NCBI RefSeq assembly: GCF_003664255.1
Contig: NZ_RCCV01000001.1
Coordinates: 372,001 to 436,000, forward strand
Length of the DNA: 64,000 bases
From: Micromonospora sp. M71_S20
Lineage (GTDB): Bacteria > Actinomycetota > Actinomycetes > Mycobacteriales > Micromonosporaceae
Direction of reading: 5' to 3'
Shown: positions 1-64,000 of the stretch, in pieces
Layout of the letters: every line of letters begins with the position of its first letter
Position numbering within the stretch: the stretch's first letter is position 1
Notes under the pieces: model-generated
What the model saw: the letters and a program-made list of their open reading frames with translations, nothing else
What the model was told of the DNA's origin: nothing
Database searches by the model: none
Program-made: the position numbers and the translations under genes

Positions 1-2
1 AG

Positions 3-767
3 GTGCAGGAGCGCATCCCCACCGTGGTGGTGGACGACGCCCACGTCATCTACCGGATCCACAAGGGCGCCGGTGGGGGCGGCGGCCCGGTCGGCGCGCT
101 CAAGCGGATCATGAGCCGCACCTCGGCGCCGAACATCCAGGAGGTGCACGCGGTCAAGGGGGTCAGCTTCACCGCGTACCGGGGCGAGGCGGTCGGGCTG
201 ATCGGCAGCAACGGCTCCGGCAAGTCGACCATGCTGCGCGCCATCGCCGGCCTGCTGCCGGTCAACCGCGGCGCGGTCTACACGCAGGGGCAGCCCTCGC
301 TGCTCGGGGTCAACGCGGCCCTGCTCAACGACCTCTCCGGCGAGCGCAACGTCGTGCTGGGCTGCCTGGCCATGGGCATGTCGCCCGAGGAGGTGCAGCG
401 GCGGACCCCGGAGATCATCGACTTCTCCGGCATCAACCAGCGGGGCGACTTCGCCTCGCTGCCGATGCGCACCTACTCCTCCGGCATGGGGGCCCGGCTG
501 CGCTTCTCCATCGCCGCGGCCAAGAAGCACGACGTGCTGCTCATCGACGAGGCCCTCGCCACCGGCGACAAGATCTTCCGCAAGCGCAGCGAGCGGCGGG
601 TGCGGGAGCTGCGGGAGGGCGCCGGCACGGTGTTCCTCGTCAGCCACCAGCTCTCCTCGATCCGGGACACCTGCGAGCGGACGATCTGGCTGGAATCGGG
701 CGTCCTGCGCATGGACGGCCCGACCGACGAGGTCGTCCGCGAGTACGAGGCGTTCAGCGGCAAGTAG
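3..767 (+). CDS. ABC transporter ATP-binding protein, TagH-type polysaccharide/teichoic acid exporter
   Basis: Cytoplasmic ATPase that would power export of a cell-wall polymer, working with a TagG-type permease that must lie upstream of this window. Walker A (GSNGSGKST) is at about residues 68-76, the signature is YSSGMGARL, and Walker B (VLLIDEALATGD) is followed by the switch histidine in VSHQ. The inserted, glycine-rich N-terminus before the domain and the ending DEVVREYEAF are typical of TagH/RfbE/Wzt-class ATPases. No C-terminal glycan-binding domain follows, which fits TagH better than Wzt. The GTG at the window edge is only a possible start, and the gene may begin further upstream. 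The next two genes on the same strand are polyol-phosphate polymer enzymes, supporting a teichoic-acid role. Confidence 0.85.
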   Translation: MQERIPTVVVDDAHVIYRIHKGAGGGGGPVGALKRIMSRTSAPNIQEVHAVKGVSFTAYRGEAVGLIGSNGSGKSTMLRAIAGLLPVNRGAVYTQGQPSLLGVNAALLNDLSGERNVVLGCLAMGMSPEEVQRRTPEIIDFSGINQRGDFASLPMRTYSSGMGARLRFSIAAAKKHDVLLIDEALATGDKIFRKRSERRVRELREGAGTVFLVSHQLSSIRDTCERTIWLESGVLRMDGPTDEVVREYEAFSGK

Positions 768-847
768 CGCCCCGGCGCACGTACGGCATCCGCCCGGTGC
801 CGGCCGACCGCGTCGCCCCGTGGGGGCGGCGCGGTCCGCGCGTTAAG

Positions 848-891
848 GTTCATCCGGTCGCCGCGCGGGCGGAACCTTCTGTTCACGCACC
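848..891 (+). promoter_or_regulatory. possible PhoP-like GTTCA direct repeats
   Basis: GTTCATCCGGT (848-858) resembles the 11-nt unit of actinomycete PhoP boxes, and a second GTTCA starts at 881, exactly 33 nt (three units) later. The intervening two units do not match. The same stretch holds an inverted repeat AAGGTTC/GAACCTT (845-851 and 872-878). PhoP control of teichoic acid genes is known in streptomycetes; its action here is only a guess. Confidence 0.22.
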
Positions 892-911
892 CTGAGAGTG
901 AGGCTTCGGCA

Positions 912-2414
912 ATGACGCAGGACCACACCGCTGGCCCGGACGCCGCACCGGAGAACCCGGCACCGTGGCGGCCCTCGCGGACGGTGGCGGTGGTGCTGGC
1001 CGGCGGCACCGGGACCCGGCTGGGCCTCGGCATCCCGAAGCAGTTACTGAAGATCGCCGGTAAGCCGATCATCGAGCACACCCTGGCGGTCTTCGAGGCG
1101 GCGCCCGAGATCGACGAGATCGTCGTGCTGATGGCCACCGGCCACGTCGCCGACGCCCAGCAGATCGTCGACAAGGCCGGCTTCCGCAAGGTCACCAAGG
1201 TGATCGAGGGTGGCGACACCCGCAACGCCACCACCCGGATCGCGCTCGACGCCGTCGGCGAGGGCGACTGCAACATCCTCTTCCACGACGCGGTGCGGCC
1301 CCTGGTGAGCGGCCGGATCGTCCGGGAGTGCGTGAACGCGCTCTGGACGTACTCGGCGGTCGACGTGGCCATCCCGTCGGCCGACACGATCGTTCAGGTC
1401 GACGAGGACGACTGCATCACCGACATCCCGGTGCGCTCCTCGCTGCGGCGGGGCCAGACGCCGCAGGCGTTCCGCTCGGGCACCATCCGCGAGGCCTACC
1501 GGCTCGCCGAGGGCGACCCGCACTTCGCCGCCACCGACGACTGCGGCGTGGTGCTGCGCTACCTGCCCGGCACGCCGATCAAGGTCATCGACGGCTCCGA
1601 CGAGAACATCAAGGTCACCCACCCGGTCGACGTGCACCTGGCGGACAAGCTGTTCCAGCTCGCCGCCGCGCAGGCGCCCCGGGTGACCGACGAGCGCAGC
1701 TACACCGAGGAGCTGACCGGCCGGACCATCGTGATCTTCGGCGGCAGCTACGGCATCGGCCACGACCTCGCCGAGCTGGCCCGCCGCTACGGCGCGCAGG
1801 TCTTCCCGTTCAGCCGCTCCAGCACCGGCACCCACGTCGAGCGCGCCGAGGACGTCGAGGCGGCGCTGAAGACCGCCTTCGAGGCCACCGGCCGGATCGA
1901 CCACGTGGTGGTCACCGCCGGCATCCTGGAGAAGGGCGCCCTCGCCGAGATGGACCAGGAGACCATGGACCGGGTGCTCCAGGTCAACTTCGTGGGGCCG
2001 GTCATCGTGGCCCGCCAGTCGCTGCCCTACCTCCAGCAGACCAAGGGTCAGCTGCTGCTCTACACCTCCAGCTCCTACACCCGGGGCCGGGCCCGCTACG
2101 CGCTCTACTCCTCCACCAAGGCGGCCCTGGTCAACCTCACCCAGGCGCTCTCCGACGAGTGGGCGGAGTTCGGCGTACGGGTCAACTGCGTCAACCCCGA
2201 GCGGACCGCGACCCCGATGCGCACCAAGGCGTTCGGCGAGGAGCCGGAGCACACCCTGCTCGCCGCCGAGACCGTCGCCCGGTCGTCGCTGGACGTGCTG
2301 ATCTCGGACCTGACCGGTCAGGTCATCGACGTGCGTCGCGCGCCGGGCGAGGTGCCGGCCCAGCCGGGGCCGGCGCGGGTGGAGCGGGACGCCAGCCCGG
2401 CCGACGCCGGCTGA
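912..2414 (+). CDS. bifunctional cytidylyltransferase / short-chain dehydrogenase (CDP-ribitol synthesis type)
   Basis: Fusion of two enzymes. Residues about 20-255 form an IspD/TarI-like cytidylyltransferase: nucleotide-binding VVLAGGTGTRLG followed by PKQLLKIAGKPIIEH, then LFHDAVRP. Residues about 268-480 form an SDR reductase with the Rossmann start VIFGGSYGIG and the catalytic YxxxK in YALYSSTK. The same order occurs in Haemophilus Bcs1, which reduces ribulose 5-phosphate and makes CDP-ribitol, so that is the likely joint reaction. The SDR half differs from the zinc-type TarJ of Bacillus. A GTGAGG Shine-Dalgarno-like stretch precedes the ATG. It lies 36 nt before the polymer transferase and presumably feeds it. 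A simple ispD is unlikely because of the fused reductase and the neighbours. Confidence 0.8.
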   Translation: MTQDHTAGPDAAPENPAPWRPSRTVAVVLAGGTGTRLGLGIPKQLLKIAGKPIIEHTLAVFEAAPEIDEIVVLMATGHVADAQQIVDKAGFRKVTKVIEGGDTRNATTRIALDAVGEGDCNILFHDAVRPLVSGRIVRECVNALWTYSAVDVAIPSADTIVQVDEDDCITDIPVRSSLRRGQTPQAFRSGTIREAYRLAEGDPHFAATDDCGVVLRYLPGTPIKVIDGSDENIKVTHPVDVHLADKLFQLAAAQAPRVTDERSYTEELTGRTIVIFGGSYGIGHDLAELARRYGAQVFPFSRSSTGTHVERAEDVEAALKTAFEATGRIDHVVVTAGILEKGALAEMDQETMDRVLQVNFVGPVIVARQSLPYLQQTKGQLLLYTSSSYTRGRARYALYSSTKAALVNLTQALSDEWAEFGVRVNCVNPERTATPMRTKAFGEEPEHTLLAAETVARSSLDVLISDLTGQVIDVRRAPGEVPAQPGPARVERDASPADAG

Positions 2415-2450
2415 CGCGGATTTCGGGCCACGGCGGGAAACGGAGCCGAC

Positions 2451-4175
2451 ATGCGTGGTGACCTGGTTCGGAAGCTGCTCGCCCGCGCGCTGGCCACCGG
2501 CCTGGCGGTGCTGGCGTTCCTCGTCGTCGCGCTGACCGGCGCGACCGGCTGGGGGCTGGGGCTGGCCGTGGCCGCCCTCGCGGCAGCCACCTGGGAGCGG
2601 CGGGTGCGGCCGGGCGCCGACAACGCCGCCGAGACCGCGCTGGTCGCGGCGGCGATCCTGGTCGGGTACGCCCGCCGCCTCGACGCCGGCTTCGATCCCG
2701 CGCTGGCCGTGACCGCCCTGGTCCTGCTGGGGCTGGTGCTGCTGGTCAACCCGCTACGGGACGCCGGCGGCCTGGAGGTGCGCGCCGCGAACCTGCCGGT
2801 GCGCTCCTGGACGCCGCTGGTCGCCGCCCGCCTCGGCGACGCCCTGGCGGGGCTGCTCGCCCTGCTGGCGCTGGCGGCCGCCGCGGGCCTGCCGGCCGGT
2901 GTCGCGCTGGCGGCCGTGCTGCTGGTGGCCGCCGCCGCCGGGGCGATCGGGCTGGACCTGGCCCGGCGCCGGTTCCGCCCGGGCGCGGGCGGCTCGGCGG
3001 TGTCCCGCGCGCTGCGCCGGCACCGGCCCGAGTTCCTGCTGCACTTCTCCGCGCCGCCCGGCTCGGAGTACCAGGTCACCATGTGGCTGCCGTACCTGGA
3101 GCGGATCGGCCGGCCGTTCCTGGTGATGGTGCGCGAGCCGGAGTTCCTGCCGTTGATCGCGGCGGCCACCAGCGCGCCCGTGGTCTACTGCCCCACCACC
3201 AGGGCGATGGACGAGGCGCTGGTGCCGAGCCTGCGGGTGGCGTTCTACGTCAACCACGGCGCGAAGAACAGCCACTGCATCCGCTTCACCCAGCTGACCC
3301 ACGTCCAGCTGCACCACGGCGACAGCGACAAGGCCCCCAGCGCCAACCCCGTCTCGGCGATCTTCGACCGGATCTTCGTCGCCGGCCAGGCCGCCATCGA
3401 CCGGTACGCCCGCGCCGGGGTGGACATCCCGGCGGAGAAGTTCGTCGTCGTCGGCCGCCCGCAGGTCGAGTCGATCGAGGTACGCCCCGAGCCGGCGCAC
3501 GGCCGGACCAACCCGACCGTGCTCTACACGCCGACCTGGACCGGGCACAACGCGGACGCGAACTACTGCTCCCTGCCGGTGGCCGAGACCCTGCTGCGCC
3601 GGCTGCTCGACCGGGGCGCGACGGTGATCCTGCGCGCCCACCCGTACACCTCGCAGAACCCGGCCTCCGCCCGGCAGCTGGGCCGGCTCACGGAACTGCT
3701 GGCCGCGGACCGGGCCCGCAGCGGCCGGCAGCACGTCTTCGGGGCCGCCGCCAGCCGGGAGCTGACCCTCACCGAGTGCGTGAACCGCTCGGACGCGCTG
3801 ATCTCCGACGTGTCCGGGGTGATCTCCGACTACCTCTACTCCGGCAAGCCGTACGCGGTGACCGACATGGTGGACTCCGGCGACCGGTTCCCCGAGCAGT
3901 TCCCGCTCGCCGGGTCGGGCTACGTGCTGCGGCGCGACATGTCCAACGCGGACGAGGTGCTGACCGCGCTGCTGGACACCGATCCGCTGGCTCCGGCGCG
4001 ATGGGCCACCCGGAGCCGCTACCTGGGTGACTTCCCCGCCGAGTCGTACGCCGAGGCGTTCCTGGAGGCCGCGCGGCGCCAGCTCGACGGGGAGTGGAAC
4101 GCACCTGCCCCGCGCGCCGGCGGGGCCGACCTGCCGCTCGACCCGGACGAGGCGACACTCTCCCCCGCCACCTGA
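2451..4175 (+). CDS. CDP-glycerol/ribitol glycerophosphotransferase family protein (TagF/TarL-like), membrane-anchored
   Basis: Predicted polyol-phosphate polymerase of wall teichoic acid. Residues about 10-185 are very hydrophobic with several putative membrane segments; the remainder is a Glyphos_transf domain. Typical conserved patches are VQLHHGDSDK (acceptor or CDP-polyol region), LYTPTWTG, ILRAHPYTS and, near the end, ISDVSGVISDYLYSGKPYAV. At 574 residues with an N-terminal membrane part it is longer than the catalytic core alone. The ATG is preceded by a GGAG Shine-Dalgarno. It is the last gene of the visible polymer cluster; a hydrolase lies convergent 23 nt downstream. Whether the substrate is CDP-glycerol or CDP-ribitol cannot be read directly; the upstream fusion enzyme favours ribitol. 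Confidence 0.8.
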   Translation: MRGDLVRKLLARALATGLAVLAFLVVALTGATGWGLGLAVAALAAATWERRVRPGADNAAETALVAAAILVGYARRLDAGFDPALAVTALVLLGLVLLVNPLRDAGGLEVRAANLPVRSWTPLVAARLGDALAGLLALLALAAAAGLPAGVALAAVLLVAAAAGAIGLDLARRRFRPGAGGSAVSRALRRHRPEFLLHFSAPPGSEYQVTMWLPYLERIGRPFLVMVREPEFLPLIAAATSAPVVYCPTTRAMDEALVPSLRVAFYVNHGAKNSHCIRFTQLTHVQLHHGDSDKAPSANPVSAIFDRIFVAGQAAIDRYARAGVDIPAEKFVVVGRPQVESIEVRPEPAHGRTNPTVLYTPTWTGHNADANYCSLPVAETLLRRLLDRGATVILRAHPYTSQNPASARQLGRLTELLAADRARSGRQHVFGAAASRELTLTECVNRSDALISDVSGVISDYLYSGKPYAVTDMVDSGDRFPEQFPLAGSGYVLRRDMSNADEVLTALLDTDPLAPARWATRSRYLGDFPAESYAEAFLEAARRQLDGEWNAPAPRAGGADLPLDPDEATLSPAT

Positions 4176-4198
4176 CGCCCTGCCTCGGGTGGGAACGG

Positions 4199-4939
4199 TC
4201 AGCGGTAGTCGACGAGGTCCAGGACCGCCTCGGGGGCCTCGACGTGGGCGTTGTGCCCGAGGCCGGGCAGGGTGGCGACCGGCACGCCCAGCTCCCTGAG
4301 CTGGGCGTCGGTGACCATGGGGTCGTGCTCGCCGCGGGCCAGCAGCACGGGCACGTCGGTCGCGGCCAGCAGGGCGGGCAGGTCCGGCGCGCCCACGCCG
4401 AACGCGGCCGGGTCCATCGCCAGCCGCCAGCGACCGTCGACCTGCCGCAGCCCGGCCTCCACGACGGGATGGTCCGGGGCGAAGAGCCCGGTCAGTCCGG
4501 CCACCCGCAGGTAGCGGCGGGCGGCCTCGTCCCGGCTGGCGAACCAGGTCACCGGCCGGGCCGCCAACTCACCCGCCTTCGCCAGCTCCGCCGGCGACCA
4601 GACGGCCTTGATGCCGAGCCCGACCATGGCGTCGACGGGCAGCCCGGCGCTGCGGGCGGCCAGTGCCAGACCGACCACCCCGCCGAGGGAGTGCCCCAGC
4701 ACGACGAGCCGGTCCCCCGCCGCGAGCCCCGCGGCGATCCGCGCGGCCAGGCCCGGGAACGAGTACTCCGGCAGCGGTGGCGACCAGCCGTGACCGGCGA
4801 GGTCCGGCGCCAGCCACCGCCCCGCCCACCGACGCTCCAGCAGCGGCGCCCGGGGCAGCCACACGTCGCCGGTCGCACCCATGCCGTGCAGCAGCAGGAG
4901 CACCCGCCGGCCGTCCCGGTCACCCGACTCATCGACCAT
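4199..4939 (-). CDS. alpha/beta hydrolase
   Basis: Soluble esterase/lipase-like hydrolase of about 246 residues. Oxyanion region LLLLHGMGATGDVW, nucleophile elbow GHSLGG, acidic residue in ARGEHDPMV and catalytic histidine in LPGLGHNAHVEAP are all present and correctly ordered. I chose the ATG at 4939 because the longer upstream reading (to 4993) adds only low-complexity residues before the first beta strand. Substrate is unknown; the gene stands alone between the convergent polymer cluster and the terminator of the peptidase gene upstream. Confidence 0.82.
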   Translation of the reverse strand: MVDESGDRDGRRVLLLLHGMGATGDVWLPRAPLLERRWAGRWLAPDLAGHGWSPPLPEYSFPGLAARIAAGLAAGDRLVVLGHSLGGVVGLALAARSAGLPVDAMVGLGIKAVWSPAELAKAGELAARPVTWFASRDEAARRYLRVAGLTGLFAPDHPVVEAGLRQVDGRWRLAMDPAAFGVGAPDLPALLAATDVPVLLARGEHDPMVTDAQLRELGVPVATLPGLGHNAHVEAPEAVLDLVDYR

Positions 4940-4998
4940 GGGCGCAGTGTGCCACCCACCGGACGCCGTGAGCGAGGGCCGTGACCCGGACACGACAT

Positions 4999-5034
4999 CG
5001 GGCGCCGGCCCCGGAATCCGGGGGCCGACGCCCG
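4999..5034 (-). terminator. hairpin downstream of the C39-type peptidase gene
   Basis: Near-perfect inverted repeat with one mismatch and one bulge, closing on a 2-nt loop, starting 11 nt after the peptidase stop. No T-run follows, as is usual for these actinomycete hairpins. Confidence 0.55.
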
Positions 5035-5044
5035 ACGGTGTCGC

Positions 5045-5878
5045 TCAGGCGGAGTAGCCGCGGGTGGCGGCCCAGTTCGCGAGGGCGATGGTGCTGATCC
5101 AGTACGAGGCGGTCGCCGGGTTGGCCGAGTCGGCGATCTTCACCAGCCGCCCCTCGTCCTGGTAGCCGACCACGGCGATGTAGTGGCCGCCGGGGAAGGA
5201 GTGCCAGCCGCCGTCGGTGTCCGTGGCGCTGCCGGCGACGTTGACCACGACGCCCCGCCCGTCGGCGATGGCCGCGACGACGTCGGCCTGGAGCCGGTCC
5301 ATCTGGGCCGGGGTGGCCGCGCCACCAGGGATCATCCGGGTCCGGTACGGGTCGCCCTTCACCACCGCGTTCAGCACGCGGGTGGTGTCCTGGGCCGAGT
5401 CGGTGCCCATCTGGTCGGTACCCAACTGGGCACCGAGGGCGTCCTGGCTGCGCACGATGCCGGCGGCGCTGAGGGCGTGCCGGACGGCCGCCGGACCACA
5501 GTTGTAGAAGGTGGTCTGGGCCTGGTAGTCGTAGTCCAGGGTCTTGGCGGCCGGGGGCTTCGGCGGCTCCGGCTTGCGGGTCAGGTCCGGGTCCGGGGCG
5601 GCGCTGGAGGCGCGGGCCGACGGGGCCGCGCTGGACGCGGCCGGGGCGGCGCTGGACGGGGCGGTCGCGGCCCTGGCCTGGCTGCGCGAGGCCGCGGTGT
5701 CGTCCCGCAGTTCGGTCGCGGCCACCGGGGCCTGCGCGGCGGCGGGGGCCTCGTCGGCTCCGGCCAACAGCGCGCCCGTGCCCGACGCCAGCACGAGCGC
5801 CGCGGCGGACGCGGCGGCCAGCTGGTACGGACGCTCGGACGTGAGGCGACGCAACTGTCGCTTGAGGTGGTGCTTCAC
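5045..5878 (-). CDS. secreted C39-family (papain-like) peptidase
   Basis: Secreted protein of about 277 residues. A basic start (KHHLKRQLRRL) and a hydrophobic stretch rich in Ala/Leu/Val form a signal peptide. An Ala/Ser-rich linker of about 70 residues follows, then a C39-like peptidase domain with the catalytic cysteine at about residue 127 (TFYNCGPAAVRHAL), the histidine in FPGGHYIAVVGYQ and the third residue in VKIADSANP. The GTG at 5878 has a strong GGAGG Shine-Dalgarno; the longer reading to 6130 runs into the riboswitch and is rejected. A ydaO-type riboswitch lies upstream, so expression is probably controlled by cyclic di-AMP, as for many actinobacterial cell-wall hydrolases. The true substrate is unknown; wall peptide cleavage is an inference. 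Confidence 0.8.
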   Translation of the reverse strand: MKHHLKRQLRRLTSERPYQLAAASAAALVLASGTGALLAGADEAPAAAQAPVAATELRDDTAASRSQARAATAPSSAAPAASSAAPSARASSAAPDPDLTRKPEPPKPPAAKTLDYDYQAQTTFYNCGPAAVRHALSAAGIVRSQDALGAQLGTDQMGTDSAQDTTRVLNAVVKGDPYRTRMIPGGAATPAQMDRLQADVVAAIADGRGVVVNVAGSATDTDGGWHSFPGGHYIAVVGYQDEGRLVKIADSANPATASYWISTIALANWAATRGYSA

Positions 5879-6023
5879 GGTTTCCTCCACGGGCTCGGGG
5901 GTGAGCGGCCGTCGGTCCGCGCCGAGGGCAGAACGGACCGACCGCGCGGACGGGCGTCCGGGCGGGTGTGGGCCACTCAGGGGATGCGCCCGGGATGCCG
6001 GGCGACGGACGGTGACCGGTGGG

Positions 6024-6107
6024 TCAGCTCGTGACCTGGGGGCGGACGAGCGCGGGCACCGCGGCGCCGTGGAGACGGCGGAACCGAGGGGTGGACGGGT
6101 GTGGCAT
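6024..6107 (-). CDS. short ORF (27 aa) between riboswitch and peptidase
   Basis: ATG at 6107 sits about 10 nt after a GGAAGGAG ribosome-binding site that itself begins just 3' of the riboswitch P1 stem. The predicted peptide is basic (MPHPSTPRFRRLHG...) and ends 145 nt before the peptidase start. It may be a real leader ORF translated when the riboswitch is open, or an accidental reading. No homologue is recognised. Confidence 0.35.
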   Translation of the reverse strand: MPHPSTPRFRRLHGAAVPALVRPQVTS

Positions 6108-6131
6108 GAGGATGGAACTCCTTCCGACACC

Positions 6132-6254
6132 GCCGACCGGGTTAGCTGACGGATTCGGGCGGGAAGAACGCCCTACCACGGGCCCACGGGCCCGCGGATT
6201 CACCCCAACAAGCACTGGGTCCCCGGTTCGTCGTTCACGATTAGGCGGGTCGGC
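6132..6254 (-). ncRNA. cyclic di-AMP (ydaO/yuaA) riboswitch
   Basis: On the minus strand the P1 stem is GCCGACC (6248-6254) pairing with GGTCGGC (6132-6138). Between them are the hallmark blocks GGGGTGAATCC, GTAGGGCG and CCCGAATCCG, ending in CCGTCAGCTAACCCGG, which is the most conserved 3' block of this class in actinobacteria. About 123 nt, a typical size. It lies about 35 nt downstream of a sigma70-like promoter and upstream of the secreted peptidase, the standard arrangement for c-di-AMP-controlled wall hydrolases. Confidence 0.9.
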
Positions 6255-6297
6255 GCGGCGTCGCCTCTGGCGATCGGGTACCGCACCGGACGCGCCG

Positions 6298-6326
6298 ACA
6301 TTACTGGCCGGTCCGCGCCCTGCCAA
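6298..6326 (-). promoter_or_regulatory. sigma70-type promoter for the riboswitch/peptidase transcript
   Basis: Minus-strand TTGGCA (6321-6326), a 17-nt spacer, then TAATGT (6298-6303). Predicted transcription start near 6290, leaving about 36 nt before the riboswitch. The rest of the 6327-6575 gap shows no gene or clear signal. Confidence 0.6.
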
Positions 6327-6575
6327 CCCCGTCCCACCTGCTTAAACCTTGATCGGGAGACAATTTTTGCGGGCACTTCGCCACTGACGCGACTCAATGG
6401 GACGACCGTTTCTGCGGGCGCCTCCGGGTGATAACGGGACGAGTGGCGGACATCGGCGCCGAAACCCCGGCGGGAATCGACCGGGCCGCGCCGGATGACC
6501 GGTTCGCCGACGGGGTGACCGGCGTCACCGAAACGGTCGGGATTTCGTCGGCGGGCACTGCGGTCGCCGGGGCGG

Positions 6576-7820
6576 TCAGCGCGAGTCGACGTACGCCGGT
6601 CGGTGGTCGTCGTGCGGATCGGCGGTCCGGGGGCGCGGCACGGCGTTGCCCCGCTCCCCCGGCGGCGTCGCCCCGGGGCCGCCGGAGTGCGTCCCGGCGT
6701 CGCCCCCGTCCCGCGGCGTCGCCCGGGCCAGCCTGCGCGGGGTGAGCAACCGCATCATCGGCGTCTCGACGACGCGGTGCAACAGGCCGGCCAGGGCCAG
6801 GTTGACCAGCAGGAAGCCGAGCACCACCGCCGGCCCCCGCCAGCCGGTGAAGCCGACGCCCCAGTCGCCGGTGAGCCGCAGGACGGTGATCATCACCAGG
6901 ACGTGCACCAGGTAGAAGGCGAAGGAGACCTCACCGAGCCAGATCATCGGACGGGACCGCCACGGCGAGCGCCGCCCGCGCACGTCCGCGTCCGCGGCCG
7001 CGGCGATGACCAGGATGTACGCCACCGAGAGCAGCGCCGCCCACAGTTCGGCGCGGACCCACTGCGCGGCGACCACCCAGGTCGCCACGAAGACCAGGCT
7101 GGCCAGCGGCAGGCCCGGCCCACGCCACCGGCCGCGCCGCATCAGCTCGGCGGCGGCCACGCCCATCCAGAACTCCAGCGACCGCACCGGCGGGAAGATC
7201 TGGGTGAACCACCAGCGGCTCTCCTCCGGCACCAGCGCCTGGGCCGGCCAGAGCGCCAGGATGAGCAGCGGCACCGCGACCACGACGGCCCACAGCGCCC
7301 ACGGCCGGGCCCGGCGGATCAGCGGCAGCGCCAACGGCAGGCAGAGGTAGAAGAAGAACTCGCAGGACAGCGACCAGCTGACGGTGTTGATGCTGTAGAA
7401 GTGGCCCGGCCGGGGGTCCCACGCCTGGAGGAGGAACAGGTTCTCCACCGCGACGAACCGGTCCACGGGGTCGGCGAGCCAGGCCGCGACCGCCAGGGCC
7501 GCCGCCCACAGCACCACGTGGCTCGGCCAGATCTTGGCCACCCGGCGCCGCCAGAACGCCCGACGGGTGTCGGTGGGTCGGGCCGACCAGACCAGCACGA
7601 AGCCGCTGAGGATGAAGAAGAACTGCACGCCCGACAGGCCGAGGGCGAAGGCCCAGTCCACGACGGCCTTCTGGCCGGGCTCGGCGATGATGCCCATCGT
7701 CGCCACGTGGAACCCGAAGACGAGCAGGGCGGCGACCCAGCGCAGCCCGGTCAGCGACGGCAGGCGGCTGGCCGGGGACGCGGGCCGGACGGCCGGCGCG
7801 GCGGTCGCGGCGTCGTTCAT
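6576..7820 (-). CDS. membrane acyltransferase family 3 (OatA/ExoZ-like)
   Basis: Integral membrane O-acyltransferase, about 414 residues with some ten predicted hydrophobic segments. The N-terminal signature LTGLRWVAALLVFGFH contains the family Arg-x10-His active-site pair, and the next segments (GVQFFFILSGFVLVW, FWRRRVAKIWPSH, WSLSCEFFFYL) match acyltransferase_3. It would move acyl groups from inside the cell onto a glycan or small molecule. I start it at the ATG 7820 (MNDAATAAP), as the upstream extension is low-complexity. The C-terminal tail is Gly/Pro-rich and soluble. The acceptor is unknown; nearby wall-polymer genes make a surface glycan plausible. Confidence 0.82.
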   Translation of the reverse strand: MNDAATAAPAVRPASPASRLPSLTGLRWVAALLVFGFHVATMGIIAEPGQKAVVDWAFALGLSGVQFFFILSGFVLVWSARPTDTRRAFWRRRVAKIWPSHVVLWAAALAVAAWLADPVDRFVAVENLFLLQAWDPRPGHFYSINTVSWSLSCEFFFYLCLPLALPLIRRARPWALWAVVVAVPLLILALWPAQALVPEESRWWFTQIFPPVRSLEFWMGVAAAELMRRGRWRGPGLPLASLVFVATWVVAAQWVRAELWAALLSVAYILVIAAAADADVRGRRSPWRSRPMIWLGEVSFAFYLVHVLVMITVLRLTGDWGVGFTGWRGPAVVLGFLLVNLALAGLLHRVVETPMMRLLTPRRLARATPRDGGDAGTHSGGPGATPPGERGNAVPRPRTADPHDDHRPAYVDSR

Positions 7821-8131
7821 GCCGGCATCCCGACGATCCGCAGGGTCACCAGCACGTACGTCTCCTCCTCGACCCCGTCCCCAGGCGCCCCGAGGGGCCC
7901 GTGGGCGGCCCACCGGTCGGCGCCGCCCCGCCGGGCACCCTACCCGCCGCACCTGAGGCTCTGTTCCGTCCCGTCCGTGAGTGCCCGTTCTGTCCCGTGG
8001 GGGAATCCCCGTTCCTGTCGTCCCTGGGTGACCGTTCCGTCCCCGCGCGTGACGGCGGTGGCGGCCGTCCGGGTTGCGGCCGATCGGTGGCTAGTATTCC
8101 CAGACCCGGAGGTGACGAGAGGCGGGGACGG

Positions 8132-9457
8132 ATGCACCAGCGGATCCTGATGCGGGCGAAGAAGGGCCCGTTCGACGTCTACTCGCCCGAGGAGACGCAC
8201 GAGCGGAACTGGATCGGCGACAACAACGGCAACCTCGTCTTCAGCCACGCCGCCCACAAACTCCTGCGCACCGCCACCGCCGAGATCACCTCGACCGAGT
8301 TCAGGATCAACCCGCGCGACGCCGACATGATCAACGAGCGGTACGACGTCTACGTCGTACCGCTCGCCAACGCCTTTCGCCGCAGCTACGCCCACCGCGT
8401 CGAGGCCATGACGAAGCTCATCGAGCAGCTGAAGATCCCGGTGGTGGTGCTCGGGGTCGGCGTGCAGACCGACGTCAACGGCGACCGGGAGTACCTCCGC
8501 CCGATCGACGACGTGGTGACCCGGTTCGTACGGGCGGTCCTCGACCGCTCGCACAGCATCGGCGTCCGGGGCGAGATCACCCGGGACTACCTGCGCACCC
8601 TGGGCTTCTCGGCCGTCGACGTGATCGGCTGTCCGTCGATGTTCCTGCACGGCGACAGCCTGCGGGTGGAGAAGAGGAAGGCGTCGCTGTCGCCCGACGA
8701 CAGGCTCGCGCTCACCGTCTCGCCGTACGTCACGTCGATGGCGGAGATCATCGCCCGGCACCAGGACCGGTACCCGAACCTGCGCTACCTGCCGCAGGAC
8801 CTCAAGACGCTCGGCACGCTGCTCTACGGCGACGCCCCCGGGGACCGGGGCAGGACCAGCAAGATCCCGATCCACACCTCGCACCCGCTGTTCACCGAGG
8901 ACAAGGTGCGGATGTTCGTCGACCCCTGGACCTGGATGGACTACCTCTCCGGCTTCGAGTTCGCGTTCGGCACCCGCATCCACGGCACCATCACCGCGCT
9001 GGTCGCCGGCACCCCCGGTTACCTCTTCGCGCACGACTCGCGCACCCTGGAACTCGCCCGGTACTTCGACATCCCGCACCGGGTGATGAAGGAGGTGCCG
9101 GTCGACGTCGACGCCGCCCAGCTCTACGAGGAGGCGGACTACACGGCGCTCAACGCCGGCCACAAGTCGCGCTACGAGACGATGCTGGCCTTCCTCGCCA
9201 AGCACGACCTGGGCAACGCCTTCGCCGACGGCGACAGCGCGGCCCGGTTCGACGCGCAGGTGCGCTCCACCACCTTCCCGCCCGCCGTACGCCCGGCCGG
9301 CGCCACCGCCCCCGACGCGCTGCTGGAGCGGATCCAGTGGTTGCGCGACCGCAACGTCGAGCTGCGCAAGGAGACGGAGACGCTGCGCGGGCAGCGCCTG
9401 CAGGCCCGGGTCAAGCAGGTGATCGGTGGTCGGGTGCGCCGGATGCTGAACCGCTGA
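8132..9457 (+). CDS. polysaccharide pyruvyl transferase family protein
   Basis: About 441 residues. Family features include IGDNNGNLVF near the N-terminus, VPLANAFRR, a central VVLGVGVQTD, VIGCPSMF and the conserved SGFEFAFGTRIHGTITALVAG block that binds the phosphoenolpyruvate-type donor in this family. The last 60 residues are predicted coiled coil (LLERIQWLRDRNVELRKETE), then basic, as in glycan-modifying enzymes that sit at the membrane. The ATG at 8132 follows a GGCGGGG stretch; the longer reading upstream is implausible. It probably adds pyruvyl to a surface glycan; the acceptor cannot be told from sequence. Confidence 0.8.
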   Translation: MHQRILMRAKKGPFDVYSPEETHERNWIGDNNGNLVFSHAAHKLLRTATAEITSTEFRINPRDADMINERYDVYVVPLANAFRRSYAHRVEAMTKLIEQLKIPVVVLGVGVQTDVNGDREYLRPIDDVVTRFVRAVLDRSHSIGVRGEITRDYLRTLGFSAVDVIGCPSMFLHGDSLRVEKRKASLSPDDRLALTVSPYVTSMAEIIARHQDRYPNLRYLPQDLKTLGTLLYGDAPGDRGRTSKIPIHTSHPLFTEDKVRMFVDPWTWMDYLSGFEFAFGTRIHGTITALVAGTPGYLFAHDSRTLELARYFDIPHRVMKEVPVDVDAAQLYEEADYTALNAGHKSRYETMLAFLAKHDLGNAFADGDSAARFDAQVRSTTFPPAVRPAGATAPDALLERIQWLRDRNVELRKETETLRGQRLQARVKQVIGGRVRRMLNR

Positions 9458-9473
9458 GGCGTCACCTCCTTCC

Positions 9474-9503
9474 GTACACCTGTACCAACATGGCGGGTAC
9501 GCT
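9474..9503 (+). promoter_or_regulatory. leaderless promoter with palindrome upstream of alkB-like gene
   Basis: TACGCT (9498-9503) lies 6 nt before the ATG, fitting a leaderless -10 box. GTACA-CC-TGTAC (9474-9485) is a short palindrome over the -35 region and could be an operator. It does not match the actinobacterial LexA box. Confidence 0.35.
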
Positions 9504-9509
9504 GGGCGG

Positions 9510-10145
9510 ATGACCGGGGCCGCCTACCAGCCGTCGATGTTCGACCTCACCGCCGCCGGACCGGCGCTGAGCCCGCTGGCCGACCGGCTGCGCCGGCACC
9601 CGCTCACCCGCGGCGCGTGGGTCGACCATCTGCCCGGCTGGGTCACCGGCTCCGACCAGGTCTTCGACGTCCTGCTGCGCGACGTCCCCTGGCGGGCCGA
9701 GCGCCGCACGATGTACGACGCCGAGGTCGACGTCCCCCGGCTGCTCTGCTGGTACGCCGGGCACCGCCCGCTGCCGCACCCGCTGCTCGCCGAGGCGCGC
9801 GCCGCCCTCACCCGGCACTACGCCTCCGAGCTCGGCGAGCCCTTCGTCACCGCCGGCATGTGCCTCTACCGCTCCGGCCGCGACAGCGTCGCCTGGCACG
9901 GCGACACCCAGGGCCGCTCCGCGCACACCGACACCATGGTCGCCATCGTCTCGTTCGGCTCGCCGCGCTCACTGCTGCTGCGGCCCCGTGGTGGCGGCGA
10001 CAGCCTGCGCTTCCCGCTCGGCCACGGCGACCTCGTGGTGATGGGCGGCTCCTGCCAGCGCACCTGGGAGCACGCCGTACCCAAGACCACCCGCCCCGTC
10101 GGCCCTCGGGTCAGCGTCCAGTTCCGCCCCGCCGGCGTCGCCTGA
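9510..10145 (+). CDS. alkB: AlkB-like 2-oxoglutarate/Fe(II) dioxygenase
   Basis: Predicted to remove alkyl lesions from DNA or RNA bases by oxidative demethylation. The Fe(II) ligands are visible as HxD in VAWHGDTQG and the distal histidine in TWEHAVPK; the arginines that hold 2-oxoglutarate lie in GPRVSVQFRPAG. MCLYRSGRDSVAWHGD matches the AlkB core pattern N/L-x-Y-x-x-G-x-D-x-x-x-x-H-x-D. At 211 residues it is a normal single-domain member. Starts with ATG just after a likely -10 box, so probably leaderless. It stands alone; no ada or alkA neighbour. Confidence 0.87.
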   Translation: MTGAAYQPSMFDLTAAGPALSPLADRLRRHPLTRGAWVDHLPGWVTGSDQVFDVLLRDVPWRAERRTMYDAEVDVPRLLCWYAGHRPLPHPLLAEARAALTRHYASELGEPFVTAGMCLYRSGRDSVAWHGDTQGRSAHTDTMVAIVSFGSPRSLLLRPRGGGDSLRFPLGHGDLVVMGGSCQRTWEHAVPKTTRPVGPRVSVQFRPAGVA

Positions 10146-10199
10146 CCCGCCCGACGGGCGGCAACCGACCGTGGGCCGGAACGGGTCCGCCCTGCCGTG

Positions 10200-10370
10200 C
10201 CCCTGCCAGCCCACCGGCCGGGCCGAGCCAGGCCACCCGGCCGGGCCCCCTGCCAGCCCCACAGTGGTCGGGCCCCTGCAGCCCAGCGGCCGGGCCTCTG
10301 CCGGGCCTCTGCCAGCCCAGAAGCCGGGCCCAGGCCGGGCCACCGGCCGGGCCAGGCCGGGGCTCTGCTA
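10200..10370. repeat. imperfect GGCCGGGCC-rich repeat tract
   Basis: The 10146-10431 gap contains no convincing gene. It consists largely of degenerate units built on CCAGCCC and GGCCGGGCC with CTGCC joins. A similar GCCAGGCCGGG-rich tract lies at about 11925-12000 on the other side of the permease gene. No regular period or spacer structure. Confidence 0.5.
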
Positions 10371-10431
10371 GAAACGACTCCTGGGTTTCACCTGCGCCCC
10401 CGTCACCTCTTCACGACGCGAAGGGCGTTCC

Positions 10432-11796
10432 ATGACCCAGTCCTCCACCGAGCCGCGCTCCCGTTGGTCCGCGTGGGCGGTCCACGGCGACGGCCGGTCC
10501 ATCCGCCCCGGCGATGTGGTCCACCCCGGCGAACGCCTCTCCTGGCCGCGCACCCTCGGCGTCGGCGTGCAGCACGTCGTCGCGATGTTCGGCGCCACCT
10601 TCACGGTGCCGCTCATCACCGGCTTCCCGCCGGCCACCACGCTCTTCTTCTCCGGGCTCGGCACGCTGCTGTTCCTGCTGATCACCGGCAACCGGCTGCC
10701 CTCGTACCTCGGCTCGTCCTTCGCCTTCATCGCGCCGGTGCTGGCGGCCAAGGCCGGCGGCGACATCGGCCCGGCGCTCGGCGGCATCGTCGTCGCCGGC
10801 GTGGCGCTGGCCGCCGTCGGGCTGGTCGTCCAGCTCGCCGGGTCGCGCTGGATCGACGCGCTGATGCCGCCCGTGGTCACCGGGGCGATCGTCGCGCTGA
10901 TCGGCCTGAACCTCGCCCCCGTCGCCTGGGACGGCGGCGGGAGCGGCACCGGCGTGAAGGCCCAGCCGCTGATCGCGGTGGTGACCCTGGCCGCCATCCT
11001 GCTCGCCACGGTGGCCTTCCGGGGCTTCCTGGCCCGATTGTCCATCCTGCTGGGGGTGGTGGTCGGCTGGGTGCTCGCCGCCGTGCTCGGCGATCTGGAT
11101 CCGAAGGCAGTCGACGGCCTGCGGGACGCCGCGTGGGTCGGTCTGCCCGAGTTCCACGCGCCGAGCTTCAGCCTGCGCGCGGTCGTGCTGGTGATCCCGG
11201 TGATCCTGGTGCTGATCGCCGAGAACGCCGGGCACGTCAAGGCGGTCGCCGCGATGACCGGCCGGAACCTGGACCGGGACATGGGCCGGGCGTTCATGGG
11301 CGACGGACTGGCCACGGTGCTCGCCGGCTCCGGCGGCGGCTCCGGCACCACCACCTACGCGGAGAACATCGGCGTGATGGCGGCGACCCGGGTCTATTCC
11401 ACCGCCGCGTACTGGGTGGCCGGCCTGACGGCGGTGCTGCTCGGGCTCAGCCCGAAGTTCGGCGCGCTGATCCTCACCGTGCCGGCCGGCGTGCTCGGCG
11501 GCGCCACCACCGCCCTGTACGGCCTGATCGCCATCCTCGGCGCGCGGATCTGGATCGAGAACCGGGTGGACTTCCACGACCCGGTGAACCTGATGACCGC
11601 CGCCGTCGCGGTGATCGTCGGCGCAGCCAACTACACCCTCACCGCCGGCGACCTCTCGTTCAACGGCATCGCCCTGGGCACCGCCGCCGCCCTCGCCGTC
11701 TACCACGGCATGCGCCTGGTGGCCCACCTACGCGGCACCACCCCCCAACACACCCCCGACCCCACCCCGACCCCCGCTTCCAACCCGACCCGCTGA
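10432..11796 (+). CDS. NCS2-family uracil/xanthine permease
   Basis: Inner-membrane nucleobase:cation symporter of about 454 residues. The N-terminal GVGVQHVVAMFGATFTVPLITG is the characteristic NCS2 opening and the signature region LVLIAENAGHVKAVAAMTG is present, followed by the GSGGGSGTTTYAENIGVMAATRVYS block with the substrate-site glutamate. About 12-14 hydrophobic segments. Closest in pattern to UraA-type uracil permeases. The last 25 residues are Pro/Thr-rich and cytoplasmic. No pyr or pur genes are adjacent, so regulation cannot be inferred. Confidence 0.88.
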   Translation: MTQSSTEPRSRWSAWAVHGDGRSIRPGDVVHPGERLSWPRTLGVGVQHVVAMFGATFTVPLITGFPPATTLFFSGLGTLLFLLITGNRLPSYLGSSFAFIAPVLAAKAGGDIGPALGGIVVAGVALAAVGLVVQLAGSRWIDALMPPVVTGAIVALIGLNLAPVAWDGGGSGTGVKAQPLIAVVTLAAILLATVAFRGFLARLSILLGVVVGWVLAAVLGDLDPKAVDGLRDAAWVGLPEFHAPSFSLRAVVLVIPVILVLIAENAGHVKAVAAMTGRNLDRDMGRAFMGDGLATVLAGSGGGSGTTTYAENIGVMAATRVYSTAAYWVAGLTAVLLGLSPKFGALILTVPAGVLGGATTALYGLIAILGARIWIENRVDFHDPVNLMTAAVAVIVGAANYTLTAGDLSFNGIALGTAAALAVYHGMRLVAHLRGTTPQHTPDPTPTPASNPTR

Positions 11797-11827
11797 CCCC
11801 ACCCCGGCCCCGGCCCCACGGTCCCGG

Positions 11828-11844
11828 CCCCGCCTCCGGCGGGG
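11828..11844 (+). terminator. short GC hairpin after the permease gene
   Basis: CCCCGCC-TCC-GGCGGGG, 31 nt after the stop; no T-run. Weak candidate. The following stretch to 12037 holds only GC-rich repeats. Confidence 0.35.
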
Positions 11845-12037
11845 TGATCATGGGGTTAGCGGGGCAATACGCCCGATCTCGACCAGCCAATCTCATGATC
11901 GACGGCGGCAGGTGAACCGGCGGGCGGGGCGGCCGGAGCCAGGCCGGGCAAGGGCCCGGTGGGGCCAGGCCGGGCGGGCAAGGCCGGGTCGGACGGGGCC
12001 GGAGTGCCAGCGTCCCGTCGAGCGGGGCTGGGCGCGG

Positions 12038-12080
12038 CAGCAGTAAGGGCCGGCTGCGGTGCAGCCGGCCCTTACTGCTG
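12038..12080 (-). terminator. perfect 20-bp hairpin terminator after parC
   Basis: Arms 12038-12057 and 12061-12080 are perfectly complementary around a GGT loop, beginning 5 nt after the parC stop codon. No U-tract; could act from both sides. Confidence 0.8.
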
Positions 12081-12085
12081 ACGGG

Positions 12086-14575
12086 TCAGTCGCGTTCGAT
12101 CTGGTGGCCGACGACGGTGGGGCCCAGCATCACGGCGAAGCCGGAGCCGTCGCGGCGCGGGTCCGCCGCCGGCAGCTCCACCGGCTCGCCGGTGGCGGTG
12201 GCGGCCACCGGACGCGGCCCGACCCAGGCGACGGCCACGTCGGTCTCACCCTTGAGGAAGCGGTGGGCGCGCACCCCGCCGGTCGCCCGCCCCTTCGCCG
12301 GGTACGCCTGGAACGGCGTGACCTTCACCGTGGCGCCCGTGGAGGTGACCACCATCGGCTCGCCGTGGCCCGGGTCGTCGGTGCGGACCGCACCGAAGAA
12401 CACCACCCGGGCGCCGGCGGGCAGGTTGATGCCCGACATGCCGCCGCCCTTGGTCCCCTGCGGCCGGACCAGTCCGGCGGCGAACCGCAGCAACGACGCC
12501 TCCGAGGTGACGAAGGTGAGCGTCTCCGCGCCGTCGGTGAGCCAGGTCGCCCCGACCACCTCGTCGCCCTCCCGCAGGCCGATCACCTCGAACTCGTCCG
12601 AGCGGACGGGCCACTCCGGCGCGCAGACCTTGACCACGCCCTGCCGGGTGCCCAGGGCGAGGCCCGGGGAGCCCTCGGCCGTCGGCCCGAGCGGCGCCAG
12701 CCCGACCACGGTCTCCCCCGATTCCAGCGGGACCAACTCGGCGGCGGCCATTCCGCCGCGCAGCGACACCGTCCCCGCCTGCTCGGGCAGGACCGGCAGC
12801 GGCAGCACGTCGACCTTGAACGCCCGCCCGGCGCTGGTCACCAGCAGTACCCGCCCCCGGGCGGTGGAGTGCACGACGGCGCGTACGGCATCGTGCTTGA
12901 CCCGGCCGTGCCGCCGGCGCCCCTCGGACGCTTCCTCGGACTCGGCCGCCGTGCGGGCGACCAGCCCGGTCGCGGAGAGGATCACCTGGCAGGGATCGTC
13001 GGCGACCTCCAGCGGGCCGGCCGGCGCGGACGCGGCCAGCACCTCCTTGAGGTCCCCGTCGACGAGCGTGGTGCGGCGCGGCGCGCCGAACTGCTTCACC
13101 ACCGCCGCCAGCTCGTCGGAGACGACCTTCTTCAGCACCTTCGGGTCGTCGAGGATGGTGGAGAGCTCGGCGATCTCCTTGCGGAGCTTCTCCTGCTCGG
13201 CCTCCAGCTCGATCCGGTCGTACTTGGTCAACCGGCGCAGCGGAGTGTCCAGGATGTAGGTGGCCTGGATGTCCGAGAGGCCGAACTGGCGCATCAGGCC
13301 GTCCTTGGCGGCCTGCGCGTCGTCGCTGCCCCGGATCAGCTTGACCACCTTGTCGATGTCGAGCAGGGCGACCAGCAGGCCGTCGACCAGGTGCAGCCGC
13401 TCCTGGCGCTTGCGGCGGCGGTACGAGCTGCGCCGGGTCACGACCTCGTAGCGGTGGGCCAGGAAGACCTCCAGCAGCGCCTTCAGCCCGAGGGTCTGCG
13501 GTTGCCCGTCGACCAGCACCAGGTTGTTGACGCCGAACGACTGCTCCAGCGGGGTGAGCCGGTAGAGGTCGGCGAGCAGCGCCTGCGGGTTGACCCCGAC
13601 CTTGCACTCGATGACCAGGCGGGTGCCGCTCTCCCGGTCGGTGAGGTCCTTGACGTCGGCGATGCCGGTGAGCCGCTTGGTCTTGTTGACCTCGTTGGTG
13701 ATGGCCGCGATGACCTTCTCGGCACCGATGCCGTACGGCAGCTCCACGACGGTGATCGCCTGCCGGCCCCGGCTGCCCTCCAGCGGGCCGATCTCGACCT
13801 TGCCCCGCATCCGGACGACGCCGCGCCCGGTCTCGTAGGCGCGACGCACCTCGTCGAGCCCGAGCAGCACGCCACCGGTGGGCAGGTCCGGACCGGGGAC
13901 GAACTCCATGAGCTTGTCGAGCGTGGCGTCCGGGTGGTTGATCAGCCAGCGGGCGGCGGAGACGACCTCGCCGAGGTTGTGCGGGATCATGTTGGTCGCC
14001 ATGCCGACCGCGATCCCCGACGCGCCGTTGACCAGCAGGTTGGGGAAGGCGGCGGGCAGCACGGTGGGCTGGGTCAGCGAGCCGTCGTAGTTGGGCTCGA
14101 CGTCGACCGTGTCCTCGCCCAGCTCGCCGACGAGCAGCATCGCCTCGCGCGACATCCGGGCCTCGGTGTAGCGCGACGCCGCCGGCCCGTCGTCCGGGCT
14201 GCCAAAGTTGCCGTGCCCGTCGATGAGTGGCGCGTTCAGCGAGAAGTCCTGCGCCAGGCGCACCATCGCGTCGTAGATCGCGGTGTCGCCGTGCGGATGG
14301 TACTTGCCCATTACGTCCCCGACGATGCGGGCGGACTTCACGTGCCCCCGGTCGGGTCGGTGGCCCTGCTCGTACATCGACCAGAGGATGCGCCGGTGCA
14401 CCGGCTTGAGGCCGTCGCGGGCGTCGGGCAGGGCCCGTGAGTGGATCACGGAGAAGGCGTACTCCAAATAGGAGTCGGAGACCTCGGTGACCAGCGGGTT
14501 GTCGAAGACCCGCGCGCCGGCCTGGTCGAAGGCGGACAGGTCCACCTTGGCGCGGTCGTCCTTGCGGCGTGCCAT
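12086..14575 (-). CDS. parC: DNA topoisomerase IV subunit A (ParC) / gyrase A-like
   Basis: DNA cleavage-rejoining subunit of a type IIA topoisomerase, 829 residues. The catalytic tyrosine is Y136 in AASRYTEAR; the winged-helix/tower landmarks [12 protein letters not shown] and [11 protein letters not shown] are intact. The quinolone-determining position corresponding to E. coli GyrA Ser83 is threonine here. The C-terminal beta-pinwheel region begins near residue 500 and has no clear GyrA-box (QRRGGKG-like); only [10 protein letters not shown] stands in that place, which favours ParC over GyrA. It lies 38 nt downstream of parE on the same strand, presumably one operon, and ends at a strong hairpin. 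Confidence 0.85.
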
Positions 14576-14613
14576 CGTTCAGCTCACTTCCCGGCGGGTG
14601 GTGGCGGGCCTGG

Positions 14614-17600
14614 TCATGCGTCGATCGCCTCGCGGTCGACCCGGTCGGCGGAGTCGATCAGCCAGTTGCGGCGCGGCTCGACCTTCTCCCCCATCAGCAG
14701 TTCGAGGATCCGCTCGGCGGCGTCGACGTCGTCGAGGGTGATCCGGCGGACGGCCCGGGTGGCCGGGTTCATCGTCGTCTCCCACAGCTCGTCGGCGTCC
14801 ATCTCGCCGAGACCCTTGAAGCGCGGGATCGGGGTGACGATCTGCTTACCGGCCTTCTCCAGCTTGCGGACCGTCGTCTCCATCTCCGCCTGGGTGTAGG
14901 TGTAGATCGTCTGCGGGTTACGCCCCTTGGTGGTGATCTTGTGCAGGGGCGGCATCGCCGCGTAGAGCCGGCCGGCCTCGATCAGCGGTCGCATGTAGCG
15001 GGCGAAGAGCGTGATCAGCAGGGTGCGGATGTGCGCGCCGTCGACGTCGGCGTCCGCCATGATCAGCACCCGGCCGTAGCGCATGGCGGACAGGTCGAAC
15101 GTGCGGCCGGAGCCGGCGCCGAGCACCTGCACGATGGCGGCGCACTCGGCGTTGTCCAGCACCTGCTGGAGGTTGGCCTTCTGCACGTTGAGGATCTTGC
15201 CCCGGATGGGCAGCAGCGCCTGGTATTCGGCGGTGCGTGCAACCCGCGCACTGTTGTGGACGAAGACTCCGGCCTCAAGGGCGAAGTTGTGGTGACCCTC
15301 GACCGTCAGGTCATACACGTCTGCGGTCTCATCGAGCCGCTCCACCGACACGACATGGTGGTTGACCAGGCCGACCGATTCCCGCAGACGGGTGTAGTCG
15401 CCGTCGTAGAGGGCGAGGAGCCGGTCGAACCGCAGACCGGTGCGCGCGCTCCGGAGGCGCTCGGCCTCGTACGCTTGCGCAAGTTCGGCGTCCGGCAGCA
15501 CCAGCAGCGGGGCGAGGCGACGAAGCGCTGCCAGGCGCCTGCCCTCCTGCTGACGATCCACCCGTTCCGCCCGGGGCACGTTGGCCACGTATGCGGCCCG
15601 GCCCGCCTGGGCCTTGGCGAGGTGACCGGTCGCCGGATCCGACATCCGCCGCTTCATCAGGCGTGAGTGGCGTTCGCCGAATTCCGGATTGTCCTCGTGC
15701 CAGGCCAGCACCGCGCTGCGCTGGCGTTCCCGCTCGGCGGGGTCGGCGAACTGTTCGACGGTCTTTCGCGAACGCCAGGCACGCAACCCGGGATCGTCCC
15801 ACTGCTGTACCGCAGGGTCACGCCACTCGTGGCGGCGGGCGGGGTCGGCAAAGTACCTGCGGACGCGGTCGGCGGCGGCCTCTCGGTGCTCAGGCTTCGA
15901 CCAGTACTGCGCCTGTCGGTCGCGCATCCGATCGGCGTAGGCGCGTCGCTCGTCGTCGCTGAGCGCGTCGTACCAGTCCTGGAAGGCCTGTTCGATCTTC
16001 GCCCGGAACGCGGGTGACTCGTTGAGCGCGAACAGCCGGGCAAGGCATGCCGCGCGGAAGGCGGGATCACGCCACTGAGCGGCGAGCATGGCGGACTTGA
16101 ACTCCCGGCCACCGTTGTCGAACCACTCACGCCAGCCCGCCTGGACGTGCTCGCCCATCATCGCGGCATGCAGTGCCGAGTGGTCGGCCCAGGTCATCCG
16201 CTGGATGTTCCGGGGATCGTTGTTGCGCTTGTTGATGTCGACGTGGTGACGGACGTTGCCGTTGGCGGCGCTGTCCTTGCCATGACGGAGATTCCACGCG
16301 TCCGCGAGGTAGTGGGTGTAGACCCACTCCTCGCGATCGTTCATCCAGACCCGTTCGTATCCGTGCAGTTTATGCCTCTCGGCCCTGCTGGAGACGCTTC
16401 GGTAGAGCGGCATCAGCGATTCGCCGGGGGCCAGGGCGTCGGCGCGCCGATAGGAACCGTCACGTAGCCGGAAGAGGTGGTCCGGCGTGCACCGCACCGA
16501 CTCACCGTTGTCGAGGAGTACTCGGACGAGCGGCGCGTTTCGCTTGGTCAGACGCGGTTCCACCAGAGGGGCGATCACCACACGGCCAGCCTTGTTGGTC
16601 GTGTAGCCGAAGTGGGTCAATCCCTGAGCCCAGTCGGCTGCCAGATCGGCGAAGGACCTGGCCTCGCCCGAGGCGAGCGCCACCATGGTGTCGCCGGTAA
16701 AGCAACCCAACGCGCTGTCGCCCTCGACGATGAACAGCTCGCTGCGATCGACCCCGGTGGCGCGGCAGTCGACCAGCTTCGGCGGCATCGACGCGCCCTC
16801 CAGGGCGGTCTTGCGCCGGGCGGCGTCCTTCTGCTGCTTCTGGGTCAGCCGCACGCGCGCCGCGTCGACGATCTTCTGAAGGACCGTACGCGCCTCGGCC
16901 TTGGTCCTGCGGTCCTCCAGCCACGCCTTCAGGTGCTGCTCGACCAGCGCCTGGATCACCTTGGTGATGCCGGCGGTGGAGAGCTCGTCCTTCGTCTGCG
17001 AGGTGAACTGTGGCTCCGGGATCCGGACGTGCACGACCGCGGTCATGCCCTCCAGGACATCGTCCAGGGTGGGCGGGTCCTCCTTGGCCTTGAGCAGGCC
17101 ACGGGTGTTGCGGACGGCGTCGGCGAGGGTACGCGCCAGGCCCCGTTCGAAGCCCTTGCGGTGGGTGCCGCCGTGCGCGTTGCGGATGGTGTTGGTGAAG
17201 CACTCGACGGTGCGCTCGTAACCGGTGCCCCATCGGAAGGCCACCTCGACCTCGGCCCGACGCTGCACGTTGGACTGCATGACCCCGTTGGCGTCGGCGG
17301 CGTTCTCCCGGTAGGTGCCCTCGCCGGTGACCATCAGCATGCCGGAGACGGGCCGGTCGCCGGCCGGGGCGAGGAACTCCACCATGTCGGTCAGCCCGTT
17401 GGGGTAGTGGAAGCTCTCCTCGGTCGGCTCCTCGCCGGTGTGGTCACGCAGCGTGTAGCTCACGCCCGGCACCAGGAACGCCGTGTTGCGCAGCTTCGTC
17501 CGCACGGCGTCGGCGTCCAGGGAGGCGCCTGTCTCGAAGTAGCGCGCGTCGTGCCACCAGCGGATCGAGGTGCCGGTGCGCTGGCCGCGCTTCATCGCAC

Positions 17601-18123
17601 CGACGATCTGGAGCCCGGGGCCCGGGGTGAACACGGCGTCGGGGCTGTCACCGTCGAAGACTCCCGGCACGCCGTGCCGGAACGACATCGCGTGGACCTT
17701 GCCGCCCCGGCGGACGGTGACGTCGAACCGGCGGGACAGCGCGTTGACCGCCGAGGCGCCCACGCCGTGCAGACCGCCGGAGGTCTTGTAGCCGGAGCCG
17801 CCGAACTTGCCGCCCGCGTGCAGCCGGGTGAGCACCAGCTCGACGCCGGAGATGCCGGACTTGGCGTGCACGTCGGTGGGGATGCCCCGACCGTCGTCGT
17901 CGACCTGGACCGAGCCGTCGGCGTGCAGCGTCACCTCCACCTTCGTGGCGTGGCCGGCGACGCCCTCGTCGGTGGAGTTGTCGAGGATCTCGTTGACGAG
18001 GTGACCCACGCCACGGCTGTCGGTGGAGCCGATGTACATGCCGGGCCGCTTGCGGACGGCGTCCAGCCCCTCGAGGTGCGTGAGGTCGTCGGCCCCGTAC
18101 AGGGTCTCAGGCTCTGCGGTCAA
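14614..18123 (-). CDS. parE: DNA topoisomerase IV subunit B (ParE) precursor containing an intein
   Basis: ATPase subunit of topoisomerase IV; 1169 residues of which 484 are an intein, leaving a 685-residue ParE of normal length. GHKL ATP-binding motifs: EILDNSTDE, VDDDGRGIPTD, GGLHGVGASAVNALS. The TOPRIM motif FIVEGDSALG is split from SARVARTAEYQALLPIRGKI by the intein, and the DADVDGAHIRTLL motif follows. Precursor splicing is required for function because the insertion sits inside the TOPRIM active site. The start is TTG at 18123 behind a GGGAG element. parC follows after 38 nt. The longest reading on the other strand (16477-18282) is an artefact. Confidence 0.93.
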   Translation of the reverse strand: MTAEPETLYGADDLTHLEGLDAVRKRPGMYIGSTDSRGVGHLVNEILDNSTDEGVAGHATKVEVTLHADGSVQVDDDGRGIPTDVHAKSGISGVELVLTRLHAGGKFGGSGYKTSGGLHGVGASAVNALSRRFDVTVRRGGKVHAMSFRHGVPGVFDGDSPDAVFTPGPGLQIVGAMKRGQRTGTSIRWWHDARYFETGASLDADAVRTKLRNTAFLVPGVSYTLRDHTGEEPTEESFHYPNGLTDMVEFLAPAGDRPVSGMLMVTGEGTYRENAADANGVMQSNVQRRAEVEVAFRWGTGYERTVECFTNTIRNAHGGTHRKGFERGLARTLADAVRNTRGLLKAKEDPPTLDDVLEGMTAVVHVRIPEPQFTSQTKDELSTAGITKVIQALVEQHLKAWLEDRRTKAEARTVLQKIVDAARVRLTQKQQKDAARRKTALEGASMPPKLVDCRATGVDRSELFIVEGDSALGCFTGDTMVALASGEARSFADLAADWAQGLTHFGYTTNKAGRVVIAPLVEPRLTKRNAPLVRVLLDNGESVRCTPDHLFRLRDGSYRRADALAPGESLMPLYRSVSSRAERHKLHGYERVWMNDREEWVYTHYLADAWNLRHGKDSAANGNVRHHVDINKRNNDPRNIQRMTWADHSALHAAMMGEHVQAGWREWFDNGGREFKSAMLAAQWRDPAFRAACLARLFALNESPAFRAKIEQAFQDWYDALSDDERRAYADRMRDRQAQYWSKPEHREAAADRVRRYFADPARRHEWRDPAVQQWDDPGLRAWRSRKTVEQFADPAERERQRSAVLAWHEDNPEFGERHSRLMKRRMSDPATGHLAKAQAGRAAYVANVPRAERVDRQQEGRRLAALRRLAPLLVLPDAELAQAYEAERLRSARTGLRFDRLLALYDGDYTRLRESVGLVNHHVVSVERLDETADVYDLTVEGHHNFALEAGVFVHNSARVARTAEYQALLPIRGKILNVQKANLQQVLDNAECAAIVQVLGAGSGRTFDLSAMRYGRVLIMADADVDGAHIRTLLITLFARYMRPLIEAGRLYAAMPPLHKITTKGRNPQTIYTYTQAEMETTVRKLEKAGKQIVTPIPRFKGLGEMDADELWETTMNPATRAVRRITLDDVDAAERILELLMGEKVEPRRNWLIDSADRVDREAIDA
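15253..16704 (-). other. intein in ParE (GyrB-type insertion site) with HNH homing endonuclease
   Basis: Residues 474-957 of the ParE precursor. The first residue is Cys (CFTGDTMVALASG, block A); block B is VRCTPDHLFRLRDGSY with the Thr-x-x-His pattern; blocks F and G are VYDLTVEGHHNFALEAGVFVHN, ending in His-Asn, with Ser as the first C-extein residue. All residues for splicing are present. The N-terminal 100 residues strongly recall the Synechocystis GyrB intein, which occupies the same GDSA site. In the middle, VRHHVDINKRNNDPRNIQRM (about residues 624-643) is an HNH-type endonuclease core, followed by 8-9 copies of a W/F-x-D/E/K-P-x-x-R motif (about 684-835), probably DNA-contacting repeats. 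Looks intact, not a degenerate mini-intein. Confidence 0.92.
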
Positions 18124-18631
18124 CTGGTCGTACTCCCAGGTCTCGGCGATGTGGTACCGCGTCCGACGTCGTCGGTCGGCCGGCGCGCCGCAGCGAGCCT
18201 AACCGGGAGATGCGACAGGACGACGGCGCCCCGCAGCGAGGCACGCGCCTCGCCGTGGGGCGGGCCCCGGTCGGGAGGGTAACGCGTTCCGTCCGGTTCC
18301 GGCGCATCGGAGCCGCCGTGACCGGTTTGCGAACGAGCCGGCCACGGGCGCTTCCATCCGGACAACAACGAGGCCGTGGCCGACCTTCCCCAGCGGCGAG
18401 GACGCCAGGTCCCGGGCACCGGGTGTCCGGTGCCACCGGCCGTGGACACCGCGCCGCCGACACCTTCGGGCCGGGCGCTCCGACCGTCCGACGCCGGCGG
18501 GGGCCCGGACGGGGCGGGTGTGTCCCTTTGCGAAAGATTTTGTTACGGGCCATTGACGCCCATCATGCCGGGGTGATCTGATCGCGCCCTCGGAGGATCT
18601 TTCACGTTTCGATGGACAGATGGGGGACGTC

Positions 18632-19891
18632 ATGTCCAGGTTCCGTCGTACCGCACTCGCGGCGGCGCTCGCCGTCGCCACCGCCACCCTGTCGACCGCC
18701 GTCGGGTTGAGCGCCCCGGCCTCGGCAGCCCCGCCCACCGCCGCGGTGGCGCTCGGCGACAGCTTCATCAGCGGTGAGGGCGCCGGGGCGTACACCCCGG
18801 TGGCCGACGTCAACGGGGTCGCCCAGGGCTTCCCGGGCTGGACCGCCGCGAACAACAACGCGTTCTTCTGCCACCGCTCGGCCAACGCCTCGCTGCACCG
18901 GGCCAACCTGCCGGGCATCCAGGACCGGTTCAACCTCGCCTGCTCCGGCGGGCAGCCGCACGACATCGCCGCCGCCTCCTCGGCCCGGACCAACGGCCGT
19001 CAGGTGGCCGCCCAGCTCGACCAGCTGCGCGCGGTCGGCCGGACCCACGACATCGACCTGGTGCTGCTCGGGCTCGGCTCGAACAACAGCTCGTTCACTT
19101 TCGGCAACGTCGCGGAGAAGTGCGCCAACCGGTTCATCGCCGACGCCTGGACCGGCTGGTGGGAGTTCTGGGCCTACCTGGGCGGGCCGGTGGAGCAGAA
19201 GCCCTGCACCGACGCCGACCTGGCCACCGCCGCCCAGTGGAGCGCCGCGACCGCGGAGACCACCTCGGCCGTACGCCAGCTCCTCACCACGCTGCGCGAG
19301 ATCGACGCCGACGGTCAGCACCGGATCGTCCTGCAGGACTACACCAACCCGCTGCCGCTCGACCTCGAGGCGCGCTTCCACGAGGAGGACAGCCGGGACG
19401 ACACCCGGGACAAGTTCCGCGCGCTGGGCGCCGAGCGGTACGCGGCCGGCTGCCCGATCCACCGGGCCAGCCTGCTGCCGGGGCACCGCTTCTCGCAGGG
19501 GCTGGGCACCCTGGTGAAGTCCACCCGGGACACCCTTGCCGCCGAGTTCCCCGGTGCGGACCTGGTCTACCTCAACGTGCAGCGGGCCTTCGACGGCGCC
19601 CGGCTCTGCGAGTCGGGGACCAGCCCGGCCGGCACCCTGGCCACCCCGATCCGCCTGCAGGACAGCCCGCCGAACGGCGTCTTCGTCACCAGCCTCTCCG
19701 GCAAGGACAAGATCGCCATCCAGCGGATCGCGAACACCTGCGTGAGCTACTTCCAGACCTGCCAGGAGTCGTGGCACCCGAACGCCGCCGGCCACCAGGT
19801 GCTCGGGCAGTGCCTGACGGGCGCGGCCACCACCGGTGCGCGTTCCGTGGCCTGCGTCCGCGCCGGGGACGGCTCGATCACGGTCTCCTGA
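18632..19891 (+). CDS. secreted SGNH/GDSL hydrolase
   Basis: Secreted esterase/lipase of about 419 residues. Signal peptide MSRFRRTALAAALAVATATL..., cleaved near APASAAP. SGNH blocks: GDSFISGEGAG (nucleophile Ser), NLACSGG (Gly), LGLGSNNS (Asn) and a late WHPNAAGH (catalytic Asp/His region SWHPN). Six or more cysteines suggest disulphides. I prefer the ATG at 18632, which follows a GGGGGA ribosome-binding site, over the ATG at 18620. The 18124-18619 gap upstream contains no gene; it must hold the divergent promoters of this gene and parE, but I could not define them. Confidence 0.87.
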   Translation: MSRFRRTALAAALAVATATLSTAVGLSAPASAAPPTAAVALGDSFISGEGAGAYTPVADVNGVAQGFPGWTAANNNAFFCHRSANASLHRANLPGIQDRFNLACSGGQPHDIAAASSARTNGRQVAAQLDQLRAVGRTHDIDLVLLGLGSNNSSFTFGNVAEKCANRFIADAWTGWWEFWAYLGGPVEQKPCTDADLATAAQWSAATAETTSAVRQLLTTLREIDADGQHRIVLQDYTNPLPLDLEARFHEEDSRDDTRDKFRALGAERYAAGCPIHRASLLPGHRFSQGLGTLVKSTRDTLAAEFPGADLVYLNVQRAFDGARLCESGTSPAGTLATPIRLQDSPPNGVFVTSLSGKDKIAIQRIANTCVSYFQTCQESWHPNAAGHQVLGQCLTGAATTGARSVACVRAGDGSITVS

Positions 19892-19905
19892 CCGCGACCG
19901 CGTCC

Positions 19906-19937
19906 CGGAACCCCGTGCCGCTCGGCGCGGGGTTCCG
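19906..19937 (+). terminator. hairpin terminator after SGNH hydrolase gene
   Basis: Perfect 10-bp stem CGGAACCCCG / CGGGGTTCCG with a 12-nt loop, 14 nt after the stop codon. Confidence 0.65.
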
Positions 19938-19962
19938 CCGCGTCCGGGGCCGGGCGGGCCGA

Positions 19963-20094
19963 CGCGGTCACGAACGGCCGGCGCGGTCACGAACGGCCGG
20001 CGCGGTCACGAACGCCCGGCGCGGTCGCGGACGGCCGGCGCCGTCAACGACGCTGGCGCGGTCACGGACAGCCGACGCGGTCGCGGGCGAGCGC
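19963..20094. repeat. 19-bp tandem repeat, seven degenerate copies
   Basis: CGCGGTC-type unit starts at 19963, 19982, 20001, 20020, 20039, 20057 and 20076; period 19 bp with one 18-bp step. Unit CGCGGTCACGAACGGCCGG; copies 2-3 are nearly identical, later ones diverge. It sits between two convergent genes and is not coding. Confidence 0.85.
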
Positions 20095-20116
20095 CGGAGG
20101 CCGCCGACGGGGTGGA

Positions 20117-20758
20117 TCAGTCGCGGGTGGCCACGCCGAGCACGTGCGGGGCGGCGGGGGCCGGGAGTCGGCTGTCGGGGAAGCGGAACGCGTCCAGCTC
20201 GGTGACGGTGAAGCCCGCGGCCCGGATCGCGCCCACCGTGTCGCGGCCCGTGTGGCAGCCGCCGCAGAGCAACGGCCAGACGGTCGCGTCGACCAGCCGC
20301 TGCACGCGGCGCAGGCCAGGTGTCTGCGCGCGTACGTGCTCGAAGAAGCGCACCTGCCCACCGGGCCGCAGCACCCGGCGGGCCTCGCGCAGCGCGGCGG
20401 CCTGGTCGGCCACCGAGCAGAGGACCAGGGACAGCACCACCGCGTCCGCGTCGGCGTCGGGCACCGGCAGCGCCTCGGCGAGGCCGTCGACCACCTCCAC
20501 GGGTACGGGCGCCCCGGCCGCCGCCTCCCGGGCCGCCGCCCGGAGCCGGGGCTCCGGCTCGACCGCAAGCACCCGCTCGACGGTGCCCGGGTAGTGCGCG
20601 AAGGTGCGGCCGTTGCCGGCGCCGACCTCGACCACCCGGCCCGCGAGGCCGGCGACGAGCCGGCGGCGGTGGGCGGCCGCGCCGGCGGCGTCCATCGCCA
20701 CGCTCGCCCGCGCGAACACCCGGGCGAACACCGGGTGGGAGACCGCACCACGGGACAT
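20117..20758 (-). CDS. class I SAM-dependent methyltransferase
   Basis: 213 residues. SAM-binding motif I is VVEVGAGNGRTFAHYPG (about residues 36-52), motif II/acidic loop VLAVEPEPRLR, and motif IV DADAVVLSLVLCSVAD; RRVLRPGGQVRFFEHVRA matches the post-I/motif V pattern of the UbiE/Methyltransf_11 group. The substrate is unknown. It lies 9 nt downstream of nsrR on the same strand and is probably cotranscribed with it. Confidence 0.82.
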   Translation of the reverse strand: MSRGAVSHPVFARVFARASVAMDAAGAAAHRRRLVAGLAGRVVEVGAGNGRTFAHYPGTVERVLAVEPEPRLRAAAREAAAGAPVPVEVVDGLAEALPVPDADADAVVLSLVLCSVADQAAALREARRVLRPGGQVRFFEHVRAQTPGLRRVQRLVDATVWPLLCGGCHTGRDTVGAIRAAGFTVTELDAFRFPDSRLPAPAAPHVLGVATRD

Positions 20759-20767
20759 CGTCGCTCC

Positions 20768-21406
20768 TCAGACCGGATCGGGTACGGCCCGCCGGCCGAC
20801 CGGGGACGGCGTCGCGGCCGGCCGCGCCGGGCCGCGCACGGCCGCGGGGGGCAGCGGGCCCGGCGCCGACGGTTCGCCGGACGACGGCGTGCCCGGCGAG
20901 GGTGGCTCCCCCGACGGCGGCGCGCCCGGCAGAGGTCGCTCCCCGGACGACGGCGCGACCGGCGCCGACGCCGGTCGGGGGCGGGGCAGGCCGAGGGCGA
21001 GCAGCGCCGGGCCGGTCGGCCCGGCGACCAGCTCGCCGAGCGTCACGTCGTCCAGCACGGCGAGGAAGGCGTCCCGGGCGCGGCGAAGTTCGCCCCGCAG
21101 CCGGCAGGCCGCGCGCAGCGAGCAGGCCGGCTCGTCGCAGGAGACCACCTCGTCGTCGCCCTCGAAGGCCCGCACCACGTGCCCGACCGTGGCGTTCCCG
21201 CCGCCCTCGGCGAAGGCCACCCCGCCGGAGCGGCCCCGGATGGTGACGAGCACGCCGAGCCGCTGCAACCGCTGCACCACCTTGGCGACGTGGTTGCGGG
21301 GCAGGTCGAGCTGGTCGGACAGCTCGTCCACGGTCATCCGTCGCGGGTTGGCGGCGGCGAGCATGGCGATGCGCAGCGCCATGTCGGTGGACCGGTTGAG
21401 CTTCAC
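20768..21406 (-). CDS. nsrR: Rrf2-family nitric-oxide-sensing repressor NsrR, with long Pro/Ser-rich tail
   Basis: DNA-binding repressor of NO detoxification. N-terminal winged helix MKLNRSTDMALRIAMLAAA...LSDQLDLPRNHVAKVVQRL and wing GVLVTIRGRSGGV; the Fe-S ligand cysteines are in SCDEPACSLRAACRLR (C-x4-C-x5-C), as in NsrR. Typical members have about 150 residues; here about 60 extra residues after residue 150 consist of SGExPxPGxP-type repeats of unknown purpose. It is divergent from hmp across 161 nt that contain a palindrome, so it very likely represses hmp and itself. Confidence 0.85.
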   Translation of the reverse strand: MKLNRSTDMALRIAMLAAANPRRMTVDELSDQLDLPRNHVAKVVQRLQRLGVLVTIRGRSGGVAFAEGGGNATVGHVVRAFEGDDEVVSCDEPACSLRAACRLRGELRRARDAFLAVLDDVTLGELVAGPTGPALLALGLPRPRPASAPVAPSSGERPLPGAPPSGEPPSPGTPSSGEPSAPGPLPPAAVRGPARPAATPSPVGRRAVPDPV

Positions 21407-21504
21407 GTCCCGACCCTAGCCACCGCGGTCGAGCCCCCACCACGGTCGACCGGACCCGGGATGTGATCCGGACGACCCCCGACCCGGGACCTTCGACCCT
21501 GAAG

Positions 21505-21521
21505 AGGTATCTCGAATACCT
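21505..21521. promoter_or_regulatory. candidate NsrR operator
   Basis: AGGTAT-CTCGA-ATACCT, a perfect 6-5-6 inverted repeat in the nsrR-hmp intergenic region, 47 nt before the hmp start. The pattern GGTAT...ATACC is like known NsrR sites built on AT-rich inverted half-sites. Confidence 0.55.
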
Positions 21522-21567
21522 GTTTTGCTGTCGTGGTTCGAGCGATTGACCTCAGAAGGAGAAAGCC

Positions 21568-22788
21568 GTGCTCTCGGAGTCCTCAGCAGCAGTGGTGACG
21601 GCGACCCTGCCCGCCGTGCAGGCGCACGGCGAGGCGATCACCGGCCGGTTCTACCAGCGGATGTTCGACGCGCACCCCGAACTGCTCGACATCTTCAACC
21701 GCAGCAACCAGGCCACCGGCACGCAGAAGGCCGCCCTCGCGGCCGCCGTGGTCGCGTACGCGGAGCACCTGACCGGCGGCAGCCGCGCGCCGTGGGGGCC
21801 GATCCTGGACCGCATCGCGCACAAGCACGCCTCGCTCGGCATCACCGCCACCCAGTACACGATCGTCGGCCGGCACCTGCTCGCCGCCGTCGGCGAGGTG
21901 CTGGGCGAGGCCGTCACCGCCGAGGTGGCGGCGGCCTGGGACGAGGTCTACTGGCTGCTGGCCTGCGAGCTGATCGCCCGGGAGGCCCGCCTCTACACCG
22001 TGGCCGGGCTGGCCGAGGGCGAGTCGGTCTGGCGGGACTGGCGGGTCGTCGCCCGGACCACCGAGGCGCTGGACGTCGTGTCGTTCACCCTGGTCCCGGC
22101 CGACGGCGGGCAGGTGCCCACCTTCGTCCCGGGCCAGTACACCTCGGTCGCCGTCGACCTGGACGGCGGGCGCGGTCAGCAGATCCGCCAGTACAGCCTC
22201 TCCGGCTGCCCCGGCGCCGACCACTGGCGGATCACCGTCAAGCGCGTACGCGGCACCGGCGACGCCCCCGACGGCATGGTCTCCACCTTCCTGCACGAGC
22301 GCGTGGGGGTCGACGACACCCTCCGGCTCAGCCCGGCGTTCGGCGAGGTCAGCGCGGTGGCCGGGGAGGGCCCGCTGCTGCTGGTCAGCGCGGGCATCGG
22401 CCTGACCCCGGCGATGGCCGCGCTGGAGCACCTGGCCGCCACCGAGCCGCAGCGTCCGGTGGTGCTGGTGCACGCCGACCGGGCCGGCGCGGCGCACGCG
22501 TTCCGCGGCGAACTGCCGCGCCTGCACGCCGCGCTGCCCAACCTGCGCACCGCCCTCTGGTACGAGGACCTCACCGACGGCGAACTGGCCGGGGTGACCG
22601 CCGAGGTCATCGCCGGCCGGGTCGATCCGGCGCTGATCCCGCTCTCCCCCGACGCCCACGTGCACCTCTGCGGGCCGCTGCCGTTCATGAACACCGTCCG
22701 GGGCGGCCTGCTGCGCCGAGGGGTGCCGGTGGAGCGGATCGCCTGCGAGGTCTTCGGGCCGGGCATGCTCCACGACGACCGGCCCTGA
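21568..22788 (+). CDS. hmp: flavohaemoglobin, nitric oxide dioxygenase
   Basis: Converts NO plus O2 to nitrate using NAD(P)H. Residues 1-140 form the globin: B10 tyrosine in GRFYQRMF, proximal histidine at about 87 in IAHKHASLGI. Residues about 150-260 bind FAD (RQYSLSG) and 260-406 bind NAD(P)H (LLLVSAGIGLTPAMAALEHL); the C-terminal ACEVFGPGM matches the family end. 406 residues, full length. GTG start behind AGAAGGAG. Divergent to nsrR, and so probably induced by NO. Confidence 0.93.
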   Translation: MLSESSAAVVTATLPAVQAHGEAITGRFYQRMFDAHPELLDIFNRSNQATGTQKAALAAAVVAYAEHLTGGSRAPWGPILDRIAHKHASLGITATQYTIVGRHLLAAVGEVLGEAVTAEVAAAWDEVYWLLACELIAREARLYTVAGLAEGESVWRDWRVVARTTEALDVVSFTLVPADGGQVPTFVPGQYTSVAVDLDGGRGQQIRQYSLSGCPGADHWRITVKRVRGTGDAPDGMVSTFLHERVGVDDTLRLSPAFGEVSAVAGEGPLLLVSAGIGLTPAMAALEHLAATEPQRPVVLVHADRAGAAHAFRGELPRLHAALPNLRTALWYEDLTDGELAGVTAEVIAGRVDPALIPLSPDAHVHLCGPLPFMNTVRGGLLRRGVPVERIACEVFGPGMLHDDRP

Positions 22789-23010
22789 CCCTGTGTCATC
22801 GGCCGGTCACGGGCGGTGGGGGCGGTTCGCCCCGCCGCCCGCCGGCCCCTCCACACCCGACGGACAGCTCCGCAGGACGAGCCGGGCGGGCGGCGGTTAG
22901 GAGGTGAGGTCGGGGGTAGGGACTCCTGCGGCGGGGTCCGCCAGGCGGCGAGGAGACGCCCCGGGGCTCGACCGGGTCCCCGCCGACGGGCCGGCCGATG
23001 GAGGAAGCAC

Positions 23011-24228
23011 ATGCGTATCGCGATGATCTCGGAGCACGCCAGTCCACTCGCCGTCGGAGGGGTGGAGGAGTCCGGCGGTCAGCACACGCACGTGGCGGAG
23101 CTCGCCGCCGCCCTGGTCGGCGAGGGGCACGACGTCCGCGTCTACACCCGCCGGGACTCCACCGTCCCGCCCGACTCCGTGGTCACCCCGGACGGCTACC
23201 AGGTGTGCCACGTGCCGGCCGGTCCGGCGCTACGGGTGCCGAGGGACGAGCTGCTGCCGCACATGGGCGAGTTCGGACGCTGGCTGGCCGGTCAGTGGCG
23301 CGACGGCGGCTGGACGCCGGACGTGGCGCACGCCCACTTCTGGACGAGCGGGCTGGCCACCGTGCACGCCGGCCGGCGCACCGGGGTGCCGGTGGTGCTG
23401 ACTTACCACAGCCTCGGCTCGGTGAAGCGGCGGCTGCAGGGCGCCCGGGACGCCAGTCCACCGGGCCGGGTGGGCTACGAGCGGGCCCTGGGCCGGGCCG
23501 CGGACCGGGTCATCGTGCAATGCCAGGACGAGGTCGGCGAGCTGGTCCGGCTCGGCGTGCCCCGGTCCCGGATGACGCTGGTCCCCGCCGGGGTCGACCA
23601 GGAGCTGTTCCGCCCCGACGGGCCCGTCGCCCCGCGCGACCCGGCCCGCCCCCGGCTCATCACCGTCGGCCGGATGGTGGAGCGCAAGGGCATCCAGGAC
23701 GTCATCCGGGCGCTGCCGGCCGTGCCGGACGCCGAGTGCGTGGTGGTCGGCGGCCCGCCTGCGGAGCTGCTCCCCGCGGACGGCTTCGCCCGCCGGCTCC
23801 GCGCGCTCGCCGAGTCCTGTGGGGTCGCCGACCGGGTGAAGCTGCTGGGCGGGCTGCCCCGGGAGGAGCTGGCCCCCTGGTACCGCTCGGCGGACCTGCT
23901 GGTGGCCGCCCCCTGGTACGAGCCGTTCGGGCTCGCCCCGCTGGAGGGCATGGCGTGCGGGGTGCCGGTCGTCGGCACGAACGTCGGCGGGATCGCCGAC
24001 ACCGTGGTCGACGGCCTGACCGGCGACCTCGTGCCGCCCCGGGACCCCCGGGCCCTCGGCACCGCGGTCCGCCGGCTGCTCGCCGACAAGGTCCGTCGCT
24101 TCGCGTACGCCACGGCGGCGCTGGACCGGATCCGCAACCGGTACTCGTGGAAGCGCTGCGCCGAGCAGCTGAGCACGGTCTACGCCACGGTCAGCACGGT
24201 CGGCCGGCCCGCCCCGGCGGTGGCGTAG
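23011..24228 (+). CDS. glycosyltransferase family 4 (GT-B)
   Basis: 405 residues, GT-B fold. N-terminal domain begins MRIAMISEHASPLAVGGVEESGGQHTHVAELAAAL, as in mycobacterial-type GT4 enzymes; acceptor-side VAHAHFWTSGL. The C-terminal donor domain has LITVGRMVERKGIQDVIRAL and the E-x7-E motif in WYEPFGLAPLEGMACGVPVVGTNVGG. ATG at 23011 with GGAGGAA upstream; the longer reading is rejected. Isolated from other glycan genes, so donor and acceptor are unknown. The 222-nt gap before it contains no clear feature. Confidence 0.85.
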   Translation: MRIAMISEHASPLAVGGVEESGGQHTHVAELAAALVGEGHDVRVYTRRDSTVPPDSVVTPDGYQVCHVPAGPALRVPRDELLPHMGEFGRWLAGQWRDGGWTPDVAHAHFWTSGLATVHAGRRTGVPVVLTYHSLGSVKRRLQGARDASPPGRVGYERALGRAADRVIVQCQDEVGELVRLGVPRSRMTLVPAGVDQELFRPDGPVAPRDPARPRLITVGRMVERKGIQDVIRALPAVPDAECVVVGGPPAELLPADGFARRLRALAESCGVADRVKLLGGLPREELAPWYRSADLLVAAPWYEPFGLAPLEGMACGVPVVGTNVGGIADTVVDGLTGDLVPPRDPRALGTAVRRLLADKVRRFAYATAALDRIRNRYSWKRCAEQLSTVYATVSTVGRPAPAVA

Positions 24229-24313
24229 CGCGGGTGGTGGTCGGCGGTCCGCGGTCGACGCCGGGGACGTGACGCCCACCACCCCACGGTTACCCGTCGG
24301 TAGCCTCGGGTCG

Positions 24314-24319
24314 TAGCCT
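24314..24319 (+). promoter_or_regulatory. -10 box of a leaderless promoter
   Basis: TAGCCT six nt before the GTG start of the downstream hydrolase; no Shine-Dalgarno precedes that start. Confidence 0.4.
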
Positions 24320-24325
24320 GGGGCG

Positions 24326-25189
24326 GTGAACGCGACGGGGGAATACCGGCAGGAGTTCGTCGAGGTCGACGGGGCCCGCATCGGGCTACAGGTGTATCCC
24401 GATCCGGACGGCGTCGCCGACGCCCCGCTGGTGCTGATCACGCCCGCGATGGGCGTCCGGGCGCGCTACTACCGGCCGTTCGCCGCCGCGCTGCGCGCCG
24501 CCGGCCTGGCCGTGGCGGTGGCCGACCTGCGCGGCACCGGGGAGAGCACCCCGAAGCCGAGCCGCGCCTGCCGGTACGGCTATTCGGAACTGGCCGCCGA
24601 CGTGGGCGCCGTGCTGGCGGCGCTGAAGACCCGGCGGGACGGGCGCAGGACGCTGCTGCTCGGGCACTCCCTCGGCGGGCAGGCGGCGCTGCTGCACCTC
24701 GCCGTGCACGGCGACCACGACGTCGACGGGCTGGCGCTGGTCGCCGTCGGCGTGCCGTGGTGGCGCAGCTACCCGGGCCTGCGCGGGTACGGCGTCCTGC
24801 CGTACACCCAGGGGATCGCGGCGACCGCCCGGCTGCTCGGCGTCTGGCCGGGCTGGGGCTTCGGCGGCCGGCAGGCGCGCGGGGTCATCCGCGACTGGGC
24901 GCACACCGCGCGGACCGGGCGCTTCCCGCAGCTGGACGGGGTGGACGCCGAGGCGGCCGTGCGGGCGCTGCGGACCCCCGTCCTCGCGGTCAGCGTCGAC
25001 GACGACCAGTACACCCCGCACGAGACCGTCGACCACCTGTGCGCGAAGCTGGCCGCCGCGCCCGTCGCGCGCGAGCGCTACACCCCGGCGCAGGCCGGCA
25101 CCCGGATGGACCACTTCACCTGGGTACGCGCGAGCGCCCCGCTGGCGGCCCGGGTGGCCCGCTTCGCCGCCGACCTGCCGGCCCGCTGA
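24326..25189 (+). CDS. alpha/beta hydrolase
   Basis: 287 residues. ITPAMGVRARYYRPFAAAL, DLRGTGES, nucleophile in LLGHSLGGQAALLHL, acid in AVSVDDDQYTPHE and histidine in MDHFTWVR show the hydrolase fold in order. The architecture (short cap with VPWWRSYPGLRGYGVLPYTQG) resembles YheT-like/serine aminopeptidase S33 members. GTG start, probably leaderless. Substrate unknown. Confidence 0.8.
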   Translation: MNATGEYRQEFVEVDGARIGLQVYPDPDGVADAPLVLITPAMGVRARYYRPFAAALRAAGLAVAVADLRGTGESTPKPSRACRYGYSELAADVGAVLAALKTRRDGRRTLLLGHSLGGQAALLHLAVHGDHDVDGLALVAVGVPWWRSYPGLRGYGVLPYTQGIAATARLLGVWPGWGFGGRQARGVIRDWAHTARTGRFPQLDGVDAEAAVRALRTPVLAVSVDDDQYTPHETVDHLCAKLAAAPVARERYTPAQAGTRMDHFTWVRASAPLAARVARFAADLPAR

Positions 25190-25316
25190 CCCTCGGCGGG
25201 CCGCGACACGAGCGGGGCGACTCGTCGGGCCGGCCCGGCCGCCCGACGCCGGCGACGGTCGGCACGGCCGCGGCGACGCGTCCCGGGCGGCGCCCCACCG
25301 CCCGGGACGGAGACGC

Positions 25317-25487
25317 TCACTCGTCGGTGTCGACGGGCACCATCTCGCCGTCGCGCTCCACGCGGGTCTCGCCGCGCTCGGCGGGCGGCGGCACCTGGGC
25401 CGTGGTCTTGCGCGGGTCGTTGTCCGGGTGCATCAGCACCGCGTCGGTCGACGCGGTCTTCTCCCGGCTCTCCTCGGGCTGCGACAT
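25317..25487 (-). CDS. small hydrophilic protein of unknown function (56 aa)
   Basis: MSQPEESREKTASTDAVL..., very acidic and polar, no cysteine or membrane segment, likely disordered. ATG at 25487 has a GAGGGG ribosome-binding site 6 nt away. A SigB-like promoter motif lies 34 nt upstream. The function is not recognisable; the promoter and composition suggest a stress-related small protein (inference). Confidence 0.6.
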   Translation of the reverse strand: MSQPEESREKTASTDAVLMHPDNDPRKTTAQVPPPAERGETRVERDGEMVPVDTDE

Positions 25488-25520
25488 CCGCTTCCCCTCT
25501 CGCTCGGGTCGTCCGGTCAA

Positions 25521-25545
25521 CTACCCGCAGCGGCCCCGCCGACTC
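25521..25545 (-). promoter_or_regulatory. possible SigB/SigF-type promoter
   Basis: Minus strand GAGT (25542-25545), 15 nt, GGGTAG (25521-25526). Fits G-N-N-T-N14-16-GGGTA but with G as the last base instead of C/T. Confidence 0.35.
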
Positions 25546-25630
25546 CTCCCGGCCCGTCCCCGTCGTCTCCCCGCGCCGACGCCCCGGTCCGGTATCTGCG
25601 CCGTCGCGGCGTATCAGCAGGTGACGGGCG

Positions 25631-25656
25631 GGATTAGCCGGCCGGGCGGCGGGTAT
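25631..25656 (+). promoter_or_regulatory. possible SigB/SigF-type promoter
   Basis: GGAT (25631-25634), 16 nt, GGGTAT (25651-25656), 34 nt before the ATG of the downstream gene. Matches the actinomycete stress-sigma pattern GNNT-N14-16-GGGTAY. Confidence 0.42.
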
Positions 25657-25689
25657 GCCGCACCGCCCGACACGGTGGAAGGGGATCAG

Positions 25690-26325
25690 ATGTCCGAACG
25701 GCACACCGCACTGCGCTCGATGCACGACCTGGGCCTGGCGGCCTGGTTCGGGGGCTCCCTGATGGGAGCGTTCGGCGTCAACGGCGCGGCGGCACAGATG
25801 AACGACTCGACCCAGCGGTTGCCGATGGCCTCGGCCGGCTGGGCCCGGTGGACCCCGGTGAACGCCGCGGCGATCGGCGCCCACCTGGCGGGGGCCGTCG
25901 GGGAACTGGTGACGGAGAGCCCCCGGGTGGCCGCCCAGTCGGGGGTGGCCCGGGCCAGCACGCTGAAGACGGCGCTGACCGTCGGCGCGCTGGCGGTGAC
26001 CGGCTACAGCCGGCTGCTCGGCATGAAGCTGGAGAAGGCCGGCGGCCCGGCGGTCGAGGGGGTCACCGAGCCGAACTCGCACACGCCGTCGAACGTGGCG
26101 TCGTGCCAGCGGCAGATGCGGATGCTCCAGTGGGCGATCCCGGCGATGACCGGGGCGCTCATCGTGATGACCGCCTACATGGGCGAGCAGCAGAAGCCCG
26201 GCGAGGTGTTCCGGGGAATGCTCGGGCGCGTCGGCGGCAAGCGGAACGCCCCGAAGGGGATGGGCGCGCTCATGGCGATGGGCGGGGCCCGGCAGAAGCG
26301 GATGGCGAAGTCCGGCCGCTGCTGA
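25690..26325 (+). CDS. conserved hypothetical membrane-associated protein
   Basis: 211 residues. Weakly hydrophobic helices: LGLAAWFGGSLMGAFGVNGAAAQ, AAAIGAHLAGAVGELV, LKTALTVGALAVTGYSRLLGMKL and MLQWAIPAMTGALIVMTAYMGEQQ, so likely an integral membrane protein with about four segments; the C-terminal 50 residues are basic (VGGKRNAPKG, ARQKRMAKSGRC). ATG follows AAGGGG. The family is common in actinomycetes but I recognise no function. Stress control is suggested by the upstream promoter motif. Confidence 0.65.
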   Translation: MSERHTALRSMHDLGLAAWFGGSLMGAFGVNGAAAQMNDSTQRLPMASAGWARWTPVNAAAIGAHLAGAVGELVTESPRVAAQSGVARASTLKTALTVGALAVTGYSRLLGMKLEKAGGPAVEGVTEPNSHTPSNVASCQRQMRMLQWAIPAMTGALIVMTAYMGEQQKPGEVFRGMLGRVGGKRNAPKGMGALMAMGGARQKRMAKSGRC

Positions 26326-26348
26326 CCGACGTGCCGCCGGACGGCGTC

Positions 26349-26366
26349 CCGCCGACTCCTCGGCGG
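26349..26366 (+). terminator. small hairpin after the hypothetical membrane protein
   Basis: CCGCCGA-CTCC-TCGGCGG, 24 nt after the stop codon. Confidence 0.35.
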
Positions 26367-26488
26367 CGGGGCGCCGCTGCGCGCGTCCCCACCCGCCGGG
26401 ACCGCGGCCCCCCGGCGCCGGCGAGGCATGACCGCCCCGGTGACGGGCATTCGGGGCCGGTACCGGCGGACCGAGCAGCGAGGTGGCC

Positions 26489-26854
26489 ATGACGGCAGGA
26501 GAGGGACGCGGCGGGGACCGACGCGCACCGGAGGCGACCACGCCCTGGGTGACCAGGGACGGCATGGACGTGGAGCCGCCGTGGGGCGTCGGTGAGCACG
26601 ACCCCATGGACGAGGGCAGCGAGGAGACCGCCGTACCGGAGGGGCGGCGCGGGGAGCGGCGGGCCGACGAGCCGGCGGGACCGTCCGGCCCCGCCGGGCG
26701 GCACGGCTTCGGCTCGGTCGAACCGACACCCACGCGACCGGCGGGCCCCGGCGCGCCGCCCGACCCGGCGCCGGCCCGACGGTCCTTTCCCGACGCCGCC
26801 GACATCGAGGAGCGGACGGAGGACGCCCTGCGGACCCGGGGTCGGCGCTCCTGA
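26489..26854 (+). CDS. hypothetical protein, disordered (121 aa)
   Basis: Gly/Pro/Arg/Glu-rich with no predicted fold: ...VTRDGMDVEPPWGVGEHDP..., ending in DAADIEERTEDALRTRGRRS, which may form a short helix. ATG at 26489 with GAGGT five nt upstream; a GTG at 26483 is also possible. Not recognised. Reads like a real gene because codon positions keep the GC-rich third position throughout, but it could be spurious. Confidence 0.5.
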   Translation: MTAGEGRGGDRRAPEATTPWVTRDGMDVEPPWGVGEHDPMDEGSEETAVPEGRRGERRADEPAGPSGPAGRHGFGSVEPTPTRPAGPGAPPDPAPARRSFPDAADIEERTEDALRTRGRRS

Positions 26855-26912
26855 CCGGTACGCCCCGGGGTGGGGGTGCGGACGGGACGGCCCCGCGCCG
26901 AACGCCCGACGG

Positions 26913-27440
26913 TCAGGCGCGCCCCGCCGCCCGCAGCAGCCGGAGCTGACCGATCTCGGCCGCGTTCTTCATCAACTCGGCGTTGACCCAGGCGAGCATG
27001 TGCGCCACCGTGTGCCCCGCGTCGTCCTGCCACGGGAACGACGCGGTGGCGTCGAGGTCGGCGTCGGTGAGCCGGTCGAGGTGCCCGAGCCACTCGGCGC
27101 GCAGGCCCCGCAGCCAGGCGATGGTCGGCTCGCCCGCGCCCGGCCATCCGACGTCGGTGCGCTGCCGTGGCGGCCCTCCGCCGAGATGGTCCATGGCCAC
27201 CGTCCACCACCAGCCGATGTGCCAGGACAGCCAGCCGATCGTCGGGACCGGCACGGGGTCGGGTTCGGTGTCGGCCCAGTCGGGTGTCCACCCGCCGGCG
27301 GGGTCGCGTCGCACCGTCCAGCAGATCGCGGCCGGCTCCCAGAGGAAGTCCGCCGCGTCGAGGCGCTCGAGGTGGTACTCGAACAGCGACCACGTCAGGT
27401 CGAACTGCCAGCGCAGGAGTGCACGGGAGGTTGTCGCCAT
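26913..27440 (-). CDS. DinB-like domain protein
   Basis: 175 residues with the four-helix DinB_2/YfiT pattern: ALLRWQFDLTWSLFEYHLERL, GWLSWHIGWWWTVAMDHLGG, WLRGLRAEWLGHLDRLTDADL and HTVAHMLAWVNAELMKNAAEIGQLRLL. The histidines in the second and last helices (WHIGWW, HTVAH) could bind a divalent metal. Members act as metal-dependent thiol-S-transferases or have unknown roles. ATG at 27440 chosen because the upstream 12 residues look non-native. Confidence 0.75.
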   Translation of the reverse strand: MATTSRALLRWQFDLTWSLFEYHLERLDAADFLWEPAAICWTVRRDPAGGWTPDWADTEPDPVPVPTIGWLSWHIGWWWTVAMDHLGGGPPRQRTDVGWPGAGEPTIAWLRGLRAEWLGHLDRLTDADLDATASFPWQDDAGHTVAHMLAWVNAELMKNAAEIGQLRLLRAAGRA

Positions 27441-27499
27441 CCGGCGATCATGCCCGAGGGCACCGACCCGGTCCACGCAATTGGGCCCCCGCCACGAGG

Positions 27500-27694
27500 T
27501 CAGCCGCCGGCGGTGTCCTCGTCGGCGACCTCGGCGGGGTCCGCCGCCACCGGGTGACCGGTGTCGTCCACCAGACCGGGCGCCATGCTGCCGCCGTGTG
27601 CCTCCTGCGCCTCCCGGGTCTCGCGCGCCGCCGCGTCCCCCGGTACGCCCGGCGTCGCCTCCCCGGGGCGCTCCTGCCGCTGCTCACCCATCAC
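27500..27694 (-). CDS. small hydrophilic protein of unknown function (64 aa)
   Basis: Acidic, Glu/Ala/Pro-rich peptide beginning MMGEQRQERPGEA and ending EVADEDTAGG; no membrane segment or cysteine. Two adjacent ATGs (27694 and 27691) follow GAAGGGGA. The strongest SigB/SigF-like promoter of the window lies 33 nt upstream, so a general-stress role is likely but unproven. Confidence 0.6.
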   Translation of the reverse strand: MMGEQRQERPGEATPGVPGDAAARETREAQEAHGGSMAPGLVDDTGHPVAADPAEVADEDTAGG

Positions 27695-27726
27695 CGCGTC
27701 CCCTTCCGTCGCTCACGCCCCCGCCG

Positions 27727-27751
27727 GTACCCGGGCGGCCGACGGGAAAAC
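27727..27751 (-). promoter_or_regulatory. SigB/SigF-type promoter
   Basis: Minus strand GTTT (27748-27751), 15 nt, GGGTAC (27727-27732): an exact match to the stress-sigma consensus GTTT-N14-17-GGGTAY, with the predicted start about 27 nt before the ATG. Confidence 0.6.
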
Positions 27752-27783
27752 CTCGCCGCCGTGCCGACGATCCCGGCGCGTGC

Positions 27784-28695
27784 TCAGGACGGCGAACCGG
27801 CTCCCGCCCGGTCGCGTCCCGCCGGCCGGACCCCGAGCAGCTCCGCGAGTCGGGCGGCGTCACGCTGGGCCTGGTCGCCGCAGCAGTTGTTGAACAGCGC
27901 GTGCAGCTCCCCCGCCTGCCCGGCCAGCTCGGCCAGGAGTTCCGACCAGCGGCGGAGTTCCTCGTCGCCGTACGCGTAGCGGAACTTCTCCTGCTTGTCC
28001 CCGGTCTCCCAGGCGGTGCTGTGCCCGTGGAACCGGACGACCGCCAGTTCCGCCGTGGCGAACAGAACGGGCGGCACCGACGAGGGATGCCCCTGCGGCA
28101 TGTCGACGCAGACGAACGACAGCCCGCGCTCCCTCAGGAAGGCGAGCGTGTCCAGCGCCGCCGTGCCGTCGAACCACGACCCGTGGCGCAGCTCGACGGC
28201 GACCCGCCACGGCTGGCACCGCTCCGCCAGCTCGGCGATGCGCCGCTCGGCGGCGGCCCCACGGGCCAGCCACGGCGGGAACTGGAGCAGGACCGCACCG
28301 AGCCGGTCGGCCGCCGCGATCGGGTCCAGCGCCGCCCGGAACCGGTCCCACAGCTCGTCGTACGCGGCCGCGGGGAGATCCCGGCGGCGGATCCGGCTCG
28401 GGCCACCGGCCGGGCGCAGGTCGCGGGGCAGCGCCGCCACCGGTGTCGGGTGACCGGTGAAGAGGCTGAACGCCTTGACGTCGAAGGTGAAGCCCTCGGG
28501 CGTGGCGTCGACCCAGCCCCGCGTCGTCTCGGGCACGGGCACCGCGTAGTAGGAGGTGTCCACCTCGACCAGCGGGAAGCGCCCGGCGTAGAAGTCGAGC
28601 CGGCCGGCCGGGGTGTTGGCCGCGCGGGGATACCAGCCCGAGCGCAGCAGCATCTGGTCCGCCCAGGACGACGTGCCCACCTTGATCACACCCAT
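27784..28695 (-). CDS. DUF72 family protein (YecE/YunF-like)
   Basis: 303 residues, TIM-barrel family of unknown activity. Diagnostic segments: MGVIKVGTSSWADQMLLRSGWYP, LDFYAGRFPLVEVDTSYYAVP, GFTFDVKAFSLFTGH, LGAVLLQFPPWLARG, VAVELRHGSWFDG and VVRFHGHSTAWE, ending with LHALFNNCCGDQAQRDAARLAELLG, the typical asparagine-rich family end. ATG at 28695. Suggested elsewhere to act on nucleic acid repair or sugars; not established. Confidence 0.83.
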   Translation of the reverse strand: MGVIKVGTSSWADQMLLRSGWYPRAANTPAGRLDFYAGRFPLVEVDTSYYAVPVPETTRGWVDATPEGFTFDVKAFSLFTGHPTPVAALPRDLRPAGGPSRIRRRDLPAAAYDELWDRFRAALDPIAAADRLGAVLLQFPPWLARGAAAERRIAELAERCQPWRVAVELRHGSWFDGTAALDTLAFLRERGLSFVCVDMPQGHPSSVPPVLFATAELAVVRFHGHSTAWETGDKQEKFRYAYGDEELRRWSELLAELAGQAGELHALFNNCCGDQAQRDAARLAELLGVRPAGRDRAGAGSPS

Positions 28696-28873
28696 GTGAT
28701 TCAGTGCACCGCGGACCGGACGAATCGGCAACCGCTGGCGGAAAACCGGCACCCGGGCTGCCCGCCGACATCCGGCTCGGCGACGAACCGGAGCGGCAGC
28801 CGCGAGGCGGTCGACGGCGCCAGGGCCGTGGCCGCCCCGGAAACCCGGTCCTCCAGAGCCGGCGTTTGTCGGA

Positions 28874-28897
28874 CGTCACACCCCGGCCCGTGTGACG
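28874..28897. promoter_or_regulatory. inverted repeat upstream of orphan membrane protein gene
   Basis: CGTCACAC - 8 nt - GTGTGACG, perfect, 33 nt before the ATG at 28930. Could be an operator or a small hairpin. Confidence 0.35.
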
Positions 28898-28929
28898 ACC
28901 GGGGGGCCCGTGGCGCTGAGGGACACGAG

Positions 28930-29835
28930 ATGAAAGCACACCGGATGGACCAGGAGACCGTCGAGCGGCTGCTCGACGGTCCTGTCCTCGACCCGCAGGA
29001 CGGCCCGCAGCCCGTCACGTCGCTGTTGACGGCGGTCCGCGCCCCGGGCCGGGCCGGCGAACTGGCCGGCGAGGAGGCGGCCGTACGGGCCTACCGGCTG
29101 GCCCGGGCCGGCAGCCCGCTCGGTCCGCCGCAGCCGCGCCGCCGGCCCGCCCTCGCGGGGTTCGGCGTCCGCGCCGCGCTGGCCGGTGCCGCCCTCGCCC
29201 TCACGGGCGGGGTCGCCCTCGCCGCCACCGGGGGCGTGCTGCCCCACCCGCTGCGGGGTCCGGCGCCCACCACCGCCGCTCCCGTTCCCGCCCCCACCAC
29301 GGACTCCTCCACGACGACCCGCCACCCGCCGTCCGCCCCGACGGGCGGGGCGGACGGTCGGCCGGAGCCGGACGCGAGGGTGCGGGAGCTGTGCCGGGCG
29401 TACCGGGCGGACGCCGGCGACCGGCCGGGCGGTTCCCCGGACGGCGCCGCCTTCGGTGACCTGATCGACGCCGCCGGTGGCCCCGGAGAGGTGGCCGGCT
29501 ACTGCGAGCGGGTGCTGGCCGACGAGCCGAAGGGCCCCGGCCCGCACGGCAGCCCGTCCGGCGGGCCGGCGGTCACGCCGACCGGCCGACCCGGAGCGGA
29601 CCCGACGGGCCGTCCCGGGGTCGATCCGACCGGACGTCCGGCGGTCGCGCCGACCGGCCGGCCCGGGGTCGACCCGACCGGCCGTCCCGGGGCGGAGCCG
29701 ACCGGCCGGCGGACCGGGCCGCCCACGGCGTCGCCGTCGGCCACGGCCGCACGCCCGGCCCGGCCCGGCCCCGTCCACGTCTCGCCGGCGCAGGGGCGCC
29801 ACACCGCCGCGCCGAGCGGCGGCGACGCGGGCTGA
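28930..29835 (+). CDS. hypothetical single-pass membrane protein with PTGRPG repeat tail
   Basis: 301 residues. Residues 1-60 are a cytoplasmic helix-rich segment (MDQETVERLLDGPVLDPQDGPQ...LAGEEAAVRAYRLAR) of a kind often encoded next to ECF sigma factors in actinomycetes and likened to anti-sigma regions; a membrane helix lies at about 75-98 (AALAGAALALTGGVALAATGG). Outside comes a Thr/Pro linker, a helical patch with two cysteines (ELCRAYRADAG..., AGYCERVLADEP), then six 8-residue repeats of PTGRPGxD type and a Pro/Thr/Ser tail. No sigma factor gene is adjacent, so its partner is unknown. Confidence 0.65.
   Translation: MKAHRMDQETVERLLDGPVLDPQDGPQPVTSLLTAVRAPGRAGELAGEEAAVRAYRLARAGSPLGPPQPRRRPALAGFGVRAALAGAALALTGGVALAATGGVLPHPLRGPAPTTAAPVPAPTTDSSTTTRHPPSAPTGGADGRPEPDARVRELCRAYRADAGDRPGGSPDGAAFGDLIDAAGGPGEVAGYCERVLADEPKGPGPHGSPSGGPAVTPTGRPGADPTGRPGVDPTGRPAVAPTGRPGVDPTGRPGAEPTGRRTGPPTASPSATAARPARPGPVHVSPAQGRHTAAPSGGDAG
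29578..29712 (+). repeat. 24-bp in-frame tandem repeats (six units)
   Basis: Coding repeat with a 24-bp period giving PTGRP-[GA]-x-x units inside the orphan membrane protein. Third positions vary between units, so the protein repeat, not just the DNA, seems to be kept. Confidence 0.75.
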
Positions 29836-29947
29836 CCGGGCGGCCGGCGGGCGGGCGGGCGCGTCCCTGCCGGCGCGCCGCCACGGCGGCGTGGCCCACG
29901 TGTCGTCGGCCGGTGACCTCGGCGGAGGCTGCTGGTAGCTTGCCCCG

Positions 29948-30661
29948 ATGAGTCTGCGGCGTCGACGCGTGGCGGTGGCCGTCCGCCTGGCGATCGTGAT
30001 CAGCGTGCTGGCCGGGATCGTGCTCACCGCGCTCGGTTCCGCCACGGTCACCGGCCTGCTGCCGTACTTCACGATCCAGAGCAACCTCGCCGTCGGGCTC
30101 TTCGCCGGGTACGCCGCCTGGGTGGCCCGGCAGGACCGGCCCGAGCCGCCCTCCGCGCTCAAGGGCGCGGTCACGCTCTACATCACCATCACCGGCGTGG
30201 TCTACCACCTGGTGTTGGCCAACCCGGTCAGCCCGTTCGCGATGCCGCAGGCCGACCGCACGCTCGGCGAGGCGCTGGGCAACCAGTTCCTGCACACCGT
30301 CGTGCCCCTGCTGGCCGTGGCGGACTGGGCGCTGTTCGACCGCCGGGGCCGGCTCCGCCTGCGCTACGCGGCCTGGTGGCTGGCGTTCCCCCTCGGATAC
30401 CTCGGCTTCGCGCTGCTCCGCGGGCTGGTGGTGGACCGGTATCCGTACCCGTTCATCGACGCGGGCGAGTTGGGCTACGCCGGGGTGGCCGTCAGCGCGG
30501 TCTTCTTCGCCGCCGCGTTCTGGCTGCTGGGCCTGCTCTTCGTCGCCGTCGACCGGGGCCTGGGCCGCCGCGCCGCGGCGCCGGACGCCACCTCGACCAG
30601 CCCGGACGCCCCCTCGGCCGCCCCGCAGGTCGCCCGGCCCGACGCGACGGCCCTGCCCTGA
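29948..30661 (+). CDS. Pr6Pr family membrane protein
   Basis: 237 residues with about six membrane segments (VRLAIVISVLAGIVLTAL, YFTIQSNLAVGLFAGYAAWV, AVTLYITITGVVYHLVLA, NQFLHTVVPLLAVADWALF, WWLAFPLGYLGFALLRGL, GVAVSAVFFAAAFWLLGLLFVAV). The FTIQSN motif, histidines in VVYHLV and FLHTVVP, and the VDRYPYPFID loop match the Pr6Pr/FAR-17a-AIG1-like group, some eukaryotic members of which hydrolyse lipid esters. Bacterial function unknown. Short disordered Ala/Pro tail. Confidence 0.78.
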   Translation: MSLRRRRVAVAVRLAIVISVLAGIVLTALGSATVTGLLPYFTIQSNLAVGLFAGYAAWVARQDRPEPPSALKGAVTLYITITGVVYHLVLANPVSPFAMPQADRTLGEALGNQFLHTVVPLLAVADWALFDRRGRLRLRYAAWWLAFPLGYLGFALLRGLVVDRYPYPFIDAGELGYAGVAVSAVFFAAAFWLLGLLFVAVDRGLGRRAAAPDATSTSPDAPSAAPQVARPDATALP

Positions 30662-30780
30662 CGGCCACGCTCCCGGCGACTGACCCGCACGGGTGAACCG
30701 GGGCGCCGCGGTGGGCCGTTTGGGCTGCCGCTGAACGGGCAGCCGGCAGGCGGACCGGAAGCGGGAGAACGGGAGGCGTC

Positions 30781-31827
30781 ATGCGCGCGCTGCGATTGCC
30801 CAACTGGAAGTCGGAGCCCGAACTGGTCGAGGTCGACGAGCCGACCCCGGGCCCGGGTCAGGTGGTCGTGAAGATCGGCGGTGCCGGTGCCTGCCACTCC
30901 GACCTGCACCTGATGCACGACTTCGAGGCCGGCGCGGTGCCCTGGAACCCGCCGTTCACCCTCGGCCACGAGAACGCCGGCTGGGTGCACGCGCTCGGCG
31001 ACGGGGTGGGCGGGCTGACGGTGGGCCAGCCGGTGGCCGTGTACGGGCCGTGGGGCTGCGGCACCTGCGCCCGCTGCCGGGTGGGCGTCGACCCGTACTG
31101 CGAGAACACCGCCGAGGCGCCGGTGCCCGGCGGGGGCGGCGGCCTCGGCCTGGACGGCGGCATGGCCGAGTACATGCTGGTGCCGCAGGCCCGGCAGGTC
31201 CTACCGCTGCCCGACGGGCTCGACCCGGTGCTGGCGGCACCGCTGACCGACGCGGGGCTCACCCCCTACCACGCGATCCGCCGTTCCTGGGCGAAACTCG
31301 GCCCGACCAGCACCGCCGTGGTGATCGGCGTGGGCGGGCTCGGGCACGTCGGCGTGCAGATCCTCAAGGCCACCACCGCGGCCCGGGTGATCGCGGTGGA
31401 CACCCGCGATGAGGCGCTGAAGCTCGGTGCGGAGTGCGGCGCCGACCTGACGATGCTCTCCGGCGAGGACACCGCCCAGGAGATCCGCCGGGCCACCGGG
31501 GGCCGGGGTGCCGACGTGGTCCTGGACTTCGTCGGCGCCGACCCGACCCTCGCGCTCGGCGCCGCCGCCGCCCGCACCGTCGGCGACCTCACCATCGTCG
31601 GCATCGGCGGCGGCACGCTGCCGGTGGGCTTCTTCTCCGTGCCGTACGAGGTGAGCATCCAGACCACGTACTGGGGCAGCCGGCCGGAGCTCGTCGAGGT
31701 GCTCGAACTGGGCGCCCGGGGCCTGGTCAAGCCGAAGGCCAGCACCTTCTCGCTGGACGAGGCGGTCGTCGCGTACCGGAAGATGCGCGACGGCACGCTG
31801 GAGGGCCGGGCCGTCGTCGTGCCGTGA
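30781..31827 (+). CDS. zinc-dependent alcohol dehydrogenase
   Basis: 348-residue medium-chain dehydrogenase. Catalytic Zn ligands: Cys in GACHSDLHL, His-Glu in GHENAGWV; structural Zn loop GCGTCARCRVGVDPYC with the four cysteines. Nucleotide-binding VVIGVGGLGHVGVQILK, then VIAVDTRDEAL with an Asp that favours NAD. Similar to the AdhP/Adh group acting on primary alcohols or aldehydes. ATG preceded by GGGAGG. The next gene follows 24 nt downstream but has its own leaderless promoter. Confidence 0.87.
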   Translation: MRALRLPNWKSEPELVEVDEPTPGPGQVVVKIGGAGACHSDLHLMHDFEAGAVPWNPPFTLGHENAGWVHALGDGVGGLTVGQPVAVYGPWGCGTCARCRVGVDPYCENTAEAPVPGGGGGLGLDGGMAEYMLVPQARQVLPLPDGLDPVLAAPLTDAGLTPYHAIRRSWAKLGPTSTAVVIGVGGLGHVGVQILKATTAARVIAVDTRDEALKLGAECGADLTMLSGEDTAQEIRRATGGRGADVVLDFVGADPTLALGAAAARTVGDLTIVGIGGGTLPVGFFSVPYEVSIQTTYWGSRPELVEVLELGARGLVKPKASTFSLDEAVVAYRKMRDGTLEGRAVVVP

Positions 31828-31839
31828 CCGCCGCGACCC

Positions 31840-31845
31840 TAGAGT
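31840..31845 (+). promoter_or_regulatory. -10 box of a leaderless promoter
   Basis: TAGAGT six nt before the GTG at 31852. Confidence 0.4.
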
Positions 31846-31851
31846 GATCAT

Positions 31852-32367
31852 GTGGTCGCGGCGCTGGAGCTCTACCTGGACACCGACGCCACCCGACGGA
31901 TCCGGGTGCTCTGGGACGCGCTGGAGTCCGAGGGCGTGCAGAGCATGCGGTCGCTGCTGGAGCAGCGCCACCGGCCGCACGTCTCGCTCGCCGTCGCGCC
32001 CCGCTTCGATCCGGAGCGGGTCGCGGCGGCGCTGCGCGGCACGGTGGTCGCCGCGCCGCTGCGGCTGAGCTTCGAGCACGCCGGGCAGTTCGTCGGCCGG
32101 GTGCTGTGGCTGGGCCCGACCCCCACCGCCGAACTGCTCGCGCACCACGCGCGGGTGCACGGCCGGCTGGCCGAGGCGGGGATCGGGCTGGTCGAGCACT
32201 ACCAGCCGGGGCGTTGGGTGCCGCACTGCACGCTGTCCATGCGGGTGCCGAACGCCCTGATGGCCGCCGCCGTACGCCGCTGCCTGGAGGTGCTGCCGCT
32301 GGAGGCGACCGTGGTCGGCGCGGCCCTCACCGACCATGCCCGGGGCATCTCCCATCCGTTGCCGTAG
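31852..32367 (+). CDS. 2'-5' RNA ligase family protein (2H phosphoesterase)
   Basis: 171 residues. The two catalytic H-x-S/T-x motifs are RPHVSLAV (about residue 43) and VPHCTLSM (about residue 124), spaced as in the LigT/2H superfamily. Such proteins cleave or ligate 2'-5' or cyclic phosphodiesters in RNA or nucleotides. GTG start with no ribosome-binding site, so likely leaderless. Partner genes are not evident. Confidence 0.82.
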
Positions 32368-32408
32368 CCGGACCGCACCGCCGTCGTGACCGAGGCGGTG
32401 CGGTCCGG
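32368..32408 (+). terminator. perfect 15-bp hairpin terminator
   Basis: Arms 32368-32382 and 32394-32408 with an 11-nt loop, starting directly after the stop codon of the RNA ligase-like gene. Confidence 0.75.
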
Positions 32409-32477
32409 CGCTTGTCCGCGTCGCATCCGGGGGTGGATCCTGTAGGGAATCGACAGAAACGAATCTATGGAGGTTCG

Positions 32478-33347
32478 ATGCGTCGTCTCCCGCCTGCCCT
32501 GCTCCTGCTCGCCGCGCTGCTGCTCGGCCTGCCGGCGCCCGCCCACGCCGCCCCCGATAACGGCGGGGCCGCCCCCGACCACGACACCGGCCGCGCCGCG
32601 GCCGCGCTCGCGCAGGTCCGCACCGCCGGCACCGCCTGGGGGCTCGACCCCGCCACCGGCCGGATGACCCTGACCGTCGACGACACCGTCTCCGCCCGGG
32701 ACGTGGCCGCGCTGCGGGCGACCGCCGCCCGGGCCGGTGCGGTGCTCCGCCGCGAGCCGGGTCAGCTGCGCACCCTCATCGCCGGCGGGCAGGCCATCTA
32801 CGGCGGCGGCGGGCGGTGCTCCCTCGGCGCCAACGTCCGCAGCGGCAGCACCTACTACTTCGTCACCGCCGGCCACTGCACCACCGCCGGCGCGACCTGG
32901 TACGCCAACAGCGCGCAGACCACCGTCCTCGGCAGCCGGACGGGCAGCAGCTTCCCCGGCAACGACTACGGGCTGGTCCGCTACACGAGCCTGGTCGCCC
33001 ACCCCAGCGCCGTCTACACCTACCCCGGCCTGCTCACCATCAACGGCGCCGGCAACGCCTACGTCGGCCAGGCGGTCTGCCGCAGCGGCTCCACGACCGG
33101 GGTGCGCTGCGGCACGGTCACCGGGCTCAACGCGACGGTCAACTACGCCCAGGGCAGCGTCACCGGCCTCATCCGGACCAACATCTGCGCCGAGCCGGGC
33201 GACAGCGGCGGGCCGCTCTACGCCGCCGGCACCGGCACCATCCTCGGCGTCCTCTCCGGTGGCAGCGGCAACTGCACCAGCGGTGGCACCACCTACTACC
33301 AACCGATCATGGAGATCCTGGCCGCGTACGGCGTGACCGTCCCCTGA
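32478..33347 (+). CDS. secreted S1-family serine protease (streptogrisin/alpha-lytic type)
   Basis: 289-residue exported protease. Signal peptide [24 protein letters not shown]; a short pro-region (about residues 28-95); mature domain from about residue 100. Catalytic triad: His in FVTAGHCT, Asp in GNDYGLVRY, Ser in [11 protein letters not shown]; six cysteines place three disulphides (CSLGAN/AGHC, AVCRSG/VRCGTV, ICAEPG/GNCTSG). The pro-region is shorter than in alpha-lytic protease. ATG with GGAGG seven nt upstream. A hairpin follows. Confidence 0.9.
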
Positions 33348-33359
33348 CCGACCACCCGC

Positions 33360-33395
33360 GTGCCCGGCCCGACCCCCGCGCGACGGGCCGGGCAC
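33360..33395 (+). terminator. perfect 12-bp hairpin, possibly bidirectional
   Basis: Arms 33360-33371 and 33384-33395, 12-nt loop, between the convergent protease and NYN genes. Confidence 0.7.
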
Positions 33396-33470
33396 GGCGG
33401 GATCAGCCCTCGCGGCCGGTGGTCGCGACGCCCTCGACGAGGTGGCCCCCTCCGGCACCGACCGGAACGG

Positions 33471-34553
33471 TCAGGCGGCCCGAGGGGTGAGGAGGTAGTC
33501 GTCCGCCTCGGGACTCCACCGCAGGTCGACGACGCCGCTGGTGGCGGCCGCCTTGCAGAACTGGAGGAAGCTGCGGTAGCCCAGCTTCTTCTCGCTGAAG
33601 TCGGGCCGCGCCCGGCGCAGCTGGTTCTTCAGCCCGGAGAGGGCCACCGCGCCCTCGTCGCCGGCGAGGTCCGCCACCACCGAGCCGAGCAGCCCGAACG
33701 CCACCTCCCGGTCGCCGTGCTCGGGCAGGGAGACCTCGGGGTCGCCCTTGGCGGGCCCCTCCGCCAGCTCGACCACGTTGTGCTGGGCGAGGTGCCGCAT
33801 GAGCTCCCCGAAGGTGCGGAACCCGTAGTCGGACTCGCTGAACGTCGGGTCCTTGCGCAGCAGGGTGCGCTTCAACGTCGAGGCCGTCACCTCGCCGCTG
33901 GAACTGCCCTGGAGGCCGGCGACGGTCTGCGCCACGAGCACGGCGAGCGTGTCGACGTCCCGGCCGGCCTCCTCGACCGCCGGCTGCGGCTCGGGCTCGG
34001 TCTCCTGCTCCACCCGCGGCACGTCCGGGCTCGGCAGGCGGGCCGGGCGGCCCCGCCGGACCCGGGCGGGAGGGATGTCGACGCCCTCCAACCGGTCGTA
34101 GTAGAGGAACTCGTCGCACGCGGGCGGCAGCAGCGCCGAGGTCGAGTTCTCCACGCCCACGCCGATGACGCGCTTGTTCAGCTCGCGGAGCTTGTGGACC
34201 AGCGGGGTGAAGTCACTGTCGCCGGTGCAGATCACGAAGGTCGAGATGTAACCGCGCTCGAAGGCCAACTCCACCGCGTCCACGGCCATCTTGATGTCGG
34301 CGGCGTTCTTGCGCGAGGCCCCCATCCGCTGGGGAATCTCGATGAGCTCGACGTGCGACCGGGTGAGCATCCGCCGGTCCTCGTCGAAGTAGGACCAGTC
34401 CGCGTACGCCCGGCGCACCACCACCCGGCCGCGCTCGGCGAGGGCGTCGGCGATGGGCCGGAAGTCGAAGGCCACGCCGCCGAGGTGGTCGCGGGCCCCC
34501 AGCGCGAGGTTCTCGTAGTCGAGGAAGAGGGCGATGCGGTCTTCGTGATCCAC
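33471..34553 (-). CDS. NYN-domain (PIN-like) nuclease with two OST-HTH/LOTUS domains
   Basis: 360 residues, predicted RNA-processing nuclease. Residues 1-170 form a NYN domain with the acidic pocket ALFLDYENLA, ADIKMAVDAVELA and FVICTGDSDFTPLVHKLRE. After a Pro/Glu-rich linker come two OST-HTH/LOTUS modules: VTASTLKRTLLRKDPTFSESDYGFRTFGELM (about 235-290) and ALSGLKNQLRRARPDFSEKKLGYRSFLQF (about 310-355), which in other organisms bind RNA, including G-quadruplexes. The same NYN plus LOTUS layout occurs in eukaryotic MARF1-type proteins. Start is GTG at 34553, with TAGGCT seven nt upstream, so likely leaderless. Confidence 0.85.
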   Translation of the reverse strand: MDHEDRIALFLDYENLALGARDHLGGVAFDFRPIADALAERGRVVVRRAYADWSYFDEDRRMLTRSHVELIEIPQRMGASRKNAADIKMAVDAVELAFERGYISTFVICTGDSDFTPLVHKLRELNKRVIGVGVENSTSALLPPACDEFLYYDRLEGVDIPPARVRRGRPARLPSPDVPRVEQETEPEPQPAVEEAGRDVDTLAVLVAQTVAGLQGSSSGEVTASTLKRTLLRKDPTFSESDYGFRTFGELMRHLAQHNVVELAEGPAKGDPEVSLPEHGDREVAFGLLGSVVADLAGDEGAVALSGLKNQLRRARPDFSEKKLGYRSFLQFCKAAATSGVVDLRWSPEADDYLLTPRAA

Positions 34554-34560
34554 GCAGGTC

Positions 34561-34566
34561 AGCCTA
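34561..34566 (-). promoter_or_regulatory. -10 box of leaderless promoter for NYN gene
   Basis: Minus-strand TAGGCT seven nt before the GTG start at 34553. Confidence 0.4.
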
Positions 34567-34795
34567 CCCCCGGCGAGACGCCGCACCGTTCCGGTCCGCC
34601 GCCGTCCGGCGCCGTGTCCACCGTGGTGGGCCGGCCACCGGGGTAGTGCTGGCCCTACCCGGGAACTACAGCGCGGGCCGGGCGCCCCGGTAGCCGGCCC
34701 CGGCGCGCCCACTGCCGGGCAGGTGCGGCCGCCCCGCCGAAAGTTGCGCTCCCGATTTCCCGACGTTCACCCGCGCACCGCTAGCATCGCTGCTC

Positions 34796-35989
34796 ATGAA
34801 TACGAGGAGCAGTACCCGCTCGGGGCCCAGAAGGCTGGCGATGGCGTTCGCGCTGGCCGTCGTCCTGGTGGCGCCCGTGGCGGTGACGGCCGCGGCGTCG
34901 GCCGCCGCCACCCTGACCGTGGCCCAGGCGCTCGCCGCGCAGGACGGCCGGACGGCCGCCGTGACCGGCTACGTCGTCGGCCAGCCGACCAGCAGCACGA
35001 CGGTGCTCAGGTCCGGCTTCACCTCGGACACCGCGATCGCGATCGCCGACACGGCGGCCGAGACCGGCGCGAGCAGGATGCTCTACGTCCAGGTCACCGC
35101 CGCCTACCGGAGCACGTTCGGGCTGCTCACCAACCCGGGCCTGCGGGGCCAGCGGATCACCGCCACCGGTGCGCTCACCGCCTACTTCAGCCACGGCGGC
35201 CTGAAGAACCCGACGGCGATGACCCTCGGCGGCACCGCGCCCTCGCCGAGCCAGTCGCCGACTCCGGTCCCGACCACCAGCCCGGTACCCGGCGGCGACT
35301 ACGACTCCACCTACTACGCCGACGCGATCGGTAAGTCCGGCACGGCGCTGCGCGGTTCGCTGCACTCGATCATCAAGGTGCAGACGAAGCTCTCCTACGA
35401 CCAGGTGTGGGAGGCGCTGAAGGACACCGACCAGGACCCGGCCAACAGCAACAACGTCATCCTGCTCAACACCGGGCGGTCCCAGAGCAAGACCAGCAAC
35501 GGCGGCGGCGTGAACGACTGGAACCGCGAGCACGTCTGGGCCAAGTCGCACGGCGACTTCGGCACCGCGACCGGCCCGGGCACCGACGTCCACCACCTGA
35601 GGCCGGAAGACGTCTCGGTCAACTCGACGCGTGGCAACAAGGACTTCGACAACGGCGGCAGCCCCGTCGCCGAGGCGCCGGGCTGCTACACCGACGCCGA
35701 CTCGTGGGAGCCGCGCAACGCGGTCAAGGGCGACGTGGCACGCATGATCATGTACATGGCGATCCGGTACGAGGGCACCGACGGCTGGCCCAACCTTGAG
35801 CTGAACCAGTCGGTCAACAACGGCACCGCGCCGTACCACGGCAAGATGTCGGTGCTGCTCCAGTGGAACCAGGCCGACCCGCCGGACGCGTTCGAGAAGC
35901 GCCGCAACCAGCGGATCTACGAGCGTTGGCAGGGCAACCGGAACCCGTTCGTCGACCACCCGGAGTGGGCGACCGCCATCTGGGGCTGA
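34796..35989 (+). CDS. secreted endonuclease I family nuclease with N-terminal OB-like domain
   Basis: 397 residues. Signal peptide to about AAASAAA (residue 36). Residues 38-140 look like the YhcR-type OB-fold found in extracellular nucleases (VAQALAAQDGRTAAVTGYVVGQP). A Pro/Ser/Thr linker of about 25 residues follows, then an endonuclease I domain with the beta-beta-alpha-metal active site WNREHVWAKSHGDFG and TDVHHLRPEDVSVNSTRGNKDFD. Degrades external DNA/RNA, for nutrient gain or biofilm turnover (inference). TAGCAT eight nt upstream suggests near-leaderless transcription. Confidence 0.87.
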   Translation: MNTRSSTRSGPRRLAMAFALAVVLVAPVAVTAAASAAATLTVAQALAAQDGRTAAVTGYVVGQPTSSTTVLRSGFTSDTAIAIADTAAETGASRMLYVQVTAAYRSTFGLLTNPGLRGQRITATGALTAYFSHGGLKNPTAMTLGGTAPSPSQSPTPVPTTSPVPGGDYDSTYYADAIGKSGTALRGSLHSIIKVQTKLSYDQVWEALKDTDQDPANSNNVILLNTGRSQSKTSNGGGVNDWNREHVWAKSHGDFGTATGPGTDVHHLRPEDVSVNSTRGNKDFDNGGSPVAEAPGCYTDADSWEPRNAVKGDVARMIMYMAIRYEGTDGWPNLELNQSVNNGTAPYHGKMSVLLQWNQADPPDAFEKRRNQRIYERWQGNRNPFVDHPEWATAIWG

Positions 35990-36002
35990 CCCGCCGCACC
36001 CA

Positions 36003-36040
36003 CGTCGCGGCCGGTCCCTCGCCCGGGACCGGCCGCGACG
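36003..36040. terminator. perfect 16-bp hairpin between convergent genes
   Basis: Arms 36003-36018 and 36025-36040 around a 6-nt loop; serves the endonuclease gene and probably the ssuD-like gene from the other side. Confidence 0.78.
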
Positions 36041-36062
36041 CGACGGATCGCGCCGGTGTGGA

Positions 36063-37250
36063 TCAGCCGGCCGACCCGGCGACCGGCACGGGGCGACCCG
36101 GCGGCTCCGGGACGAACGGGAGGCTCTTGGGTTCCACCGGCCGATGCCCGCCGGCCGGGTGCCGCCAGAGCCCGCGCTCGCGCAGGATCGGCAGCACCCC
36201 CTCGCCGAACCAGTACGCCTCCTCCAGGTGCGGGTGCCCGGAGAGGATGAACTCGTCCAGGCCGAGCGCGTGGTACTCGGCGATCCGGTCGGCCACCTCC
36301 GTGTGGCTGCCCACGAGGGCCGTGCCGGCGCCACCCCGGACCAGACCGAAGCCGGCCCAGAGGTTGGGTGCGACCTCCAGGCCGTCGCGGGAGCCACCGT
36401 GCAGGTCAAGCATCCGACGCTGCCCCTCGGACTCGCTGCCGCGCAGCCCTTCCTGGGCCGCCCGCAGGTCGGACTCGGCGATGCCGTCGAGCAGGCGGCG
36501 GGCCTGCGCCCAGGCCTCCGCGGCGGTGTCCCGGGTGATGACGTGCAGCCGGATGCCGAAGCGCAGTTCCCGCCCGACCTCGGCGGCCAGCGCGCGCACC
36601 CGGTCGAGCTTGCCGGCCACCTGGGCCGGTGGCTCGCCCCAGGTGAGGTAGACGTCGCTGTGCCGCACCGCCACCGGCAGCGCGGCGGCGGAGGAGCCAC
36701 CGAAGTAGATCGGCGGGACCGGGTCGGGCAGCCGGTTCAGCCGGCCCCGCGAGATGCGCAGGTGCTCGCCGGCGTGGTCCACCGTCTCGCCGCGCCACAG
36801 CGCCCGCACGATGTGCAGGAACTCGTCGGCGCGCGCGTACCGGGCGTCCTTGTCCAGGAAGTCGCCGTAGGCACGCTGTTCCTGCGACTCGCCGCCGGTG
36901 ACCACGTTGACCATCAGCCGGCCGCCGGAGAGCCGCTGGAACGTCGAGGCCATCTGCGCCGCCAGCGCGGGCGTGAGCAGGCCGGGCCGGAAGGCGACCA
37001 GGAACTTCAGCCGCTCGGTCACCTCGGTGAGCATCGCCGTGCTCAGCCAGGCGTCCTCGCACCAGGCGCCGGTCGGGGTGAGCGCGCCGACGAAGCCGAG
37101 CTGCTCGGCGGTCCGCGCGATCTGGCCCAGGTAGGCGACGGTCGCCGGGCGGGCGCCGCCGGCCGTGCCGATCGGCACGCCGTGGCCACCGCCGACGATG
37201 TCCCGGCTGTCGCCGTAGGTGGGCAGGAACCAGTGGAAGGTGAGGGCCAT
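36063..37250 (-). CDS. ssuD: SsuD-like FMNH2-dependent alkanesulfonate monooxygenase (LLM class)
   Basis: 395-residue bacterial luciferase-like enzyme expected to cleave sulfonates to sulfite and aldehyde. SsuD features: MALTFHWFLPTYGDSR, GALTPTGAWCEDAW (the conserved Cys region), FRPGLLTPALAAQMASTFQRLSGGRLMVNVVTGG, RYARADEFLHIV, PIYFGGSS and LSGHPHLEEAYWFGEGVLP. It needs reduced flavin from a reductase not seen nearby. ATG with GGAGGAAAG. It follows the exporter gene by 108 nt and lies under the same leader peptide. Confidence 0.85.
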   Translation of the reverse strand: MALTFHWFLPTYGDSRDIVGGGHGVPIGTAGGARPATVAYLGQIARTAEQLGFVGALTPTGAWCEDAWLSTAMLTEVTERLKFLVAFRPGLLTPALAAQMASTFQRLSGGRLMVNVVTGGESQEQRAYGDFLDKDARYARADEFLHIVRALWRGETVDHAGEHLRISRGRLNRLPDPVPPIYFGGSSAAALPVAVRHSDVYLTWGEPPAQVAGKLDRVRALAAEVGRELRFGIRLHVITRDTAAEAWAQARRLLDGIAESDLRAAQEGLRGSESEGQRRMLDLHGGSRDGLEVAPNLWAGFGLVRGGAGTALVGSHTEVADRIAEYHALGLDEFILSGHPHLEEAYWFGEGVLPILRERGLWRHPAGGHRPVEPKSLPFVPEPPGRPVPVAGSAG

Positions 37251-37358
37251 CCGGATCTTTCCTCCAGTGCGCGGCGGGAACGGGTGCGGTGAGGCGTGCG
37301 GCCGGCGGCGGAGTCGGCGTCGTGCCGCGCGACGACCATCGGGACCTTCCGGAGAGGG

Positions 37359-38624
37359 TCAGGCCACGAAGCCGTGGAAGAGCAGCGACGCCAGCCCGAG
37401 CGCCAGGGCCAGGTTGAACACGGTGGCTCCGGCGAAGACCGCGACGGGTCGCCACCCGGCCTCCCGCAGCGACGTCACGCGGACCTCGAGACCGATGCTG
37501 ACGAAGGCCAGGATCAGGAACCAGACCCGCAGGTCGTTGACGACCGCGATGGTGGCCTTGCCGTCCGCGCCCGCCGCGTCGAGGTACCAGGTGGCGATCA
37601 CGGAGGCGGCGACGAAGCCGAGGACGAACTTGGGGAAGCGGCGCCACAGCTCCCCCACGCCCGGCCGGGCAGCCCCCGGCCGGCGTTCCACCCGCAGCGT
37701 GAAGTACGCGGTGAGCGCCACCGCCACCACACCCATCAGGGCGTTCTGGGTGACCTTGACGATGCTGGCGATCTGCAGCGCCTCCTCCCCGGCCAGCGCC
37801 CCGGCCGCGGTCACCGCCGCGGTGGTGTCGATGTTGCCGCCGATCCAGGCGCCGGCCACCGCGTCGGACAGCCCGAGCAGGTCGGCCAGCCACGGCAGGA
37901 TGAAGATCGAGGGCAGCGCGAAGACGATGACCAGGCTGGCCGTGTAGGCGAGCTGCTCGCGGCGGGCCCGTACCGCGCCCGCGGCGGTGATCGCGGCGCT
38001 GACCCCGCAGATCGACACCGCCGAGGCGAGCAGCGCGCGCAGTTTGTCGTCGAGCCCGAGCCGGCCGGCCAGCCACCAGGTGAACAGGAACACCCCGCTG
38101 ATCAGCAGGACCGCCTGGGCGATCGCCGGGCCGGCCGCGCTGGCGATCACCGCCAGGTTGATCGAGGCGCCGAGCAGTACCAGGCCGGTCTTGATGAAGA
38201 ATTCGGTACGGAACGCGGCGGCGATCCGCTCGCGCAGCCCGAGCCGGGTGACCGCGACGTTGCCGAGCAGACCGAGCAGGATCGCGTACACGGGATATTC
38301 GACCGCCGCGGCGACGTCCTCGACGGCGCTGCCCTCGGCCCAGGCGGGGACGTTCTGCTCCAGGATGCGGGTGAGCGCGGCGAGGGCCAGCACCACGAGC
38401 AGGCCCAGCCCTGTCCAGGCCCGCAACGCGCCCGGCCGGGCGGTGACCGGGGCGGGGGCGGAATCCCCGGCCGGCACGGCGGTGTCGGAGGCGGCGCCCT
38501 GCCCGGCGGCCGTGCCGGCACCGGGGCGGACGGGCTCCACCCCCGCCGTCAGGGCGCCGGAGCGGGTCGGTTCCCCCGCCGCCGTGCGGGCACCGGACGA
38601 GGTGGGCTCCTGCCCGGCGGCCAT
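37359..38624 (-). CDS. YeiH-family putative sulfate/sulfite exporter
   Basis: 421-residue membrane protein of the Cons_hypoth698 (YeiH) family, about ten helices: LGLLVVLALAALTRILEQ, FRTEFFIKTGLVLLGASINL, LRALLASAVSICGVSAAITAAGAV and GAWIGGNIDTTAAVTAAGAL are typical conserved segments. Proposed role in related taurine/sulfonate clusters is export of sulfite or sulfate set free by desulfonation. The first 65 residues form an Ala/Gly/Pro-rich cytoplasmic tail absent in many homologues. Its ATG overlaps the stop of the preceding tiny membrane protein gene by one nt (TGATG), implying coupling. Confidence 0.82.
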   Translation of the reverse strand: MAAGQEPTSSGARTAAGEPTRSGALTAGVEPVRPGAGTAAGQGAASDTAVPAGDSAPAPVTARPGALRAWTGLGLLVVLALAALTRILEQNVPAWAEGSAVEDVAAAVEYPVYAILLGLLGNVAVTRLGLRERIAAAFRTEFFIKTGLVLLGASINLAVIASAAGPAIAQAVLLISGVFLFTWWLAGRLGLDDKLRALLASAVSICGVSAAITAAGAVRARREQLAYTASLVIVFALPSIFILPWLADLLGLSDAVAGAWIGGNIDTTAAVTAAGALAGEEALQIASIVKVTQNALMGVVAVALTAYFTLRVERRPGAARPGVGELWRRFPKFVLGFVAASVIATWYLDAAGADGKATIAVVNDLRVWFLILAFVSIGLEVRVTSLREAGWRPVAVFAGATVFNLALALGLASLLFHGFVA

Positions 38625-38770
38625 CAGGGCACCAGCCCGGCGGGAACGGCGCCGACCAGCACCAGGGCGATCAGCACGAGGCCGAGGACGGTGGCGGCCC
38701 AGTCCTCGTTGAACGCGAGCCGGGACTCGTCGGCGGTGGGCGGGGTCTGGGGTGTTGGATCGCTGCTCAT
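38624..38770 (-). CDS. small single-pass membrane protein (48 aa) coupled to the exporter
   Basis: MSSDPTPQTPPTADESRLAF followed by one helix (WAATVLGLVLIALVLVGAVPAGLVP). Good AAGGAG site five nt before the ATG at 38770. Its stop overlaps the exporter start, so the two are made together; it may be a small accessory subunit of the exporter. No family recognised. The 38771-39041 leader contains no other gene but could fold into several GC-rich hairpins. Confidence 0.7.
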   Translation of the reverse strand: MSSDPTPQTPPTADESRLAFNEDWAATVLGLVLIALVLVGAVPAGLVP

Positions 38771-39041
38771 GACGCTCCTTGGGGGGCGACCGCGCGCGGG
38801 CAGGGTCGACTTGAGGAGGGGCGCGCGGAGGCGCGGGAGGGGAACGGAGGATCCCGGCGCCGGCGCGGCGGCCGGCGTACGCGGGGCGACGCCACGGGTG
38901 CGCCCGGCTGCCACCCGCATCGACGGCGCCGGGTGAGGACACCGGATCGGGTGGCGCGGCGGGAAGGGCCGGTCAGGCCGCGTCGGACCCCCGGCCCGGT
39001 GGGACCGACCGGTCAGGCCGTCGGCGCGGCGCGATCGGCGG

Positions 39042-39134
39042 TCAGGCCGTCGGGCGCGGACCGGGACAGAGCTGCGAGGCGACCCGCATCAGGTCGACGA
39101 CCCGGCGGGAGGTGAGCAGCGGTACGCGCGGCAT
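39042..39134 (-). CDS. cysteine/sulfur leader peptide (30 aa)
   Basis: Short ORF with the motif SRRVVDLMRVASQLC, matching the RRHVDLxRVxSxLC leader family found upstream of sulfur-assimilation genes in actinomycetes; one cysteine near the end of the motif. Its ATG lies 11 nt after the shared CCTAC-N7-GTAGG element. Probably senses cysteinyl-tRNA supply by ribosome stalling and controls the downstream exporter/ssuD operon. Confidence 0.78.
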   Translation of the reverse strand: MPRVPLLTSRRVVDLMRVASQLCPGPRPTA

Positions 39135-39145
39135 GACCCCATTTT

Positions 39146-39162
39146 CCTACCGGATCAGTAGG
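39146..39162 (-). promoter_or_regulatory. operator/promoter element shared with the second sulfur locus
   Basis: CCTAC-N7-GTAGG inverted repeat just upstream of the leader peptide. The same motif in the same place precedes the leader at 53295-53372. Minus-strand TTGTAA lies just upstream and could be a -35 box. The rest of 39163-39288 shows no feature. Confidence 0.6.
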
Positions 39163-39288
39163 ATTACAAGACCCCTTCGCCCTCGGATGGGCCGAGGGTC
39201 GGCGCGCTGCCCGACGCCGGCGGCACGCGGGACGAGGTCGACCGGGGCCCCGGGGCGAACCACCGCACGGCCGGCGCGGTGCGGTTGG

Positions 39289-39924
39289 TCAGCGCCGGCG
39301 GGCGTACGCCAGCGGCAGCGGGCTCGGCTGGCCGCTCCACGTGCCGGTCAGCACGGCGCCGTCCGACGCGGTGCCGCCGTCGGGGCGGCGGACGACGGCC
39401 AGCTCCACCGAATCGGTGACGACGAGGGTGAGGTCGCCCTCGTCGACCACGCGGCGCACGGCGCCGACGGGCGGGACCTCGGCGCCCCGAGTGCCGCTGC
39501 CCGCGATGGTCATCGACAGCTCGCGGTACTCCCGCCGGCCGTCGACCTCGAAGAACTCCTCCGCCTGCCCGGCGTCGGCGAGCACGGCCGCGGCGAGCGT
39601 CGCGGCGTAGACGGGGTCCGCGCACGCGTCGTAGACCCAGCGGCGGCCGAGCACGGAGTGCTCGGTGGTGCCGACGAGCCAGTCGTCGCCGCCGTCGAGG
39701 GGTGCGCCGCGGTAGGTCAGCGGGACCTGGTGGATCGGGCCGTCGCCGGCCCTGAGGAGCAGCGTCTCGACGCCGACGGCGCCGGCCGGATCGTCGAACC
39801 GGTAGGCCGCCACGCGCGCGACGTCGGCGTCGGCCGGCCCCTGGTACCACGGTCGGCCGGGCAGCCACGCCGCCAGGAGTGCGAACTTCGAGGGGTGCAT
39901 TTCCGCCCGGTGCAGCAGCGCCAT
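39289..39924 (-). CDS. maltokinase N-cap-like domain protein
   Basis: 211 residues, similar over its whole length to the N-terminal cap domain of actinobacterial maltokinases (CG0192-type proteins): MALLHRAEMHPSKFALLAAWLPGRPW, YRFDDPAGAVGVETLLLR, VPLTYRGAPL, LVGTTEHSVLGRRWVYDACADPVYAATLAAAVL. No kinase domain follows, so it acts alone; its activity is unknown. Start taken at the ATG 39924, with 39933 possible. Confidence 0.78.
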   Translation of the reverse strand: MALLHRAEMHPSKFALLAAWLPGRPWYQGPADADVARVAAYRFDDPAGAVGVETLLLRAGDGPIHQVPLTYRGAPLDGGDDWLVGTTEHSVLGRRWVYDACADPVYAATLAAAVLADAGQAEEFFEVDGRREYRELSMTIAGSGTRGAEVPPVGAVRRVVDEGDLTLVVTDSVELAVVRRPDGGTASDGAVLTGTWSGQPSPLPLAYARRR

Positions 39925-40006
39925 ACGCCGCATCGTAGGGGCACGGCCGCACCCCGCGCTGACCCGACCACCACGCGACGCGCCCGACGGAAGCGGGCCC
40001 GGCGGG

Positions 40007-41038
40007 TCACGCGGTGGCGTAGCGGCGCAGCCCGTCGACGTCGGACCGGGTCAGCCGACCCTGCGCGACCAGGAGTTCCAGGTGCGCCGCCGTCTCGGTG
40101 ACGGCGAGCATCGCGTTGAACACGTCGAGGTCACCAAGCCGGCGCTCCCGCCGGGTCCAGCGCAGCTGCGCGGCGACCTCGTACGCCGAGATCGCGCCCC
40201 GTGCGACGGCGGCCTCCGTCTCGTCGAGCCGCGCGCCGTGGTGCGCGACGAGTTCGTCGACCCGCGCGTGCACGCTGGGGGTCACCGGCCCGTGCGCCGG
40301 GAGCAGCCGCGCGTCCGGTCGCCGCCGGACCAACGCGAGCGATGCCAGGAAGTCGCCGAGCGGATCCGCCGACAGCGCGGCCTCGAAGCCGATCGAGGGC
40401 GTGATGGTGGGCAGCACGTGGTCACCGGCGAACAGCAGGTGCCCGCCGGTGTCGTGGAAGACGACGTGCCCGCGCGTGTGGCCCGGCGTCTCGACGACGT
40501 GCAGGGTGCGCTCGCCGTGCCTGATCTGCTCACCGTCGTGGAACCAGTCGTCCGGCAGCTCCCAGTCCTCGGTGCTCAGCCGCGTCCCGGTCAGCCCCGC
40601 CAGGGTGTCGGCCAGCTCGCCGGCGCCCAGCAGCCGCAGGCGGCCGAGCTGCTCGGCGAGCGGATTCCGGTGCGGCGTCATGGACACCGCCAGGCTCTCG
40701 CGTTCACCCGCGCCGAGGCTCACCCGCATGCCGTACTCGCGGCGCAGGTGCACGGCCTGCGTGTAGTGGTCCCGGTGGACGTGCGTCACGAGGAACCGGC
40801 GCACGTCCCCCAGCGAGCAGTCCAGCTCCTTGAGCGCCGCGTCGAGCGCGGAGCGCGCCTCGGCGACCGCCCAGCCGGAGTCGACGAGCACGAGACCGTC
40901 GTCGTCGCGCAGGACGTACACGTTCACGGCGCGCAGGCCGTCGTTCGGCAGCGGCAGCGGCACCCGGTGGACGCCGGGGGCGACCTCGAACGTTCCGGGC
41001 GTGGTCCAGTCGTCGTGGTTGCCGGTGTCCGAGGTCAT
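40007..41038 (-). CDS. MBL-fold metallo-hydrolase
   Basis: 343 residues. The metal-binding signature is VTHVHRDHYTQ (HxHxDH), further ligands in VETPGHTRGHVVFHD and LFAGDHVLPTI, and the late histidine in LLPAHGPVTP. The last 70 residues form the winged-helix tail (HLELLVAQGRLTRSDVDGLRRY) seen in lactamase-B-like hydrolases acting on thioesters or lactones. Minus-strand TATGGT precedes the ATG by 6 nt, so the gene is likely leaderless. Substrate unknown. Confidence 0.83.
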   Translation of the reverse strand: MTSDTGNHDDWTTPGTFEVAPGVHRVPLPLPNDGLRAVNVYVLRDDDGLVLVDSGWAVAEARSALDAALKELDCSLGDVRRFLVTHVHRDHYTQAVHLRREYGMRVSLGAGERESLAVSMTPHRNPLAEQLGRLRLLGAGELADTLAGLTGTRLSTEDWELPDDWFHDGEQIRHGERTLHVVETPGHTRGHVVFHDTGGHLLFAGDHVLPTITPSIGFEAALSADPLGDFLASLALVRRRPDARLLPAHGPVTPSVHARVDELVAHHGARLDETEAAVARGAISAYEVAAQLRWTRRERRLGDLDVFNAMLAVTETAAHLELLVAQGRLTRSDVDGLRRYATA

Positions 41039-41250
41039 GGCCCGACCATAGTTCCGGCTCGCGCCCGCTCCCCCGGCGGCCCGCCACGTCCGGGACGCGA
41101 TCATCGCCGCGACCAGGGACGCCGTGCCGCGGCCCGACGGGGTGGCCCGGTCGGCCGCGGCCAGCCGTCGCGTACCCCGCCTTGCCGGCCGGACGGGCGT
41201 GTGGTTGGTTTCGGGGCAGACCAGATCAGCGGCACACCGAGGAGACGCGC

Positions 41251-42051
41251 GTGGACGACCCGGTTCTCGTCGAGCGGGACGGTCCCGTGGAAACGTGGAC
41301 GATCAACCTGCCGGAGGCCCGCAACCCCATCTCCGGCGACGACGTGATCGACGCGTTGGTCGCCCGGGTCGACGCGGTCAACGCCGACCGGGCGGTGCGG
41401 GCGGTCATCCTCACCGGCGCCGGCAGCGCCTTCTCCGCCGGCGGCAACGTCAAGGACATGGCGGACCGGGTCGGCCTCTTCGGCGGCGCCCCGCACGAGC
41501 TGCGCGACGGCTACCGCCGCGGCATCCAGCGGATCCCCCGGGCGATGTACGCGTGCGACGTGCCGCTGATCGCGGCGGTGAACGGAGCGGCGGTCGGCGC
41601 CGGCTGCGACCTGGCGCTCATGTGCGATCTGCGGATCGCCTCGGAGCGGGCGTTCTTCGCGGAGAGCTTCGTCAAGCTCGGCATCATCCCCGGCGACGGC
41701 GGCGCCTGGCTGCTGCCCCGTGCCGTCGGCGCCGCCCGGGCCGCCGAGATGACGCTGACCGGGGACCGGGTCGACGCCGCGACCGCCCTGGAGTGGGGGC
41801 TGGTCTCCCGGGTCGTGCCGCACGGGGAGCTGCTCACCGAGGCGCGCCGGCTGGCCGACCGGGTGGCGGCGAACCCTCCGCACGCCGTACGGATGGCCAA
41901 GAAGCTGCTGCGCGAGGCCCAGCACCAGAGCCTCGACAGCGTCCTGGAGCTCTCCGCCGCGATGCAGGCGCTGGCGCACCAGACCCGGGACCACGACGAG
42001 GCGGTCCGGGCCTTCCTCGACCGGCGCGAACCGCACTTCACCGGGGAGTGA
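41251..42051 (+). CDS. enoyl-CoA hydratase/isomerase family protein
   Basis: 266-residue crotonase. The CoA oxyanion-hole segments are AVILTGAGSAFSAGGNVKDMA and VNGAAVGAGCDLALMCDLRIA, followed by FAESFVKLGIIPGDGGAWLLPRAVG with Pro-Gly-Asp at the site of one catalytic glutamate and TALEWGLVSRVVP. The GDGG in place of GxGG and retained Glu in AESF suggest hydratase-like chemistry. GTG start with GAGGAG nine nt upstream. The pathway cannot be told; no other beta-oxidation gene is adjacent. Confidence 0.84.
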   Translation: MDDPVLVERDGPVETWTINLPEARNPISGDDVIDALVARVDAVNADRAVRAVILTGAGSAFSAGGNVKDMADRVGLFGGAPHELRDGYRRGIQRIPRAMYACDVPLIAAVNGAAVGAGCDLALMCDLRIASERAFFAESFVKLGIIPGDGGAWLLPRAVGAARAAEMTLTGDRVDAATALEWGLVSRVVPHGELLTEARRLADRVAANPPHAVRMAKKLLREAQHQSLDSVLELSAAMQALAHQTRDHDEAVRAFLDRREPHFTGE

Positions 42052-42136
42052 GCGGATCGACGGCCGGCGGGTGCCGCCGGTGACGATCCCGTCGCCGGGG
42101 CCGGCCGCCCTCCGGACGCCGACCGTCCCGCGTCGG

Positions 42137-42193
42137 GTGGCCCGCCGCCGGGGCCCGGGAGGCGCGTCGCTCCCGGGCCGGTCGGCGGGCCAC
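42137..42193 (-). terminator. long composite hairpin after the kdgK operon
   Basis: Outer arms GTGGCCCGCCG (42137-42147) and CGGCGGGCCAC (42183-42193) with an inner GGCCCGGGAG/CTCCCGGGCC stem; begins 8 nt after the kdgK stop. Confidence 0.7.
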
Positions 42194-42201
42194 GCCGTCG
42201 G

Positions 42202-43296
42202 TCAGCGCTGCACGCGCGCGCCGGCGCCCCGCACGAGCGCCTCGACCTCCCGGAGGCTGGCCATCGAGGTGTCGCCGGGCGTGGTCATCGCCAGCGCGCC
42301 GTGCGCCGCGCCGTACTCGACGGCCGTGCCCAGGTCGCCCTTCTCCAGCAGCCCGTAGATCAGGCCGGAGGCGAAGCTGTCGCCGCCACCGACCCGGTCC
42401 ATGATCTCCAGACCGGGCCGGTGGGTCGCCTCGACGAACTTCCCGTCGGCCCAGGCGATCGCGCCCCAGTCGTTGACGGTCGCGGTGCGCACGGTACGCA
42501 GGGTGGTGGCGACGACCTTGAAGTTGTCGTACTCCCGGGTGGCCGCCTCGATCATCCGCTGGAAGTTGGCCACCTCCAGCTCGGACAGCGAGGCGTCGGT
42601 GTCGGGCACCTCGAAGCCCAGCGAGGCGGTGAAGTCCTCCTCGTTGCCGATCATCACGTCGACGTAGCGGGCCAGCCGGCGGTTCACCTCCCGGGCGCGG
42701 GCCTGCCCGCCGACGGCCTTCCACAGGCTGGGCCGGTAGTTGAGGTCGTACGACACGACGGTGCCGTGCCGGGCGGCGGCGGCCATCGCCGCCTCCATCG
42801 TCTCCGGGGTGGTCTCCGACAGGGCGGCGTAGATGCCGCCGGTGTGCAGCCACCGCACCCCCAGCGTGCCGAACAGGTGGTCCCAGTCCACCTGGTCGGG
42901 CCGGAGCTGGCTGGCGGCGCTGTGGCCGCGGTCGGAGGTGCCGACGGCGCCCCGGACGCCGAAGCCGCGCTCGGTGAAGTTGAGCCCGTTGCGCACGGCG
43001 CGGCCGACCCCGTCGTAGGGCAGCCAGGTCACCAGCGACGTGTCCACCCCGCCCTGGAGCACGAGGTCCTCCAGCAGCCGGCCCACCTCGTTGTCAGCGA
43101 ACGCGGTGACCACGGCGGTCCGCAGGCCGAAGCAGCGGCGCAGGCCGCGCGCCACGTTGTACTCGCCGCCGCCCTCCCAGGCCCGGAACGTGCGGGCGGT
43201 GCGGACCCGGCCCTCGCCCGGGTCGAGCCGCAGCATGATCTCGCCGAGGGAGACCAGGTCGTACCGGCACTCGCCGGCCGGTCGGATGGACAGCAC
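42202..43296 (-). CDS. kdgK: 2-keto-3-deoxygluconate kinase, PfkB family
   Basis: Phosphorylates 2-keto-3-deoxygluconate to KDPG, the substrate of the aldolase encoded just upstream. 364 residues of ribokinase fold: LVSLGEIMLRLDPGEGRVRTARTFRAWEGGGEYNVARGL near the N-terminus, VVSYDLNYRPSLWK, and the anion-hole/catalytic base DRVGGGDSFASGL. The pairing with a KDPG aldolase fixes the assignment. It is separated from eda by only 3 nt. Confidence 0.85.
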   Translation of the reverse strand: MLSIRPAGECRYDLVSLGEIMLRLDPGEGRVRTARTFRAWEGGGEYNVARGLRRCFGLRTAVVTAFADNEVGRLLEDLVLQGGVDTSLVTWLPYDGVGRAVRNGLNFTERGFGVRGAVGTSDRGHSAASQLRPDQVDWDHLFGTLGVRWLHTGGIYAALSETTPETMEAAMAAAARHGTVVSYDLNYRPSLWKAVGGQARAREVNRRLARYVDVMIGNEEDFTASLGFEVPDTDASLSELEVANFQRMIEAATREYDNFKVVATTLRTVRTATVNDWGAIAWADGKFVEATHRPGLEIMDRVGGGDSFASGLIYGLLEKGDLGTAVEYGAAHGALAMTTPGDTSMASLREVEALVRGAGARVQR

Positions 43297-43299
43297 GGC

Positions 43300-43965
43300 T
43301 CAGCCCTCCACGGCGGGTCGGGCGGCCTCGACGGCCGCGGCGGTGCGGGCGGCGACCTCGTCCCAACGCCCGGCGGCGATCAGGTCGGGGGCGACCATCC
43401 AGGTGCCACCGACCGCCAGCACGGCGGGCAGCGCGAGGTAGTCCGCGAGGTTGGCGGTGTTGACCCCGCCGGTCGGGATGAACCGCACCGAGCGGTACGG
43501 CGCGGCGAGCGCCTTGATCATCCCGACGCCGCCGAGCTGCTCGGCGGGGAAGAACTTGACCGTGTCGAGCCCGGCGTCGAGGGCCATCTGGATCTCGGTG
43601 CCGGTGGCGACGCCGGGGAAGACGGGCACACCCAGCTCCTGGCAGCGGCGGACGACGGCCGGTCCGAATCCGGGGGTGACGACGAACCGGGCGCCCGCCT
43701 CGACGGCCCGGTCGACCTGGGCGGGGGTCAGCACGGTGCCGGCGCCGACGAGCAGGTCGGGTCGCTCGGACATGACGCGGATCGCCTCGGCAGCGGCGTC
43801 GGTGCGGAAGGTCACCTCGGCGCAGCGCAGGCCGCCCCGCACCAGCGCGTCGGCCAGCGGGGCGCCGTCGCGGGCGTCGTCGAGCACGACCACCGGCAGG
43901 ATCCGGGCCGCGCCGACGGCCGCGCGGACCGCATGTCTCTGTTCATCATTCTGTACGCCAGTCAC
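43300..43965 (-). CDS. eda: KHG/KDPG aldolase
   Basis: Splits KDPG into pyruvate and glyceraldehyde 3-phosphate. 221 residues: RILPVVVLDD, AEVTFRTDAA with the catalytic Glu, LVGAGTVLTPAQ, FVVTPGFGP, PVFPGVATGTEI, the Schiff-base lysine in TVKFFPAEQLGG, and FIPTGGVNTANL. The likely start is GTG at 43965, which lies inside a palindromic operator and follows a -10 box, so the mRNA may be leaderless. First gene of the eda-kdgK operon. The larger open reading through the IclR gene region is an artefact. Confidence 0.87.
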   Translation of the reverse strand: MTGVQNDEQRHAVRAAVGAARILPVVVLDDARDGAPLADALVRGGLRCAEVTFRTDAAAEAIRVMSERPDLLVGAGTVLTPAQVDRAVEAGARFVVTPGFGPAVVRRCQELGVPVFPGVATGTEIQMALDAGLDTVKFFPAEQLGGVGMIKALAAPYRSVRFIPTGGVNTANLADYLALPAVLAVGGTWMVAPDLIAAGRWDEVAARTAAAVEAARPAVEG

Positions 43966-43978
43966 ATATGTGACCCTA
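43961..43978. promoter_or_regulatory. palindromic operator overlapping the eda promoter
   Basis: GTCACATATGTGAC (43961-43974) is a perfect 14-bp palindrome; minus-strand -10 box TAGGGT occupies 43973-43978. Placement over the start of eda, divergent from the IclR gene, suggests repression by that regulator. Confidence 0.6.
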
Positions 43979-44006
43979 GCCGTGCCGCCCGGCCTGTCAA
44001 CCCCGC

Positions 44007-44012
44007 TAGAGT
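44007..44012 (+). promoter_or_regulatory. -10 box of leaderless promoter for the IclR gene
   Basis: TAGAGT seven nt before the ATG at 44020. Confidence 0.4.
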
Positions 44013-44019
44013 GGCGCCC

Positions 44020-44796
44020 ATGACGCTGCCCGGCGGGTTCCAGCCCGTGAAGTCCTCCACCCGGACGCTGGAGGTGCTCGAGGCGCTGGCCGCCTCGCCG
44101 CAGCGGCGCTCGCTGGTCGACCTGGCCCGCGCGCTGGACATCCCGAAGAGCAGCCTGCACGGCATCCTGCGCACCATGGCCCAGCGCGGCTGGGTCGAGA
44201 GCGACCCGACCGGCACCAGGTTCGGGCTCGGGGTGCGCGCGCTCCAGGTCGGCGCCGCGTACCTCACCAGCGACGACACCGTGGGCCTGCTCGGCGGGGT
44301 GCTCGACGACCTGTCCCGGCAGTTCGGCGAGACCGTCCACCTGGGACGCCTGGACGGCGCGCACATCGTCTACCTCGCCAAGCGCGAGTCGGTGCACCCG
44401 CTGCGGCTCTACAGCGCGATCGGGCGGCAACTGCCGGCCCACGCCACCGCCCTGGGCAAGGCGTTGCTCGCCGAGCGTCCGGACGACGCGCTCGCCGGGC
44501 TGCTGACCTGGCCGCTGCCCGCGCTCACCCCGCACACCGTCACCGACCCCGACGCGCTGCGCGCCGAGCTCGCCGCCGTCCGGGAGCGGGGGTACGCGGT
44601 GGACCGCGAGGAGAACACCGAGGGCATCGTCTGCTTCGCGACCGCCGTACCCCTGGCGGCGCCGGCGTCCGACGCGATCAGCCTGTCGGTGCCGGTGGCC
44701 CGGCTGGACGCCGCCGGCGAGGACCGGATCGTGGCCGCCCTCCGCCGGGCGGTCGACCAGGTCCGGGCGGCGCGCGGCCTGCTCTCCACCGCCTGA
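44020..44796 (+). CDS. IclR-family transcriptional regulator
   Basis: 258 residues. N-terminal winged helix: STRTLEVLEALAASPQRRSLVDLARALDIPKSSLHGILRTMAQRGWVE; C-terminal effector domain with FGETVHLGRLDGAHIVYLAK, GRQLPAHATALGKALLA and the signature YAVDREENTEGIVCFATAVPL. Divergent to eda-kdgK, so probably a KdgR-like regulator responding to a ketodeoxy sugar acid (inference). A palindrome lies between the two transcription units. Confidence 0.85.
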   Translation: MTLPGGFQPVKSSTRTLEVLEALAASPQRRSLVDLARALDIPKSSLHGILRTMAQRGWVESDPTGTRFGLGVRALQVGAAYLTSDDTVGLLGGVLDDLSRQFGETVHLGRLDGAHIVYLAKRESVHPLRLYSAIGRQLPAHATALGKALLAERPDDALAGLLTWPLPALTPHTVTDPDALRAELAAVRERGYAVDREENTEGIVCFATAVPLAAPASDAISLSVPVARLDAAGEDRIVAALRRAVDQVRAARGLLSTA

Positions 44797-44954
44797 CCGA
44801 CGCCGCTCCGGCACCCCCGCCGCCCGCCGACGGGCCCCGGGTGCCCACCGCGGGCGGGCGCGGCCCGGGTCCGGGGGCGCACCGGCCACGCGCATGGACC
44901 CCGGCGCACCGGTCGTCGCCGAGGGCGACGCGCGGGCGACAACTGGCAACCTTC

Positions 44955-45003
44955 TTGACAGATGTGTCGAGATATCGACAGACTTCTTTCGGAGAGCGCT
45001 CTC
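44955..45003 (+). promoter_or_regulatory. promoter region with two palindromes, one LacI-family-like
   Basis: TTGACA (44955-44960) is a good -35 box. TGTCGA-GATA-TCGACA (44965-44980) overlaps the spacer, and GAGAGCGCTCTC (44992-45003) is a perfect palindrome of the GAGCGCTC type bound by LacI-family sugar repressors such as CebR. A clear -10 box is not evident. Confidence 0.5.
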
Positions 45004-45043
45004 TTGTTCCGTCTGCCACCCTCGCCGCACCGGGAGAATCCTC

Positions 45044-46597
45044 TTGTCTCGAAGACTGCGCATGCTCGTCCCCGCCGCCGCCGGCCTCCTGATCCTCGGC
45101 CTGACCCCGGCGGCGGGCCACGCGAGCGACACTCCCCCCGCCGCCCCGGCCCCCACCGCGGCGGCGGGGGCCGACCTCAGCCCCGCCTTGGTCGAGGCGA
45201 TGCGCCGCGACCTCGGCCTCACCCCCACCCAGGTCGACGAACGCCTACGCACCGAGGCGGCGGCGCCGGTGGTCGAGCGGCGCCTGCGGGCCAAGCTCGG
45301 CCCGGCGTTCGCCGGCGCATGGATCCCGTCCGGCGGGCAGCGCCTCACCGTCGCCGTCACGGACGCGGCGCTCGTCAGGACCGTCCGCGCCGAGGGCGCC
45401 GACGTCACGGTCGTCGCCCGCAGCGAGCGCACCCTCGACGCGGTCAAGCGCGCCCTCGACCGGCGCACCGCCGCCGCCGACCCCCGCGACGTCCACGGCT
45501 GGCACGTCGACGTCGCCCGCAACAGCGTGGTCGTGACGGTCCGGCCGGGCGCCGCCGACGAGGCGATCGCGTACGCCAAGGCCAGCGGCGTGCCCACGGA
45601 CGCGATCCGGGTGGTCACGGCCACCGACGCGCCCCGGCCGCTCTACGACATCCGCGGCGGCGACCAGTACGTGATCAACGGCAACACCCTCTGCTCGGTC
45701 GGCTTCGCCGTCGTCGGCGGCTTCGTCACCGCGGGCCACTGCGGCGGTGTCGGCAGCCCGACCCTCGGCTTCAACAACGTCTCCCAGGGCACGTTCGCGG
45801 GGTCGTCGTTCCCCGGCAACGACTACGGATGGGTACGCACCAACGGCTCCTGGACGCCGCAGCCCTGGGTGAACAACTACTCCGGCGGCAACGTGACGGT
45901 CGCCGGCTCGCAGGACGCGGCGATCGGCAGCTCGGTCTGCCGCTCCGGTCGGACGACCGGCTGGCGCTGCGGGACGATCCTGGGCCGCAACGAGACCGTC
46001 AACTACCCGCAGGGTGCGGTGTCGGGCCTGACCCGCAGCAACGCCTGCGCCGAGGGCGGCGACTCCGGCGGGGCCTGGGTCTCCGGCAACCAGGCCCAGG
46101 GCGTCACGTCCGGCGGTTCCGGCAACTGCTCCATGGGCGGCACGACCTGGTTCCAGCCGGTCAACGAGATCCTCGGCGTCTACGGGCTGTCCCTGGTGAC
46201 CACCGGTGGCGGCGACGGGAGCCGGCTGATCAGCAACTGGAACAACCGCTGCATCGACGTGCCGAACTCCAACTTCTCCGACGGCGTCCCCCTGCAGACC
46301 TGGACCTGCAACGGCACCGCCGCGCAGTCGTGGACCTTCACCGGCGGCACGCTGCGTACCCAGAACAACAAGTGCATGGACGTGGCCTGGGGGTCCACCG
46401 CCAACGGCGCGACCATCCAGATCGCCAACTGCAGCGGCAACCCGGCCCAGCAGTTCGTCCTCTCGGCGGCCGGCGACCTGGTCAACCCGCAGGCGAACAA
46501 GTGCGTCGACATCAAGGAGTGGATCAACTCGGACGGCGCCCGCCTGCACCTGTGGGACTGCGTCGGCGGCGCCAACCAGAAGTGGCGTCGCGGCTGA
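45044..46597 (+). CDS. secreted S1 serine protease with ricin-type lectin (CBM13) domain
   Basis: 517 residues. Signal peptide LSRRLRMLVPAAAGLLILGL..., from TTG 45044 behind GGGAG; an ATG at 45062 is the alternative. The pro-region (about 40-200) includes an alpha-lytic-protease prodomain-like segment. The protease domain begins near YDIRGGDQYVI: His in FVTAGHCGG, Asp in GNDYGWV, Ser in EGGDSGGAWVS. The C-terminal 130 residues carry three QxW lectin repeats (CIDV/AAQSWTF, CMDV/NPAQQFVL, CVDI/GANQKWRR). The lectin would target glycans, such as fungal or yeast walls. Lies 89 nt before a GH16 enzyme with the same lectin. Confidence 0.88.
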   Translation: MSRRLRMLVPAAAGLLILGLTPAAGHASDTPPAAPAPTAAAGADLSPALVEAMRRDLGLTPTQVDERLRTEAAAPVVERRLRAKLGPAFAGAWIPSGGQRLTVAVTDAALVRTVRAEGADVTVVARSERTLDAVKRALDRRTAAADPRDVHGWHVDVARNSVVVTVRPGAADEAIAYAKASGVPTDAIRVVTATDAPRPLYDIRGGDQYVINGNTLCSVGFAVVGGFVTAGHCGGVGSPTLGFNNVSQGTFAGSSFPGNDYGWVRTNGSWTPQPWVNNYSGGNVTVAGSQDAAIGSSVCRSGRTTGWRCGTILGRNETVNYPQGAVSGLTRSNACAEGGDSGGAWVSGNQAQGVTSGGSGNCSMGGTTWFQPVNEILGVYGLSLVTTGGGDGSRLISNWNNRCIDVPNSNFSDGVPLQTWTCNGTAAQSWTFTGGTLRTQNNKCMDVAWGSTANGATIQIANCSGNPAQQFVLSAAGDLVNPQANKCVDIKEWINSDGARLHLWDCVGGANQKWRRG

Positions 46598-46686
46598 GCC
46601 CATCCGTCCGCCGTCGCGCCCGCACCGAACGGCCGATCGACGCCGCGAGACACGCCGCGGCGGCGCAGATGCCAAGGAGGTCCTAC

Positions 46687-47949
46687 ATGTTCAGATTCCG
46701 TACCCGTCGCCGGCCGTGGGCGCTCGCCCTCGCCGCGACCGCGATCATCGGCGCCACCACGGCCCTCGCCGTGCCGGTCCACCCCGAACCGGCGCAGGCC
46801 GGCATCGGGGGGATCACCTGGCAGGACGAGTTCAACGCGGCCGCCGGCACGCCCGTCGACCAGAGCAAGTGGCGCTTCGACATCGGCGGCGGCGGCTGGG
46901 GCAACAACGAGCGGCAGTACTACACCAACAGCACGAGCAACGCCGCGCACGACGGCCAGGGCAACCTGGTGATCACCGCCCGCCGGGAGAACCCCGCCAA
47001 CTACCAGTGCCACTACGGCCGGTGCGAGTACACCTCGGCCCGGCTGCTCACGGCGGCGACGTTCACCCAGGCGTACGGCCGCTTCGAGGCCCGCATCAAG
47101 ATCCCGCGCGGTCAGGGCATCTGGCCGGCGTTCTGGATGCTCGGCAACGACATGGGCAGCGTGGGCTGGCCGAACGCGGGCGAGATCGACATCATGGAGA
47201 ACATCGGCCGGGAGCCGAACACCGTCTACGGCACCATCCACGGCCCGGGCTACTCGGGTGGCGGCGGCGTCACCGGCAGCCGCACCATCGGCCAGCCGCT
47301 CGCCGACGGCTTCCACACCTACCGGGTGGACTGGGAACCGAACTCCATCATCTGGTACCTGGACGGCGTCGAGTTCCATCGGGTGGACCCGAGCCGGCTG
47401 GGCGGCAACCGCTGGGTGTTCGACCACCCCTTCTTCATGATCCTCAACGTGGCGGTGGGCGGGAACTGGCCGGGCTACCCCGACGGCTCCACGCAGTTCC
47501 CGCAGCAGATGCTCGTGGACTACGTCCGGGTCTCGGGCTACACCTCGGGCGGCAACCCACCGACCGGCACCAACGCCATCCGGGGCGCGCTCAGCGGTCG
47601 GTGCATCGACATCCCGAGCGCCAACCCGGTCGACGGGGCCAAGCTCCAGATCTGGGACTGCAACGGCACCGCCGCGCAGGCCTGGACGTTCGCCTCCGAC
47701 GGCACGATCCGGGCGATGGGCAAGTGCATGGACCCGGCCTGGGCCGGCACGGCGAACGGCACCGAGGTCAACCTCGTCACCTGCAACGGCAACCCGGCGC
47801 AACGCTTCACGCTCAACGCCGCCGGTGACCTGGTCAACCTCAGCGCGAACCGCTGCGTCGACGTACGGGACCGCAACACCGGCAACGGGGGCAAGCTCCA
47901 GTTGTGGGACTGCACCGGTGACGCCAACCAGAAGTGGTCGCGCGTCTGA
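46687..47949 (+). CDS. secreted GH16 endo-beta-glucanase with ricin-type lectin (CBM13)
   Basis: 420 residues. Signal peptide to about PAQAG (residue 39). Residues 42-280 form a GH16 laminarinase-like domain: WQDEFN, GQGIWPAFWMLG, the catalytic GEIDIMENIG (ExDxxE), TVYGTIHGPGY and FFMILNVAVGGNWPG. The C-terminal CBM13 has three repeats ending in AAQAWTF, NPAQRFTL and ANQKWSR. Predicted to cleave beta-1,3-glucans. Strong AAGGAGG ribosome-binding site. Probably cotranscribed with the upstream protease. Confidence 0.9.
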   Translation: MFRFRTRRRPWALALAATAIIGATTALAVPVHPEPAQAGIGGITWQDEFNAAAGTPVDQSKWRFDIGGGGWGNNERQYYTNSTSNAAHDGQGNLVITARRENPANYQCHYGRCEYTSARLLTAATFTQAYGRFEARIKIPRGQGIWPAFWMLGNDMGSVGWPNAGEIDIMENIGREPNTVYGTIHGPGYSGGGGVTGSRTIGQPLADGFHTYRVDWEPNSIIWYLDGVEFHRVDPSRLGGNRWVFDHPFFMILNVAVGGNWPGYPDGSTQFPQQMLVDYVRVSGYTSGGNPPTGTNAIRGALSGRCIDIPSANPVDGAKLQIWDCNGTAAQAWTFASDGTIRAMGKCMDPAWAGTANGTEVNLVTCNGNPAQRFTLNAAGDLVNLSANRCVDVRDRNTGNGGKLQLWDCTGDANQKWSRV

Positions 47950-47987
47950 CGGAACCTCGCGCGGGCCGACACCTCGTCGCCCGCCCG

Positions 47988-48032
47988 CCGGCCGGGCCGG
48001 TCGGGGCACACAGCCCCGACCGGCCCGGCCGG
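47988..48032. terminator. perfect 20-bp hairpin between convergent operons
   Basis: Arms 47988-48007 and 48013-48032 around an ACACA loop; the strongest hairpin in the window. Can serve both the glucanase gene and the sulfur operon from the other side. Confidence 0.8.
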
Positions 48033-48087
48033 CCCTGCCTGCGGATCAGGTGCGCCAGATCGTCGGGTGCGCCGGCGGCGGCCCGGT

Positions 48088-48673
48088 TCAGTGGACGACG
48101 ACGTCCGGCTCGTTGCCGGGCGACCACTTGATGCCGCACCCCAGGCTCGGAGTGTGGGGCTCGGGCACGTCGCGGCCGGCCAGCACCCGGTCGACCGCCG
48201 CCGCCAGCAGGTCGCCGGTCGCCGGTCACCGGGACGTCGTTGCCCGGCCGCGCCCGGTCGAACGCGCCCCGGTAGGCCAACCTCCGGTCGGCGTCGTACA
48301 GGAAGAAGTCGGGGGTGCAGGCGGCGTGGAAGTCCCGGGCCGTCCGCTGGGCGGCGTCGACCAGGTACGGGAACGTGAAGCCGACCCGCTCGACCTGCCC
48401 GCGCAGGCCGTCGACGTCGTCGTCGGGCTGAATGCCGGTGTCGTTGCTGGCGATGGCGACGACCGACAGCCCGCGCCCGGCCAGCTCGGTGGTCACCTCG
48501 GCGAGCCGCCGCTCGACGTGCCGGACGAACGGGCAGTGGTTGGACAGGAACGCGACCAGCAGGGCGGGCCCGGCGAGGTCCCCCGACGTGACCGGCTTGC
48601 CGTCGAGGTCGGGCAGGTCGAAGGCGGGCAGCGGCGTGCCCAACGCGACGAGCTGCGAGTTCACGGGTGGCAT
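48088..48673 (-). pseudogene. thioredoxin-fold redoxin, frameshifted by a 7-bp duplication
   Basis: Starts normally at ATG 48673 (GAGGAG site): DLDGKPVTSGDLAGPALLVAFLSNHCPFVRHVERRL, the CPFVxH-type redoxin of about 190 residues. After PGNDVPVTGD the frame is lost: TCGCCGG is duplicated in tandem (48212-48218 and 48219-48225). Removing one copy restores the usual ending DLLAAAVDRVLAGRDVPEP...SLGCGIKWSPGNEPD and a stop at 48088. It is the last gene of the sulfonate operon, 18 nt after the ferredoxin. Either a recent mutation, a phase-variable 7-mer or an assembly error. Confidence 0.85.
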
Positions 48674-48691
48674 GTGGCTCTCCTCGGGTGT

Positions 48692-49036
48692 TCAGCCGTC
48701 CAGCCGGACGGGTTCGACGCGATGCAGGAACGGGGTGGTGTCGATGGCGGCGAGCCGGGTCTCGCCCTTGTGCCAGCCCAGCCGCGACCGCCAGCTGCCC
48801 AGCAGTCCCGCCGCGGCGAGCGCGTCCTCGTCGACGCGTTCGACCTCGTCGGCCAGGGGTGAGACGTACATGGCGTCCGCCGGGCAGTACGCCTCGCACA
48901 TGAAGCAGGTCTGGCAGTCGCTCTGCCGGGCGATGACCGGCACCTCCCCGACCACGCCGTCGAAGACGTTGGTGGGGCAGACCCTGACGCAGATGCCGCA
49001 GCCGGTGCAGCGGCTCGCGCTGACGAGCTCGATCAC
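48692..49036 (-). CDS. two-[4Fe-4S] ferredoxin-like subunit
   Basis: 114 residues. Cluster ligands CTGCGICVRVCP (about residues 9-20) and CQTCFMCEAYCP (about 41-52), like the iron-sulfur subunit of adenylylsulfate reductase. The C-terminal 50 residues (DEDALAAAGLLGSWRSRLGWHKGETRLAAIDTTPFLHRVEP) are an extension without cysteines. GTG start overlaps the stop of the flavoprotein (GTGA), so the two are made together and presumably form one oxidoreductase. Confidence 0.82.
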   Translation of the reverse strand: MIELVSASRCTGCGICVRVCPTNVFDGVVGEVPVIARQSDCQTCFMCEAYCPADAMYVSPLADEVERVDEDALAAAGLLGSWRSRLGWHKGETRLAAIDTTPFLHRVEPVRLDG

Positions 49037-50598
49037 GCCGGCACCTCCTCCGTGCGTACGGTCACCCGGTCCAGCCCGGCGAGCACCAGGCGGTGCCGCT
49101 GCCGCGGGTCGGGCGCGGGATGCTCGGCGAGCACGTGCATCCCCCGCGTCTCGGTGCGCGCGAGCGCGGCGACGTGCATCCACCGCGCCGTGGCGACCAT
49201 CGCGGCGGCCTCGCGGGAGCGCACGCGCCCCCGTACCCCCGGTTCCGGCCGGCCCGATACGGCGGGCCACAGGGCGTCCGTGCCGGCCAGCGCACGCCGC
49301 AGCCGGGCGACGGTGCGGAAGTAGCTGACGTCCAGGGGCAGCGTCTCCCGCTGGACGGCCGCGACCACCGCCGCGGTGTCCACGGTGTCGGGCGAGTCCG
49401 CGCGTACGCCGGCACCGCCGATCGGTGCCAGGCGGCGGGTGCGCGGGCCGACGGCGGTCCCGTACGCCGCCGCGGCGGCACCGGACCACCGACCGGAGCA
49501 GATGGCCCAGGACGCGTTGAAGGCGCCCCCGCCGCTCTGGCCGCCGTGGCTGCGTTCCCGCGAGGCGGCGTCGCCGGCGGCGTAGAGACCCGGCACGGAC
49601 GTCTCGCAGCCGTCGCCGACGAGCCGGATCCCGCCCGTGCCCCGCACGGTGCCCTCGAACCGCATGGTCAGCGGGAACCGCTGGGTGAACGGGTCGATGC
49701 CGCGCCGGTCGTAGGGCAGGAAGAACACCGCGTGCGAGGTGCGCAGCAGAGCCCGCTTCTCCGGCGTGTCCGCCCGGTCGAGCACGGCGTGCACGGGGCC
49801 GTCCCGCAGCGCCCGCGCGATGCCGTCGCGCGGCAACGCGCCGTCCCCGGCGTAGACGACCGTGCCGTCGACGGCGGTGATGGTGGCCAGCGACAGCAGC
49901 CGGTTGCGGGTGACGGTGCTGTACTCCGCGCTGGTGCCGTAGGAGTTGCTGAACTCCATGCCGGACAGCTCGGCGCCCGCCTCGGCGGCCATCAGCAGCC
50001 CGTCGCCGGTGAGCACGTTGCAGCCCAGCCCCTTGCTGAGGAACGCGCAGCCGCCCGTGGCGAGTACGACCGCCGGCGCCCGGACCTCCCACTCCGCGCC
50101 GCTGAGCCGGTCGACGCCCCGCGCGCCGCCGACGCCGTGCCGATCGGCGAGCAGTTCCAGGGCCGGTGACTGGTCGAGCACGGTGACGCCGGCCCGGCGC
50201 ACCACGCGGCGCATCAGCCGCATGTACTCCGGTCCCTGGAGGTGGTTGCGCAGCGGCTGGCCGTGATCGTCGCGTACGAACGGGTAGCCCCACCGCTCGA
50301 CCAGTTTCAGGCTCTCGTAGACGTCGTCGAGGACGCGGTGGATCCAGCGCGGCTCGCAGAGCGCGCCGCCGCCGACCATCCGCCTGGCCACCGCCTGTTC
50401 GCGCAGTTCGGCGTCGGGCGGCAGGTAGAGCAGGTTCGAGCCGCCGGGGGCGGTCGCGCCGCTGGAGCCGAGGTAGCCCTTGTCGGCCAGCACCACCCGG
50501 GCGCCGTGGGTGGCGGCACTCCAGGCGGCCCAGGCGCCGGCCGGACCGCCGCCGACGACCAGCACGTCCGCGTCGCGCACTGCGCGGTCGGTCGTCAC
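49033..50598 (-). CDS. FAD-dependent oxidoreductase, fumarate reductase/APS reductase A-like flavoprotein
   Basis: 521 residues. FAD-binding Rossmann DVLVVGGGPAGAWAAWSAATHGARVVLADKG, SSGATAPGGSNLLYLP, VVLATGGCAFLSKGLGCNVLTGDGLLMAAEAGAELSGMEFSNSYG, and the C-terminal PGLYAAGDAAS...GGQSGGGAFNASWAICSG. This is the succinate dehydrogenase/AprA superfamily pattern, but true fumarate reductase active-site motifs are not evident. Cotranscribed and overlapping with a sulfonate-type importer and an AprB-like ferredoxin, so I infer a redox step on an imported sulfur compound. Alternatives: an unrelated dehydrogenase. Confidence 0.8.
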   Translation of the reverse strand: MTTDRAVRDADVLVVGGGPAGAWAAWSAATHGARVVLADKGYLGSSGATAPGGSNLLYLPPDAELREQAVARRMVGGGALCEPRWIHRVLDDVYESLKLVERWGYPFVRDDHGQPLRNHLQGPEYMRLMRRVVRRAGVTVLDQSPALELLADRHGVGGARGVDRLSGAEWEVRAPAVVLATGGCAFLSKGLGCNVLTGDGLLMAAEAGAELSGMEFSNSYGTSAEYSTVTRNRLLSLATITAVDGTVVYAGDGALPRDGIARALRDGPVHAVLDRADTPEKRALLRTSHAVFFLPYDRRGIDPFTQRFPLTMRFEGTVRGTGGIRLVGDGCETSVPGLYAAGDAASRERSHGGQSGGGAFNASWAICSGRWSGAAAAAYGTAVGPRTRRLAPIGGAGVRADSPDTVDTAAVVAAVQRETLPLDVSYFRTVARLRRALAGTDALWPAVSGRPEPGVRGRVRSREAAAMVATARWMHVAALARTETRGMHVLAEHPAPDPRQRHRLVLAGLDRVTVRTEEVPA

Positions 50599-51311
50599 GA
50601 CGTCACCTCCACGGGGTGTTCGGACACGCCCAGCTCGCCGAGCAGCGCCGCACGCAGCGCGGCGAACCCGGGGTCGGTGCGCTGCCGCGGGCCGGGCAGG
50701 TCCACCGGGCGGTCCAGCGAGATGCGGCCGCCGCCCAGCACCACGACGCGGTCGGCCAGCAGCACCGCCTCGTCGACGTCGTGGGTCACGAAGAGCACGG
50801 CCGGCCGGTGCCGGGCGCACAGCTCGCGCAGCAGCGCGTACATCCTGAGCCGGGTCAGCGCGTCGAGCGCGCCGAACGGCTCGTCCAGCAGCAGCACGTC
50901 CGGTTCCCGGACCAGGGCGCGGGCCAGGGCCACCCGCTGCGCCTCGCCGCCGGACAGGGTGACGGGCCAGGCGCGGGCGTGCCCGCTCAGGCCGACCTCG
51001 GCGAGCGCGGCCAGCCCGCGCTCGCGCGGCTGCGGCCCGCCCAGGTGGAACGTGACGTTGGCCAGGACCCGCTTCCACGGCAGCAGCCTCGGCTGTTGGA
51101 AGACGACCGAGCGCCGGGGCCGGATCCGCACGACGCCCTCGATGTCGCGGTCCAGCCCGGCCAGCGCGCGCAGCAGGGTGCTCTTGCCGGAGCCGCTGTG
51201 CCCGAGCATGGCCACGAACTCGCCCGTCGCGACGCTCAGGTCGAGCCCGTCCAGGACGGTGCGGGCCCCGAAGCGTCGCCGGGCGCCGCGCATGTCGATC
51301 GCCGCGCTCAT
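50595..51311 (-). CDS. ssuB: aliphatic sulfonate ABC transporter ATP-binding protein
   Basis: 238 residues. Walker A LGHSGSGKSTLL, Q-loop VFQQPRLLPWKRV, signature LSGGEAQRVALARAL, Walker B VLLLDEPFGALD and switch FVTHDVDEAV, all as in SsuB/TauB. ATG overlaps the permease stop (ATGA) and its own stop overlaps the flavoprotein start, so the operon is tightly coupled. Confidence 0.87.
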   Translation of the reverse strand: MSAAIDMRGARRRFGARTVLDGLDLSVATGEFVAMLGHSGSGKSTLLRALAGLDRDIEGVVRIRPRRSVVFQQPRLLPWKRVLANVTFHLGGPQPRERGLAALAEVGLSGHARAWPVTLSGGEAQRVALARALVREPDVLLLDEPFGALDALTRLRMYALLRELCARHRPAVLFVTHDVDEAVLLADRVVVLGGGRISLDRPVDLPGPRQRTDPGFAALRAALLGELGVSEHPVEVTS

Positions 51312-52162
51312 ACGCCCTCGAATCCGTGGCGCCAGCCGAGCAGGCGCCGCTCCAGGAACCGCACGAGCGCGTAGCTCAGCAGGCCGATCACCGCGTACAG
51401 CAGCAGCACGAGCACGGACAGGTCGAACTGCAGCAGCGTCTGCGCCCGCGACATCAGGAAGCCGATGCCCTCGGTGGTGTTGATGGTCTCCGCGAAGATC
51501 AGGCTGAGCCACGCGCTGGACAGCGCGAGCCGCAGCCCGACCAGGAAGCCGGGCAGCGCCCCGGGCAGGATCACGTGCAGCACCATGGCCGACCGGCCCG
51601 CGCCGAGCGTGCTCGCCGCCTCGACCAGGTGCGCGTCGACGCCGCGGATCGCGCTGTAGGTGTTGATGTAGATGGCGATTCCGACGCCGAGGGCGATCAG
51701 CAGCACCTTCGGCCCCTCGTCGATGCCCATCCACATGATCAGCAGCGGCGTGAGGGCGAAGTTGGGCACGGCCTTGGCCACCTGCATGGTGGAATCGATG
51801 AGGTCCTCGCCGACGCGGCTCAGGCCGGCGAGCACGGCGACGACCGCCCCACCCACCGTCCCGTAGGCGGTGCCCTGCGACACCCGCCACACCGACGCCC
51901 AGACGTGGGTCTGCAGCTCACCGTCGGCGACGAGCCGGGCCGCGGTCGCGGCCACCGCGGCCGGCGGCGGGAAGAGCTGGGGATCGAGCAGGCCGGCGGC
52001 CGAGGCCAGCCACCAGAGGGCGATCAGCAGGGCCGGGCCGGACAGCGCGCGCAGCCAGCGCGGCACGCGCCGCGGGCGGGCCCGGCGCCGGGGGCCGCCG
52101 GCGAGGTCGAGCAGCGCCGGCTCCGCCGTGGGCGCGGTGCTCTTGTCGAGTACGAGCGTCAC
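51308..52162 (-). CDS. ssuC: aliphatic sulfonate ABC transporter permease
   Basis: 284 residues, six helices. The EAA-like loop EAASTLGAGRSAMVLHVILPGALPGFLVGLRLALSSAW is typical of SsuC/TauC/NrtB permeases; VAKAVPNFALTPLLIMWMGID is the conserved helix-3 region. GTG start overlaps the binding-protein stop. Confidence 0.87.
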   Translation of the reverse strand: MTLVLDKSTAPTAEPALLDLAGGPRRRARPRRVPRWLRALSGPALLIALWWLASAAGLLDPQLFPPPAAVAATAARLVADGELQTHVWASVWRVSQGTAYGTVGGAVVAVLAGLSRVGEDLIDSTMQVAKAVPNFALTPLLIMWMGIDEGPKVLLIALGVGIAIYINTYSAIRGVDAHLVEAASTLGAGRSAMVLHVILPGALPGFLVGLRLALSSAWLSLIFAETINTTEGIGFLMSRAQTLLQFDLSVLVLLLYAVIGLLSYALVRFLERRLLGWRHGFEGV

Positions 52163-53121
52163 GACGTCACCAGCCAGGAGTCGACGTCGAACTCGGCGTC
52201 GATGAGCTTCTGCTGCCGGAGGAACTCGTACGTGGCCCTGACCTGCGCGACGCCGTCGGCCGGGAACGGTTCGACGTTGAAGTGCCCGGCCGGTTCCGCC
52301 TTGGCCGCCAGCGCCACGTCAACGGCGTCCTTCTTCGCCGCGTACTCCCAGTAGGCGGAGATGTTGTCGCGGATGTCCTGGTTGACGGCGGCGATCGCCG
52401 TGCCCCACGCCTCGCCGAAGCCCGGGTGCGCGTCCAGGAAGGACTGGAGCGCGGTGCTGTGTTCGGTGCTCAGCAGGTGCGGGTGGCGCGACGCCTTGTC
52501 GATCACCACGAAGCCCTTGCGCTCCAACTCGTACGCCTGCGTCCCGCCGACCACCGTCGCGTCGATGGAGCCGCTGGACAGGCCGGCCAGCGACTCGGGT
52601 GTGGGGACGTTCTTGATCTGGATCCGGTCGGTGAGTCCGGCCGCGTGGAGGAGCCCGTACGCCACGCGGTGGCGGATGGTGCCCTCGGGGGCCGTCACCG
52701 TCCCGCCGACCAGGGCGCCGATGTCCGACGGGCCGCCCTTGCGGCCGATCAGCCAGATGTCGGCGTTGACGGTGGTGAGGGCGAGCAACCGGGTGGGATT
52801 GCCCTTGGCCCGGGTACGCAGCGCGGGCATGTCTCCGGTCACGGCCACGTCGATCGCGCCGGACAGCAGCGCCGAGCTGACGTCGGCACCGGACTGGAAG
52901 AACGAGAAGCGCACCTCCTTGACGCCGCTCGGTCTGAGGCGGTCGCGCAGCAGCCCGCGCTCCTCCGCCCAGCCGAGGTTGCCCTGCACGGTGCCGGTCA
53001 CCGACGTCATGCCGACGCGCAGGACGAACTGCTGGCTGCCGCCGGCGCCGGCGGCCTCGCCGCCGCAGCCGGCGAGGACGACGAGGGTCGACAGGATCGC
53101 GAATAGTCTGATCTTGGGCAT
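52159..53121 (-). CDS. ssuA: sulfonate-type ABC transporter substrate-binding lipoprotein
   Basis: 320 residues. Lipoprotein signal with lipobox LAGC at about residue 19. Periplasmic-binding type II fold: VLRVGMTSVTGTVQGNLGWAEERGLL, VRFSFFQSGADVSSALLSGAIDVAVTGDMPAL, LVGGTVTAPEGTIRHRVAYGLL and LSSGSIDATVVGGTQAYELE. Matches SsuA/TauA/NrtA-like proteins; the ligand is most likely a sulfonate but a thiol or nitrate analogue cannot be excluded. It follows the leader peptide and a candidate attenuator hairpin. Confidence 0.84.
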   Translation of the reverse strand: MPKIRLFAILSTLVVLAGCGGEAAGAGGSQQFVLRVGMTSVTGTVQGNLGWAEERGLLRDRLRPSGVKEVRFSFFQSGADVSSALLSGAIDVAVTGDMPALRTRAKGNPTRLLALTTVNADIWLIGRKGGPSDIGALVGGTVTAPEGTIRHRVAYGLLHAAGLTDRIQIKNVPTPESLAGLSSGSIDATVVGGTQAYELERKGFVVIDKASRHPHLLSTEHSTALQSFLDAHPGFGEAWGTAIAAVNQDIRDNISAYWEYAAKKDAVDVALAAKAEPAGHFNVEPFPADGVAQVRATYEFLRQQKLIDAEFDVDSWLVTS

Positions 53122-53174
53122 GCGAAGGCTCCCTGGGGATGCGTCGAGGAATCGACGGGGGCATGGGCGTGGCG

Positions 53175-53202
53175 ACCAGCCGCTCGTCGGCGAGCGGCTG
53201 GT
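53175..53202 (-). terminator. candidate attenuator hairpin in the sulfur leader
   Basis: Perfect 12-bp stem (53175-53186 with 53191-53202), 4-nt loop, between the leader peptide and ssuA. No U-run; it could be a transcriptional attenuator or sequester translation signals. Confidence 0.4.
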
Positions 53203-53294
53203 GCGGGATCGGGCCGGCGGCGGGCCGTCGTGCGGCGACTGCCGTGCGGTGGCCGTGTCTCGTGCGGCGGCCGTGGTGGTGGTGGTGCGCCTCG

Positions 53295-53372
53295 TCAGCG
53301 GCTACAGAGGCTGCTGGCGGTCCGCTCGAGGTCCACGTGGCGCCGGGTGATGAGAACCCTCGTCGCCGTCAT
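53295..53372 (-). CDS. cysteine/sulfur leader peptide (25 aa)
   Basis: Encodes a peptide with TRRHVDLERTASSLC, the actinomycete RHVDL leader motif with a single cysteine two residues before the end. ATG at 53372 lies 9-10 nt after the shared operator element and is probably leaderless (minus-strand TAGGGT seven nt upstream). It precedes the sulfonate importer operon and likely couples it to cysteine supply. Confidence 0.83.
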   Translation of the reverse strand: MTATRVLITRRHVDLERTASSLCSR

Positions 53373-53379
53373 GGCACAA

Positions 53380-53408
53380 ACCCTACTTGTCCTATAGGAG
53401 AAGGCAAC
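53380..53408 (-). promoter_or_regulatory. promoter with operator element shared by both sulfur loci
   Basis: Minus strand TTGCCT, 16 nt, TAGGGT, with CCTAT-N7-GTAGG (53382-53398) filling the spacer and overlapping the -10 box. Same motif as at 39146-39162. The divergent gap to the BASS gene at 53556 shows nothing else clear. Confidence 0.6.
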
Positions 53409-53555
53409 AGCCGTCCCACATAGCGGCTGCGGCGCCCCCGCGCCGCCCGGCAACTCCCGTCGGGCGCGGGCTGCGCACGTCACGAGATGTCCGGCGCACC
53501 GTCGCGGTGTGAGGATCCGGTGGTCCTTGGCGTACGCGATCAGGAGGCCGCCGCC

Positions 53556-54455
53556 GTGAGTTCCGGTTTGTCGATCGTGCTCTTCCCCGTCGCCCTGGGC
53601 ATCGTCATGCTCGGCCTCGGGCTCACCCTCACCGTGGACGACTTCCGTCGCGTCGTCACCTACCCCCGGGCCGTGCTCGTCTCCCTGTTCTGCCAGATGC
53701 TGATCCTGCCGGCCGTCTGCCTGGGCCTCGTGCTCGCCGCCGACCTGCGCCCGGAGCTGGCCGTCGGGATGATGCTGCTCGCCGCCTCCCCCGGCGGCAG
53801 CACCGCCAGCCTCTACAGCCACCTGTTCAAGGGCAACGTCGCGCTCAACGTCACCCTGACGGCCATCAACTCGGTGCTCGCCCTGTTCACCCTGCCCCTG
53901 ATCGTCAACCTGTCCGTCGCCGCGTTCATGGGCTCGGACAGCTCGCTCGGGCTCCAGTTCGACAAGGTGCTCCAGGTGTTCGCCCTGGTGCTCATCCCGA
54001 TCGCGGTCGGCATGACAGTGCGCCGGCGTCGTCCCGGGTTCGCCGCCCGCATGCAGCAACCGGTGAAGGTCCTCTCCATCGTGGTCCTCGTCGTGGTGCT
54101 CACCGGCGCGGTGATCGGCATCAGGGACGAACTCGCCGCCACCGTGGGCGCGGTCGGCCTCATCGCCCTGCTGTTCAACCTGATCAGCCTGGCCATCGGG
54201 TACGCGGCGCCCCGGCTGCTGCGCGTCGGGCACCGGGAGTCGGTCGCGTCCTCGTTCGAGATCGGCATCCACAACGCCACCCTGGCCATCACGATCGCGC
54301 TCAGCCCGGCCCTGCTCGACAACAGCGACATCGCCATGCCGTCGGCCATCTACGGCACCCTGATGTTCTTCACCGCCGCCGTCTTCGGCTTCGTCGCCGC
54401 ACGGCGCGGCAGGGCCGCCGCCGATCCCACGCGACAGCCGACCGCGGCGGCGTGA
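53556..54455 (+). CDS. bile acid:sodium symporter family transporter
   Basis: 299 residues, about ten helices of the BASS/SBF family: VALGIVMLGLGLTLTVDDFRRVV, AVGMMLLAASPGGSTASLYSHLFKGNVALNVTLTAINSVLALFTLP and the crossover helix ESVASSFEIGIHNATLAITIALSP with Glu and Asn of the sodium site. The substrate may be an organic acid anion; its position beside a sulfonate operon does not prove a sulfur role. GTG start with CAGGAGG eight nt upstream. Confidence 0.85.
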   Translation: MSSGLSIVLFPVALGIVMLGLGLTLTVDDFRRVVTYPRAVLVSLFCQMLILPAVCLGLVLAADLRPELAVGMMLLAASPGGSTASLYSHLFKGNVALNVTLTAINSVLALFTLPLIVNLSVAAFMGSDSSLGLQFDKVLQVFALVLIPIAVGMTVRRRRPGFAARMQQPVKVLSIVVLVVVLTGAVIGIRDELAATVGAVGLIALLFNLISLAIGYAAPRLLRVGHRESVASSFEIGIHNATLAITIALSPALLDNSDIAMPSAIYGTLMFFTAAVFGFVAARRGRAAADPTRQPTAAA

Positions 54456-54460
54456 GCGGC

Positions 54461-54495
54461 CCGGCGCCGGGGGTGGAGGACGCCCCCGGCGCCGG
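54461..54495 (+). terminator. perfect 13-bp hairpin after the BASS gene
   Basis: Arms 54461-54473 and 54483-54495, 9-nt loop, before the next gene; argues for separate transcripts. Confidence 0.65.
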
Positions 54496-54538
54496 GGCGG
54501 CACCGGCCGCGATCCGCGCGCAGCGAGGAGACACGCCC

Positions 54539-56494
54539 GTGACCGGAGCCGCCACCCGAACCGAACGGGACACCACGTCGGCACAGTCGGCACCGGCGGA
54601 ATCGGTCCTGCCGGAGCTGCGGACGATGTACTGGGAGACCGGAATGCAGGCGCGGTCGGAAGCCGGCCTGTTCACCGTGTTCGCCGAGCTGCCCCGGCTG
54701 GTCTGGACGGCGGTCCGGACCAGCTGGCGGGCCGACCGACTCCGGACCTCGGTGGTGGCCGCCGCGACGCTCGGCGGCGGGGCGATGGCCGCCTTCGGGC
54801 TGCTGGCCACCCAGCGAGTGCTCGTCGAGCTGTTCGCCGGGGGCCCGACCGCGGAGAAGGTGGTCGCCGCGACGCCCGCGCTCGCCGTGCTCGCGGGGGC
54901 GACCGCGCTGCGCGCCGGCATGGGCATCGCCACCGGGTACGCGCAGAACGGGCTCACCCCACGGGTGAGCCGGGAGGTGGAACGCGGCCTGTTCGAGACG
55001 TCCACGGCGGTACGGCTGGAGGCGTTCGACGCCGACGCGTTCGCCGACGACATGGAGCGGGCCTCCCGGGGCACCGAGTCGACGGTCGACCTGGTGGAGT
55101 CGTCGATGAACCTGCTCGCCGGGCTGGTCGGCCTGCTCGCCGTGGCGGTCGCCGTCGTCGTCATCCACCCGCTGCTGCTGCTGGCGCTGCTGGTCGCGAC
55201 GCTGCCCAAGGCCTGGGCAGCGCTGCGGGCCGGGCACCTGCGCTACCGGACGTACACGGCCGGCTCGGTGCGGCGACGGCGACTGTGGCTGCTGCACCGG
55301 CTGATGGCCGAGCGGGACTCGGCGCCGGAGCTGCGCTCCTACGGGCTGCGCCGCTTCCTGCTGGACCAGTACGACCGGGTGATGGAGGTCGAGACCGACA
55401 TCGAGCTGGCCCTCGCCCGCCGGGTCACCACGACCACCACGGTCGGGGCGGTGATCGGCGGAATCGCCACCGCCGCTGTCTACCTCCTGCTCGGGCTGCT
55501 GCTCCTCGACGGTCAGATCCCCCTCGCGGCGGCGGCGACCTGCGTGGTCGCGGTGCAGGCCGCGCAGCGCTCGCTGGCCGTCACCACCTTCCAGGTCGAC
55601 CGCGTCTACACCGAGGGTCAGCACTTCGGCGACTACACCGGGTTCATGACCCGCGCCGCCGCCTACCTGCCCGACCCGGCCGTGGGCAGCGCGGGCACCG
55701 CCCCCGGTCCGCTGCGCGAGCTGGCCGTGCGGGAGGCCAGCCTGCGCTACCCCGACCGGGAGACGCCCGCCGTCGACGGCGTGACGCTGACGATCACGGC
55801 GGGGCAGACGGTGGCGTTCGTGGGCGAGAACGGCTCGGGCAAGACCACCCTCGCCGCGATGATCGCCACCCTGCGGGCTCCCACCGACGGCGTCATCTGC
55901 TGGAACGGGCGGCCCCTGCCCGAGTGGGACCTCGACGGGCTGCGGGCCCGCATCGCGGTGGTCACGCAGGAGTACCACAAGTGGCCCTTCACGGCCGCGA
56001 CGAACATCGCCGTCGGCGACGTCGAGAGCGAGGTCCGGCAGGACCGGATCGAGGCCGCCGCCGCCCGTGCCGTCGCGCACGAGATGATCCAGGACCTCCC
56101 CGACGGGTACGAGACGCTGCTCGACCGGACGTTCGCCAGGGGCCAGGACCTCTCCGGCGGCCAGTGGCAGCGCATCACCGCCGCCCGCGGCTTCCTCCGC
56201 GACGCCGAACTGCTGATCATGGACGAACCGTCCTCCGCCCTCGACCCGCGCGCCGAGGACGCCCTGTTCCAGGCCATCCGGGACCGGCAGGGCCGGGCGA
56301 CCACCATCCTCATCACCCACCGGCTGGCCAACGTCCGGCACGCCGACCGGATCTTCGTCCTGCACGACGGCGCGCTGGTCGAGGCCGGCAGTCACGCCGA
56401 ACTCGTCGCCGCCGGCGGCCGGTACGCCGAACTGTTCGCCCTCCAGGCCGCCGGTTACCACGACGACCACGCCCCCGCGCCACGGCAGCGCTGA
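54539..56494 (+). CDS. ABC exporter, fused membrane and ATPase domains (half-transporter)
   Basis: 651 residues. Membrane domain about 40-350 with helices such as LRTSVVAAATLGGGAMAAFGLL and VGAVIGGIATAAVYLLLGLLLL; nucleotide-binding domain about 400-630: FVGENGSGKTTLAA, Q-loop VTQEYHKWPFTAATNIAVG, signature DLSGGQWQRITAARGFL, Walker B LLIMDEPSSALD, ILITHRLANV. Type-I export fold, would dimerise; the substrate is unknown (lipids, peptides or drugs). I start at the GTG with GAGGAG upstream; a GTGA-overlap start at 54452 would have to be read through a strong hairpin. Confidence 0.83.
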   Translation: MTGAATRTERDTTSAQSAPAESVLPELRTMYWETGMQARSEAGLFTVFAELPRLVWTAVRTSWRADRLRTSVVAAATLGGGAMAAFGLLATQRVLVELFAGGPTAEKVVAATPALAVLAGATALRAGMGIATGYAQNGLTPRVSREVERGLFETSTAVRLEAFDADAFADDMERASRGTESTVDLVESSMNLLAGLVGLLAVAVAVVVIHPLLLLALLVATLPKAWAALRAGHLRYRTYTAGSVRRRRLWLLHRLMAERDSAPELRSYGLRRFLLDQYDRVMEVETDIELALARRVTTTTTVGAVIGGIATAAVYLLLGLLLLDGQIPLAAAATCVVAVQAAQRSLAVTTFQVDRVYTEGQHFGDYTGFMTRAAAYLPDPAVGSAGTAPGPLRELAVREASLRYPDRETPAVDGVTLTITAGQTVAFVGENGSGKTTLAAMIATLRAPTDGVICWNGRPLPEWDLDGLRARIAVVTQEYHKWPFTAATNIAVGDVESEVRQDRIEAAAARAVAHEMIQDLPDGYETLLDRTFARGQDLSGGQWQRITAARGFLRDAELLIMDEPSSALDPRAEDALFQAIRDRQGRATTILITHRLANVRHADRIFVLHDGALVEAGSHAELVAAGGRYAELFALQAAGYHDDHAPAPRQR

Positions 56495-56572
56495 CCGCTG
56501 CGACCGGAGGACGACACGCCCCACCGGCAGCCCCTTCTCGCCGGTGCCGCCGTTCGGAGCCCACCCCGCTGC

Positions 56573-56605
56573 CCCCGGCCCCCGGACGATGTCCGGGGGC
56601 CGGGG
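56573..56605. terminator. perfect 15-bp hairpin between convergent transporter genes
   Basis: Arms 56573-56587 and 56591-56605 with a GAT loop. Confidence 0.75.
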
Positions 56606-56612
56606 CGTCGCG

Positions 56613-58196
56613 TCAGTGGATGATGACGGGCGTTTTCGCCTGCCCCTCCTGCTGGCCGTCGAGCAGGTGCGACGGCTCCCGCCGGCGAGGCAGGAACGCC
56701 ACCGGGACGAACGTGACCAGCACCAGTGCGAACGCGACCCAGAACGTGGTGGCGAAGGAGCTGGCGGCGAAGTCGAGGCCGCGCTCGATGAGCGACGGTT
56801 GGACCGGGAACTGCCCGGCAAGCTCCGGCTGCTGCTGGACGGCGATGGCGAGGCCGGCCTCCGTCACCGGCTCCCCGCTCGGGTCGGTCGCCCCGGGGAT
56901 CGGCCGGGAGCCGTTCAGCTCGTTGGTGAGGATCACCGACATCATGGCGGCGCCGACGGACCCGCCGATCTGCTGGAGGATGTTGACCAGGGTGGAGCCG
57001 CGGGCCACCTCGTGGGCCTTCAGGGTCTTCAGCGCCGAGGTCATGATCGGCATCATGGTGCCGCCCATGCCAAGGCCCATGATGAACAGCGACCCGCAGA
57101 GCAGGACGTACGAGGTCTCCGGGTCGACCTGGGTGAAGGTGAAGAACCCGACGGCGATGAGTGCCAGCGCGAACGGCACGGTACGGCCGACGGGGACCCG
57201 GTCGGCCAGCATCCCGGCCACCGGCATGGTCACCATCGCGCCGATGCCCTGCGGCGCCATCAGCAGGCCGGCGGCCAGGGTCGTCTCGCCGCGGATCTGC
57301 AGGAAGTAGCTCGGGAACAGCAGGCCGGCACCCATGAACGCGATGATGAACACGAACATGGTCACCGCCGCGACGGTGAGGTTGCGGTTGGCGAACAGCC
57401 GCAGGTCGAGCAGGGGGTGCCGGGTCCGGAAGGAGTAGAGGACGAAGGCCACGAGGAGCACGCCGCCGACCAGCATGGGCACCCACACCTCGGTGTCGGC
57501 GAACGTGCCGGTCTCGGGCAGCGTGGAGACGCCGTAGAGGAAGAGGGCGAGACCCGGCGAGAGCATCAGCATGCCGAGGAAGTCGAACGACTCGGAGGGC
57601 TCGGGGGCGTCCTTCGGCAGCGCCAGGGCGGCGTAGACGAGCGCCACGGCGCCGATCGGCAGGTTGATCAGGAAGATCCAGTGCCAGCTCGCGATGTCGA
57701 TCAGCCAGCCACCGAGGATCGGCCCTCCGATGGGACCGAGCAGCATCGGGATGCCCAGGACGGCCATCAGCCGGCCGATCCGGTGCGGCCCGGCCGCCCG
57801 GGTCATGATCGTCATGCCCAGCGGGAGGAGCATGCCGCCGCCGAGGCCCTGGAGCACGCGGTAGCCGATCAGCTGCCCGATCGTGTCGGCGTTGGCGCAC
57901 AGCCCCGACCCGATCGTGAACAGCGCGATGGCGATCATGTAGAGCCGCTTGGTGCCGAACCGGTCGGCGGCCCAGCCGCTGAGCGGGATCACCGTGGCCA
58001 GTGCCAGCGTGTAGGCGGTCATCGTCCAGGCGACCTCGGCGTACGACGCGTCGAACTCGCGCTGGAAGGTCGGCAGGGCGACGGTGACGACCGTCACGTC
58101 GAGGATCGACATGATCGCGCCGAGGACGACGACCCCGGCCACCTTGAGCACTGAGGCGTCGAGTTTGTCCGAGGTCGCGATGGATTGCTGTGTCAC
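56613..58196 (-). CDS. DHA2-family (14-TMS) MFS multidrug transporter
   Basis: 527 residues, EmrB/QacA group. Motif A variant GWAADRFGTKRLYMIAIALF, motif C region LGIPMLLGPIGGPILGGWLID, helix 1 VVVLGAIMSILDVTVVTVALPTFQREF, and the terminal basic PRRREPSHL. Proton-driven efflux of hydrophobic drugs is expected; specificity unknown. GTG start with AGGAG six nt upstream. No dedicated regulator is adjacent apart from the TetR gene two genes upstream on the same strand. The 58197-58414 gap shows no clear signal. Confidence 0.87.
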   Translation of the reverse strand: MTQQSIATSDKLDASVLKVAGVVVLGAIMSILDVTVVTVALPTFQREFDASYAEVAWTMTAYTLALATVIPLSGWAADRFGTKRLYMIAIALFTIGSGLCANADTIGQLIGYRVLQGLGGGMLLPLGMTIMTRAAGPHRIGRLMAVLGIPMLLGPIGGPILGGWLIDIASWHWIFLINLPIGAVALVYAALALPKDAPEPSESFDFLGMLMLSPGLALFLYGVSTLPETGTFADTEVWVPMLVGGVLLVAFVLYSFRTRHPLLDLRLFANRNLTVAAVTMFVFIIAFMGAGLLFPSYFLQIRGETTLAAGLLMAPQGIGAMVTMPVAGMLADRVPVGRTVPFALALIAVGFFTFTQVDPETSYVLLCGSLFIMGLGMGGTMMPIMTSALKTLKAHEVARGSTLVNILQQIGGSVGAAMMSVILTNELNGSRPIPGATDPSGEPVTEAGLAIAVQQQPELAGQFPVQPSLIERGLDFAASSFATTFWVAFALVLVTFVPVAFLPRRREPSHLLDGQQEGQAKTPVIIH

Positions 58197-58414
58197 TGAT
58201 TCTCCTGGGTCCCCGTGGTGGCCGGCCCGAGTCGTGCCTCGGCCTGTCGCGTACCGGCAGTGTCCGTCGGCAGACTAACGAGCGGCACCGACGATCGGCG
58301 TACGATTTCCGACCGCCGGAGTGTGGGCGACGCCACGGTGGCGAGCGGGTCGACCGCCGGTGTGGGCGCTCTCCCGCGTGCAGGCCCGGGCCCGGTGGGC
58401 CCCGCCGCCTCCGG

Positions 58415-60043
58415 TCAACCCACCTTGGGCACGGCGCGGGCGATGATCGCGGCGAAGTCGACGCCGCGGGGCAGCGTGCCGTACGCCTGGCCGTGGTCGC
58501 CGCCAAGCCGGGAGGCGCAGAAGGCGTCGGCGACGGCGGGGTGACCGTGCCGCACCAGCAGCGAGCCCTGCAGGACCAGGGCGAGCCGTTCGACGACGCG
58601 GCGGGCCCGCAGCTCGACGTCGTCGTGGTCGGACAGGTCGGCCTGCACGCGGCGTATGGCGGCGTCGAGTCGGGCGTCGGCGCCGGCGGCGGCGGTCACC
58701 TCAGCCCGGAACGCCTCCATGACCTGGGGTTCCCTGGTGAGGGCGCGCAGCACGTCCAGCGCGGCGACGTTGCCGGAGCCCTCCCAGATCGAGTTCAGCG
58801 GGGACTCGCGGAACAGCCTCGGCATGCCCGACTCCTCGACGTAGCCGTTGCCGCCCAGGCATTCGAGGGCCTCCGCGGCGTGCCCCGGCCAGCGCTTGCA
58901 GACCCAGTACTTGCCGACGGCGAGGGCGAGCCGCTTGAACGCGGTCTCGCCGGCGTCGCCGCGCGCGGATCGGTCGGTGGCCCCGGCGAGGCGCATCATC
59001 AGGACGGTGGCGGCCTCGGACTCGACCGCGAGGTCGGCGAGCACGTTGCGCATCAGGGGCGCCTCGACGAGGTACCGGCCGAAGGCCTGCCGGTGGGTGG
59101 CGTGGTGGGCGGCGGTGATCACGCCCTGGCGCATCCCGGCCGCCGCGCCGATGACGCAGTCGAGGCGGGTCAGGTTGACCATGTCGATGATGGTGCGCAC
59201 GCCACGGCCCTCGTCGCCGACCCGCCAGGCGACCGCGTGCTCGTACTCGACCTCGGCCGAGGCGTTGGAGCGGTTGCCGAGCTTGTCCTTGAGTCGCATC
59301 AGCCGCATCGGGTTGCGTGTGCCGTCCGGCAGGACGCGCGGGACGAGGAAGCAGGTGAGCCCGCCCGGCGCCTGGGCGAGGGTGAGGAAGACGTCGCACA
59401 TCGGCGCCGAGGTGAACCACTTGTGCCCGAGCAGCCGGTAGGTGCCGTCCGGCTCGGGGCGGGCGGTGGTGGTGTTGGCGCGTACGTCCGAGCCGCCCTG
59501 CTTCTCCGTCATCGACATGCCGGCCAGCAGTCCCCGCTTGGCCAGCGGCGGGCGCAGCCCGAAGTCGTACGACGTGGCGGTGAGCAGCGGCTCGTACCGC
59601 GCGGCCAGCTCCGGGGCGTGCCGCAGCGCCGGCACGGCGGCGTAGGTCATCGAGATCGGGCAGCCGTGGCCGGCGTCGGGACGCCAGGTGTAGAACTTGG
59701 CCGCGCGGGCCACGTGCGCGCCGGGCCGGTCGTCCGCCCACGGCGCGGCGTGCAGGCCGTGCGTGACGGCGGTCCGCATCAGCTCGTGCCAGGCCGGGTG
59801 GAACTCCACCTCGTCGACGCGGTTGCCGTGCCGGTCGTGGGTGCGCAGCACCGGCGGGTGCTCGTTGGCCAGCCGCCCGTGCTCGATCGCCTGCTCGTCG
59901 CCGCCGAGCCGGCCCAGCTCGTGCAGCTCGGCGGCGGCCCAGCCGGCGCCCTCGCGGTCGAGCGCGTCGAGCAGCGCCGGGTCGTCGGCCGCGTCGTGAC
60001 CGACCAGCGGCGGAACCTGGTTGAGGACCTCGTGCGTCGTCAC
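58415..60043 (-). CDS. AidB-like acyl-CoA dehydrogenase family protein
   Basis: 542 residues, similar throughout to E. coli AidB: VLNQVPPLVGHD, LGRLANEHPPVLRTHDRHGNRVDEVEFHPAWHELM, GLLAGMSMTEKQGGSDVRANTTTA, LLGHKWFTSAPMCDVFLTLAQAPGGLTCFLVPRVLPDG, RLMRLKDKLGNRSNASAEVEYEHA, and LNSIWEGSGNVAALDVLRAL. AidB binds FAD and DNA and is linked to alkylation damage; its true substrate is unknown. GTG start overlaps the stop of the TetR gene, so they form one operon under that repressor. Confidence 0.87.
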   Translation of the reverse strand: MTTHEVLNQVPPLVGHDAADDPALLDALDREGAGWAAAELHELGRLGGDEQAIEHGRLANEHPPVLRTHDRHGNRVDEVEFHPAWHELMRTAVTHGLHAAPWADDRPGAHVARAAKFYTWRPDAGHGCPISMTYAAVPALRHAPELAARYEPLLTATSYDFGLRPPLAKRGLLAGMSMTEKQGGSDVRANTTTARPEPDGTYRLLGHKWFTSAPMCDVFLTLAQAPGGLTCFLVPRVLPDGTRNPMRLMRLKDKLGNRSNASAEVEYEHAVAWRVGDEGRGVRTIIDMVNLTRLDCVIGAAAGMRQGVITAAHHATHRQAFGRYLVEAPLMRNVLADLAVESEAATVLMMRLAGATDRSARGDAGETAFKRLALAVGKYWVCKRWPGHAAEALECLGGNGYVEESGMPRLFRESPLNSIWEGSGNVAALDVLRALTREPQVMEAFRAEVTAAAGADARLDAAIRRVQADLSDHDDVELRARRVVERLALVLQGSLLVRHGHPAVADAFCASRLGGDHGQAYGTLPRGVDFAAIIARAVPKVG

Positions 60044-60639
60044 GGCGACACTCCCAGCGCGCGGTGGAGGAACGTGATCAGGTGCTCGATGGTGCGCGGC
60101 CCGGCGACCCCGGCCGCCAGGGGGCCGACCATCGCCTCGGCCAGGGCGCCGACAAGCGCGGTGGCGGTCAGCTCGGGATCCTGCGGGGGAAGCTCGCCGT
60201 TCGCCACCCCCTGCGCGACGTGACCGGCAATCAGCTCGGCGTACGCGCGGCGGAAGACGAGCCGCTCGGCGTCGACCGCCGGGTCGGCCGGCTCGGCGAG
60301 CAGGGCGTACGCCAACCGTGGGGACCGCAGCGCCCGGCCGGAGAACGTCTCGATGACGGCGGTGACCCGCTCGGCGACGGTGCCCTCCAGCGCCGCCGCG
60401 CGTGCCACCGCGTCCACCTCGCGCTGCGAGGCCGTGCGGAACACCTCGGCGACCAGGTCGGCCTTGGTGGGGAAGTGCCGGTAGACGCTGCCGGTCGCCA
60501 TCCCTGCCCGCTCGGCGACGGCGGCGACCGAGCAGCCGGCGTACCCGTGCTCGGCCATGATCTCCAGCGCGGCGGCGATGATCCGCTCCCGGGACGCGCT
60601 CAGCCGAGCCTGCACGCGCTCGGTGCTCCGGTAGACCAC
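60040..60639 (-). CDS. TetR/AcrR-family transcriptional regulator
   Basis: 199 residues. N-terminal helix-turn-helix ARLSASRERIIAAALEIMAEHGYAGCSVAAVAERAGMATGSVYRHFPTKADLVAEVF is canonical; the ligand domain is TetR_C-like and not diagnostic. I take the GTG at 60639, directly after a perfect 12-bp palindromic operator; the longer reading crosses the operator. Autoregulation and control of the cotranscribed AidB-like gene are likely. Confidence 0.85.
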   Translation of the reverse strand: MVYRSTERVQARLSASRERIIAAALEIMAEHGYAGCSVAAVAERAGMATGSVYRHFPTKADLVAEVFRTASQREVDAVARAAALEGTVAERVTAVIETFSGRALRSPRLAYALLAEPADPAVDAERLVFRRAYAELIAGHVAQGVANGELPPQDPELTATALVGALAEAMVGPLAAGVAGPRTIEHLITFLHRALGVSP

Positions 60640-60669
60640 GCAAGGATTGAACCACCATTCAATCCTTGC
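60640..60669. promoter_or_regulatory. TetR operator, perfect 12-bp inverted repeat
   Basis: GCAAGGATTGAA - CCACCA - TTCAATCCTTGC immediately 5' of the TetR start codon. Spacing fits a TetR dimer site and AT-content stands out from the surroundings. Confidence 0.75.
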
Positions 60670-60779
60670 CGGCAAGGGCGCCGCCGCAGGCGCTCCCACC
60701 GTCGCACCGCCCCCTGCGGCGACCGGCGGAGACGAACCCCGCCGGGGACCCGGTCACCCACGAAGCCGCCGGCAACGGG

Positions 60780-60816
60780 GGAAGGGCCACCCCCGTCTCC
60801 GGGAAGTGGCCCTTCC
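60780..60816 (-). terminator. hairpin terminator after the secreted small protein gene
   Basis: Perfect 11-bp stem GGAAGGGCCAC / GTGGCCCTTCC with a 15-nt loop, 45 nt after the stop. Confidence 0.6.
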
Positions 60817-60860
60817 GTGCAGCCGGTACGCGACCCGCCGGCGGACCGGGGCAGATGCGC

Positions 60861-61301
60861 TCAGCAGCCCTGCCGCCGGCTGTAGATCTGGTGGCGCTGG
60901 CCCGCCCACCCGATGTAGCCGACCGCCTCGACGCAGTAGGACGCCGTGCCGGTGACGCCGACCGGGCCGGCGTGGTAGCTGAAGTCACCGGAGTCGGTGT
61001 CCGCGCTACCCGAGCGGGTGCAGTGTGCGCCCTCGCCGGAGCGCTCGGCGCAGCGGTAGATCTGCACGAAGGTCGGTGCCGACTTCCCGTAGGCCGCGCC
61101 GCGGTGGTAGAAGCACGCGCTGTTGGTGCCCCCGCTGCTGCTGTTGTAGTAGATCACCAGTTCGCCGAGGCCCGACGACTGCACCTGGCTGTAGATGATC
61201 GTGCCCGAGCAGGAGCCGGCAGCCTGAGCGGCGGGTGCGCCGATCGTCATGACCGACGCGACGGTCACCAGCGCCATCAGGGTCGAGAACACTCTCTTCA
61301 T
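60861..61301 (-). CDS. small secreted protein, spore-associated-protein-like
   Basis: 146 residues. Signal peptide MKRVFSTLMALVTVASVMTIGAPAAQA; the mature part has six cysteines (SCSGTII, SACFYHRG, RCAERSGEGAHC, SYCVEAVG, RRQGC) and ends AGPVGVTGTASYCVEAVGYIGW..., a pattern recalling Streptomyces spore-associated protein A. Role unknown, probably exported to the surface. No strong ribosome-binding site at the ATG. A palindrome ACAGTCGACTGT lies 13 nt upstream. Confidence 0.68.
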   Translation of the reverse strand: MKRVFSTLMALVTVASVMTIGAPAAQAAGSCSGTIIYSQVQSSGLGELVIYYNSSSGGTNSACFYHRGAAYGKSAPTFVQIYRCAERSGEGAHCTRSGSADTDSGDFSYHAGPVGVTGTASYCVEAVGYIGWAGQRHQIYSRRQGC

Positions 61302-61313
61302 GGTCACCAATCC

Positions 61314-61325
61314 ACAGTCGACTGT
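61314..61325. promoter_or_regulatory. palindrome upstream of secreted protein gene
   Basis: ACAGTCGACTGT, perfect 12 bp. A related ACAGTCGATCGT lies at 61631-61642 before the divergent wall-anchored protein gene. The rest of the 61302-61669 gap has no gene; plus-strand TATACA near 61629 may be a -10 box. Confidence 0.35.
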
Positions 61326-61669
61326 CTTCCGATGTGGATCATGATCGCACGACGCGCGCCCCCGGCACCGCCCCCGTCGCCGGGCGTCAGAGCTGCCGCA
61401 GGATGGCCACCTTAGGCGGGACACCTGGCCGCGTCGCCGCCATGCCGACGCCGACCAGTCTGTCCATTGTCCCCCCGATCGCATCCCGGCCATCAATCGA
61501 CGGCCGCGCATGCGCCACTGCCCCGACCACCGCCGCCGCAAACCTCTCGCGACGCCACCCGAGGGACGCCCGCCGATGCGAGCAGCCCACGCATTGTCCA
61601 ATTTATCCAACTATGCCGGTATTCGTCTATACAGTCGATCGTGCCTTCTCGAGGGACGGGAGGGCCTGA

Positions 61670-62632
61670 TTGAGCAGAGGCGAAAACGTGAGACTAATCC
61701 GGCGAATTTCCGCCACCGGTGCGATGGCTGTCGCCGTCGGCGCCGTGGCGCTGTCCAGCGCGACCCCGGCGCTCGCCGCGCCCGGCGATGCCAGTGCCCG
61801 CGGCGTCGTGGTCGACCTATCCGCGGCGGTGGCCGGCGTTCCGGTGATCACGGCCGACGTGGTCATCGGCAGCGCGACCGCACCGGCCGGCGGCGGTACG
61901 GACACCGACACCGCTCTGGCGATCACCATCCCGGGCGCCCTGGGCGTGACGGCCACGGGCACGGTGGTCGAGGTGAGCGCCACCCGAGGCGAGACGGCCT
62001 CATCGGCGAACGCCGAGATCGCCGACGTGTCCCTGGCCGTCCTCGGGACTCCCGTCATCGACGCCGAGGTCATCACTGCGGCGGTCAACTGCCCGCAGAC
62101 CGGCGCGCAGACGGCGGACACCACCTTCACAGGGCTGGAACTGTTCGGCGAGCCGGTGGTACTGGTGCCGAACACCCCCGGCGTCACGGCCAACGCCGCG
62201 GTCACGATCCCGGGGGTCATCGGTGCCGCGTTGAACGCGACGCTGACCAACGTCGAGACCGTCACCGACGACGGCGCCGTCGCCGTCGCGGTGCAGGCGA
62301 CCCTCCGGTTGACCGGCACCATCGTCGGCGGGCCGCTGCTGGACATCCCCGTCGGCACCGTCATCCTCGCCGAGGCGCGCTGCGAGCGTCCGCTCGGCCC
62401 CACACCGACCCCGACGCCGACGCAGCCCACACCTTCACCGACACAGCCGACCGCGCCGCCCACGGACGACCCGACCCAACCGCCGACCGCCAGCCCCAGC
62501 CCCATCCTCCCCGTGACCGGCGACGACTCGACCCAGCTGTGGTGGCTGCTCGCCATCGGCGCCGCGATGGTGACCCTCGGCGGCACCGCCTCGCTGCTCC
62601 TGCGTCGGAGCAGGGCGTCGCTCGACGCATGA
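61670..62632 (+). CDS. sortase-anchored (LPXTG) surface protein, choice-of-anchor-P-like
   Basis: 320 residues. Signal peptide RLIRRISATGAMAVAVGAVALSSATPALA; Ala/Val/Thr-rich beta domain 40-235 (SARGVVVDLSAAVAGVPVI...), with one cysteine pair (NCPQTG, RCERPLG); Pro/Thr wall-spanning region; sorting signal LPVTGDD, helix LWWLLAIGAAMVTLGGTASLLL and tail RRSRASLDA. Sortase would attach it to peptidoglycan; no sortase gene is visible here. The start is TTG 61670 (GGGAGGG upstream) or GTG 61688. Confidence 0.75.
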   Translation: MSRGENVRLIRRISATGAMAVAVGAVALSSATPALAAPGDASARGVVVDLSAAVAGVPVITADVVIGSATAPAGGGTDTDTALAITIPGALGVTATGTVVEVSATRGETASSANAEIADVSLAVLGTPVIDAEVITAAVNCPQTGAQTADTTFTGLELFGEPVVLVPNTPGVTANAAVTIPGVIGAALNATLTNVETVTDDGAVAVAVQATLRLTGTIVGGPLLDIPVGTVILAEARCERPLGPTPTPTPTQPTPSPTQPTAPPTDDPTQPPTASPSPILPVTGDDSTQLWWLLAIGAAMVTLGGTASLLLRRSRASLDA

Positions 62633-62658
62633 CGTCAGCACGCTGAAGTAGATCATGG

Positions 62659-62694
62659 CGAGGGGCTTCCGGCCGGCAGGTCGGAAGCCCCTCG
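62659..62694 (+). terminator. perfect 13-bp hairpin terminator
   Basis: Arms 62659-62671 and 62682-62694, 10-nt loop, 26 nt after the LPXTG gene. The remaining gap to 62881 shows nothing. Confidence 0.75.
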
Positions 62695-62881
62695 TCGCAC
62701 ACCTCGACGTCGTGGGTCGACCGGTCCGAGAAAGATCACGGATTGCCGGCCGGAAGGCATCCGCGCGGCGGCCTGCGCTGCCTTCCGCCCCCGTTCCTGC
62801 CGCCCCGGCGCAGAAGCCAGGCGGGAGGTGGACCCACCGCCAGCCGCAGGAGCCGCGCCTGCTCGCTCGCCGCGCCCTGCG

Positions 62882-63808
62882 TTACGGGGCGTGGCGCCAC
62901 CAGGGACTTGCGACGACGAGTTCCTCGAGGTCACGGACGTCCACGGCAACCGTCTGCGCGGGGGTGCCGGGGCGTTGGAGCGCGACGCGGAGGTCCGAGG
63001 CGAGGTAGCTCGCCTCGCGCACCTCGCACTCCCGGCGGAGGGTGGTCGGGGACGTCTCCGTCGCGTCCGCGACGACGTCGAGGACGGCCTCCATGTGCGG
63101 GCCGCTGAACCGGACCAGGAAGAACCAGTCGTCCATCGGTTCGCCGAAGCGCGCCCACTCGAAGTCCAGCAGCGCCGTCACACCGCGATCGCGAGCGAGC
63201 CAGTTCCCCCAGTGGCAGTCCGCGTGAACCGGGACATCCGTGCGTGACTGCGACGGCGCGCCCTCCGCTATCGCCCTCAGGCCGTCGAGCACCGGGCGGG
63301 GGACGATGCCGTCCCGGTCCAGGGCGGCGATCTGTCCCACCTCGGCGAGGAGCGCGGCCTGGCTGACGAACCCGCCGTGGTCGAGCGTCTCCCCCAGCGT
63401 CTGCCGGGCGGGGGCCGCAGGCGTCCAGCTGTGCATTACGTGCAGCCGCTGGACCGCCTCCTCCGCCAACTGGCACGCGGTCGCCTCGTCGACGCCGGGC
63501 ATGTCCATGCCCGGGGTCGTCCCCGGCGCGCGGGCGTAGCAGGCGTAGCGGACCTCGCGGGTCTCCAGCTCGTAGCGCCCGCTGTCGAGCAGCGGCGCCG
63601 TGATGCCGGCGGGCAGGTGGGGCGCGAGGGCGATCTCCCGGTCCAGTCGCGAGTGGCGGCCGGCGTCGATGACCTTCACGACGACGTCCGCGCCCAGGTA
63701 GACGTGGTGCGAAAGGCTGTCGGCGACCGTCATGGGGCCGGCGTCTCGGCCCAGGACCGCCGAGGCGATCGCGTGAGCCACGGCAGAGGCCTGTCGCGGG
63801 TCGATCAT
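62882..63808 (-). CDS. aminoglycoside phosphotransferase (APH)-fold kinase family protein
   Basis: 308 residues. APH/choline-kinase fold: HHVYLGADVVVKVIDAG (ATP-binding lysine), Brenner motif VPVHADCHWGNWLARD (HxDxxxxN) and metal-binding LLDFEWARFGEPMDDWFFL. These are broad families; most environmental members are not antibiotic-resistance enzymes, and there is no resistance or biosynthetic neighbour to name a substrate. ATG at 63808 chosen; the upstream extension is low-complexity. The 63809-64000 window end contains no recognisable gene. Confidence 0.78.
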   Translation of the reverse strand: MIDPRQASAVAHAIASAVLGRDAGPMTVADSLSHHVYLGADVVVKVIDAGRHSRLDREIALAPHLPAGITAPLLDSGRYELETREVRYACYARAPGTTPGMDMPGVDEATACQLAEEAVQRLHVMHSWTPAAPARQTLGETLDHGGFVSQAALLAEVGQIAALDRDGIVPRPVLDGLRAIAEGAPSQSRTDVPVHADCHWGNWLARDRGVTALLDFEWARFGEPMDDWFFLVRFSGPHMEAVLDVVADATETSPTTLRRECEVREASYLASDLRVALQRPGTPAQTVAVDVRDLEELVVASPWWRHAP

Positions 63809-64000
63809 CGGCGGTCGCCAAGCGGGGCGGCCGTCGTCCTGGCGGGATTCATCCGAGTGTCCGATCGTGAGGGCCGGTCGCGAGCACCCTATCCCCGTAC
63901 GGCGATCGGCGGTGTCCACCTTCGACGCGCCCGGCGGCGGCACGGTCTCGACGACCGGCGGCCGGCCCGGTCCCGCTCTCGGAGGAGGCCACCAGGGGCG

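Follow-up and report, generated by a model that had tools for sequence, protein, structure and literature searches.

A predicted sulfur-acquisition operator in Micromonospora and its candidate CymR-like Rrf2 regulators

A 17-bp palindrome, CCTAY-N7-RTAGG, probably serves as a sulfur-acquisition operator in Micromonospora and some other actinobacteria and is predicted to be bound by a CymR-like Rrf2 repressor without Fe-S ligands, this being one or both of two proteins termed C and A. Two exact copies are present in the window, the 64,000-nucleotide stretch of DNA from the soil actinobacterium Micromonospora sp. M71_S20 that was analysed, where each stands ahead of a short leader ORF.

Operators, leader ORFs and genes of the two window operons

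The original prediction placed a leader ORF and a CCTAY-N7-GTAGG palindrome in front of each of two distant operons, and both pairs were confirmed, with exact matches to the motif. Read on the leader strand, operator 1 (39146..39162) is CCTACTGATCCGGTAGG and operator 2 (53382..53398) is CCTATAGGACAAGTAGG, with spacings of 11 and 9 nt, respectively, to the leader ATG. Operator 1 overlaps a plausible −10 element, TAGGAA, close before the leader ATG, while the right end of operator 2 lies within a plausible −10 element, TAGGGT; both elements were read by eye from the sequence. A count confined to the window was not striking, as four matches with no more than one mismatch were detected on the two strands and 18 of 100 shuffled sequences reached the same count.

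Leader ORF 1 (39042..39134, minus strand) encodes 30 amino acids, MPRVPLLTSRRVVDLMRVASQLCPGPRPTA, with the core SRRVVDLMRVASQLC, and similar leaders are found in Micromonospora. Leader ORF 2 (53295..53372, minus strand) encodes 25 amino acids, MTATRVLITRRHVDLERTASSLCSR, with the core TRRHVDLERTASSLC. The leader peptide is a member of an already catalogued family, NCBIfam NF042934 (putative leader peptide), whose cut-off of 27 bits was passed by leader 2 (31.6 bits) and narrowly missed by leader 1 (25.0 bits). With two models of mycobacterial cysteine leaders, scores (Ms5788A, 24.5 and 13.9 bits for the window leaders; Ms4527A, 20.1 bits for leader 2) were below the cut-off of 45 bits in each case. 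Each window leader contains one cysteine codon, and a third leader of the same genome contains three.

The gene contents, all on the minus strand, were broadly as predicted. In operon 1, a 48-amino-acid ORF with one hydrophobic stretch and no family match (38624..38770) lies between the leader and the gene for a YeiH-type membrane protein (PF03601; 37359..38624, start chosen from the sequence), and the operon also includes a gene for an SsuD-like FMNH2-dependent alkanesulfonate monooxygenase of the LLM family (36063..37250; PF00296; TIGR03565, 454 bits against a cut-off of 518). Only the name of its family marks the predicted exporter as a putative sulfate exporter, its score with TIGR00698 falling below the cut-off. 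An ORF resembling the 48-amino-acid ORF was also present at another locus (L238). Operon 2 encodes an SsuA-family ABC substrate-binding protein (52159..53121; TIGR01728, 74 bits against 163.5), an SsuC-like permease (51308..52162; PF00528; NF008470, 200 bits against 347) and an SsuB-like ATPase (50595..51311; NF008420, 232 bits against 395), the last being inside a longer ORF (50595-51890) with its start inferred from matched residues. These are accompanied by an FAD flavoprotein of the fumarate reductase/L-aspartate oxidase/APS-reductase-alpha superfamily (49033..50598, start inferred) and a 4Fe-4S ferredoxin (48692..49036, start inferred), which forms the C-terminal part of ORF 48692-50293.

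Cysteine-dependent attenuation, also proposed in the original prediction, was only partly supported at these operons. In operon 2, the spacer separating the leader from the gene for the substrate-binding protein contains a perfect 12-bp hairpin with a 4-nt loop and no T run (53175..53202, minus strand), a length reached by none of 1,000 dinucleotide shuffles. No notable hairpin was detected after the leader of operon 1, where the best one was equalled by 416 of 1,000 shuffles, and a strong hairpin was present in four of nine orthologues of this operon. Folding of the whole spacer was weak (z of −1.96 for operon 2 and −0.03 for operon 1), RNAalifold produced a poor consensus structure for ten operon-1 spacers, and Rfam searches at gathering scores gave no match within 36000-54600.

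Sulfur linkage of the palindrome across genomes

Searches of the whole 7.8-Mb genome detected four occurrences of CCTAY-N7-RTAGG and five of the reversed pattern, so the raw frequency of the palindrome is not enriched. All four sites precede genes of sulfur-related families: one stands at each window operon, one ahead of a gene resembling that of cysteine dioxygenase and one ahead of an operon resembling ssuABC. The predicted link between motif and sulfur genes was thus borne out, and the contrary outcome, a motif common genome-wide and unlinked to sulfur, was not what the search returned. A one-mismatch scan of the same genome gave 65 places, compared to 339 for the reversed control, most of them GC rich, and was set aside.

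Six genomes of the same genus, selected for having fully listed sites rather than at random, were then scored for an outward ORF overlapping the 250 to 350 bp from each site and matching reference sulfur proteins, which had been picked after the neighbours were seen. Sulfur-related genes followed 29 of 40 sites but none of 33 reversed-motif sites (Fisher P = 1.7e-11, with orthologous sites counted as if independent). The other 11 sites lacked a reference sulfur gene, including one (L073) that was scored as unlinked despite having a leader. Target families comprised cysteine dioxygenase, rhodanese, SBP56, the SsuA type, DUF1684, flavin reductase and a molybdopterin oxidoreductase of the sulfite-dehydrogenase type; SfnB, scoring above its cut-off, was a target in G001. 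In a genome from another family (G036), the targets are a sulfite/nitrite-reductase-like gene and CysH, divergent from CysC and CysD. MerR-like and LysR-like genes were observed beside two sites of this genome. The extended operator consensus is about CCTAYYRAWTYRRTAGG. A stricter palindrome, CCTAYTNANTNARTAGG, was present in 2 of 296 genomes of a phylum sample and 5 of 200 of an order sample and was too strict for mapping of the regulon.

The part of the original prediction that defined the regulon by operator and leader together did not survive these comparisons. Just 6 of the 40 sites in the six genomes had an accompanying leader ORF; one of these leaders (L082, at 3075) is a weak variant added by a looser leader test, and one regular-expression match (L087) was excluded because it crossed a stop codon. 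Leaders also occur without the operator. All 25 leaders of the sulfurtransferase type, the leader's commonest relative, had no match with fewer than two mismatches in the 300 bp upstream, the type having been judged from the peptide in the 25 genomes and the sulfurtransferase gene behind the leader having been read in the M71_S20 genome only. A DNA-only pattern (operator-AAAAT-N4-7-ATG) matched at least 119 stretches, and operator and leader were conserved as a unit, with the leader in frame, in 17 of 119 among the matches listed. Titles were available for 80 of the at least 119 stretches; 13 were from Micromonospora, with a leader in 11, and the 67 others had none. The position of the leader ahead of the operon is conserved.

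Candidate Rrf2 regulators and competing readings

A sulfur regulon implies a DNA-binding regulator. Two Rrf2 proteins, both encoded outside the window and absent from the original prediction, were found in the M71_S20 genome: C (C2:436156-436605), whose gene closes the ssuABC-like operon that carries the operator, and its paralogue A (C1:470073-470528). Scores with TIGR00738 (A, 106.8 bits; C, 95.0 bits; cut-off, 73.3) and PF02082 (A, 112.2 bits; C, 93.5 bits; cut-off, 30) assigned both to the Rrf2 superfamily. The best specific NCBIfam model for both was that of CymR, NF047409, at 91.9 bits for A and 63.4 bits for C, under its cut-off of 195. All five A-type stretches and five of six C stretches were devoid of cysteine, the sixth C stretch having one; by contrast, the NsrR protein encoded in the window has three. 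Another Rrf2 group, B, was set aside because it is also present in genomes without sites.

The start of C lay 2.74 to 2.90 kb downstream of a site in all 15 genomes measured, and ssuA-, ssuB- and ssuC-like genes separated the two in the six genomes that were read. These 15 were drawn from 19 genomes with C, the tally excluding G014, whose sites were incompletely listed, and three genomes in which no exact site adjoins C. For G001 and G003, C is outside ssuABC and those 3-kb loci contain no exact site, and G005 carries its two exact sites on contigs other than that of C. The genome G374, from a different genus, has a site 35 nt ahead of the codon at which the match to the Rrf2 profile begins, and CysT/CysW/CysA-type genes follow. 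The promoter of the ssuABC-Rrf2 cluster of G036 contains two-mismatch operator matches only. Site number was also associated with C among 25 same-genus genomes, as the 19 with C carry two to nine exact sites and the six without C carry none or one (Mann-Whitney P = 1.5e-4, ancestry being ignored). Two of these six, G007 and G018, possess A and one sulfur-linked site apiece, indicating that C alone is insufficient for all sites. The four genomes without A and C are also without the dioxygenase gene; hence, the whole sulfur module may have been co-lost.

It is rather unlikely that the operator belongs to A alone, with C being a local regulator within one target operon. A occurs in 21 of the 25 genomes (from the match pattern, with the sequence read in eight), including both of the C-less genomes with a site, is preferred over C by the CymR model and has its gene close to a leader-bearing ssu-like operon in G004, G008 and G024. 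It also retains Glu (KFLEA), where C has Gln (SFLQG), at the position of the CC-contacting residue of IscR (PMC5411485). Against this, no site was present ahead of A in the five A-type genes checked, site number tracks C better, with a single site in each of the C-less genomes having one, and C was behind the operator in every genome measured.

Binding by a regulator of a different family, such as a LysR-type protein, with the Rrf2 genes as bystanders, appears improbable. The T-N11-A box is the rule for LysR-type regulators, and CTAT-N7-ATAG fits its symmetry; moreover, one GC-rich site in G036 adjoins a LysR-like gene. Overlap of the operator with a plausible −10 element, however, suits a repressor, no LysR gene was noticed beside the sulfur-linked sites when gene calls were scanned by eye, and the link to Rrf2 genes recurs across 15 genomes and extends to a second genus. 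There is even less to recommend the notion that no common regulator exists and that a paralogous promoter-leader block was merely duplicated within the genome, which we consider highly improbable. The two window operons do share the order of operator and leader with nearly equal spacing, but the other two sites of the genome are without a leader and have flanks unrelated by eye, and the 29 linked sites of the six genomes represent 21 distinct sequences.

Proposed scheme and comparison with known systems

If C, A or both bind the palindrome, as we favour, the repressor would occupy a position at or close to the −10 region when reduced sulfur is ample. Scarcity of reduced sulfur would release it, allowing expression of the sulfonate, thiol and sulfite genes and of the repressor's own operon. 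At the smaller share of targets to which the two window operons belong, the leader ORF would be transcribed first, some 10 nt past the operator, and, by ending soon after its one cysteine codon, could impose a second, translation-coupled check on Cys-tRNA. We put forward tentatively, from sequence comparisons, the possibility that Micromonospora, and probably other actinobacteria, control sulfur genes through a CymR-like Rrf2 regulon that is undescribed and autoregulated. Its own 17-bp operator would be fused at some promoters to a leaderless single-cysteine leader ORF, such that sulfur status and Cys-tRNA charging are integrated. On this reading, one operator in G036 would even act on a divergent pair of operons for sulfate assimilation, both of which have a leader of their own.

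A keyword search of the open-licence literature found no paper on a CCTAY-N7-RTAGG operator or a Micromonospora Rrf2 sulfur regulon. To our knowledge, Corynebacterium and, in part, Mycobacterium are the only actinomycetes in which sulfur regulation is understood well, although many natural products draw on the sulfur supply. If correct, the scheme would supply actinomycete sulfur regulation with an operator, two candidate repressors and a list of targets and would suggest that a second signal controls some operons of a known leader-peptide family and not others.

SsuR of Corynebacterium glutamicum is a ROK-type protein. CysR of the same species is a ROK-type regulator of sulfur genes (PMC2580772), and McbR is of the TetR type (PMC8557817). 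All three share with A and C a role, predicted for the latter, at actinobacterial sulfur genes, but none is an Rrf2 protein. CymR (PDB 2y75 and 3t8r), which represses cysteine metabolism in Bacillus and in Staphylococcus, has both the family and sulfur targets in common with A and C, and CymR chains were among their best PDB matches. The resemblance extends to lack of the three-cysteine Fe-S site and was judged on the protein; unlike CymR equivalogs, A and C score under the NF047409 cut-off. CymR is given as an example of cofactor-less Rrf2 proteins (PMC5411485) and is regulated by CysK and O-acetylserine (PMC2940859).

The type-2 motif of Escherichia coli IscR is CCxYA-N7-TRxGG (PMC4055776). 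Similarities to it are the 17-bp CC...GG palindrome (CC-N13-GG), the 7-nt centre and an Rrf2 protein as the binder, predicted here (PMC4055776, PMC5411485), whereas the inner bases are TAY/RTA rather than xYA/TRx, A and C are without the three conserved cysteines of IscR and the targets are sulfur acquisition genes. A CymR/Rrf2 candidate of Rhodococcus qingshengii, IGTS8_peg394, detected only in dibenzothiophene culture, was proposed as a sulfur regulator (PMC8557817) and, like A and C, is an actinobacterial Rrf2 protein with this candidate role. The available text of that report gives no operator or target set and immediate neighbours that are not sulfur genes (PMC8557817), whereas an operator, targets and operon linkage were found here. 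In mycobacteria, cysteine-coding uORFs ahead of cysA2 and other genes were proposed to be attenuators (PMC4633059), and the title of Canestrari et al. 2020 (cited in PMC9094748) describes mycobacterial uORFs as cysteine-responsive attenuators. The window leaders resemble these and NF042934 members in being short ORFs at the 5′ end of a sulfur operon, with an RRxVDLxR...C core; unlike the mycobacterial leaders, they have a single cysteine codon rather than a cluster and are located directly behind a palindromic operator.

Operators and leaders of the two window operons

The original prediction placed small leader ORFs at 39042-39134 (-) and 53295-53372 (-), each preceded by a palindrome, and these features were present at those coordinates with peptide sequences matching the ones quoted. 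The 17-bp operators, of the form CCTAY-N7-RTAGG, lie at 39146-39162 and 53382-53398, read CCTACTGATCCGGTAGG (operon 1) and CCTATAGGACAAGTAGG (operon 2) on the leader strand, and are separated from the leader ATG by 11 and 9 nt, respectively. As the right half of the operator overlaps a plausible −10 element (TAGGAA in operon 1, TAGGGT in operon 2), the leaders are probably transcribed from the start codon or very near to it. Operon 1 consists of the leader, a 48-aa ORF, a YeiH-type PF03601 protein and an SsuD-like monooxygenase; operon 2 consists of the leader, an SsuA/SsuC/SsuB-like transporter and, behind it at 48692-50598 (-), a FAD flavoprotein of the fumarate/APS-reductase superfamily and a small 4Fe-4S ferredoxin. 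NCBIfam scores of these proteins were under the equivalog cut-offs and do not fix substrate or direction of transport.

Association of the operator with sulfur genes

The operator pattern occurs four times in the M71_S20 genome and a reversed control pattern five times, so that the number of sites is unremarkable by itself and it is their positions that are remarkable. Besides the two window operators, one site (L003) precedes a cysteine-dioxygenase-like gene that has a rhodanese-like gene behind it, and another (L004, at 433401 of contig C2) precedes an ssuA-like gene; no leader ORF was found at either. All exact sites (n = 40) and all reversed-pattern sites (n = 33) of six same-genus genomes were then compared, a sulfur link being a phmmer match to a reference sulfur protein by an outward ORF overlapping the 250 to 350 bp from the site. 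Links were detected for 29/40 operators versus 0/33 control sites (Fisher p = 1.7e-11, with reference proteins picked after the neighbours had been seen and with orthologous sites being non-independent). Targets included cysteine dioxygenase, SsuA, the SsuD-like enzyme, a sulfite-dehydrogenase-type molybdopterin oxidoreductase, SBP56, YeiH, flavin reductase and DUF1684; outside this tally, the G001 genome yielded SfnB as well. The operator centre had a GC content of 41% in sulfur-linked sites (21 distinct) versus 60% in unlinked ones (11 distinct), and the extended consensus of the former approximates CCTAYYRAWTYRRTAGG. In a genome of another family (G036), one site (L100, C1:6931167-6931447) is flanked by divergent operons, with cysC-cysD on one side and a sulfite/nitrite-reductase-like gene plus cysH on the other; each operon opens with its own leader of the same peptide family, both above the family cut-off. 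Judged by its sequence context, the operator is a predicted mark of a sulfur regulon.

A genome of the same family as M71_S20, G463, contained 77 exact pattern matches (e.g., L110 and L118), many of which, among the matches listed, were CCTACGGTTTTGGTAGG or near to it and 100 to 200 bp apart; these look like an unrelated interspersed repeat.

Leader peptides and proposed attenuation

The leader family is already catalogued as NCBIfam NF042934, "putative leader peptide," with leader 2 scoring over the cut-off and leader 1 just under it; cysteine-rich uORFs have been reported in mycobacteria as proposed attenuators (PMC4633059). A third leader in the M71_S20 genome precedes a 3-mercaptopyruvate-sulfurtransferase-type gene, itself scoring below the cut-off of that family. 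Leaders of this third type were read in 25/25 same-genus genomes; in none of them did the 300 bp upstream contain an operator match with less than two mismatches. Conversely, a leader ORF, weak in one case, was found at only 6/40 operators, so that the two elements are separable. The predicted regulon was supported and extended beyond two operons; operator and leader together do not define it. Where both co-occur, the unit is conserved: a DNA-only search for the operator-leader pattern detected at least 119 stretches, 17 of them encoding the leader. Among the matches listed, 80 were titled. Of these, 13 were from Micromonospora, and 11 of the 13 have the leader; the ORFs read downstream of it were of YeiH or DUF1684/flavin-reductase type. 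A full leader was absent from the other 67, one of which, a Jiangella locus, ends within an ORF starting MLAPFLTQRRHVDLMR. L309 (Micromonospora parva) and L312 (M. trifolii) have a broken leader ORF and an intact operator, and are natural leader-less promoter variants. Four further loci (L236, L239, L241 and L244) carry ..RRHVD[LM]MRV..C leaders with no exact operator before genes resembling an amino-acid ABC transporter.

Cysteine-dependent attenuation, the other predicted layer of control, was only partly supported. A perfect 12-bp hairpin with no T run follows leader 2 at 53175-53202 (0/1,000 shuffles); no comparable hairpin follows leader 1 (416/1,000 shuffles). An 11- to 17-bp hairpin, 15 to 21 nt from the end of the spacer taken, was present in 4/9 operon-1 orthologues and absent from five, and one of the four, L309, keeps hairpin and operator despite its broken leader. 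As hairpins accompany only some operons, the cysteine-dependent step is one that we reasonably infer from the leader family.

Candidate Rrf2 regulators

The type-2 motif of Escherichia coli IscR, CCxYA-N7-TRxGG (PMC4055776), equals the Micromonospora operator in length and CC/GG spacing, suggesting an Rrf2 protein as regulator. A PF02082 search of ten genomes detected an M71_S20 Rrf2 gene directly behind ssuABC-like genes. This gene, of group C (C2:436156-436605), is separated from the site at C2:433401 by ssuA-, ssuB- and ssuC-like ORFs, an arrangement seen in all six genomes for which this interval was read. The distance from site to gene was 2,736 to 2,901 bp in 15/15 cases measured among 19 same-genus genomes with C, G014 being left out as its sites were not fully listed. 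In G001 and G003, C is located elsewhere with no exact site nearby, and in G005 both sites are on contigs other than that of C. G374 has a site 35 nt upstream of the codon at which the Rrf2 profile match begins; the match ends after ∼84 residues, and CysT-, CysW- and CysA-type genes come next. When 25 same-genus genomes were compared, exact sites numbered 2 to 9 in the 19 that have C and 0 to 1 in the 6 that do not (p = 1.5e-4, uncorrected for ancestry).

Three Rrf2 groups, A (C1:470073-470528 in M71_S20), B and C, were distinguished by tree and sequences; none has the three cysteines seen in NsrR-like proteins. Group B is an unlikely regulator, as it is also found in genomes without sites; in M71_S20 (L161, C3:587641 region) it lies beside a gene resembling, by eye, a TSUP/TauE-type permease, possibly another sulfur link. 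G007 and G018 have A, lack C and retain one sulfur-linked site each. The retained site precedes the dioxygenase gene in G007 and ssuA in G018; the G018 dioxygenase gene has no exact site. In four genomes lacking both A and C, no site could be linked to a sulfur gene and the dioxygenase gene was also absent. The position of the IscR Glu that contacts the CC of its site (PMC5411485) is Glu in A and Gln in C. On these grounds, A and C are jointly named as candidate regulators, C being preferred for the regulon at large. A three-cysteine NsrR-like Rrf2 gene in the window, 20768-21406 (-), is divergent from a gene that is flavohaemoglobin-like by eye, 21568-22788 (+); the two are probably an ordinary NO-response pair and not a sulfur regulator.

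For both A and C, CymR was the best specific NCBIfam family, with scores below its cut-off, and CymR structures were among the best PDB matches. Keyword searches of open-licence literature turned up no account of the operator or of its regulon. An actinobacterial CymR-like protein was proposed earlier in Rhodococcus, with neither operator nor target set in the portion of text available (PMC8557817), and both the leader family and the Rrf2/CymR family are already known.
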